This document shows, piece by piece, positions 1 to 64,000 of a stretch of 64,000 nucleotides of DNA. The stretch is taken from assembly GCA_009746045.1 (NCBI GenBank), contig RPFO01000390.1:148501-212500 (forward strand), read 5' to 3'. This DNA is from Mesostigma viride. Its lineage: Eukaryota; Streptophyta; Mesostigmatophyceae; Mesostigmatales; Mesostigmataceae. The translations under genes were made by a program, and so were the position numbers. A model generated the notes under the pieces. The model worked only from the letters and a program-made list of their open reading frames with translations, made no database searches and was not told the origin of the DNA. How positions within the stretch are numbered: the stretch's first letter is position 1; every line of letters begins with the position of its first letter.

Positions 1-1396
1 AGTACGCAGCAGCAGCAGTGGGCCCACCGCCGTAGATTCTGCAGGTTTCACAATGACAGAAACAGCTCATAACGGGCTCGCCTTCGAGCGCAAATGACAC
101 CTTCCTACACAGACACGTCCATGTATACGCCATGTTTGGCAACTGGACCTATCCGGGAATTGCTTTCAAATCCTGACACGGTACTTGATTCACTAAAAGC
201 TTCTAACAATACGACACCTGCGCTGTGCGCCACGCTTAGTCTTTGCCTCAGTCTTGAGGAAGCCCAGTGCTGTTTCAGAACCACGACACACACCACGATC
301 CTCGATTCCAGTAACCTCAAGGAGAGTTGGAGATGGCGGGCCGCCAGCTCCAAATCGTCATTTTCCTGATTCCTTTGGCATACGATGAAATTCCCTAGTG
401 GGAAAAGCTTGCTCATGACGTCACATGTGCCATATCTTACATATTAAAAACCTAAAAGCCCTCGTATGCGCCCCTGATGCGCCTACTAAAAATTTTTGTA
501 GACGTTTTGGCGAGCTTTTGGCCAAGGATCAAGCCAAGGATCATGGCCTTGCCTATGGCCTATGGGCTATGTTTCTATCTACCGATAGGGCAGTAATAAC
601 ACCCTTTGGGCTAAATTATTAGCCTGTCTTAGTTCTTACCGCTACGCAGCTACGCCTGCAAATTGCAATCAGATGTATCTTACCACTTAGGTATTACACC
701 CCCCCCACGTTTAAGATTCTCACGTTTAAGATCATGAGACTCTGGATTTGACCTCTACTAGCAGTATATTTTTATAAGAATTAGTAGAACTTAGTAAAAT
801 CGAATCAAAGTAGTACGATTCTTTGAGATCGTGAGCGCTGGATTGGTCGGACCCCAATCTTAAACGTGTGTGGGGGGGTGTATGTACAACGTCTTCCACG
901 TTGGGGCGCGGCGCTCGTGCGGGTTCCGCCTCGATCGGCCCCCCGCCCGGCCCCGGCCGGCCTCCCATACCCTTGCGTGGCGCTTTCTCTGACGGTCTCA
1001 CGAACACGAGGGTGCACGCGAGGTGGCAAGCGCCCAAGTCAAGTCGACTATGGCGCCCTGTTAGTATGCTCGATTTACCTTGACACTCGCCATCGCCTCG
1101 CCGCATCCGAGAGCCGGCCATCGTTCGCCGGGTTTGTCACAAACTTCAACGTATGGCAAGCCAATGGCATTACCGGCCGCAGCGTCATAACCGGTGTTTG
1201 CATCTCTATGATTTCATAAATGTGGACTAACGGGAGGTTGCTGGTGCAGCCTGGAGCACCGATTAAATTGTCCCGTTATCATGTTATGTCGATCGCGGGG
1301 GATAACTAGCGAATAGTGTTGATAGCATCGTGATGCATGGCTTGAATAGAATTTGACAGCTTCTCGCGGGCAAGTTCGCACGCTATAAGTACAAGA
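1..1396. other. Upstream region, no gene recognised
   Basis: Apart from the small inverted-repeat element at 697-880 I see no exon with family resemblance here. Open frames of 60-160 codons exist on both strands but show no recognisable motif and no convincing splice-site context. The promoter of the phosphatase gene that starts at 1397 should lie in this stretch; no clear promoter element was identified. Confidence 0.5.
697..880. mobile_element. MITE-like element with terminal inverted repeats and TA target duplication
   Basis: The left end begins CACCCCCCCCACGTTTAAG and the right end is the inverse, CTTAAACGTGTGTGGGGGGGTG, giving imperfect terminal inverted repeats of about 24 bp. A TA dinucleotide flanks each side (695-696 and 881-882), as expected for Tc1/mariner-type insertion. 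The 184-bp body has no coding capacity. The ACGTTTAAGAT motif is repeated once inside the left end. The superfamily assignment rests only on the TA duplication and size. Confidence 0.55.
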
Positions 1397-4300
1397 ATGT
1401 TCAGCACTTTGGGGCAAGCGCTCAAGCAGAGGGTAGAATATAGAGTGGGCCAGGTAGGCGCCCTGGTCACTGCGGCGCAGGCAGCAAGGCAACAAGCTCG
1501 GCAGGTCGTGCAGGTAAAAATTTTTAAATGCCGATTTTCGGCAAGCTGACCACCTCGCCCAAGTTGTTATGCAAGCTTGGATGCGCCATGTAGCTATACT
1601 TGAGTGCCGGTTACGGCTGCTGCATGTTTCATCTGATAATCCTTTAGGCATGTCGACTAATTTCAGGACATTGTAGCCGTTAACAGCTGTGCACACGCAG
1701 AGTGTGCAGGATGGTTGGAGGCAGCCGGGTGAAACCAGCTCCCTATGTCGCCTGCTTACTAATGAGATGTTAGAGGCGAGACGGGAAGGAGTCGTTCAAG
1801 CTACAGCCTGACGCGCCTATTGAACTATGCCCACGGCGTGCTCGGCCTCTGCAGGGAGTTGCTACTGGCATCCAGGAGGTAGACCTGGTGTACGTCACCG
1901 AGAGCATCATCGTCGTCGGCTTTCCCCCATGGGCCAAAGCCGTGGGGCTGTTCGGGCGGGGAGAGGTAAACAAAGGGAAAATCTTGATTGCAGTGCCGGA
2001 ACAGTACTAAACCCGTAATGCCGGCACTTTTCTGGTGCATTCACGAGGTCCATCTGTGGGACATGTGGGCGCCAGTCCTTGGCATGTGTGAGTACGCATC
2101 AGTTAGTTAGGAAGTAAATCTGAAATCCCCCCCCCCCCCCCCCCCGGCGCTTTTCTCGCCTTCCCTTCGTCTCCCTCGCCCCTTTCCCCCTGCTCCCCAC
2201 CCGTGCCCCGCTCGCCGTCCCCGTTTTCCTTTCTGCCCGGACCCGCCCATACTCTGCCACGCTGGCCGCCTGCCCGTCCGCTAGCCCCGCGTTGCCTGTT
2301 TGACATTGAGGCTAAGGCCGAGCTCACTCTGTCGTGCGACCCTATAAGCAAAGTTCTCTTTTTCCTGGCACCTCGAGAGTCGTGCGGCTGGTAATGGATG
2401 GGCATGGGGGGCATAGATTTGTGTGGGCGTTGGGGGGGTGGGGTTGGTACCTTTTTTTTATCAGCTCCCACCGCATGTGTTGCACGCGGGTTGTATTCAT
2501 GCACCCATTGCACCCCTTGTCAACATCTGTGCATCCCTTGACAACACTACCCCTTGGTTAAAGGACCCCTCGACAAATTACTCCTTGATGAAACTGCCCC
2601 TCTTGTTAGCAGTCTGGCTAGTGTGTGGCGCGTGACTGTAGTAAACGAGAGCATAAACGGAGCATATGACTTTTCATTTCGGCGCGGCTCACCGATGCCC
2701 TCAGTGAAAATTTTGGTACGAAGGATTCAAACACAGGACCTCTCGCATGATTTCAGCGGATGTGCACACCCTTTGCAAACGGTTCTCGCGCAGTGCATCG
2801 CAGGTGACACGGCGGTAAAAAATCCGTGATCGGCCTTGGCGTTTAGTGCCATGAAGCGGCCTGTTTAGGGTTCAGGATTTAGTGTCGGGGCGGCTGCATC
2901 AGCGAGCCAGCTGTGTGGCGCGGCTGTGTCAGCAGCGGTGCCAGGGCGGTAGCTGGACAAGTGCCTGACCTTGTCCTGGGGGTTCGTTGCTGGGTCAGTT
3001 GTCGCTCGCGGTGGCGAGTGTCACTGCCTGCGCTGTTAGTGCCAAAAGTGGTTGCAGTTCAGAGATCCTAGTCCCCGTGGCACGTCCCATGGCATGATGG
3101 CGGCGTATGTCCCATGCGGCGTATGCGTCATGACATGATGGCGGCGTCGTGTTGACCTGAAGGTGCCCTGTTTGGTGTGGTGGATGTCTTGCTAGCTTTG
3201 GTAGTGCCCGCTCTGGTGCGGCAATTCCCTTGTGGGATGCGGCATCCATCGGGTGAATGGGTCATTGACTTGTTAGATCTTCTTCTTTGGCGTTGGTTCT
3301 TTGGCGTTTTATTGGTTTTGCGTTGCGGTTGTTCCCGTGCTGGCGACTGCGCTTCCCTTTTTGGCGCGCACCAGACTCCCTATCAGATTCCCATGGAGCG
3401 CGCGATCGAGTTCTTGGAGGAGCACCACCGGGTAGGCTGCCCTTGTTAGTGGCTTACACTCGCAGTGCGTGTCGCGCCTAGGATCTACTCTACTGGCGTG
3501 TAGAGATTGGGTGTGTGCACCGGTATCTGGAGAAGCAGCGCCGGGTAAAGTTTCCACAAGGCCAGCGGCTGCTGCTTCCCAAGTGGCTGGACTCCGATTT
3601 CCTGTTTTGTCGTTCACAGATAGGGTTTTCTTCACTAGCGCGCGTCACCCATCATGTTTCCGTTAGCCGCTCGTATGGGGCACCTTGGTTACTGGCGATA
3701 AGCTATTACTTACTGGCGATATTTCTGGCCTCCGCTGGTTGTCTCATATATAGTCACTGGCTATATGTCATTAACAACTGATTTTCAAGCCTCATCCGTT
3801 CTGTGCACAAATATATACTCTACATAGTTTATCTACATAGTTTATCTACATAGTTTATCTACATACTTCATCTACATAGTTTATCTACATAGTTTATCTA
3901 CATAGTTTATCTACATAGTTTATCTACATACTTTATCTACATAGTTTATCTACATAGTTTATCTACATAGTTTATCTACATAGTTTATCTACATAGTTTA
4001 TATACATAGTTTATATAGCCGTAAGCTGTCACGCACTGACCCTCACGCTTCATCCGTTCCGCGCACACGCGGCTGCGGTGTCGGATGCTAGGTCTCGTGA
4101 GCATGTGGTACTCGAGCTACTCATCGTGCGTGTGGTCACAAATAGAAGTGAGGCAATTTCTTTTTTCCTTATTATAGAAGGGTTGGGCTTGATTCTGGGA
4201 TAACCGTCGCTCCATGTAGTCCGTGGGTCCCCCGCTGGCGCGCGTGGTTGGATTGTGGTTGATTGACTCTTGGCTCTCACAGTGTAAACCTCGCCGTATA

Positions 4301-7300
4301 CTCTCAGCATTCACCTGAGCCTATTTGCTCTCACCTAGCTCCTGGCGTGCCGTGTAAAGCGTGCAAATACATGCGCCACTGCTCACAGGTTGGGTAGCGT
4401 AGCTCAGTAACTGCGATATGCATGTGGAGTGAAGTGAACACGGTTTGTTGACATGAATGTTTGTGTGAATTGGGTGCGATAGGCAGGTGCCAGTCAGTAG
4501 ATGCTTCTGGCATCCGTAGTCTCTGCTTGGCATCCCAGCCCCCCGTATTCACCATCACCGCACACTAGCTAACGACCCCCGTTTTGTGCTGTGTGAACCC
4601 CCAACTGCATGCTGCCTGCCACTGCGCGGTTCAGGGCTGCTACAAGTTCTACAACTTGTGCAAGGAACGGGTGTACAATCCGGAGGACTTTGATGGCTTG
4701 GTGCGTGACTAGGCCTGGAGGTGTATGGCGTAGGGTTACGGGACAGATGTGGTTTGGGTGATGTTGGACTTTTGGGATTTGGGCTTTTGGGTTAGAGTGA
4801 GCAAGCCCGGGGACTTTGGTGGCTTCCTGTGCAGTTTTGTGTAGGGCGTTTAATTTGTGTAAGGTCCAGGGATACAGGGTGCGAGTTGCTGGGTGAGGAG
4901 GTACGTGTGGGGTTTACGCAGTTGAGGGTAGCAGGTGTAGGGAATAGGGGTAGTGGGTAGGAGGAATTAGGTAGGGGTTCAGGGGAAATATCATTGTTAT
5001 GCTTTGCAATCTGGTGGATTTGTTTGGTTTGCTTGGCAGCTATTTAGGGTCTAGGTTTGTCCGGCAGCTATCTAGCGTCTAGGTTTGTCCGGCAGCTATT
5101 GAGGGTCTAGGTTAGCTATATATGGTCTAGGCTTCTCCGGCAGCTGCTCATTCCCACTTCTTACTCCGGTGCACACACACGCACACACATATCATCCCCA
5201 CCCACCTTTCGCTCCATCCTCGTTTCTTCCAAATCCGCCACGTGGCAGGTGACCCACGTCCCGCTGGAGGAGGGCCACCCGCCCCCGCTGTCGGCGCTGC
5301 TGATGATGTGCCAGGGCGCCAAGGTGTGGCTGCGGGGGGGCATCTCCAACATCATCGCGGTGCACTGCGGGGGCGACCGCTCGCGCACCACCATGGTCGT
5401 CGCCTGCATGCTGCTGTACCTGGAGGTGAGTGTGCTGCCCTGCCAAGTAAAGGGGAGGAGAAGGGTAGGAAGGAGGGCGGGAAGAGGGGGAGAAGGGGAG
5501 AAAGAAGATGCTGCTCTACCTCTAGGAGAGTGTGCCGGCTGAGGGGGGAAAGACGACAGAAAAACGGGGAAAGGCAGGCCACTTGCAACTTTTAGGAGGA
5601 AGATGAGGAGAATGGGAAATGCAGGGGGGCCTCTATCTTGAGGTTATCACACCACCCTTTTGAAAAGAAATTTGTGCGTAGTGATGCCTTGTGTTGGCAA
5701 AGAAATCGGTGCATAGTGGCAGTGTTGGCATGGCTGGTGGCATTGTCTGCTCTCATGTGGCGCAAGTGGCAGCATTAGCGGCCACATTAGTGTGCAAGTG
5801 GCAAGAAATAATGAAGTAAGCCATGCTCCCGTAACCATGTCGCGAACATGGCAAGTAGCCAGCTGGTTCATTTACTCCAGCAAGCCATGTGGCGCTGACA
5901 CGGCGCTCCATCTGTACTGTTTATGCCGGCCATGTTGCCTGAAGTACATAATCTCAAGTGACCCTTTCGGCTAATGTGGTGCGTTGTCCCATCCTTTTCA
6001 GCGTTCCTTCCACCATCCTTGTCCCCATCCCTATCCCTGTCCTCCCCCCATCCCCCACCCCCCATCCCCCACCCCCCATCCCCCACCCCCCTCACCCACA
6101 GTTCTTCCGGCGTGCGGATGAGGCGCTGGCGCACATGTGCGCGACCACGACCGGCTTCTGCACCAAGCCGGATGGCAAGGCCGGCTACATCACGCCCAGC
6201 AGCCAGGTGTGTGGCAAGGCTGGTCACATCACGCCCAGCAGCCAGGTGTGTGGCAAGGCCGGTCACATCACGCCCAGCAGCCAGGTGTGTGGCAAGGCTG
6301 GTCACATCACGCCCAGCAGCCAGGTGTGTGGCAAGGCCGGTCACATCACGCCCAGCAGCCAGGTGTGTGGCAAGGCTGGTCACATCACGCCCAGCAGCCA
6401 GGTGTGTGGCAAGGCCGGTCACATCACGCCCAGCAGCCAGGTGTGTGGCAAGGCCGGTCACATCACGCCCAGCAGCCAGGTGTGTGGCAAGGCCGGTCAC
6501 ATCACGCCCAGCAGCCAGGTGTGTGGCAAGGCCGGTCACATCACGCCCAGCAGCCAGGTGTGTGGCAAGGCCGGTCACATCACGCCCAGCAGCCAGGTGT
6601 GTGGCAAGGCTGGTCACATCACGCCCAGCAGCCAGGTGTGTGGCAAGGCTGGTCACATCACGCCCAGCAGCCAGGTGTGTGGCAAGGCCGGCTACATCAC
6701 GCCCAGCAGCCAGGTGGGTGGCAAGGCTGGTCACATCACGCCCAGCAGCCAGGTGTGTGGCAAGGCTGGTCACATCACGCCCAGCAGCCAGGTGTGTGGC
6801 AAGGCCGGTCACATCACGCCCAGCAGCCAGGTGTGTGGCAAGGCTGGTCACATCACGCCCAGCAGCCATGTGTGTGGCAAGGCTGGTCACATCACGCCCA
6901 GCAGCCAGGTGTGTGGCAAGGCTGGTCACATCACGCCCAGCAGCCATGTGTGTGGTCGTATCGGCCAACGTCACACAAGGGGTGGCAGGAGGGTATTGTA
7001 AACACGGTCATGTTTATGTCTGAGAGGTGCGGGGCATCAGTTCCCACACTTACACATTTATTGAGCCACGATTTCTGTATCCTCCAAAGGGGTCTCGTGG
7101 TATACTCCTATTTGCAGCAGAGGTATGTGCATGCTGCTCCACGCTCCTTTGTCCATCTGTGCTGGCGATGTTGGCATGCACGTTTCCGGGTGCCCTGTCC
7201 TCCATATTTTGAATCGTATCCCCCAGGCCCTCACTCCGATTGGCCGTTGAGTCGCACCTCAGGCTGTGTGGAAGCCGGTGGTGATTGTTGTGGAAAGCGT

Positions 7301-10300
7301 TATTTTTAGCAACGTCTGGTCTGCACCCACCACTCAACACTGACGTCGATTTGGATGTGCGGCTGCCTTGATAGCTAGTTGTTGCCTCTTTCGTACCAAG
7401 GCCCCTGTGATCATGAGTATTGCAACACAGTGCGTGTTTGAGAGAAAAGCTGCGGATATCCAAGACTCAGACGGAGGTCGATGAATCTTGTGTCGCCTCC
7501 TTGTATTGCTGGCAGCTGCGTGGGATGTTGCGCTTGTCACAGGTGCAGTCGTATATGTGATGCACTTCTATTGCTGGCCATGAAACGTGCTTTACTTGTC
7601 GCCATGTTGTCACCATATCGTCGCCATATTGTCGCCACATCGTCGCCATACTGTCGTCCTATTTTTGCCATATATTGGTTGTCTCCTTGATATTTTTGCC
7701 ATATAGCCGCCTTGCTGCTGCCGTCTGGTTGTTCCATGAAGGGAATGGAGATATTTTGTCTTCCTGCCCGGCACTCAGCTGACCTGATTCTCTGCTATCC
7801 CCCCCCCCCCCCGCCCCGCCCCCCCTTTTGCTATTGATGCCCGCTCCTGTGCCCCCTTGCCCCCTTGTGAAAATGTTGTACCACCCTCGCTCCATCTTCA
7901 GCGCTTTGTGGAGTACTTTGAACAAATGCTGGCGGCAATAGCGCTGGCAGATCCTGAGAAGGGGCCACCCCCACCCCCCGGACGTGAGTACTCACCGCGT
8001 TCCCCACCCCATTCATAGGCCATCCCATGAATACAGCCATGCTCCCAGGGCCCCACCCACCCAACGCCGACAATCATTTTTGGCTCTCATGCCCTACCAG
8101 CGGTGGCCAGTCCGCTTCATTTTCTTAGAGATTATTTTTTCTAGCTTTTTCTTGCACTCATCTGCCCATGCGTTGGTGCCTGTCCATTGCGTGCTCCCTC
8201 CATGCCAGCCAGGGAGGGCCCCCCTTCCCCAGCGTTTTGCGGCACGTGGTCTGGTCGAGCGGTGCTGCATCTGATCATGCCTGCTTCCGCGCCTGTCTGC
8301 CCCTCCGCTCTTGCCCCTGTTCCTCCCCCCTCGCCCCCACCAGCTGCTTCATCCGCGGCGTGCGCTTCTTCAACTGTCCAAAGTACCTGCGGCCGCACAT
8401 CACAGTGCGGAACCACGAGGGTGGGTGTGGCCCGTGTGCTGCCAGCGTTCATTCTAGTGTGTGGTGGCTTGCAGTAGTGTACTGCGGCCGCACATCACCA
8501 TCAGGAGGCACGCGGGCGAGCGCAACTCGTGACCGGTACTAGCCGTGGACATGTACACTCATTCACGTCGTAAGTTGGTTTTCGAGGGGTCAACCCAAGT
8601 AAAGGCGTGAATGACTGTAATGTCGCGCGTTCACTGTAATGTCACGCGTTCACTGTACTATCAGTGAACATGCGGCTGCCATCTCTCAAGTCCAACCAGC
8701 CGCATGTTCACCAAAGCCCGACGGATGGTCAAGGCCGCTCCCGTCACGCATCGTTTCCGGACTCCAATCCGTGGCGGCTACCAGCACCGAGCGTGAGAGG
8801 AAGACGTGGGGGACTTCTCCAACTGTCTGTGAAGAATGTCCAGTGCGGCCTCTCTCTGCTAGTCCCCCCCTGCACGCACCAGCACACACACATACATCTC
8901 GGCGCTGCGTTCCCTTCTTTCCTGAGCTGCCGTATCCTACCATGAGTTACCCAGTGTGTCGGGTCGTGCTGTCATGATACTGGCGATCAATGGAGGGAGG
9001 AACGCTGATGCGTGCCAGGGCAGCCAGTACATGTCAATACCTGATGCATCGTGCATACAGCGATCAGTGTCCGACAGTAACCAGGGTTACGCGGTCGTCG
9101 GCGGGTCTCTTCCAAGTTTCTCGGCTCATAAGTAATTTGTAATGTTTTCATAAGTTATTTGTAGTCGTCGTCGGTTATCTTGTAAGTTGTACCTGTACGT
9201 CACCGGCCACTCCATTGTCAATCAAGACTTAATGGAGAATCATGTTAAATTAAGGCTCAATTGTTGATCAAGACTACCTTACCGATAAAAAATTGAAAAG
9301 CCGGTGACCTTGTGCATTCCCGTGTGCCTCAGTTTGCCAAGCCGTGCACCGATGCGCCTCAGCTGTGACTGTCTGTAAGCATTTTTTAGTGCCTTACTTC
9401 CGTTACTGCTCTGCTTGTACTTGCTCCTGTGCTGGGACTCGCAGGCATCCTATTTACAACCAAGGACAACCCTCACTGCGGGGTAAGCAAGCCTTGGCTG
9501 TTGCTGGGTTGATACACTGGGTTGATACACTCCGGTGCATGGTATCCATGTTCCAGGGGGAATTTAATCTGCTGCGCAGACCCTAGACTGACTAGCCAGC
9601 CCATCTGTGGCGATGTTATGCAGTTTAATTGTAACACCAGCAATGTCCTTGCAATTTCCCTGCCTACACTTCCCAAACCAGCTGGATCTATGCTTCCTTT
9701 CAATGTCCTACATCTCCTTCCCGTCCCCTCCAGTGGGGGCCCTGGCCTTGGTCCGCTCCCTTCCCCACCCTGATCTCGCTCCCCTGCTCACATTTCTACC
9801 TTTGCAGTCTCCCCACCTCCCTCATGGTACTGAATATTTTTGGATGTAGTCATTTCTCGTTTTTTTTTTTTAGATGCTGACTTCTTTACTTTGCCTGTCC
9901 TGTCCCTGACCCTGTCCCCATCCCTTTCTCCTCCCCACCCCACCAGCCCGACGGCCCCGGCGTGTGGCTGTACGGCATCTCCCTGCGCGGCCTCCCTGTG
10001 CTGAAGTTTGTGCCGGCGCGGCTCGGGGAGAACTGGCAGGTTACGGGCGAGTTCTGCATCCAGTTCCACGACCGGTGGGGCGACTTCTACTGGTGCGTAT
10101 ATGGCCGCAGTGTAGATAGTCAAGGTCGATAGTGTCCTAATCAATACTGTGGGTGTTCCACGACTTGTGGGGCGACTTCTACAGGTGGGTCACTGGCAGA
10201 GTTGATCCCCATGCCTGCAGTGTCCCGTTCTACCCAGTATTTTTTTCCGGAGCCAGATATTTATTTTGTTTATTTCAATTTTTTTCCCTACGGGCATCAA

Positions 10301-13300
10301 ATGGTTGGTAGGAAGACAATATTCTGTTGTCATTATACAGTTCTGTTATGTACAGTCATGATTCTTCATGGTCCGTGTGCTTGTCGGTCTCTCGGATGGA
10401 CCACAACCGTTGCTTGTGTTTACCACTGTTTCTGTGCTCCTCTGTTGCTTCTGGATGTCGGCTTGCTGACTCCCATCGCACATACGTTTGCTCCCCTCGG
10501 TTGCTCCCCAATACAATCCCCCCCCCTCTCCCACCCATCACCCACCCCCGTGATCCTCCGCCCGCCTCCCTTTCACCCAACACAGCTGGCTGCACACGGC
10601 CTACTGCGACGACAAGATGGTCATGCACGTCCAGCAGTTTGACCACGGGCCCAAGGTGGGTGTGCGCGCCCACTTGGTGGACACACACATGGCTGTCAAA
10701 AGTCGACGCTCTCTGCGCCCGCTCCGTCATGCATGCCAAGTCCACCGCCCAGTCGTCTGCGCCCCTTCTGGCTCACTTTCGCAATGTCGAATCTCTAACA
10801 TCCAAATTTTATATTTCTCTATGCTCCTTGACTGGGACATGCCACCATCTCGCCCCCCATGGCATCAACTGTGAAAATGGACTAAAATTGATTGTGTCTC
10901 ATTCCCTCCGTCTCCCCCACAACCCACTAATTCTTTCCCCTCTCCTTCCACCTCCCACCCTCTCCCTCCCCACCCTCTCCCTCCCACCTTCTCCCTCCCA
11001 CCCTCTCCCTCCCAACCTCTCCCTCGACCCCCCTCCCTCCCACCCTCTCCCTCCCACCATCTCCCTCCCACCCTCTCCCTCGAACCCTCCCACCCTGAGC
11101 CGACCACCAGCCAACCACCAACCAACCACTTTACTGACCCTGCCCTATTCTGTAGCATAAAGATCTCGCCTCAGTTCCAAACCACCATCCAACCTGGCTC
11201 CCTGCTCTGGTTCCCTGTCCTCCCCTCCTCCCCCCCGCCAGCGCCTCTCCCACTGCCCCAACTTCCTCGCAGAGATCCTCGTGTGCAGCGTCGGTAACGA
11301 GCCTCCTAAGCTGCAGGTCCTCCGCGCAAAGTCCGCCGAGGCCATCGCCGCCCAGGCCGCGGAGACTGCCGCTAAGGCTGCCGCCGCACAAGCGGCCGCG
11401 GAAGCCTCCGCCACTGCCGCCTCTGCGGAGAAAGCAGCGGCGGCGAGTGGGGAGGGTAGCACCGGCGGAGGGGGGGAGGCAGCGCGAATGAGCCCATTGA
11501 CAGACATCGTGAGCTATTTCCGAGGCCAGGTGCCCGCGAGCGTGCAGGCGCGGCTGGCATCAGGAACCAGTGCGGTGGCGGCCACCCGCGGGAGCGGGGG
11601 CACGACCAACAGCCCCCTGGAAAGCAGCAGGGACAGGGACGGGTCCAAGGGGAAATCCTCGGATGCTAGCAGTAGTGGTGGGGGTGGTGGCGTGGCGGGA
11701 TTGTCGTCGGTGCTGGCGTCTGCGCAGGACATTCTGGCCAAGGGGCTGGGCGGCTTACCCGAGTTCAGTGTCCAAACCATGGAGGAGATGATCGCGGACG
11801 ACGCGCTGTACTCGCTGGGGGGGGACTCGGACGAGGACGATGGGGAGGAGCCGTTCGCAGGGGCGGTGGATGAGAGCCTGCTGGAGCCTCCGCCGGATAT
11901 AATCCCGGCTGCCGTCACGCCGCCGTCGACGGCCGCAGTGGCCGCCCAGCCGTCCTCTTCTGTTTCCTCTTCAAAGGATGTCGATGTGGGGAAAGTGAAG
12001 GTTATTGATGCGGGGAATAAAGGTGGCGGCAAGGGGAGTAAAGAAGCTGCAGGGGCTGAGGACGCAAAGCAGGCACCCGCGGCTCCCGCATCTGCGGCGG
12101 TAGCCAAGGCACCCACGGAACAGACAAAGGAGGACAGCAAAGGGGACGCTGCGCGAAGCGACAAGGCCACGAGCAAAAGTGCAAAGGTGGGCATCGGGAA
12201 GAGCGAAGGTGGCGAGAGCGACGGCGCGGAAAAGGAACAAGTGGGGGCAAATGCGGCATCGGAGAATGGCAAGGTAGTCGCAGGCAAGGGCAAGGGTGCA
12301 CCCTCGTCCCAGGCCCCGCAGGAAGCCCAGGAGGCGCCCGTGAGAGACACGGGAGGTGCCGCAGCCCAGTCCGTGTCAGAGGAAAGAAGCGGCGGCCGTC
12401 AAGGGGAGGCGGAGGATGGGGCAGCAGTCAGCGCGGCTGCCGTTGCGGAGGAGGTCGTGCTTCCTGTGTCGGACGCCAGGGACGAGGAAGCGGCGGCAGG
12501 GGCCGCGTCGGCTGCTGTGTCAGCACGGGAGGGGCAAGGCGAGGTCATGGGGGCTGGGGATGTGCTGGAGGTGGCGGTGGACCATTCTGGCAGCAAGCCG
12601 CCACCATCAGAAGATGCAGAAGGGTTTGCGGAAGTTCCCGCAGGAAGCGCAGGGGCATTGGCCACCAAGGAGGAAGGTGGTGTGGGGGAGGTTGGGGGCG
12701 AGGCTGCAGGTGGGGCTACCGAGGTAGATGGGACAGCAGCGGGAAGCAATGATGTGGATAACGGGGATGCCGACAAGAAAAAAGATGCGGCCTCGGCAGC
12801 GGGGGTTGCGGAGGGGGTTCCACCGCCGGACTCCAATCCAATGGCGACCGAACAAGGGGCAGCTGATGAGGATGTCGCCACATCATCACAAGCGGAGAGT
12901 GATCCTGTGGCGGCGGAGAGTGATGGTGCTGCGGTGGCGGGGAATGGTTCTGACACCGCCGCAACGGGTACTGTAGATGCCGTGTCAGCGCCCAGTGGCG
13001 CGGCGGGGCAGGCACCAGAAGGCCGGCCATCCGAGGCGGATGTTGAACTGGCGGTAGCAAAGGAGGGCGTGGATGAGTCTGCGTCGTGCAACGGGGCAGG
13101 TGAGGCGAGGGAAGCTGCCGAGGTATCGAACCAGGAGGGAGACAAGGACGTGGGCGAGGAAGCGCAGGCATCTGTCAGCGAACAAGAACCAGAAAAGGGT
13201 GATGTGGTGGCCGAGGACAGCGCCGGGGTGGCCACTCCCAGCACGGATGACGTTATCGCCGCTGCAGAGGCTGCAAGCGAACCGCATGTGGAGGCAACAT

Positions 13301-13575
13301 CTCCCTCGGAGGGCGAGAGCTCGGCGGCCGGCACTGGTTCACAAACAGCAGCGGCCGCCGTTAGTGGTGGAAAGACGCTGGGCTCAGTGCCCGTGACCGG
13401 GGGTAACCTGCTCGCGAATTTCAACGTCGACGATATCAGCCATGAGGCGCTCCAGCGTGTGATGGGCGGTGGGGACGACGAGCCGATCCCGTCGGGCATT
13501 CTTGGGGGTGACCCAATGGGGGTTGAGAACGATGCCACATTCACGCTTGACTCCGACGACGACGATGACTTGTGA
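1397..13575 (+). CDS. PTEN/tensin-type phosphatase with C2 domain and long acidic C-terminal tail (12 exons)
   Basis: Exons: 1397-1513, about 1855-1965, 3375-3431, 4635-4700, 5249-5425, 6102-6206 (or a later donor), 7902-7983, 8344-8420, 9445-9482, 9947-10092, 10586-10655, 11242-13575; about 1126 aa. The order matches PTEN relatives: EVDLVYVTESIIVVGFP, then ERAIEFLEEHH, CYKFYNLCKERVY, the P-loop HCGGDRSRT (HCx5R), RFVEYFEQML, then the C2 segments CFIRGVRFFNCPKYLRPHIT, GILFTTKDNPH and FCIQFHDRWGDFYCWL. The 3' exon adds about 740 residues rich in Ala, Gly, Glu and Asp, ending in DDDDDL. Family role: phosphoinositide or protein dephosphorylation at membranes. Oddities: PTEN's P-loop lysines are absent, the WPD-loop Asp position reads LEEGHPPPL (Glu), and the 7983/8344 junction does not close in frame with canonical sites. 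The start of exon 2 and the first Met are inferred. Confidence 0.85.
3523..3550 (+). repeat. 5' splice-site echo of phosphatase exon 3375-3431
   Basis: This intronic stretch reads CTGGAGAAGCAGCGCCGG followed by GTAAAG, a diverged copy of the exon end TTGGAGGAGCACCACCGG followed by GTAGGC. The candidate donor GT lies 113 bp downstream of the real one. Confidence 0.65.
3819..4013. repeat. 13-bp minisatellite, 15 copies
   Basis: The unit TCTACATAGTTTA is repeated 15 times head to tail with few substitutions. It lies in the intron between phosphatase exons 3375-3431 and 4635-4700. Confidence 0.95.
4804..4832 (+). repeat. 5' splice-site echo of phosphatase exon 4635-4700
   Basis: CCGGGGACTTTGGTGGCTTC copies the exon end CCGGAGGACTTTGATGGCTTG at an offset of 126 bp. 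The donor dinucleotide itself is lost in the copy. Confidence 0.6.
5507..5542 (+). repeat. 5' splice-site echo of phosphatase exon 5249-5425
   Basis: GATGCTGCTCTACCTCTAG followed by GAGAGTGTGCC copies the exon end CATGCTGCTGTACCTGGAG and its donor GTGAGTGTGCT at an offset of exactly 100 bp. The GT is mutated to GA. Confidence 0.7.
6174..6953 (+). repeat. 39-bp minisatellite, 20 copies, carrying exon end plus splice donor
   Basis: Twenty uninterrupted 39-bp units start with the last codons of phosphatase exon 6102-6206 (GKAGYITPSSQ) and run through the donor CAG-GTGTGTGGCAAG. Most copies keep CAG-GTGTGT; unit 14 has CAG-GTGGGT, and two late units have CATGTGTGT. Units alternate GGCTGG/GGCCGG. 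Because 39 is a multiple of 3, the array reads through as repeated GKAGHITPSSQVC, and each donor would join the next exon in the same phase. Confidence 0.95.
7675..7691 (+). mobile_element. 17-bp micro-insertion of a retroelement 3' end, with 14-bp target-site duplication
   Basis: TTGGTTGTCTCCTTGAT sits between two exact copies of ATTTTTGCCATATA (7661-7674 and 7692-7705). The same 15-mer ends the larger reverse-transcriptase elements elsewhere in the window (near 46491, 50829 and, inverted, 32740), so this looks like an extremely 5'-truncated insertion. Confidence 0.75.
8482..8521 (+). repeat. 5' splice-site echo of phosphatase exon 8344-8420
   Basis: CTGCGGCCGCACATCAC is repeated exactly 95 bp downstream of its position in the exon, followed by a degraded match to the exon end and donor. 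Confidence 0.65.
10155..10190 (+). repeat. 5' splice-site echo of phosphatase exon 9947-10092
   Basis: GTTCCACGACTTGTGGGGCG continues with ACTTCTACAG and donor GTGGGT. It copies the exon end GTTCCACGACCGGTGGGGCG, ACTTCTACTG, GTGCGT at an offset of 92 bp. The copied donor is closer to consensus than the real one, but using it would run through an in-frame stop. Confidence 0.75.
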
Positions 13576-13849
13576 CCTGGCAGCTGTGGTGTTCTTTCCT
13601 CACCGCCGGCTGCCCATTTATAGACTGTGTGGTTGCACTTGTTATCCAAGTTGCTGTGATTGCCTATGCAGGGGCTCCTTGTATTGCCCAGGAAGGCTCA
13701 TGCATGCTTATCTTGCGCATGTGAGGATGTGTTGAAGTGGGTGCCGGGGATGGGGCTGAGCTACAGTACTGCCGTGGATGCCATCAGTGATAGCTGCACA
13801 AGTTGATCGATGTGTGGATCAATAAGGAATTGTGTGCATTAAAATTAAA

Positions 13850-14513
13850 TTATAACATGCCTCCGTGGGGAGATCATGTAGCACATATTCCATGATGGAT
13901 GGGGTGGAGGGAGCCGCGTGATCGAACTATCCTAACTCTAAGCTATCTAGTCTAGAAAATCCTCACTACACTACTCATCAAAACGCCTCCGCCGCTTGGG
14001 GGGAGGTGGCTTGCCCACAGGGTCGGGCGTGTGCGCCTTGACAATCTTCTTCCACCGCGTCTTGTCCTGCATGGCAGTCCAAGGACGGGAGAGAGAGTGG
14101 ATGCGGTGCTCAAACTGGGCTGGGACCACTAGGTCGTCCAGCAACATCGGAACGTAGTTCGTGACAGGTTTCCCTACCCTTGTGGGAATGTCCTCGGGGC
14201 CAGGCCAGGTCAGAATGTGCCGCCCTGGCGGGCCAAGCCGCTGGGGGCCGGCCAGACCAAGGGTGGTGTCGACCTGGCTGGTGCGGGCAAGGTGTCCTAC
14301 AAATGCTATCCTACGCTGCCTAATCTCGTCCGAAACACGAGGCATGCCATGATACAAAGACTCTGATGACGGACGCTCGGAAAAACCGACGTTAAGGACC
14401 TGTCGGAGCATCCTGTAAACCGTGCCGTCTAGCCTAGCTGCCAGTTTGGGTGGGAGGGGCCACGCCCATTGTGTGCATGCATATGCAAAATCAAATGGAA
14501 TTCTCGTGCACAT
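13850..14513 (-). mobile_element. LINE (non-LTR retrotransposon) 3' end, 5'-truncated
   Basis: On the minus strand, 14513-13971 encodes about 180 residues typical of the region downstream of a LINE reverse transcriptase, including RQRRIAFVGHLAR and a basic end PKRRRRFDE. It is followed by a 3' UTR containing a CTCC-CCAC-GGAG hairpin and an AT-rich tail near 13852. The same UTR occurs at 31787-31989, which shows it is a dispersed element. No reverse-transcriptase core remains in this copy. Confidence 0.75.
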
Positions 14514-14992
14514 GCAAGTTTGCCTTCAGAGCGGTTTCATACAGCATTTAAAATGAGACAACTAGCATATGAACAGCGAGCGCGAATAAAAGGCTACATT
14601 CATCAAAGCATTCAAGTCCGCACAATGACCAACTGGGCCCTTATTGCTCTCTTCGGTTCCCAGGCCTGTGCAGCAACATATACGAAGTCCCTTTCCTTTA
14701 GTACCCTATAGTAAGCTGCCCACTAGCTTCGCTTCATACACCAGGCTCCTACGAGAACTCAGATTCCCCTTGTACAGCCAGCCCCAACATTGCCTGCTAA
14801 CAAGAGGGCGTTTTCCATTACTACCCTTGGCGGGTTCAATGGTGTAACTGTATCATGGCGAAATGGGGAAACCCCACGAAGACTGATGCCATTCTATGTA
14901 CTGAATCCACCGCCATGCCCCGCCGCTAGATCCCCATGGAAAATTAGGGGCACAAACACAAGTTTATAGTGCACGCGGGATGGGCACGAGGC

Positions 14993-17900
14993 CTAGTTGA
15001 CGATGATTCCAGCGTCTTTCAACATGGTGTTCAGCGCGCCAGAATCTGCCAGCTTTGAAAGGTCTGCACGCAACCACAAAACACCAAAGATATATCAGAA
15101 AGGGAAGAGGTTATGGACGAAGACAAGGTGTCCAGTAGGCACAGCCATCGCCTGTAGATCCATATCTTCGGTGTGAGCAGCAACAATCGATAGGCTATGC
15201 TACCAATATACATCAGATGTGTGCAATAACATTTGTCCATGATGACCGATGTCATGACCGATTCCATGACCACAGCACGCGTGAAATACGGCATGTCACG
15301 GAGCTGTCATGCCCATGGGCATGTGTTCAAGGTTCAGCGTAAATGCACAGGCATACTAACGAGTGGACAGGGGATGACCATTGGCACACTCCCATCCTGG
15401 TTTACGACTTTACGCGGGCCCAGGCTAATAAGAACCCGTGATTTCCATACTCCAGCCCTGCCCTGCCGATTCCCCAATGGGCACGCCCATCAAGTCCAAC
15501 CGAACCATGCACCTAAACCAAGTGGCAAGAAACTGGGCCGGAAATTACTGGCTGGAGATGGGTGGCCGAAAGCAGTAACGCCAATCATCAAAGCGGTCCC
15601 CAGGTGGGGAAACCAAATCCTTTTCTGTGGGAAGGCAGGCATGTTGACACACCTAACCAGTGCGTCCAAAGTCCTCGTATCATAGCAAACAATGGAGAGA
15701 CAAGAGTAGTGAGGAAAAAGACAAGAGTAGTGAGGAAAAAGACAAGAGTAGTGAGGAAAAACACGAACATGGCATCCTTGGGCGAGCAAACCCACCATCA
15801 AACCCGCCGACGTGCTGGCCAGCTGGGAGGGGCGTGACGACGTGACGGAGAAAAGAAGCAGCGGCGCGTGGGGACCAAGGCATGTCCGGATGCCCAAGGG
15901 GTGGGCACAATGATGCAAGTTGGTGACGGAATGTGGGTGGATCGTTTAGCACCGGCATGATCACGAACAGCTGGCCTGATTGCCAATCAAATTACTGTTA
16001 GTTTTATTATTGTTATTATTATTGTTATTATTATTGTTCCTATTACTACTATCATTATTACTACTATAAGTATCATTACTATTATTTATGAAGGATGTTC
16101 TCGTCTGAGATACATACTTAGGAAATGCCCAGATGAAAATGAGTTGATGTAATTACACCATCACAAACACGGTCAGCGGTTGGGAGTCCACATCACCATG
16201 CCGCATGGCCACACAATCTACACATAGATAAGTTACACCCATATAATACACAAGTCACATTCGGTACAACACCCGCGACAAGCTGCCTTGGCATCCACGG
16301 GACAAGCTGCCTCGGCATCCACGGGGCAAGCTGCCTCGGCATCCACGGGACAAGCTGCCTCGGCGTCCACGGGACAAGCTGCCTCGGCGTCCACGGGACA
16401 AGCTGCCTCGGCAGCCACGGGACAAGCTGCCTTGGCATCCACGGGACAAGCTGCCTTGGCATCCACGGGACAAGCTGCCTTGGCATCCACGGGACAAGCT
16501 GCCTTGGCATCCACGGGACAAGCTGCCTTGGCATCCACGGGGCAAGCTGCCTCGGCATCCACGGGACAAGCTGCCTCGGCGTCAACGGGACAAGCTGCCT
16601 CGACGTCCACGGGACAAGCTGCCTCGGCATCCACGGGACAAGCTGCCTTGGCATCCACGGGACAAGCTGCCTTGGCATCCACGGGACAAGCTGCCTTGGC
16701 ATCCACGGGACAAGCTGCCTTGGCATCCACGGGACAAGCTGCCTTGGCATCCACGGGACAAGCTGCCTCGGCATCTACGGAACAAGCTGCCTCGGCATCC
16801 ACGGGACAAGCTGCCTTGGCATCCACGGGACAAGCTGCCTTGGCATCCACGGGACAAGCTGCCTTGGCATCCACGGGACAAGCTGCCTCGGCATCCACGG
16901 GACAAGCTGCCTTGGCATCCACGGGACGAGCTGCCTTGGCATCCACGGGACAAGCTGCCTCGGCATCCACGGGACAAGCTGCCTCGGCATCCACGGGACA
17001 AGCTGCCTCGGCATCCACGGGACAAGCTGCCTCGGCATCCACGGGACAAGCTGCCTCGGCATCCACGGGACAAGCTACCTTGGCATCCACGGGACAAGCT
17101 GCCTCGGCATCCACGGGACAAGCTGCCTTGGCATCCACGGGACAAGCTGCCTCGGCATCCACGGGACAAGCTGCCTTGGCATCCACGGGACAAGCTGCCT
17201 TGGCATCCACGGGACAAGCTGCCTTGGCATCCACGGGACAAGCTGCCTTGGCGTCCACGGGACAAGCTGCCTTGGCGCCCACGGGACAAGCTGCCTCGGC
17301 GTCCACGGGACAAGCTGCCTCGGCATCCACGGGACAAGCTGCCTTGGCGTCCACGGGACAAGCTGCCTCGGCATCCACGGGACAAGCTGCCTTGGCATCC
17401 ACGGGACAAGCTGCCTTGGCATCCACGGGACAAGCTGCCTTGGCATCCACGGTCTTTCATCCAACTATCCAACTTGTACGTCCAACGAGTCTCTGCCGGT
17501 TGGTCCGGCGGCTTGGTCGAAATACATTTGCCCACCCACCAGGGACACCTGGGACACAGAGTGTTTCCCCACTTTACCGATGCGATCAATACGTTAACAG
17601 TGTCACAGCTAGCTTTTATTCCGGCCTAGCCGATCAGTCACTCACCCGCTGAAACCTGCCGTGCGCTGCACATTCCGACTTTCCCTCTGCCTGTTTCGCG
17701 GCCAAAAATACCTACCTGCCTATTCCACGTCCATTCACCCACGAACACCTGCGGCAGTGCATATTTCCACTGATTGCCCACTGTCATCCACAATTGCTTG
17801 AAGGTATAATACTACAAATATGATAAGACATGCTATCTATCTAATCAAGGTATAATAAGACATGCTATCTATCTAATTAAGGTAAAGTGCTTGAAGAGGT

Positions 17901-19296
17901 ATTTAGCCACTCACCCACAAACACCTGCGGCGCGGTGTACTTGCCGAACGCGTCCATCAGCGCCTTCTGGTAGTTCTCGCACAGCGGGCTCTCGTCCAGC
18001 TCAAACGTGCCAAAGCTGACGCCGTAGCTCGACAGCAAATTCTTGGCCTTCTTCGAGTAGGGGCAGTACGACTTGCTGCGCGATGATATGTGTAGTGCGT
18101 GGGGAGCGCACGGGTGGCGAGTGATGGGTAGTGAGAACAAATGTAGGGCGCGGAGCGGAGCAATGAGGACATGCAGATAATACGTGCCCATTCATACGTG
18201 CGCAATTAGCGAGTCCACCAGATTTAGCAGATAATACGTGCCCATTAATACGTGCGCAATTAGCAACTCCACCAGATCTAGTTATTCTGTACCAGCCAAA
18301 TAATTACGGTGATGCAGAAATGTATTTCATGAGGCGTGTGGTCCTCATGATCGCTGCCAAACAAGAAGGGGGCAGGGACTCCTGCCCTTCTCTGGGCACC
18401 GTACCTCGTAAAATAACAGAACAAACTAGCTCATGAAGCATCTCGTGAAGTCACATAAATGCGACCACAGTGTATCGCACGGACAGTGAACCTTATGAGT
18501 GAACACAAAAGAGTGCCCCGCATCCGAGCACCGAGCGTGGGCCACGCCTCACCTGGGGACCACAGTTACCATTCGCTGCCCACCGTGCAGGCAGGCTAGT
18601 GGAGGTATCATGGATGGTGGGCCCACACGACGACGTGGTGGGCCCACACGACGACGTGGTGGGCCCACACGACGACGTGGTGGGCCCACACGACGACATG
18701 GTGGGCCCACACGACGACGTGGTGGGCCCACACGACGACGTGGTGGGCCCACACGACGACGTGGTGGGCCCACATGATGACATGGTGGGCCAAGACCTCA
18801 CTGGACCCCGAACACACGAGCAATGCCTCAACTCAACACGAGCACGCCGACATGGGGCCCCCAACATGCTCCCAACCAACCCCGACCTAAACACAGACAC
18901 GTGCCGTCGTTTACCTGAACACAAACAAGCCTGAATGCAGTACGAACACGGCCATTCTACCTCACCTGTCTGCTGACCTCAGGTCCTACTGCAACCACAG
19001 TGGCTACCGGGCTCTCCTCGAGAGTAGTTCTTGATTGCACCTGTGGCCTGCCTTGTTGGAAGTGAGATAGGGATGGGTGTCTCTGCCCTCCTTGCTGTGT
19101 AGCAACCCGGGATGGAAAGCACTTAAGGAATGCATTGTTGTGCTCCACGACTCCCCAACGGGCGTAATTAGTAAATCAATTAATTCTACCTCACCTGAAC
19201 ACGAAGATGGGCCATCCTTTACCTGAACACGAACACGGGCTTGGACTTGGACATCTGCGTCACGCGCTCCACCAGCTTGGGCACGGCCGACTCCAT
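14993..19296 (-). CDS. GRX: Glutaredoxin, CPYS type (4 exons, 110 aa)
   Basis: Exons on the minus strand: 19296-19223, 18075-17915, 15822-15796 (27 nt) and 15063-14993. All junctions are GT-AG and in phase; the total of 333 nt gives 110 aa, the usual glutaredoxin size. The ATG at 19296 gives MESAVPKLVERVTQ, the typical first helix. Motifs: SKSYCPYS active site (Cys29), the TAPQVFV cis-Pro loop, GQHVGGFDD glycine motif split across the micro-exon, and the C-terminal helix LSKLADSGALNTML. Family role: glutathione-dependent reduction of disulfides or glutathionylated proteins. No clear transit peptide is seen with this start, so a cytosolic location is likely. Introns are large and repeat-filled. 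Confidence 0.9.
15699..15761. repeat. 21-bp tandem repeat, 3 copies
   Basis: The unit GACAAGAGTAGTGAGGAAAA(A) is repeated three times without change, inside the last glutaredoxin intron and just downstream (minus sense) of the 27-nt exon. Confidence 0.9.
16277..17452. repeat. 24-bp minisatellite, 49 copies, in a glutaredoxin intron
   Basis: The unit GACAAGCTGCCTTGGCATCC plus ACGG is repeated 49 times with no length change. Variation is almost confined to two transition sites (TTGG/TCGG and GCATCC/GCGTCC). Because 24 is a multiple of 3, the array is open in several frames on both strands (period-8 peptides such as ASTGQAAL). I treat these as repeat artefacts, since the array lies inside intron 15823-17914. 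Confidence 0.95.
17733..17765 (-). repeat. 5' splice-site echo of glutaredoxin exon 18075-17915
   Basis: Read on the minus strand, CTGCCGCAGGTGTTCGTGG followed by GTGAATGG copies the exon end GCGCCGCAGGTGTTTGTGG followed by GTGAGTGG, 176 bp further into the intron. Confidence 0.7.
18616..18783. repeat. 21-bp minisatellite, 8 copies
   Basis: Eight tandem copies of a unit beginning GGTGGGCCCACACGACGACG; the last copy is diverged. It lies in the first glutaredoxin intron (18076-19222). Confidence 0.95.
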
Positions 19297-21784
19297 CAGT
19301 TCCCCCTCCTCTGGCTCCGACGACAGGCAGCGAGTGGGCCTGGGTTGGGGTTTGGGGGGTGGGGTATGGGTGGTGGGGTATGGGTGGTGGGGTGTGGGTG
19401 GTGGGGTATGGGTGGTGGGGTATGGGTGGTAGGGAGTGGGGGTGGGGTATGGGTTGTGGGGAGTGGGGGGTACAGATTTGCATTTGAACATCAAGACGCG
19501 TGCAATAGAAGGAAGAAAGCCCCAACACGGGGTGGAAGCTATCAATGAGTCAACCAAGGCAGTACTATGCACGTATCGGTACCATCAGCCACGATAATAC
19601 AGGGGGGATGGGGATCCTGGGATGATGTCGCTGCCAGATACATAGCGGGGGGATGGATGGTGCATTTTGTGTCGTGGAGGGGTGGGGGCCAATGTGGGAA
19701 GATTATGGCGAGAATTAAGGGATACATGCCGGTATAAAACTAATTATAGATCGGGCTTCGTGTGTTCTGCTGAGTGCATTTGTTTGTCAGACTACAAATG
19801 AAATGGATTCGTGTCAGGTGGTTTATTCTGGGTATACCGTATCCACATGTCGGTATACACTATATAGTGTTCTGGGCATACATGGTCCTCATGTATGCAG
19901 TACCGGGTATACCGTACCCACATGTCGGCCGCGACGGAAAGCTCAGCACGCAACGGTCCCTCCGCCGACATTTTGCTCAGAGTAATATTGCCACGTCTGC
20001 TACTGGCTACGAACGCGGTTCAGGTTACGAAAAGGTTACCCCAGGGTTATCGACCCCTATGGAAGTCTCGTGCAAGCAGAACTATCGATAAAATGGCGAG
20101 GCAGTCCAGATATAATAAAGCCTCCAATTATAAACAGGCTGAGGCCAATATATTTTCAAAAGGCGCCATGGAATCTGCAAAATAATCTCTCCGCAGGTCT
20201 CTTTAAAAAATGCGCACTTCCCAACAGGACGCGTCCCCTATGAGCTATGTATGTAGAGCAAATGGATACCGATAAGATGGACTGACGTCCACCAACCAGG
20301 ATGCACCCAGCTCGGACAAGGATCCCCGTCCAGCCCATGTCAATGACGTTGACCGCGCAGACGGGACAATGCGGTACGAGATGCACTTACCTAGCAGATT
20401 GCGCGGATTTCGCATTGGAGAATACAAATGCGCGGCTCTGTTTCAACTTCAGGCCTGGAGCAATAAACTGTGAGCAAAACGAGCTTGGGCGGGCATTAAC
20501 CCTTGCCGGGCGTGGGGAAACCCCAATTGGCGCGACCACCGAAGAGCTCGCGACGAAGAGCGCCATTGCTAATCGAGATTTATGTCAGCTTAATATCGTC
20601 GTGAGACGGTGGTGGCAGCGGAATCAGCTATGTCTGCAGCGTGATCCGCTCAGCAGTGTCACGTCGGCCTGCCTTTTCCCTTTTGAAAAATCTGCAAAAG
20701 ATCGCAGCTGCATGCCTGATGCCATACAGCCTGTAGGCTCCACCGCTGCTACTGTAGCACTGCTACAGCTCCAGAGACCAGAATCAGTTGCTGGCCTGGC
20801 TCGAAGTCGAGGATTCTCACTTCCGACTTCCGAGTCATTTCCCCGTTCGGCGTTCATCATCGTTGCGCACTGCCCTTTGTTGTTGCCCAATGCCCACGCA
20901 GTGAAGGCGTGGTGGGTAGAGAGCCCGTATAACTACAGTACACAACGACACATAACTAATGCTGTTCTGTTACATCTGTACTCTGTACCTTCTCGGCTGT
21001 TAGTATCTGGTTAGGTACTAGGGTTGCCTGCCGTCAGCCTTCCAGTCATAACATACTGTAAGCAATCCAGTAGGCCAATAGCCCTTGCAACTACATACAG
21101 TACAGCACATAGCTATGTGGGTGGTTCCGCCCTTCCGCTTACAGCACATAGATATACAAATCTCTGCTGCCCATGTGCAGCGTGGGCAACAACAACAACA
21201 ACAACAACCACAGCACATACATATCTCATGATTCATCATCTTGGCTCCCTGTCGGTACACCGGCGCGGGAATAAACTCAACTCAACTCAACTCATCTTGG
21301 CTCCAGCCCCTGTGCCAGACTGCCAGTCTGGACACAGGAAGCAGCAACCTTTCCCAGCGTTGCCCCGAGGAGCCTACCCCTAGTCTTCCCCTGGAAGATT
21401 TCGACGGGTCTTTACTAGGTAGCATGCTAGCAAGGACGCTGGCAATTCAATTATGTATGTACGTGCGATTCGTCCTTTCTACTTAGCCAGTGCCAGCAAA
21501 ATGGTGCTGGTCACGAGGCAAAACGGGAGGGTACAATCGCGCAGTTTACACAGAGCAACCATGGTCGCTGGCTAGCTCGCACTGGTAAATTCCCATGATA
21601 ATGTCCACTCGCAACGATTGCTTAGCATCGTTCTGGACGTTATGCCGTGATGCCTTGTTGTAGCCGACTGTGTAAGCACGCTTTAGGTATCGTATTCCTC
21701 GTACACATCCGGCGATCAGTGACCATGTCAAGTCGAACGTTTTCGAAATGCGGAGAAATGACGTGACATCTATAGTATCAGCAA
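19297..21784. other. Intergenic region between divergent glutaredoxin and EXS genes
   Basis: No supported gene. A 237-codon open frame at 20301-21014 (plus) has no recognisable motif. GGGTATACCGTAYCCACATG occurs twice (near 19829 and 19907), with a related copy between them. A CAA microsatellite at 21187-21212 follows a 30-bp sequence that recurs at 42212-42262. A short CTCAA repeat lies at 21275-21293. Promoters of both flanking genes are expected here. Confidence 0.5.
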
Positions 21785-36426
<14,642 letters not shown>

Positions 36427-36498
36427 GCCTGTACATATTGAGACACAGCTGTGAGCGTTATGGGTGCTAAATTTGTCTTGACATCATGATGGTCTCTT

Positions 36499-37125
36499 AT
36501 GTGCAATGACTGGCCCCTAGCCCAGGATTGTCTTGGAGCTAACACCAGTCTGTATTGTAATCGAAATGAGACATTGAGCATGCACAGGCTTGGTGCCAAC
36601 TGGACGAACTGGACGATGGTAGTTCGAGCCTGCTCTTATCTTATCCGTGTCTGCATCATGAGTCGTCCAGGATTATGGAAATGCATGGACGCCACAAAAT
36701 ATGGGGACGTAGCCTTGCGCGCACTAAAATACTATGGCTATGAAGTGAGACAACTATGCCTGGAAATCCTTGGCCGCATGGGCCTTAACGGTGAGATCGA
36801 GCTGGCCGCCCACCGGCTTCCCCGCGCGCGGGGTAAGGCAGGGCCGCCCCCGCTCCTTCTCACCTTTAAGACCCCGGCGGACAAGATTTCTTTTCTAAGA
36901 CGCCGCAAGCAGCTCGAGAAGACTCTCTTCACCCTTGATGACGACTTGACCCTGGCGCAGCAACAACGGCGACGGGAGCTATGGCCGACCTACCTCCAGC
37001 TCCGGCAGACCAAGGCGGGGCAGCCGGTGTACTGGAAGGGGGCGGCCATCTACGTCGGCCACAAGCCCTGGCAGGCGACCCCCCCCCCCCCCGCGGCCCC
37101 AGCGTCTCCAGACGCCCCAGCTTAG
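36499..37125 (+). pseudogene. LINE ORF1-like protein fragment
   Basis: The frame is open for 208 codons. The C-terminal 110 residues resemble LINE ORF1 proteins: FKTPADKISFLRRRKQLEKT, LTLAQQQRRRELWP and GAAIYVGHKPW, a fold seen next to non-LTR reverse transcriptases. The first 60 codons are fused in frame to a piece of the other retroelement family (compare 47400-47500), so the start is a chimera. Part of its 3' end is inverted at 37578-37790. Confidence 0.6.
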
Positions 37126-38071
37126 GGGAATACAGCAGTAGTAGTGCAGAATAGATAGACCGTGGCCATGTACATGTACGCCTCCTAGAGGCACTATCCC
37201 AGCTAAGCCCCGCGCTTTTTTTAATCATGTACATGCATGCGTGCCTATGATGTGCCACACTCCAGACGATGCCTAGCCTTATTTAGTAATGTTGTGCCCA
37301 TTAATTAATTAATTAATTAGGAACATAACTCCGTTGGGAGTATATGTAGCACATAGCCCTGAGAAGGGGCATATGAGCCTATAATACATTCTAAGCTACT
37401 TCCTGCAAGGGTGGGAATGTAAACAACACTTGCTCTAGGTGCACCAGGGCACCCGCACCCTCATGGTCTATCACGCTATGCCCGGGTAAGGGGGGAGCAT
37501 GCCTGTGAGGGGGAAGATCATCATGGCTATACAAGAGCTATGGCATGGCTTCTCAGCAGAGAGTGACTCCCTGCATGGGCACAACATTACTAAATAAGGC
37601 TAGGCATCGTCTGGAGTGTGGCACATCATAGGCACACATGTACATGACTAAAAAGGCTAGGCCTCAGCTGGTATAGTGCCTGTAGTAGGCGGGCATGTAC
37701 AAGGCCACTGTCTAACTATTCTACACTACTGCTGTATTCCCCTAGGCTGGGGCTGGAGTTGCTGGGGCCGCGGTGGTTGTGCCCATGCAGGGAGTAACTC
37801 TCTGCTGAGATGCCGTGCCCTAGCTTTTTGTATAGCCATGCTGATCTTCCCCCCCATGGCAGGCTCCCCCTTCGCTGGGCATAGCTTGAAGATCATGGGG
37901 ATGCAAGTGCCCTGGTGCACCTAGAGCAAGGGTCCTTTACATTCCCACCCTTGCAGGAAGTAGCTTAGAATGTATGATAGGCCATATGCCCCTTCTCTGG
38001 GCTATGTGCTACATATACTGCTGGTTGTCTCCTTGATACTCCCAACGGAGTTATGTTCCTAATTAATTAAT
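37091..38071. mobile_element. Retroelement cluster: two SINE-like copies and an inverted duplication
   Basis: Segment 37091-37304 (ORF1 end and flank) reappears inverted at about 37578-37790. A SINE-like copy sits at 37305-37577 with its TTAA-type tail to the left, and another at 37790-38071 in the opposite orientation with the tail to the right. The second carries the 16-bp insertion described at 38020-38035. Confidence 0.65.
38020..38035 (+). mobile_element. 16-bp micro-insertion inside a SINE-like copy
   Basis: GCTGGTTGTCTCCTTG interrupts the SINE-like sequence between two ATACT copies (38015-38019, 38036-38040). Sister copies at 30780-30810 and 37320-37350 read straight across the site, so the empty site is known. 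Confidence 0.75.
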
Positions 38072-38777
38072 TATGCCTGGACGCATGGCCATCATTTTTT
38101 GCTGGCTAAGGATCATTCAGCTATCAATCATCTGGTTGTCTCGTTGATCAAGGGGATCGACAACGAGCCATGCATGAAATATACTAAAACAAAATTAAGC
38201 TCGCGTGCGCACGCGATATCGACGGCTAGTGCATGTGTTTGTTCCTGGCACAACCAGTCCAGTGTTTATTGATTGACTTGGTCCCCAATGGGGTCGAGTG
38301 CTTGGAATAAAAATATTTAATTAATTAATTTACCAGATAAAGCCATACATGATGACATCACTTACATAAGATCACTTCTAGTCATTACACGACGTTGGAA
38401 CGCCATGCGTCCAGGAATAGTTGTCTCAGATAATGAGGCTTTATCTTATCTGCCTAAAGCAACAATAATGACTGTTTATCAGTTTAGCCGTGCATCTTTG
38501 CACTTGTAGCTCAGCAGGTGCGAACCAAGCCAGCTTCAATGGCAGGCGCATGTTTCCACATAAATCTCCCATGCGGTGTATTTATTAACGTCCGAGAGAC
38601 CAATCCTAGTCAACACACTTTCCACACATGCTGCAATAGCCACACAGACAATGCAGTGTAGTCATTATAATTAATTATTTGCCAAGAAAACCGCGCCGTG
38701 GTAACCAGATGAGTGGGAGTGAATCCGGTCTACTGGGCTGCCCATGGGTTGAAACCTAGTCTAGGGCCATGCCCGCT
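38072..38777. other. Gene-free repeat-rich stretch
   Basis: No exon seen. It contains ATTAATTA runs (near 38060 and 38315) and copies of CGCCATGCGTCCAGGMATA (near 38400; inverted near 38080 and 38925) that recur near 53700 and 54005. Confidence 0.5.
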
Positions 38778-41700
38778 CTATCTACTGAGGAAGCCACCCA
38801 GGAAGCCAGCGCCATTGCACTCGCCGCACAGCATTTGCCGCTTGCCCCTGCAGAAGCAATTCGAGGCCACAGCATCGATGCAGTAATGTTAGCACCAACC
38901 AATATATCAAGCAAGACTACTATTCCTGGACGCATGGCGCACCACTGCAATCAAAAGGACTAGCGCAGTTGTCCGAGAGGAAAAGCGCAAAGACCGCGGA
39001 CGCCACGTGGTTGTCTCGGAGGTTCCACAGGGATACGCCCACTGTATGCTCACAAGAACATACTAGTGGTGTAACCACAAAGATAATAAAAGACATTACC
39101 AACTTTTAGCAGGATGTAAGAATCCCAAGAGTGCCAAGCCAGTAACATGGTGAGCATTTCTGGCCGGCGCTGGTGGTCTCATCCACAAGCCTGATGTGAT
39201 CTGGAGCTTACCTGCAAAGCCAGCAGACCTGGCCCTTCTTGAACCTCCCTTGGAAAAAATCCTCTGCATTCTTGCCCGTGCCGTTGCACTGGTTGCAAGG
39301 GACCGAACCTGTGGGAGCAAACCACAGCCAACCCAATACAGCCCAGTCAGGTGTATAGTGTACACTTCGAGACCGCGAGAACAAGATCGTGTAGCATCAA
39401 GCCATCTCATGCCTTGCTGGCCCACGTTGCACTGCGTCACATGTTCGGTGGTGTTAAGTATCTTTAAGACAACTCTGCCCTTTGTGTCACCGCCGTAAAG
39501 TACGAGGGTGGGCGACGACATGCGATGGCCAGCACCCTGTGGAACTCGGCGCAAGGCGTGTGAATGTGCCGCGTAATGCTTGCATCCGGGGGGGTGCCCT
39601 TTTGCCTCATACCGATACCCTGTGCTGGCATTCAACAGTATCGTAGAGATCGCACATCCTCAGGCCTCGGCCCATTGTCTCCATGAGCGTGCGCGGCATG
39701 GTTACCCCAGGATGCCACGAGGGGCATTCAAATAGAGTTTTATCACAAGCACGTGGCTGCGTGAGGCGCATGCCCCGAGCAGGTGCGCACATCTCACGCG
39801 CCAACAGGTGGCAGCACACATGTTCAGCACAGGTGTCCGGTGGTAGCTGAATGCTGGCATATTGATATGGCCAGCACTTGCTTATGTGAACTCTGTATTT
39901 ACCAGCATTCAACTCGGAGAAGAGCTGGGAAGAACTGGGATCTATCAAACGTGCATGGGCTTGGACTCCATTCGGTCCTTGTACTGTTCTACATTTCCCT
40001 CCCCTCCCCAGCCCACCCCACCCTTGCCAACGCGCAAGGCACTCAAGGGCATTGAAAAATGAGGCCAAGGATGGTGTCCCACCACAGAACACTCCTGGGC
40101 ATCTCCACACGTCAGCTTGTTGTTTATAACAAATGGCATGGGACACTCTCACAAAAATATGTACTATTATGCATAGACGTTGTCTGCCCCCACATTTATT
40201 CCCATCAAAGCACACCTCTGCTTAATGTGAGGCATGCTGTAAAGCATATCTTCACCCGGTCCAAAACTAGGTGTAGAGAGTGAACGGCTACGGATACTAT
40301 AAATGTAACTTCGCCTTCACACTTGGTCCCGAATAGGTGACTAGTGTACCACCTAGGCATGCACGAAAAGTACCTTCGCCTTCACACTTGTTGCAGAATA
40401 GGCTCTTCTTCGCGGTTTTGGTGGGCTCCTCGGTGGGCTCGGGCGCCTCCTGCGACAAACGGATGACAAAGGAATAGCACAAGGATAACAATAGATTATA
40501 CGAGGACAAAAAACGGATAACAGAAAATAACAACAGGATAACAGATTGTTATCCAGAGGATAACAAAAGGTATTTTAAAAAGATTTCAAAAGGATAACAA
40601 AGCTCGAACAAGGCCAAACAGATGAAGTCAAACTAAGCAAAACAGGGTCTATTTGAATCAGCAGGACAAAATCTGGCAAGGTCTACAATGCAAACGGTAC
40701 ACTGTAGGATGCCTTACAAGATTCCATCCGCTTAAAGAAGAGCTGAGCCGATTCTAGTGCCAGAGTGCATGGGGGATAAACGATTTGCAGGAAACAGACA
40801 AGTATTATTCCCCCTCTCCCGGAATCTTAGGACAGCTTGCAAGTGCCAAGCTGCGAATAAATATCATGGACCTCTCATGCTGTCTGGGAGCGCAAACATG
40901 CAGTTGCATAGCGCCAAAACACCAAAAACAGATAAGAGTATTTCCAACCCGTCGCAGAGACCGCGACCAAAGGGAGTTTACAAGCTAAACAACTGGAATC
41001 CCACCCACCTGCGCCAAGCAGACCACGTTTCGGTTAAAGCCTGTAAGGGCCAAAATCAAGCAAACGTAAAGGCAAGGAATATGAACCCATTACAACCTTT
41101 ATATTTGGAATCAGAAGTGAGATTACATCAAACGGCAATGCTCCGAAGGTACGTGGAACGTCGTCCTCAGTGGATAAGGTTTACGAATTTCGTGAAATTC
41201 AAGATAAACATACGTGCGCGAGCGGATGGGATTGGGCAGGCAGCCTTCGGACCAATTATTCCCGCTGGAGACGCCCGGCACACTAGACGACCTGCAAGTA
41301 TCGACGCGAAAGGATAAGATAAGCTCCAGACCGTCGGTCATCATGCCCTGCAGAACACTGACTAGCCATCGGAAGGAGCCTATAATTTCTTGAAACATAC
41401 CGTGTGAATGGCATACTGCCCCCGACTGTTCACGGACACAAGAAGAGGAAACTTGCGCGATGGCTGCCATTGTCCGTTAAAGATTATGCGAAAATGCTGC
41501 GAAGAGCAACTAAGAAAGTGGTAGGCACGCACGGCGAAGTCGTCACCAGGGCGAATTGGCTTCTGATCTACGCACAAACGGCGCAATGAGGTCGCCCAGT
41601 TGCACAAGTCGCTGGTTCGCGGCGTGCCGGCCGCAGCAATGTCAGGTCAGGGACTCCGGGTGGTGCCTACTGAAAAATGCATGTTGAAATATATTGTGCA

Positions 41701-42502
41701 AATCCTGCCGGAAATTCACGACGGTTCGTTCTGTTCGCCGCTATAGCTCAGTGGTAGAGCGCGGCTTTCGTAAGGCTGAGGTCCAGGTTTCAATCACCTG
41801 TAGCGGCTAATGTTTTAGCTTTTTTTTGTTCCACTTTGGCCACGGCCGGCGATCTCTGGTGTCGACGTGCGTTCGCGCCGCTATAGCTCAGTGGTAGAGC
41901 GCGGCTTTCGTAAGGCTGAGGTCCAGGTTTCAATCACCTGTAGCGGCTGGATACGTTTTGTGGGTTTTTTCCAGGTCGATAGTTTTTTGAAAAATTTTAA
42001 ATTTTTCTTTCTAAATTTCAAAGTATCTTAAAACTTTTCGTGAAATGTGCAGGGAGATGCTTGTGGTCCGGAAGTGGCGATAAGGTGAAGATTTTAACGT
42101 CTGCTTCGAAAGGATCTTTTCATGAATGTTTTTGTCCTGCGATCAGTGTGATGCTACAGTAGGTACTCATGCTAGGCCTCGCCGGTTCAGGGCCCTCGGC
42201 CGTTTCAGAGTCTCTGCTGCGCATGTGCGGCGTGGGCACTGGGCAACAACAACAACATCAACAGGCCTAGCCGGGCGCTTTGTAGTTTGTACATACAAGC
42301 GCCGTGGTTGGCCGTTCGAATCCAATGTTCCCGCGAACGTAATTCTTGCACAGCGTTTCCCGCGTGCCCTGCGATAGTTATTTATGCACACTGTCCCCAA
42401 TTGCTCGCAGGTGACGCAAACCAGCGTGCCCCCCACGCTGGCCTTGTCACAACCCAAGCATTTTGTCTGTGGGACAACGTTGGCAGGCCTTTTTTGTTCC
42501 AT
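38778..42502 (-). CDS. Small DnaJ-type (CxxCxGxG) zinc-finger protein, 4 exons, about 117 aa
   Basis: Exons on the minus strand: 42502-42392, 40449-40374, 39308-39212, 38847-38778, all GT-AG and in phase. Cysteine motifs in order: CLGC, CVTC, CNKCEGEG, CNQCNGTG, CWLC, CGECNGAG, ending GFLGGFLSR. GRFKKGQVCWLCRGKRQ is typical of the plant and algal DnaJ-related zinc-finger proteins of the BSD2 type, which lack a J domain and often act as plastid or assembly chaperones. The start at 42502 (MEQKRPANVV) is the shortest choice; an upstream in-frame Met at 42580 or an unseen exon could add a transit peptide. It is divergent from the phosphatase-fold gene at 42871. Confidence 0.82.
40301..40331 (-). 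repeat. 5' splice-site echo of zinc-finger exon 40449-40374
   Basis: In minus sense, CCAAGTGTGAAGGCGAAG copies the exon end ACAAGTGTGAAGGCGAAG, 65 bp into the intron; the donor GT is changed to TT. Confidence 0.7.
41737..41808 (+). tRNA. tRNA-Thr (anticodon CGU), copy 1
   Basis: A 7-bp acceptor stem (GCCGCTA with TAGCGGC), D arm GCTC/GAGC, anticodon loop TTCGTAA with CGT at 41769-41771, and T arm CAGGT/ACCTG all fold. The discriminator base is T and a T-rich run follows (41820-41828), suitable as a Pol III terminator. No CCA is encoded, as expected in eukaryotes. Confidence 0.93.
41877..41948 (+). tRNA. tRNA-Thr (anticodon CGU), copy 2
   Basis: Identical in sequence to the copy 140 bp upstream, with the anticodon at 41909-41911 and T-runs downstream. 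Flanks of the two copies differ, so only the mature gene is conserved. Both lie in the first intron of the zinc-finger gene, on the opposite strand. Confidence 0.93.
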
Positions 42503-42870
42503 GGACTGTGCCGTGTAGATAGGCCATTTGTGGCTGAAGCTGAAGTACAACCCACGGATATGTGCGCAACATCGAAACAAGTTTGCCTTCGTTGCGCGTA
42601 TCTGAGCGGTCTAAATCACTTGGTACAGTATAAATCACTGGGTGGGGTCTTATGAACCTTCACACGAGGTCATACGAACCCAGTGAAGATGCACGGATGA
42701 CCGAGGCATCCACAGCACACGCTGATTGGCGCTTGCGGCCAGTAGAAACTCTTTAGTGTGAGCGGGCTTGCCCCTCAATTTGTATAAGCTCAAGTCTTAT
42801 TAAGTTATCATGAAGGCATGCGTGTAAGGCAGCGCTAGTGCGACAACAGAGCTAAGCAAAGCGTCTCAGA

Positions 42871-45800
42871 ATGAAGCTTGTAAACGTCTTAGTGCTCGTT
42901 TCGCTGGTATCGGCGCTGCTGATGATCAGTAATTTCTCGAGCCAGCGTTCGGAGATGTTAGACACCCGGAGCGGCCGCCGTCTTCTCAGCTCGTTCATGC
43001 CCAGGGGAGTGCCCATTTGGCGGGAAATGCTTTCTTCGGTGCGCCGCCCAATGAAATCCGTAGCTAGCACCTTGGGCAGCCGAGTCCAGCACAGTTTGCC
43101 AGCCCCTATCGCCCGCGCTGCGGCAAAACCGCTGGCGAAAAGCGTCCGCGACGAGCCGAAGATCGAGCGGCGGCTCGCGCAGACCATCATTGTCATGCGG
43201 CACTGCGCCACCTCCCCGTTACACCGGTACCCGTTCGAGAACACCACGTGGGATGGATCGGCTGCCAGTGGATGGGGGCGGCTGACGCCCGTGGGATTGG
43301 GGCAGTGCTTTGAGTTTGGCGAAAACCTCCGGAAGCGCTACATCGAGAGGGAGAGCCTGGTTCCGCCGGTCTACTCAAAGTCAAACATGTAAGTCTTCTG
43401 CAGTCTCCTTCCTTACTAGAAATGTGCTTACACTTGGCAGAAGACAATTCTACTTCCCCCCCCCCCTTTTTCACTCGCCTGTCCCTTGCCCCTGGAGCAG
43501 ATCACTACTCGTACCTCATGCCCAGGTGTCAGCTCCGGATCTGTCAGTAATTGCCATCCCCCCGCAAGTGCACATACATGCCCATTCATGCCCTTTCATG
43601 CTCACTCATGCCCACTCATGCCCACTCATGCCCGATCATGCCCACACATGCCCACTCATGCCCGATCATGCCCACACATGCATTACTTGCCCCTAAATCG
43701 GCTGCCCCATTTATTTGCGGGATCCCCTCTCATGCCCCTTTGGTTCCTCTTACCTTAATGCCCCGTCCATGCCCCTTCCATGCCCATCGCATGCCCATCG
43801 CATGCCCATGCCTGCCACCTATCCCTTTCCCACCCACCCCACGACACCCGCCCGCAGGTACGTGCGCGCGGTCCGGCTCGAGCGAACGGTCGACTCCGCC
43901 ATGGCCGTGCTGCTGGCCATGTTCCCCCCCATGAACAGCAGCTACGCGCAGATTCGCGGCGTGCTCGACACCAACTGCGCCTGCCTTGGCCAGCCGCCCG
44001 CGCGCGCAACCCCGTCCAAGGTCAAAGTCAAGGTCAAGGGCAAGGTCAAGGCAAAGTTTGTGCCCAGGCCGCTCCCGCCATGGGTGGTCGAGGGGGTACC
44101 GGAGGGGGTCGGGTATACCAAGGACTGTCTCATGAACTGCCTGGGCATTCGCATCGGCGGGTTTGGGATTCTGTCCCCCGCACCGCCGGTGTTCCCCTGG
44201 GGCAAGTGGTCGCCGATGCAGCATACCGCCGTGGACGCGCCGCTCCCGCCGGAGGTGGATGCCATGCTCATGCAGGCAAAGGTGCGGGATGGAACATGTA
44301 CTTCGTTTTATTCTTTTTTTCCTCTTCTTTTCTTTACACGATAGGCTTGATTATGTGAATGGTTGTTTGGTGCTCATGCAGGGCAAGGTGCTCTGGGGGG
44401 GGGGGGGGGCCCATGGGAGGGGAGGCGGAAGGGAAAGAGAGAGAGGGTTTTCATTCTTTTGGGATGACATTTAGTAGTAAATGATTAAGACATGCGCGAG
44501 CTTCCACGGTCCGGATCTTCCAGAGGGTAGCCCTGCGCTGATTTCAGGCCTTGTTTGATTGGTGTATGCTGGGTAGTTGTAAGGCAAGAGGTTCATGGGG
44601 CGGATGGTTGTTTGATGCTCAGGCAAGGACGTGTGACCGATCAGGACAAAAATATGACGTAGGGTATATTGAACACACGCATGGTGCTGTTTTTTAGTAA
44701 GATGCACCGGATGTGACAATGTCTATCATGTGAACGGATCACATGGGTCGCATGGGCACGTGCACAGGGAGGACATCAACTGCTGCTGCTCTTAGCTGGC
44801 GGAGTCCTCTGATCTGGGTGCTTAGCACAGAAAGGGCAGGCGTGTGCTAGGAACACTTCACAGGTAGTGGGCCACCCGGAATAGATGTGACTCGCAGATG
44901 CCTACATTAGGTAGAATGAAAGGTTCTTATATGACCCATGGCCCATGACCCGTGACCCACGACCCATGACCGATGACCCATGCCCAATTCACATGACCCC
45001 TTCAACACAACCCGTGCTTTAGGTAACAATCTACCCATCCCCGTTCCGTGACCAATGAATGTTGCCCCTTGTGCGGTCGCGCAGGTGTGCCCCCACTGGG
45101 CGCGCGCCGAGCGCCACCTGGTCGAGTCCCTCGTGTGGCGAGAGAAGGAGGCCCACGAGTGGTCCAACACAAAGGACGCGATCCTCGCGCTCAGCATGAG
45201 CGAGAACGGGGAGGTGTGCGACCTGGCGGCCGAGACCATGTGTCGCCAGGTGTCCGGGATGGACCTGGCGAATCTTTACGACAACATCATGGCGCACGAG
45301 GTCTCCGGGCGCCAGTACCAACCGGCCGAGCTGCTGGGTTTCCGCAAACGCCTCAAGGCCGCCAAGGAGTGGATCATGCGCGCGCGGTACCACAGGGACA
45401 TCGGCCGAGAGGCCGGTGGGATTTTACTGGGCGACATCATCTGGCGCATGACGCAGCGCAAGAACTTCCGGAACGAGGCCGCCCAGGGGGCCAGCATGGT
45501 GCTGTACGTGGCGCAGGAGAGCACGCTACTGGGCTTGATGGCCACGTTAGGTATCGAGAACCCTCCGATCCTGAACTTTGGGTCGCACGTCGTGTTCGAG
45601 CTGTGGGAGCCTGCGCCGACGACGCCGCTTCTATCGCCGCCAGGTGGCGGTGTCATCGACTGGCAGGTGCGGATCACATTTGACAACGAGGACGTCCAGC
45701 TGCAGGGTGTGCGGGGCTGCCCCACGGGCGTGTGCAGCCTGCACGAGTTTGTGGATGGCCTGATCGTGCACACGACCGACGTCAAGTCGGTGTGCCCCAA

Positions 45801-45969
45801 GGCACTCGAGAATGCTCCCATCGCGGCGCTACTGCCCAAGCAGGAGCAGGAGGCGGCTGCGGCCGCGCTGGCGCAGGTGGCGGGGGCGGGGTCGGTCTCA
45901 AAAGCAAAGCCGAACACGAGGGTGGACGCGTTGCATACAATGGACCCGGTCAACTCCATGTTGACTTGA
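42871..45969 (+). CDS. Secreted histidine-acid-phosphatase-fold protein with degenerate active site (3 exons, 608 aa)
   Basis: Exons 42871-43388, 43858-44281 and 45085-45969; phases agree. The N-terminus MKLVNVLVLVSLVSALLMIS is a signal peptide or anchor. The fold is recognised from IIVMRHCATSPLHRYP, GRLTPVGLGQCFEFGENLRK, YVRAVRLERTVDSAMAVLLA and the C-terminal YVAQESTLLGLMATLG followed by GSHVVFELWE. In active members the first motif is RHGxRxP and the last contains HD before T(T/L). Here they read RHCATSP and QE, so the second Arg, the second His and the Asp donor are replaced. A Lys/Val repeat (KVKVKVKGKVKAK) is inserted in exon 2. It is longer than typical acid phosphatases (about 400-450 aa). 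Likely a pseudoenzyme or an altered activity. Confidence 0.82.
44353..44632 (+). repeat. Two 5' splice-site echoes of phosphatase-fold exon 43858-44281
   Basis: The exon end ATGCTCATGCAGGCAAAG plus GTGCGG is copied as GTGCTCATGCAGGGCAAG plus GTGCTC (donor at 44388, 106 bp further) and again, shortened, as ATGCTCAGGCAAGGACGTGT near 44615. The two intronic copies share an upstream ATGGTTGTTTGRTGCTCA absent from the exon. Confidence 0.7.
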
Positions 45970-46195
45970 TAGAGATTGAGGATTTGAATTTGGTCATTTA
46001 AAAGGGGAGATTAGTGCCTGTTTTGTGACCTGGCTGTTGCTTAGTTACTGGAGTCGTGGAATGCGTGACGGCAGGGGTTTGTGGGTTAACTAGCCAGTGG
46101 GTTCATCGGTATGAATGGGGGCGCATGTTCGGTTCCGATCATGTTGGTGGTTGTGGATGAAAACTGGATTACAGATACGGCATTAGCATCGGTTG
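45970..46195. other. 3' flank of the phosphatase-fold gene
   Basis: Nothing recognisable apart from the likely 3' UTR and the start of the retroelement cluster. Confidence 0.5.
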
Positions 46196-46700
46196 CTTAA
46201 TTAAGAACATGTCTCCTACCCCAGTGCTTACTCCTAGACACTCCCGGCCAGTGGCTCGAAACACACGCCCTGATCAAGCAAGCTATTTCCGGCCCCACCG
46301 TCTAGGTCATCTAGTCGCTCTACACGTAAGCCAGCCATAATTTCAATGCACAAGGGACACATTTCCATCACCATTCATATTAATTCATCATCCTGAACGA
46401 CTCGAACACGCGGACAAGATAACGGCAGGCTCGAGCTGTACCATGGTCCGGATTCTCCCGATTTCTGGCCTGCGCTGGTTGTCTCCTTGATGTCTCCGTG
46501 GGGAGTATTCGTAACACATATCCCTGAGAAGGAGCAGGGCTTTTAATGCATTCTGAGCTACGACCAGCAGGTGGGGTGATGTAAACTTCTACCTACTAGA
46601 TCTGGGTGCACCTGCACCACCATGGTGTATCATACCAAAAGAGGCCTGACATGGGGTGGAAGAAGATCATGGCTAAGCAATGGCTAGGCCCACATGATGG
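46196..46700 (-). mobile_element. SINE-like copy interrupted by a retroelement insertion
   Basis: TTAATTAAGAACATGTCTCC (to 46216) and GTCTCCGTGGGGAGTATTCG (from 46492) are the two halves of one SINE-like copy, split by the element at 46217-46489. The remainder to about 46700 follows the family at 30754-31003, read in the same direction. Confidence 0.7.
46217..46489 (+). mobile_element. Reverse-transcriptase family, 5'-truncated 273-bp insertion
   Basis: It is flanked by ATGTCTCC at 46209-46216 and 46490-46497. The sequence matches the 3' UTR at 50560-50829 and, inverted, 32740-33010, and ends CTGGTTGTCTCCTTG. Confidence 0.78.
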
Positions 46701-47350
46701 GATCCACACCATATGTATTAGCTCTTAAGTAGTAATTAAGCTAATACATATGGTGTGAATCCCATCATAGGCATACAAACCCATGGTTGTCTCCTTGTCC
46801 TTGACATGGGCGTGGGCCACGTTGGCTATAAGCCTCACTATGATACATATACAGTAGAGGACAGCTCAGATGAGCGTTAATTATATCCCCCTCTCTAGTG
46901 ACTATTTTTGTGGGCTTTCCGGCCCGCGCCCCGCTGCTGGCGGCCCGGCACCTGCCGGCCATGCCTCGCCACCGACCCGGCCCGCTCTCTACCGACAGGA
47001 CCCCAAGGTCCTGGCCGCCCGGTACCGCCTCAATCGTAACCGGGACCCGCGCTGCTGAAACCGGTGCTCAAGGCCGCCCTTGTGGAGGTCTACGCACATG
47101 CTCAGGACGCAGAGGCGGCCCAGTGCATCGCGCGGATGCCAAGGCCTGTCAAGCTCGCAACTAGGGCAAGGAAATTACGTGAGCTCGGCGGCCAGCGGCA
47201 GCGCACCCCGGTGGAGCACACATGGGACGGGGTGGTGCCGGTCAGCCTTGACCGCTGGTTGGCCCACAACGTTTCCTTGACAGACCTGTGGGGCCCGCGC
47301 CCGGCCCCCCCCCCACCGCTTCACCCCGAGACGGCCGCACGTCTTGATAT

Positions 47351-47588
47351 CAAGGAGACAACCATGCAGCGCAGGCCAGAAATCGGGAGAATCCGGACCA
47401 TGGTAGCTCGAGCCTGCCGTTATCTTGTCCGCGTGTTCGAGTCGTTCAGGATGATGAAGATGAATGGTGATGGAAATGTGTATCCTTGTGCATTGAAATT
47501 ATGGCTGGCTTACGCGTAGAGCGACTAGATGACCTGGCTAGACGGTGGGGCCGGAAACAGCATGCTTGATCAGGGCGTGTGTTTCGCC
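47351..47588 (-). mobile_element. Truncated RT-family insertion inside the RT element, 11-bp target duplication
   Basis: CGTCTTGATAT occurs at 47340-47350 and 47589-47599. Between them lies the inverse of the family 3' end (CAAGGAGACAACC onward). It is the same family as its host, inserted in the opposite orientation. Confidence 0.75.
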
Positions 47589-48275
47589 CGTCTTGATATG
47601 TCGAATGCCGGGTATGAATGCGCTGGTAGTTGGTTGGATCGTCATAGACTCAGCCCAAGTACGCCTACGCCTTGCCGCCCTTAGCCGTTCTAAGACAGCA
47701 GCAGAGAAGCGTATACCTATGCCCATAGCCACCTATGATTTCACCACTCTATATACCACACTATAGATTTGCACGATTTGAAAGCTCGTTCCGATAGCCT
47801 CCTTACTCGTCTGTATGCACGTCGGCCTCACGGGCGCAACTACCTGCACGTGCGTATTTCTCAGACCAAGCCCACGGCGCAACGTGGCTCTCAGGGATTG
47901 CGGCAGTTGCTATCGTGCGGGATGGTTATAATTATATTATCACGAATTAAGGCTGACCTTGTTCATTGGATCTCTTATCTTGTTGATAACACCTTCATTT
48001 GTTTTGCGGGCAATGTATATAGCATCCCTATGGGCACTAACTGTGCCGGGCTCCTTGCAAACCTCTATCTATACACTTATGAGCTTGCATTCATGGAGAA
48101 TCTCATTGCCTCAAACGATGATGTTCTCATCAGGCGTTTTATCCATACATGTCGATACATTGATGATGTCATCGCTTTCGACAACCCTGATTTCGCAACC
48201 CATTTGTATATCACCGCTGGTCTGCCTGGCATCTACCCGCAAGCGTCCCTCACATTAAAGCTCACGTCGGAGGAT

Positions 48276-48403
48276 TAATTAATTAATTAATTAATTAGAC
48301 TCGTGCTCCCGTTGGGGAGTCACGGAGCATTAACCCCGATGGATGGATGGATGGGTGCAAACATTCCTACCGGTCTATAATCTATCTACATTGGCTACAT
48401 ACT
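48276..48403 (-). mobile_element. Short SINE-like insertion in the RT reading frame, 12-bp target duplication
   Basis: ACGTCGGAGGAT occurs at 48264-48275 and 48404-48415. The 128-bp insert starts with a TTAA-type repeat, then the hairpin CTCCC-GTTG-GGGAG, and contains GGAT repeats. The RT frame before the insert (LKLTSED) and after the second target copy (THCNYLDL) are in register, so the insertion hit an intact stretch of gene. Confidence 0.88.
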
Positions 48404-48890
48404 ACGTCGGAGGATACTCATTGCAATTACCTCGATCTTAACATTACCCATAACAAGAAGGGCTGGCGTACGGCTATCTATGATAAGCGCAAGGATCCTG
48501 AATACCAGCAAATAAAATTCCTTTTATTCGTTACCCCGATATTCACAGTCTCCTTTCCCACACAGCAAAATATGGTGTTGTTCTTTCTCAGTTACATCGT
48601 TTTTCCCGTCTTTGTTCTTATCGTGTCGATTTCATCACGACTCTTGTTGAACTCTTGCATCGTTTATTGGTCAAAGACTATGACCAAGACATTATGCTCC
48701 GTCAAGTCCGATGTTTTTTGCAACGTCACCTGGACATCTGTTCGGTGCTGCCCCTTGGCACAAGCTCTACAAACAGGTCGTGGACCGGCTGGATCGCGTA
48801 GTATCTCCGCACATCTGAACCCTGTGATGCCAGATCTCCTTTGCGGCCGTTCCGAGCTTGGCACTGGATTCGTTGTCCACATCGTGTCAC

Positions 48891-50299
48891 GGACGCGAGC
48901 TAGCTATGTCATCCGGGCGCCCACTATGCACAAGACCGGTGACGTGCGCAAGGAATTTGTTTTCTACGCATTTGCGACAAAGGCTAGTGACCGGGGGGGG
49001 GACACTAGCACTTGCAGCATAATAAGAGCGGACGAAAGTGTACGTGCGCGCACGCCGGGCCAGGCACAGCTGGGCGCGCGCAGCACTGACTTGAGCGGAC
49101 GGCAGCACGTCAAGTGCGCAGTGTCGAAAGGATCATACGCGTGTTAGTGGACAGCTGGAGCTGGAGCTGGACTGCTGGACTTCAACAGCGCCGAGGCTAT
49201 TGACAGGCCAGGTGTCTTTGTGGTGTAGAATATAGCGCGGGTCAACGTTATGAGGACTGGACAGAAAATGGAAAAGGACAATTTGCGGTGCGGAGCCAGA
49301 TCGCTGGAATGAATGCGAAATCGCTGGCAGCCCTACAAAGGGATTTCTTAATCTAGAAAGGAACGATTAGACGCTTGCAATTGTTGCTGGGCCACTCACA
49401 CGCAAGGTGTGAGGCTGTGAGCGTGCAGATTGTCTGAAGGATATTATGCTTCGACCTTGGTGGACGTGACTCAATGTCGGACATTCCCAGGGACAGAAAA
49501 GCCAGAGCCTCTAGGAGATGAGATCGGCAACAGGGTAGCAATTTAGATTTGTCGGGATGCCTTTCTGCTTTTGTTGACATGTGTGGTAGAAAGCCAGGAC
49601 GGCAACTGGAATGCGGTTTCTATTTGCATGGTTCAGGCAGCAAGATAGTTTTGGCATTCCTGGCTGGACTGACAAGTGTGGCGTGTGTCATGCGTGTGGC
49701 ATGACGAATGGTTTGGTTGGTTCATAGTCGAAGAGGACTCTCACGCAGCGTGTAGTCTCTTCGAGTTTCTCGTTAGTGGCCTTCGTGTTTCTCCCTTTCC
49801 TTGGGAGCAAGGCCGGTAGCATGTCATGGAGCGCTGCCTAAGTGCGGGCTCGTGCGCATGGAGTGCATCGATATTGAGACTATCAACGTGTTGTAATTGT
49901 ATTAACTTTCTCAATAAATTCCGCATGTGCGGCTTCATCATCAGACTGTGCAAAGTGTGTGTTGTGAAAGCATTGTTCTATAGCAGGGGAGGCAAAAGCA
50001 TCATCTTGCACCATCATATTGTCGCAATTAGAGTAGTTGGAGCCTCTAGCTAACGCCCCAGCAAGTATATTCAAACGCGGCACGCGACGGTACACAAGGG
50101 GATCAATAAGGTGGTCATCAGGCACGAGGGACAGTTCCTTGTCCTCGGCTGAGAGCCCTCTTTTCGTTAATCATGGGACTGGTCCTCGCCCACCCCACAG
50201 GGCATGCGGTTAAGGCAGGCGCGTCAGCTCAGCTCATTTGTGTTTTACCAAAGCTGAGTGGCCAGCCGCCATCGGTGCGCCGGAGATTGTGGCACGCAG
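48891..50299. other. Gene-free stretch
   Basis: No exon or repeat of note recognised beyond scattered open frames below 80 codons. Confidence 0.4.
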
Positions 50300-50829
50300 A
50301 CGCGACAATCGTCGTGTTGCTGCAGCAACACGATGTTTTCTGGCATCCGCAGGCTTTTGGTTCCCGCCGCACATTTGAAAGTGCTGTCCTCCGGCTTTTT
50401 GCCTTTGCACCGTGTGCAGTTCTTGGACGTTTGGATTCATGGCATGGCTAACGTGATGACTGACTAGCTAGACCTTTTCAGTGGTTTTCCATTTGCGGGT
50501 ATTTCCTCGTAAATGGTGGGAGATCGATCAACACCCGGCTCGAGCGATCGCAGCAATGGTGCTCACCACTAGACACTCCCGGCCAGTAAGGCTCGAAACA
50601 CACGCCCTGATCAAGCATGCTGTTTCCGGCCCCACCGTCTAGGTCATCTAGTCGCTCTACACGTAAGCCAGCCATAATTTCAATGCACAATTAGGATACA
50701 CATTTCCATCACCATTCATCTTCATTATCCTGAACGACTCGAACACGCGGACAAGATAACGGCAGGCTCGAGCTACCATCATGGTCCGGATTCTCCCGAT
50801 TTCTGGCCTGCGTTGGTTGTCTCCTTGAT
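50300..50829 (+). mobile_element. Reverse-transcriptase family 3' end, 5'-truncated
   Basis: It matches the minus strand of about 33230-32740 over most of its length, including the CACCGTGTGCAGTTCTTGGA segment and the end GGTTGTCTCCTTGAT. No RT coding sequence remains. I could not identify target-site duplications. Confidence 0.7.
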
Positions 50830-51119
50830 GTTGCTGGACCCACCCCCGCCGCCTGCGTGGCGCCCTACTCGGCCGCGGACTACCAAGTCCCCGCCTTGAA
50901 GGAGGGCTGCATTGCCACCAACGGCGTCGATCGTCCACCCCTTAACTGATTGCTTTGGAGAAATTGGACGGCGCCCAACTAAGGGAATTGCTCGCTTGCG
51001 GTCTGACGGGCGGCGGTCGGGGCCGACCACCTTTCGGCCAAGCTGCTAGCTGAAGACCCCTGGCCTGCATGGCGGTGAGGGAGCTTCTGCTGGCACTCTG
51101 CACTCTGCAGCCGTGTTCC

Positions 51120-51315
51120 ATGCTCTGATGAGCCTCCGCCTGCTGAGTGGCAGACGACCATCCGAGTCATGCTATACAAGAAGGGTTCTGCTGCTGACTA
51201 CGGTAACTCTCGGGTACGTGTCTGCCTCCAGAGCGCCGGCGCGCTGAAGGTCTTCATGCGCATGATGCTGGCACAGGCTCCGGCCGCGCTGCGCGCTGGA
51301 CCCACACCTGGGTGA
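51120..51315 (+). pseudogene. Possible non-LTR reverse-transcriptase fragment
   Basis: PPAEWQTTIRVMLYKKGSAA then DYGNSR resembles the entry to a LINE RT domain (W...V.LYKKG...D..NYRP). It runs open to a stop at about 51315, after SAGALKVFMRMMLAQAP. It is short and degraded. Confidence 0.4.
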
Positions 51316-51402
51316 GTCTCAGATCGATGGGTTTCCGTCACGAGTGGCTGTAGCACTGTAATTGCTGTATTTGTCGCGCGCCGACTGGTGGAGGAGGTGC
51401 GT

Positions 51403-52902
51403 CAGTGTTCAATTATACGGCATATTATACGGTATAATACGGTATAATACGCGTTATATGTAAGGTCGAGCGTATAAATTTTATCCGTTTTATACGATTT
51501 GCGTATTTTACGTATAATACGGCGAATAACACGTATCAACGCGCGTATAATGGGGTTTTCGCGCTCATCCGAGGTCCGGCAGCCAGATTTTTCGTGCGGG
51601 AACCAAGGCGGGAAAGCAAGGGAACTTAGAAACACTACGGAAACCATCCACTGGTTGACATTTGGCGACCGTGAGACACAAGGATCTTACAAGCAAGCTA
51701 CACTGTAGCAGATGTACAGCATCACTAGCATGGCAACCCTCCATGCTGTTTAGGTCTCTGCCCTTGCCTCTCGGGCAGCCATGCACCGAATATTGAAGTC
51801 ATACAGAAAACTGACTGGTACGAGAGCATGGCCGCTTTACATTTTAGGCATGATCCTTAGGTCTTGAAAGCTTATTTCCTTGGCCAGGCAGCGTTGGGAT
51901 GTGCGCGGATGTGTCTCGACCTTCTGCTCGATGCGGCAACCTCGTTTCAGCAACCAGGTGGCGACCGTGCATGTGCTAACTGTTGATATAGGCGGGAAAT
52001 GCCCCTACATTTGAACGCGGATAGCTGTTTCACGTTATTCCTTACATGATTTATAAGCGATGACGGCCAGGAAAGGCTCGCAGCTACGTCCATCAGGTGG
52101 GCATGCTGGCTCCGTCAAGAAAGGTAATATGCGGTTTTGATCTGGTACGTGCTATCCAGTTCACGTGTTCATTGTACTGTATCAAGTTGTTGGGTGGATT
52201 GTAAAATAGTCGTAGACCTGTAATGGAGGTTTTCTGCTTGTCTTTTGGTTGCTTTACTGCCTCTACGCATTGTTGGCTTGTGATGGTTGGGGAATACCAC
52301 TACGACATGCAGATTTTGGACCATATTTGTCTGCTATTAGCTTATGCTTCATCGAAAGCAGTGACGTAGTGCTTGGCATTGTTTATAAATATGATAAGCT
52401 TGATAACGCGATGTTTTTTCTTGCTAAAAGCATCTCGAAACAAGTGGTTTTCTGGCCAGATCTAGCCACTATTTCTTGTTTTGCTCGCCAAAGTCAGCCT
52501 TCTTCTTGTGTGCTCCTCATGCATGCAAGAAACATGGAGATGCCCAGGACCTGCTTGCATGGAAGCATAGCCATCTTACTTCTTTTGCTTTTTTCATCTT
52601 TCCATTTCATTTGGCGTTGTTTTTTAGGGTATAATGCATAGGTAATCTAGCTCCTCGGGAACCCCGGTTTACACGTCCAGTGTTCCCAAGCACTGCTGAG
52701 CAGTGGCAACCCATGTATCATGTGTAATTTAGTGTCAGAAACATGTGGACTGCTTGAAATGATATCAAAATGCATGAAACAACCCCCAAAACGATGAAAT
52801 CCAGTATTCGCGTATAATTTCCGGATAATACCGTATTATACCGTATTATCCATTATACGGACCCCGCGCGTATAACCGCGTATTGCGTATAATTGAACTC
52901 TG
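51403..52902. mobile_element. Non-autonomous DNA transposon, about 1.5 kb, with subterminal repeats
   Basis: The left end CAGTGTTCAATTATACG and the right end CGTATAATTGAACTCTG are inverted repeats of 17 bp with one mismatch. Both ends continue into clusters of GTATAATACG-type subterminal motifs (51418-51560 and 52800-52890). The CAGNG terminus suggests hAT, but the flanking 8-mers do not match, so the target duplication is missing or eroded. No transposase reading frame is evident; a 130-codon open frame at 52249-52641 is unlike one. Confidence 0.65.
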
Positions 52903-55154
52903 CCACAGGGCGATTTGTTGCAAGTGGGGACTGGAGAGGCTGTGCAGCTTTGCAGCCAAACCGGTCACGCTGCCACCGAACGGCAGGCAAAGGCCGCGGC
53001 TACCCCGAACCTTAAGTTGGTAGCACAATTCCAAAAGCGTGTCCCACGTCCCGTGAAACAGGACATTCAGCTGGTCACTCGACCTTTCTGTCAAAAATGC
53101 TCGTCGATGGGGAAATCATAAATTAACTGGCTGGGTGGCTCGGCGGGACGACTGCGCTTGGGATCAGGAGAGGCCGAAGGCGAGGCCGAAGAAGGGGCCG
53201 AATGCACCACTAAAGCTCAAGGGATGTGGTACTGCTGCCTTCCAGTCCGGACGGCGGAACTCTAGAGGCGTAGCTTCTTTCTTTGCTTCAAGGCTCAGCG
53301 CTGCCGCTAAGCTGCGCTGCGTCGAGGTGCGTTTGCTCGTCATGATACTGCGTAATAGCTTCGGGAAAATATATCAGCGTGTGCGTCTTAGAAAGACGAA
53401 GCGATTGTGATATTCACGGCCGAGTTTGGTGCCCAAACATGAAAGTTATGAGCTCCGCCGTCAGCCATGGCTACCTCGTGGCTACATTCATACTTCATCA
53501 GGAGAGTAGCATCACTGCATCAGTATAGTACTTTGTGGCATGCATGCCCATGCGCATGACACGCAAGTTCTTACTTAGATTCCATCATTAATTAATTAAT
53601 TTGACTCGTGCTCCCGTTGGGGAGTCACGGAGCATTAACCCCCGAGGGATGGATGGATGGATATTGGATTCCATCATATCCTAGTCCTTCAATGGCGTTG
53701 GATCGCCATGCGTCCAGGCATAGTTATAGTTGTCTCACTTAATATCCTGAACATATACGACTCCACTAGATATCGTGCACGGACAAGATGATGTGGCGCT
53801 GTTGCAAGAATAGTTAAGTCAATCTTGAGCACATAAGATAGTTTTGGTGCACTGCCCAGCCTCGAGCTACCATATGGTCTGGACAGATCAATTCTTCCAG
53901 ATTTCTGGCCCGCCAGCGCCAAGCGTTTATCAATGTTGGGATATGCTCCAGAAATTAGAAAGTGGTTGCCATTTTGCTTTGATCGAACACATTTAATTGG
54001 TCATGCGTCCAGGCATAGTTGTCTCGCTTTACATTTGGTACATTATATCAAAGAGAACCGGCGATGCATTAAATAAATAGAAGTAATTGATCATTCCAGC
54101 ACGCGACAAAGCATGCTCAAATTGAACACTAGAATATCCGGCCTAGGGGCGATGCCAAAAATTATGGTAACTACATAATCGACCACGATCAGACTTGGCG
54201 GAGCCTTTGTCTCGGAGAACTCCTCATTCTCAATCTAAAGTCATAAAATATTACACCCTGGTCGATATCGCGGGTGCTCCAGATGACGAAGCTTAAGGCC
54301 ACTGCAAATGCAAACAGAGACCTCTCTACCGCGGCTTACTGTAGCAGCCTACAACACATGTAATGGTGCGCACATGGCAAGCACCAGCCGTGCTCAAGCT
54401 GTGTACACGGGTATATAAGCAAGCCTATTGGCTTCCCTTATCAGGCTATCCGGAGCGTTTGTTTGTCTCCTTGTCAAGCCGAGCCCCGCGGGCAGACCGG
54501 CGCAGCAAGCAGGTACTCCCCACCAGCCGTCACCAGGCCTTGCCGGTAAGCACTGGCGCAGCCAAACTGTGCATGCCATATTCCCCCAAGCACCAATTCT
54601 TCCACGAAGTTGGGGATGAACTTCTTTCCGAAAGGGGAACCCACGCCATGGCATCCTTCCCACCCAGTGGTAAAGCTTGCAGCTGTGGCGTGTTTGCTGA
54701 GCAACTTCCCAGCCTAATAGCCTCTGCTTACCAGAGAGCGCAGCCAAAAGGGAGTCGCAATGAGTCCAGCCAGATGCCAGTGGAAACTATGCCACCAAGC
54801 CATGCAGATGCCAGCCATGCTCGCTGACAGGTCCCTACCCGAGTGTCCAGCAAGCCTTGTCACAACAAGCGTAGATGCCTTCACATCAAGGCGTCCCGAG
54901 ACACCAGGCATCGGGCTGGACATCCAGCGATCTGCACCAAACGCGGCCTTTCCGGGGATCCCCCCGCAGGCATACATCTCAAACCATCTGCTGGCCAGGA
55001 CCAGGCACCGCCGAAAGGGGAGCCCAAGCCACCTGGGGTCCACAATCTCCACAGGGGACAAAAAAAGGCGTGCCCTGTAAAGAAGTAACTCAACAACAAA
55101 AAAAAAGACCTCATATTCTGTCACCCGTCACGCACCGACGACTGTCAATCCCCC
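52903..55154. other. Intergenic region with repeat debris
   Basis: No supported gene. It contains the short element at 53589-53666, a diverged piece of the RT-family 3' UTR (about 53690-53920) and CATGCGTCCAGGCATAGTTG copies. At 54360-55080 both strands are open for over 100 codons with an internal imperfect duplication (CCGAAAGGGGARCCCA near 54630 and 55010). I see no family resemblance there. Confidence 0.45.
53589..53666 (-). mobile_element. Short SINE-like element, 78 bp, with 11-bp target duplication
   Basis: GATTCCATCAT lies at 53578-53588 and 53667-53677. The insert has the same TTAA-type tail, CTCCC-GTTG-GGGAG hairpin and GGAT repeats as the insertion at 48276-48403, in the same orientation. 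Confidence 0.85.
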
Positions 55155-58100
55155 TCACGTGTCCGACAAGCTCGGGTGCTGCTGGACAGGTGGCAGCTCC
55201 CCACGCGCCGCCAGGCTCGACATGGCCTCCTCTGGGGTGAGCCGGACAGGCGCCGGCGGCGTCGGGACGTCGTCCTCGATCTCGCCCGGTGCCGTCCGCT
55301 CCTGTCCCGCCATTGGCAGCGGGAGCGGCCTGTACTTGGAGAAGGAAGACCGCTTGGTAGGGACCGTCTTCCCCAACCCGCCCGACGGCGCGCCTTCCTC
55401 GACTGCGCCCGGCGAGAGTGGCGGCGTAAAGGGGCCGGTCTCGGCCTCGATCCTACTCGGGGAGAGCGGGAGCGGGACCGTGATGAGCTCGGGCACCGGC
55501 GCAGGGACCCTGGTCGGGCTCGCGGGACTGACGGGCTCCTGCGGCGGGAGCGCCGAGACGTCAATCTTGGGCACCGACGGCTCCCGCGAGGGCTTGATCT
55601 TGCGGTTCTCGAACAAGTGCTTGAACATGCCGCGGCCCTTGGGTTTCTCGGTCACGGCTGCAGCGGCCCCGCCAGCCTTTGCGGCGAATCCCTCGCTCCC
55701 ATCAGGCCCTCGCTGGCCCGTGACCAGCATGCTGCGGCGGCCGGATCCGGCCTTGGCCCCGCCCTCATCGGCCAGCAGACCCTTGGAGGTGACGGCGTCC
55801 TGTCGGCCCGCACGGCAGCAGCAGTAGGCGGCGATGGCGATCGCCCCCAGGAGAGGCACACCGATAAGGACGACGATGACGGCGATCTTCCAGCCGTCAA
55901 ACCCGTCGTCGTTGTCGCCGTCAGTCCCTGGGATGCCTTGGATCTCGGTCACGCCACTCTCGAGCACGCGGAGCCCGCCAAGCTGGAGCGCGCGCGTGAG
56001 CGCGCCACTTGTCACCGCGGTGTCGAGTGCGCTCGCCGTCGCTCGCTCGTTGCCCTGGAGCACCGCCATGCGCACGGCGACTTGGATCGCGACGACTTGG
56101 ATGGGGGCAGGGGGGGAGGGGGGTGGCGGCGGGGGTGGCCCCGGGGAGGTGGGGATGGGTTTAAGGGTGGCGGAGGGGGGGGAGGGGCCGGGGGTGGTGG
56201 GGATGGGTTTGAGGGGGGTTCCGGTGGGGGTGGCCCTGGGGGTGGTGGGGATGGGTTTGTGGGTGGGGAAGGTGGGGTTGGTGGCGAGGGGGGGGAAGGG
56301 GGGGAGGGAGGCGGAGGGCTGGGTGCGGGGGGGGATGAAGGTGGAGGCGGGGATGGTGGCGGTGGGGACGGTGGTGGCGGGGATGGTGGCGGTGGGGATG
56401 GGGGTGGGGGTGATGGTTGTGGTGGGGATGGTGGCAGGGAGGGTTGAGGGGGTGATGGTGGTGATGGCGGTGATGGTGGTGGTGGGAAGGCGGGAGGAGA
56501 GGGCGGCGGTGGTGTCAAGGGAGATGCTGGCGGTGGGGGTAGTGGCGTTTCCGGTTGTGGTGGCAACAGTGGCGGGGATGGTGGCGGTGACGGTGGCGGG
56601 GCCAGCGGCGATGCTGGCGATGGTGGCGATGGTGGCGGGGATAGTGGCGACGATGGTGGCGGGGATACTGGCGATGCTGGTGGTGACGGAGACCCTGGTG
56701 GTGGCGATGGTGGCGGGGATAGTGGCGACGATGGTGGCGGGGATAATGGCGATGATGGCGGTGACGGAGACCCTGGTGGCGACGATGGTGGCGGGGATAG
56801 TGGCGACGATGGTGGCGGGGATAGTGGCGGCGATGGTGGCGGGGATAATGGTGATGCTGGCGGTGACGGAGGCCCTGGTGGTGGCAATGGTGACGCTGGC
56901 GGTGGGGATAGTGGCGACGATGGTGGCGGTGGGCTGTCTTGCAGCAAACGCCGGGTGGATCCCTGAGAAAGCGCTTCTGGCACCCGCAGCAGCCGCCGGG
57001 AGGCAGCAATGGGTGGTGGCGGCGGTGCAAACGCACCCACAAGTGTCACATTCTCGATCAGGGCGCCCGCATCGCCGACACCTGGCAGCGCGGCGACGGA
57101 CTGCGCAACGAGGTCGGCCGTCTCTTGTGTGAACGGGAGCAGGTCCTGCACCTCACCGCTGATTAGCAGGCGCGCCACCAGGGTGGTGTAGATGATAGGG
57201 GGGGGAGGGGGGGCTCGGAGGAGGGCTGGGGGGGGGAGGTGTAGGGGGCGAGGGAGGCGTGGGGGGTGGGGGCGCTGGTGGTGGCGTGGGTGGCAGGGGG
57301 GGGATGGGGGCGGTGATGGGGGCGATGGTGGTGGTGGTGGTGGTGGTGGTGGTGGCGGTGGTGGTGGTGGAGGCGGTGGCGGTGGCGGCGGTGGGGGAGG
57401 GGGGGGGCGTGGAGGTGGGGGGATGGCGGAGGGGGGCTGGGGGGGGGGGTACCGATGGTGTCTTGGGAGGCGGAGGAGGTGGTTTTCCAGGGGGTGGAGG
57501 TGGGGGTGGAGTGGGAGGCGGTGGGGGAGGCAGTGGCGGGGTGGGGGTGGGGGCGGTGGGGGAGGGGGGGGCGAGGGTGGCTCTGGAGGAGGGGGAGGGG
57601 CAGGTGGGGGTGGTGGTGGGCCAGGTGGAGGGGGGGGGCAGGTGGGGGCGGTGGGGGCCAGGAGGAGGGGGAGGGGCAGGTGGGGGCGGTGGGGGGCCAG
57701 GCGGTGGGGGGGGGCCAGGTGGGGGTGGTGGGGGAGGAGGCGGAGGGGGGGGTGAAGGTGGGTTGGGTGGGGGAGGAGGGGGCAATGGCGGTGACGGAGG
57801 GGGTGGGGGTGGGGGTGGAGGCGAAGGAGGTGGTGGGTTGGGGGGCGGGGGAGGTGGGGGCCCAGGTGGAAGTGGAGGGGTAGGAGGTGGTGGTGGCGGT
57901 GGTGGGGATGGCGGCGGTGGCGGTGGCGGCAGGGCTGGTGGGGGTGGCACGGGGGATGGTGGCACTGGGGGTGGCATCTGGGGGGGAGGGGAAGGTGGGA
58001 CAGGGGGTGAGGGAGGTGGGGAGGGTGGAGCCGGTGGCGGTGGGCTATCGGGAGACCGTGGTGGTGGAGGCGGCGTGTGAGGAGGTGGCGAGGGCAGGGA

Positions 58101-58604
58101 TGGCGGTGACAGTGGTCCTCGTGGAGGTGGCGATGGAGAGACTGGAAGCGCGGGAGAAGATGGAGGTGGCGACGACGGTGTAGCCGGTGGCGAGGACGGT
58201 GTAGCCGGTGGCGACGACGGTGTAGCCGGTGGCGAGGACGGTGTAGCCGGTGGCGACGACGGTGTAGCCGGTGGCGAGGACGGTGTAGCCGGTGGCGACG
58301 TTGGAGGCGTCGTCGGAGGTGGCGGTTGCGCTGGCGGCGGCGTTGCCGGCGATGCCGGCGGCGGGGGCACTTGCTGCAGCCGCCTTCCTGTATGGCTATG
58401 GAGTTCTTCTTCTTCGAACTGTACTATACGCTTGTTATCCGACGCTGCAGCAGGGAAGCCTTGCCCGACGTCTTGTGCGCCCATGGCCGCCCAGGTTGTC
58501 CCGTCCATCAGTGTCCATGCGCTCGGCAGTAGCAGAAGGGCGTTCAGTATTACGAAGAAAGGCAGGATAGAATAACTGGGGGTAATCCTGCGACGAAACT
58601 TCAT
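55155..58604 (-). CDS. Type I membrane hydroxyproline-rich glycoprotein, with two apparent frameshifts
   Basis: Three overlapping minus-strand frames form one gene. 58604-57153: a signal peptide (YSILPFFVILNALLLL), RRLQQ, a PPATPSS repeat, then a long (Ser)Pro-n region. 57178-56012: a globular segment LLISGEVQDLLPFTQETADL followed by RRLLQ and a second Pro-rich stretch. 56075-55155: a segment with RMAVLQGNERATASALDTA, a transmembrane helix (WKIAVIVVLIGVPLLGAIAI, about 55815-55889), CCC, and a Pro/Ser-rich cytoplasmic tail of about 220 residues. The frame changes fall in G-runs near 57196-57211 and 56103-56126, so sequencing slippage or real inactivation are both possible. Likely a cell-surface or wall-linked sensor-type protein; no enzyme domain is seen. 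Confidence 0.75.
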
Positions 58605-59789
58605 TGTATAATGTTTCTTATGCCATGTGAAGGCTGCAGTGGCTCACCGCGGCAGAACAATGTGCCGAACCTACTCCCCGGGCCACAATGGGGGTAGCAA
58701 ACTGGTTGGAGAAGCCAGGACAATCGCTCCCAGCGCTGCAACAACTCGGCTCTTGCAGAGCAGAGACGGGCAGTCAAAACCGGCAGACTTTTAATGCAGT
58801 GCGCGCGCAAAAAGTGGTGCACTCCGCTAGGTCGCTTGCAGTGGTGTGCTCGCGATTGCCAAAAATTTGACGAGGGTGGAACGTGGAACTCGATCAGTTT
58901 ACGTCATCTGGAGGCGCGCCAGCTAATGTACTGCACGTGGGCGGGCAAATATAATTTTGCGTCCGCGCGAAAGTCCGCGGGCAATCTATTTTAGGCATAT
59001 TTTGTATTTTTTGCCCGGCGCATTGGCGCGAGGAACTTGGCCGCCTACGGACAGTGATGTCACCGAGGTGCGCGTATCAAGAATCGGGATTTTGCCAGGA
59101 TGCTCCAGGTGTTTCGTCTGATATTGCTCCACCCGGGTAAAGCAAGATACTGTGCTGGGTAGTTGTGTAAACGTAATTTCGGTGGGTCAGTCAACCGGCG
59201 TGGAAATACTGAACTGAGCTGAACGCTCGCGTCAACGGAGATTTGACGGCGCTATCACGGCCACGATATCTGAGATGTCTGACAAGATTCCAAATTGCAT
59301 TTTTGAAGGGGCGCATTGCCGCGTTCGCGCCACCCCTATGCAGCCCGTGGCACCTTTATTTTTGGAAATATGTCTCATCTATAAAAAGTTTGCGGCCATG
59401 TTTGGATATTTTGGCTCAATTCCTGCTCCCTGGATATTTCATCGATATTTGATACAAGAACCATAGGGAACCGCAAGTACTCGTTAGTATCCAAGATCTT
59501 GATTCGATAGTGGAAGGGGGCAAGGGGCTGACGCAGTTGACACAGTGAGCCCCTGCATTTCCCTGCGCACTTTAAGTTAAGTGCGCAGCGAACGGCCTGC
59601 GCCATGACCTGCGACTTGCGACTTGCGACTGCCCCGCCTAACGCGACGTTTTGCCGGCTCGACGTTTTTGTCATCAGCATGAACCATAATGCGGATAAAC
59701 CGCCGGTTTAAACAATTAAATCTGCAATTCTCTCGCCGGTTAAGTTGCACGTCACAAGCCTGCTTATCTGGTAGCCCAATTCATTTATC
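58605..59789. other. Divergent intergenic region between the HRGP gene and RAF1
   Basis: No gene or repeat recognised. Both flanking genes are transcribed away from it, so it should contain both promoters; no clear TATA element was identified. Confidence 0.5.
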
Positions 59790-62700
59790 ATGTGCGCCCT
59801 AGCCGCCCACAGAGTAGATGCCGCCTTACTCTGCTCGCATTTCAGAAGAGGCGACGTTGCTTTCAACGTGAGTCGCGACGGCCTCGCAGCTCGGCCTGGC
59901 GGTGCAGGACAGCGGAAAACATGGCGATTCTCGCCCCAATGCATCATCTTGCCGGGTGGGGGCTATTCATCGGGGACTAATGCCGGGAAAGGAGGAAACA
60001 AGCCCCGGAAGCTTATCTTGCCCGACGAGGAGCCGGCCAGCACAAGCCGTGGCGGTGTCATCAGTGCGCCTACTGCGAGGCAAACCTATCGTCCTCCTCC
60101 TGGGTTTATGGATGAAGCATCAGGTATCACCGCATCCGCCTGCCGTCCTTTCACAAATTTTGTATCTACAGTTCCAAATGATGGTCCAATCTGCAGTCAT
60201 CGATTTCAATCCGATTACAGTCGCTGGTGCGTACTGTATCACAGTTTGCCGCTAACATGTACTACGTAACTTCTTGCACTTCGTCATGAAAAAAGTACTA
60301 TTGAATTTAATGGCTCTAGGCCAGTATGTATGGTATCCAAGTTTAGCCAGTTCGAAGCAGCTGAATGGATTTTGCCCCTCCTCAAGCCTTGTGCATGCCA
60401 GGAACCGCGCATAGGCTAGACTGCGAGCATGTGCTAGTCTGCATGCCTTGCTTGAGCACTTCCCACAACATTAGCTTTCGGATTGTGACCGGAGGCCTTT
60501 GACGTGTTAGAGCTGCCTGGCAAGCTACAGAGGGCTATTTGCATTGGAAATCGCTCGTGAAATGTGCCCCGTGTTCAAATCTTTCTGCGACCTGGAGGCG
60601 AATTCCTGTCAGCGACCCACTTGCAACCCTGGTGAGCACACTACTCTAGCATCTGGGGGGGCATTGCCACCCACGAGCACTGCCGATTACTGTCGTGGGT
60701 AGCAATGACCCCTGTTGTGCAGGCGACATATTATTGAAAACAACATAAACACGCGTATTCTTTCTTGAAAACGTATTTAGTAATCTGTTCCCCCAGCCTT
60801 TGTCTGCGAGGTGGCGAAATGGGCTAATAACCAGCGGGGTTGCATGCCCTAGTAATGGATTGTCCCGTGGGACTGGTAACCATGCACGTCCAGAAATGTC
60901 TTGCAGTCATGCTGTAGGGCTGCCCCCCTAAAGGATGTTGACATCCTCTGGAGGCATGGATGTGCTGCGACGACTGGGTTAGCTGCTAACTGCCACCAGC
61001 ACGCCGACTGCCACTTCCCTGCGGTTACTAGCAGGCTGGCCCTTGCCTCTTGCTGCCTCTTCCCCCACGCTGTTCTTGCCATCCGGACCCCTCCCGTCCC
61101 TGCTCTCGTCGCCATGCTGACTCTGTCCCCGCCCCGCACGCTGCCATCACCATGCTAACTTGCTCCGCACGCTGCCATCGCCATGTTCACTTGCACCGTA
61201 CGCTGCCGATGGTGACAGTTGCACCTCGATGGCCAAGGGCATGCCACCCCATGGAGCCTATCACCCCACGCTGACCCCTGCCCACATGCCGTCCAACACA
61301 CATGTAGTTGGGTACCAAATCAGTTTGGTACCAAATTTAAATTCTCGTGCGCCCACGCATGATCGTCCCCTCGGCACACACGTGCGCGCTCGCACACACA
61401 GACACACACACACACAGACACACACACACAAACAAACAAACAAACAAACAAACAAAGCCCAGGCCCGCTCCCAGTTACCCGCCCAAACGCACGCCCCTCC
61501 CACCCACTCATGACCCGACATAGCGCCCGCTTACATGCCCACCCACGAACCCCTCTTCCACCTGGCTGAGCCTGCCTATCGCTTGACGCTGCCCATGGCT
61601 TGATGCTGCCGATTGCTCCATGCTGCCACCCGTCACGTACACACAGACCTTGCGGACGACCTGGTGACGGAGACGGTGGAGGAGCAGCTGGCCATTCTGA
61701 CCAACCGCTCCGGCCTGTGGCACGAGTACGCAAAGTTCATCAGTGGGCTTGAGCGCGAGGGCATCGACGCGTCCATCATCGATGAGGTCTCGGGGATCAC
61801 GCCTGTGGAGCAGAACCAGATCAAGGTCGCTTCGCAGGTGGGTTGCGGGGCAGCGAGGGACGGGGGAAAATGGGAGGGGGACCACAAACAGGTTGCCTCG
61901 CATGCGGGTTGAGATGGGGCGGAGGGGGACCACAAACAGGTTGCCTCGCATGCGGGTTGAGATGGGGCGGAGGGGGACCACAAACAGGTTGCCTCGCATG
62001 CGGGTTGAGATGGGGCGGAGGGGAAGCACAAACAGGTTGCCTCGCATGCGGGTTGAGATGGGGCGGAGGGGGACCACAAACAGGTTGCCTTGCGTGCGGG
62101 TTCCATCGGGATGGGGCGGAGGGGGTGGGCGGAGCGGAGCCAAATCAAGGTCGCATGGCAGGTCTGGGGGGGCGGTGGGGGTGGGGTGGGGGTGAGGGTT
62201 GATGTTTGCGGTCAGGGCATGTGGCTTGGGGTAGGGGTTCAGATGTTTACCAAATTCACGTTCTGAAATTAGGGTCTCCTTCCCACATCCCTGCTCGTGC
62301 TGGCCTTTGCAAAAGTTGGGATCTCGTGGTTTTCTTGCGTTCCCTAAGGAAGTTGGAGAAAGCTCAACCACCAGTTGAACTGTAACCAGCTGTGTTACAC
62401 GCTCAAGCTGGTCTCTTTACTAGCCCCTCACACAAGCACCTATTCTTGTTGCTGTGGTGATTGCTCTGCCTTGCGAGGTGTGCCGCACGCTCAAACCGTT
62501 GCCAGATCTAGGCACTAACAAACCAATGTGTTTTCTACACCCCCTACCTCAGGTGTACCGCACGCTCAAGCTGGTGTCCAAGCTGACCGATTCGCAGCTG
62601 GCCTACTTTGACAACGAGAGCGGGCACGCCATCCTCTACGCGCTGCGCATTCTCGGCGTGGCGCAGCGGCGCGACGCGGCCGTGTACATCGTGGAGAACA

Positions 62701-63459
62701 ACTTGGAGGTGGCCGAGGCGGGGTGGGTGGGCGCACTATCCCTGCAGTTGTTGCTATGATTTTCATTGGATGTAGTTGAAATTATTCGGCTGCGTGTATA
62801 GTGGAGGTGACCGAGGCGGGGTTAGAATGGGGAGATGCGTCCCTCGTATTTACTGTTATTACCCTTCCTCCCTCCCTCCCTCCCTCCTCCCTCCCTCCCT
62901 CCTCCCTCCCTCCTCCCTCCCTCCCTCCTCCCTCCTCCCTCCCTCCCTCCCTCCCTCCTCCTCCCTCCCTCCCTCCCTCCCTCCCTCCCTCCTCCCTCCC
63001 TCCCTCCCTCCCTCCCTCCCTCCCTCCCTCCCCCCCCCCCCCCCCCCGGCCACCTGCCCCTCTTCATCCAAAGCACCGTTATCAACCCACCGTTTCCAAT
63101 CCCTGCCACTTCTCAATCCCCATCTTCCCAACCCGCGCCTTTACCCCCCACACACTCACCCACCCCCATCCCTTATCTCCTCCCCACACACTCCTGGCAG
63201 CACCCTGAGCCGCGCGATCAAGGACCACGAGCGCAAGCGCGGCGGGTCGGCGCGCGACGCGTTCGAGTCCACCCCTGCCGACTGCATGGCCTACTACTAC
63301 TACCGCATGGCAGGGGAGAAGAACGCGGCGGAGCTGGACGCCAAGGAAGCGGCGCTGCGCAAGGGGCTTGAGTACGCTAGCAGCGAGGGCGCGCGCTCGA
63401 CGATTGAGCAGGCGCTGCGCGTGGTGCTGGGCGAGGAGGAGGAGGTGGCCGAGGCGGAG
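59790..63459 (+). CDS. RAF1: Rubisco accumulation factor 1 (RAF1), 5' four exons, continues past the window
   Basis: Exons 59790-60123, 61647-61837, 62553-62722 and 63201-63459; 954 nt, 318 codons, all phases agree, with a donor GTGAGA at 63460. Family landmarks: YRPPPGFMDEAS before the helical domain, AILTNRSGLWHEYAKFIS, IDEVSGITPVEQNQIKVASQ, ALRILGVAQRRDAAVYIVE, TLSRAIKDHERKRGG, PADCMAYYYYRMA. RAF1 is a chloroplast dimeric chaperone that assists assembly of the Rubisco large subunit. The first 60 or so residues are Arg/Ala-rich, consistent with a transit peptide. The C-terminal beta domain lies beyond the window. Introns carry satellite arrays. Confidence 0.9.
61881..62120 (+). repeat. 48-bp minisatellite, about 5 copies, derived from a RAF1 exon-intron junction
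   Basis: Units starting ACCACAAACAGGTTGCCTCG repeat with a 48-bp period just after the donor of exon 61647-61837. The unit core CAGGTTGCCTCGCATGCGGG then TTGAGATG aligns with the junction AAGGTCGCTTCGCAGGTGGG then TTGCGGGG. At 62142-62165 a further copy (AATCAAGGTCGCATGGCAG plus GTCTGG) retains a donor-like GT. Confidence 0.85.
62391..62504 (+). repeat. Two echoes of the start of RAF1 exon 62553-62722 upstream of its acceptor
   Basis: CACGCTCAAGCTGGTCTC (62398-62415) and AGGTGTGCCGCACGCTCAAA (62476-62495) copy AGGTGTACCGCACGCTCAAG and CTGGTGTC at the real exon start. Spacing is 75-88 bp. Confidence 0.75.
62791..62829 (+). repeat. 5' splice-site echo of RAF1 exon 62553-62722
   Basis: TGGAGGTGACCGAGGCGGG plus GTTAGA copies the exon end TGGAGGTGGCCGAGGCGG and donor GTGGGT at an offset of 98 bp. 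Confidence 0.75.
62862..63047 (+). repeat. Pyrimidine (CCTCC/CCCT) array upstream of a 3' splice site
   Basis: About 170 bp of CCCTCCCT/CCTCCTC repeats ending in a C-run of about 17, in RAF1 intron 62723-63200. Long open frames read through it are artefacts. Confidence 0.95.
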
Positions 63460-63463
63460 GTGA

Positions 63464-64000
63464 GAGGGAGGGGCGGGGGACGGGGGGGGAAGGGGAGGGG
63501 GAGGGGGGAGGAGGGGAGGGGGGGGGGGGAGGGGAGGGGAGGGGGGGGGGGAGGGAGGGGGGGGGGGGGGGGGGGGGGGAGGGGAGGGGGGGAGGGAGGG
63601 GGGGGGGGGGAGGGGGGGGGAGGGGGATTAGAAAGATGGTGGGGAGGACAGGGTTTGTATTGTTTGTTTGTTTGTTTGTTTTTTGTTGTTTTGTTTGTTT
63701 GTTTGTTTGTTGTTTGTTTGTTTGTTTGTTTGTTTGTTTGTTTGTTGTTTGTTTGTTTTGTTTGTTTGTTTTGTTTGTTTGTTTGTTTGTTTGTTTGTTT
63801 GTTTGTTTGTTTGTTTGTTTGTTTGTTTGTTTGTTTGTTTGTTTGTTTGTTTGGTTGTTTGGTTGTTTGTTGTTTGGTTGTTTGTTGTTTGTTTGTTTGT
63901 TTGTTGTTGTTTGTTTGTTTGTTTTTGTTTGTTTGTTTGTTTGTTTGTTTGTTTGTTTGTTTGTTTGTTTGTTGTTTTGTTGTTTGTTTGTTGTTTTGTT
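63464..64000 (+). repeat. G-rich array followed by (TTTG)n to the window edge
   Basis: Directly after the RAF1 donor at 63460, about 165 bp of GGGGA/GGGGG repeats are followed from about 63657 by TTTG repeats with GTT slips that reach the end of the window. Confidence 0.97.

Follow-up and report, generated by a model that had tools for sequence, protein, structure and literature searches.

Genes and Gene Models in the Window

The window, a stretch of 64,000 nucleotides, is almost certainly nuclear DNA of the streptophyte alga Mesostigma viride. Searches covered an assembly of 439.9 Mb from one genome. In its accessible parts, the published description of the M. viride genome gives a size of 441.8 Mb, introns averaging 1,141.9 bp and repeats in 30.1% of the intron space (PMC6947507).

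Pfam matches placed a PTEN2 C2 domain at 8129-8539 (E 4.5e-6), an EXS domain at 25546-25962 (E 7.4e-6) and a Raf1_N domain at 62424-62756 (E 8e-6). The exon of the EXS gene that holds 24933-24978 had no Pfam match, and its name there is the label of the original prediction, as are the names glutaredoxin and zinc-finger, with which the exon translations look compatible by eye. A 39-bp tandem array of 20 copies (6173-6955) lies in the PTEN-like gene, and the gene finder reads part of it as coding repeats.

The fourth named gene, which has a phosphatase fold, takes the name histidine-phosphatase from the Pfam tag PF00328 on its M. viride match. Its predicted protein is 100% identical to jgi/Mesvir1/19249 (EukProt) over 94% of the query, Mesvir1 being a portal code that we take to stand for Mesostigma viride. 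Aligned back to the window, jgi/Mesvir1/19249 gave introns at 43389-43857 and 44282-45084, with 578/578 aligned residues identical and the last 19 residues unplaced, so that the intron proposed at 44282 (to 45084) matches the protein alignment. The features are listed below by coordinates and strand, with fractions giving matching positions.

3415-3434, + strand: source, exon end and donor of the PTEN-like phosphatase gene
3528-3547, + strand: echo of donor 3432, 17/20, the weakest case (1/200 shuffles)
4797-4825, + strand: echo of exon end 4671-4699, 23/29
5508-5535, + strand: echo of exon end and donor 5408-5435, 24/28
8482-8516, + strand: echo of 8387-8421, 28/35
10155-10190, + strand: echo of 10063-10098, 32/36
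17731-17755, - strand: echo of 17907-17931 (exon end and donor), glutaredoxin gene (earlier label)
18907-18927, - strand: echo of the exon end at donor 19222, offset 308
25004-25050, + strand: echo of 24933-24978, 41/47, EXS gene (earlier label)
25734-25958, + strand: 84-bp tandem array in the EXS gene, comprising exon end 25734-25779, the donor and two more intron copies
26955-26979, + strand: second, short echo of donor 26906 (+68), read by eye
27029-27064, + strand: echo of 26875-26910, 28/36
40301-40337, - strand: echo of 40366-40402, donor 40373, zinc-finger gene (earlier label)
44282-45084, + strand: intron of the histidine-phosphatase-fold gene, from the M. viride protein (aligned exons 42871-43388, 43858-44281 and 45085-45876)
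44371-44391, + strand: echo of exon end and donor 44265-44285, 19/21
62131-62163, + strand: echo of the RAF1 exon ending at 61837 (donor 61838), score 22, new
62476-62501, + strand: acceptor echo in RAF1, copying acceptor and exon start 62551-62576, new
62802-62822, + strand: echo of 62704-62724, 20/21, RAF1

Echoes of Exon Ends in the Window

The original prediction had held that the exon end and donor are echoed in the downstream intron at 13 named donors. At each donor 40 exon and 10 intron bases were compared with the next 400 bases, with 200 dinucleotide shuffles as the null, and 12 of the 13 gave an echo above all 200 shuffles. Donor 3432 was marginal, with 1/200 shuffles reaching its echo score. 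The alternative glutaredoxin exon end at 17924 likewise exceeded all 200. Best offsets were 113 (3432), 126 (4701), 100 (5426), 95 (8421) and 92 (10093) for the phosphatase donors, 72 (24971), 84 (25780) and 154 (26906) for the EXS donors, 106 for 44282, 98 for RAF1 62723, 176 and 308 for glutaredoxin 17914 and 19222, and 65 for zinc-finger 40373, all of them among the offsets that had been proposed. The echo of donor 25780 was recovered, and the donor in fact sits within the 84-bp tandem array at 25734-25958. For donor 19222 the echo at about 308 was upheld, while the 28-bp repeat proposed beside it proved to be a separate short pair. The echo rate was thus far above that of the shuffled controls, and the two protein models examined leave the echoes outside exons. 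Part of the echo of donor 44282 (44359-44379) recurs 245 bp downstream, at 44604-44624.

The gene finder and the published model supplied a set of 11 introns in the window; 7/11 carried a donor echo and 1/11 an acceptor echo at a score of at least 13. The acceptor half of the phenomenon is an addition to the donor-only prediction and is rare in the window. A count that used no gene model found 39 local direct similarities in the window at offsets 20-420, compared to counts of 0, 2, 3 and 4 in four other blocks of 400 offsets. Two 100-kb blocks elsewhere in the genome gave 100 and 48 at offsets 20-420, 41 and 11 at 420-820, and 9 and 2 at 3000-3400; judged by eye, many of the similarities in these two blocks are repeats of other kinds.

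Echoes at Both Ends of Dynein Heavy-Chain Introns

Dynein heavy-chain (DHC) genes elsewhere in the genome served as a test set picked independently of echoes. DHC proteins were aligned to the DHC loci with a splice-aware aligner, giving 57 introns: two references agreed on 40 and then on 16, and an M. viride protein added 1. The M. viride protein, jgi/Mesvir1/23397, matches one locus at 100% identity and confirmed 23/23 introns there exactly. At most 400 nt were searched per intron end, with non-cognate introns as the null.

Donor echoes were found in 25/57 DHC introns (0.20 expected) and acceptor echoes in 17/57 (0.07 expected), with at least one echo in 35/57 and both kinds in 7/57. All echoes found were direct copies close to the junction they derive from, at a typical distance of about 100 nt; the median offset was 102 nt for donor echoes (range 31-278) and 132 nt for acceptor echoes (range 85-301), and a search of whole introns yielded a few more, at 469-1,114 nt. 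In the first DHC set, copies of exon ends lay in the 5' half of 18/40 introns compared to the 3' half of 1, and copies of exon starts in the 3' half of 13/40 compared to the 5' half of 2. Echo-bearing DHC introns had a median length of 657, compared to 427 for those without an echo (medians only).

Inverted copies were found at 0/57 donors and 0/57 acceptors of the DHC introns, ruling out templated insertion in inverted or random orientation. Four tests for copies of exon interiors in these introns gave 0 of 56 or 57, and four for copies of the distal end of the adjacent exon gave 0/36, ruling out free insertion of exon fragments. Nested insertion of a paralogous exon-intron-exon piece was ruled out by the joint echoes, 7/57 compared to 7.5 under independence (25 x 17 / 57).

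Chance, a low-complexity artefact or assembly error might be suspected in a genome rich in tandem repeats, and a few echoes are of low complexity. The non-cognate and shuffled controls were nevertheless near zero, and diverged copies are not assembly duplicates; we give this explanation next to no credence.

The rate in the DHC introns should not be read as a genome average, because it varies among gene sets: intron-poor DHC loci had no echoes in 5 introns, and 23 ab initio introns of the two 100-kb blocks had 1 donor and 3 acceptor echoes (0.00 and 0.00 expected), donor echoes being fewer than in the DHC set and gene model quality lower.

The first 40 DHC introns showed an unusual phase distribution, with 29/40 in phase 0, 11/40 in phase 2 and none in phase 1, a bias that may stem from an earlier burst of intron gain. 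Contigs C1215, C1624 and C2022 carry intron-rich DHC genes together with DHC stretches that have open frames of about 1,000-2,000 residues, which suggests partial intron loss, perhaps via cDNA.

Multiple Echoes and Tandem Arrays

At a looser threshold of 10.5 (0.093 chance matches per intron), several junctions had two or more echoes, some with a common exon-side edge. The echoes of D g4 18802 at 57, 122 and 451 all start at -18, and those of A g6 8915 at 143, 236 and 314 end at +17, +16 and +17; a fourth, less distinct, lies at 430. Edges differ at other junctions, such as D g4 6320 (starts at -39, -29, -27 and -30). At g6 18311 the copies diverge from the exon independently of one another, as read by eye.

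Plain arrays were also present, of 51 bp at g8 2366 and 71 bp at B 94464, together with a 24-bp-based repeat at g4 12191. A test of 60 nt on the intron side of the echoes in the first DHC set gave z 8-48 for six of 21 donor echoes and z of at most 1.7 for the other fifteen; among 14 acceptor echoes one reached z 4.8 and thirteen stayed at or below 1.9. Repetition of the whole unit, intron part included, was seen in 6/21 donor and 1/14 acceptor echoes (z above 4), though not in the remaining echoes except, by BLAST, in 2 further donor echoes, namely the low-z cases g4 5541 and 6320, which lie in decayed arrays that BLAST tracks for 388 and 738 bp into the intron. At least 8/21 donor echoes are array-like and belong to tandem repeats that span the junction.

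Small mobile elements or introners inserted at AG/GT with unusually long target-site duplications would leave direct copies on either side of an unrelated spacer, as is seen here, and junctions in the first DHC set do resemble AG/GT. Against such insertion, the length of the duplicated piece ranges from about 15 to 70 bp, the spacers are short with no common sequence evident by eye, and BLAST within two genes found few matches between different introns. We consider this origin highly improbable.

The Edge of Similarity at the Splice Site

Most echoes form a bounded class in which similarity covers the exon edge and splice site only. From about 0.85, identity drops to the background level no more than about 12 nt into the intron at donors and 8 nt at acceptors; over the 15 exon bases adjoining the junction it is 82-87%. 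Plain tandem duplication followed by neutral decay, in which the intron side changes unconstrained on two branches while the exon is held on one, predicts an edge at this position and accounts for the direction and adjacency of the copies and for the arrays, including the array-like donor echoes; at the 82-bp array of g4 6320, moreover, the first two copies resemble such 1x/2x decay by eye. The sharpness of the edge is another matter. Simulated simple duplication (expected values and simulations came from our own scripts) gave an intron-side score in 30 nt of about 15 at an exon-side change close to the observed 14% (T = 0.14) and of 18 at T = 0.10, compared to observed means in the bounded class of 4.0 for donors and 6.4 for acceptors. 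The exon part was at most 10% different in 11/33 bounded echoes, and their intron-side scores were only 3.0-10.0, none above 10. Exon part and flank therefore differ in age in the bounded class, for which plain duplication with decay is strongly disfavoured; as a general account of the echoes it is improbable.

For the bounded class, then, there are two accounts: copying never included the flank, or the exon part was copied anew. The younger exon part is what gene conversion predicts, and direct copying predicts the same. Under the latter, the exon edge and splice site would be copied into the adjacent intron in a single step, for example by RNA-templated repair with a nascent exon end near the polymerase as template, and this would yield the observed bounded profile. 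This one-step copying is the chief competitor of the explanation that we favour, and we regard it as somewhat unlikely. Equally unlikely is its most far-reaching form, in which the process would be frequent in M. viride and act at both intron ends, with splicing itself setting the boundary through bound splicing factors or the nascent transcript. If true, co-transcriptional splicing would shape DNA mutation and drive intron growth.

Rates of Change in the Echoes

Codon positions were compared in 29/35 echoes, those in which 12 or more exon bases aligned ungapped. Differences between echo and exon fell on positions 1, 2 and 3 in the ratio 38/38/63, corresponding to a divergence of 76/542 (14.0%) at positions 1 and 2 and 63/267 (23.6%) at position 3, and the changed codons comprised 71 nonsynonymous and 39 synonymous cases. 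The resulting rate ratio of position 3 to positions 1 and 2 is 1.68, close to what a rough model comparison gives for a neutral copy when the gene itself drifts at synonymous sites only. Constraint on the echoes is disfavoured because a constrained echo would change far less at positions 1 and 2.

These rates bear on the idea that the echoes are decoy splice sites, selected to steer splicing. By the junction an echo does keep splice-site-like bases, as a decoy should. Its changes nevertheless fit a neutral copy, the copied bases are gene-specific exon sequence reaching beyond the consensus, and echoes occur at both intron ends, so that the chance we allow to selected decoys is slighter even than that of inserted elements. 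Retained decoy donors had been one of two origins offered in the original prediction, and this one finds no support, since acceptors are echoed as well and the copies change like neutral sequence. The other, tandem duplication across exon edges, is supported as a source by the arrays, the direct and junction-adjacent copies and the shared exon-side edges; combined with decay alone it fails for many echoes, as 15/21 donor echoes (the two decayed arrays included) and 13/14 acceptor echoes lack clear intron-side homology in the 60-nt test.

Origin of the Echoes

The explanation that we favour, at a little under an even chance, is that duplications straddling the junction are spliced out and that their exon part is copied, or re-copied, after the flank. 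DNA around splice junctions would be duplicated repeatedly as direct copies, in most cases spanning about 30-300 bp. A straddling duplication would spare the coding sequence if splicing keeps to the exon-adjacent site: the extra exon edge would end up inside a longer intron, be removed by splicing and drift without constraint, in keeping with the codon-position rates. Judging from the protein models, such duplications would be harmless because the site nearest the exon is the one used. As the bounded class shows, most echoes have an exon-derived part that shares a more recent ancestor with the exon than the flank does with the intron end, and an existing echo may have been re-copied from the exon through homology-limited, short-tract gene conversion, limited in that the exon and constrained splice-site bases would still pair while diverged intron flanks would not.

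Re-copying of a straddling duplicate is favoured because it accounts for direction, adjacency, arrays and shared edges. The echoes themselves, their direction and position, their presence at both splice ends, the neutral-like rates, the sharp edge and some plain arrays are observations. From them we infer duplication as the starting event, and gene conversion as the probable source of the sharp edge. Several points tell against conversion. A copy made directly with a splice-site-bounded end gives the same profile; intron parts should also homogenise early on, so a threshold must be assumed; and intermediate stages are poorly represented, the 11/33 echoes of at most 10% exon-side difference scoring 3-10 where 18 was simulated. 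The favoured explanation as a whole also has to face the variation in rates, with 1/11 acceptors in the window, 0/5 at intron-poor DHC loci and 1 + 3 of 23 in the two blocks.

Relation to Known Systems

In the AGGT model, the 3' end of a new intron copies the upstream exon. Intron gain of this kind is like the echoes in being a direct duplication with exon sequence and splice-site-like bases; here, however, existing introns hold internal copies, and the 3' end of the intron is unlike the exon end. Creation of these introns by AGGT duplication was rejected in 40 introns, where the intron 3' end matched the upstream exon end at 8.65/30 compared to 8.91 for non-cognate pairs, and the intron start matched the downstream exon start at 8.78/30 compared to 8.41. 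Intron gain through tandem genomic duplication is a published topic (PMC4974935, PMC2891723).

Growth of minisatellites or short tandem repeats in introns has a counterpart in those echoes that form arrays, their units measuring about 24-100 bp, and differs from the bounded class, in which similarity stops at the splice site. Schiml et al. 2016 are said to have described tandem duplications arising from paired nicks in plants. These resemble the echoes in being direct and tens of bp long, and we know of no coupling of them to splice sites. Introners, the subject of PMC9860276, also tie sequence gain to introns. They are copies of one element in many genes, whereas an echo reproduces the exon that it adjoins. 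Gene conversion in concerted evolution likewise maintains the resemblance between two copies; for the echoes its direction would be from exon to intron, over tracts of about 15-60 bp.

Within the accessible parts of the open-access literature on intron gain, introners and nick repair we found no precedent for echoes at existing splice sites, which is not proof of absence, and what is accessible of the M. viride genome paper makes no mention of echoes (PMC6947507). The echoes point to a frequent route by which exon sequence is copied into introns. How introns grow and where their sequence originates are poorly known, and with datable exon-edge copies in 35/57 introns of one gene family, duplication, decay and possibly conversion can be followed one event at a time. 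If the edge reflects the splicing machinery during DNA repair or copying, RNA processing would be linked to mutation. For annotation, echoes are potential false splice sites.

Other Repeats and Duplications

Other repeats were seen in the window and in one of the 100-kb blocks. The intron after 8421 contains an approximately 70-bp, MITE-like palindromic repeat with inverted ends of about 24 bp (8553-8620), which is dispersed in the genome with at least 40 further matches. In block A, an internal repeat set at 29293-30391 recurs about 31.6 kb away at 60881-61979, likely a gene-sized duplication. Two tRNA-Thr(CGT) genes in the window (41737-41808 and 41877-41948), 140 bp apart, are identical over 71 nt, a recent local duplication.
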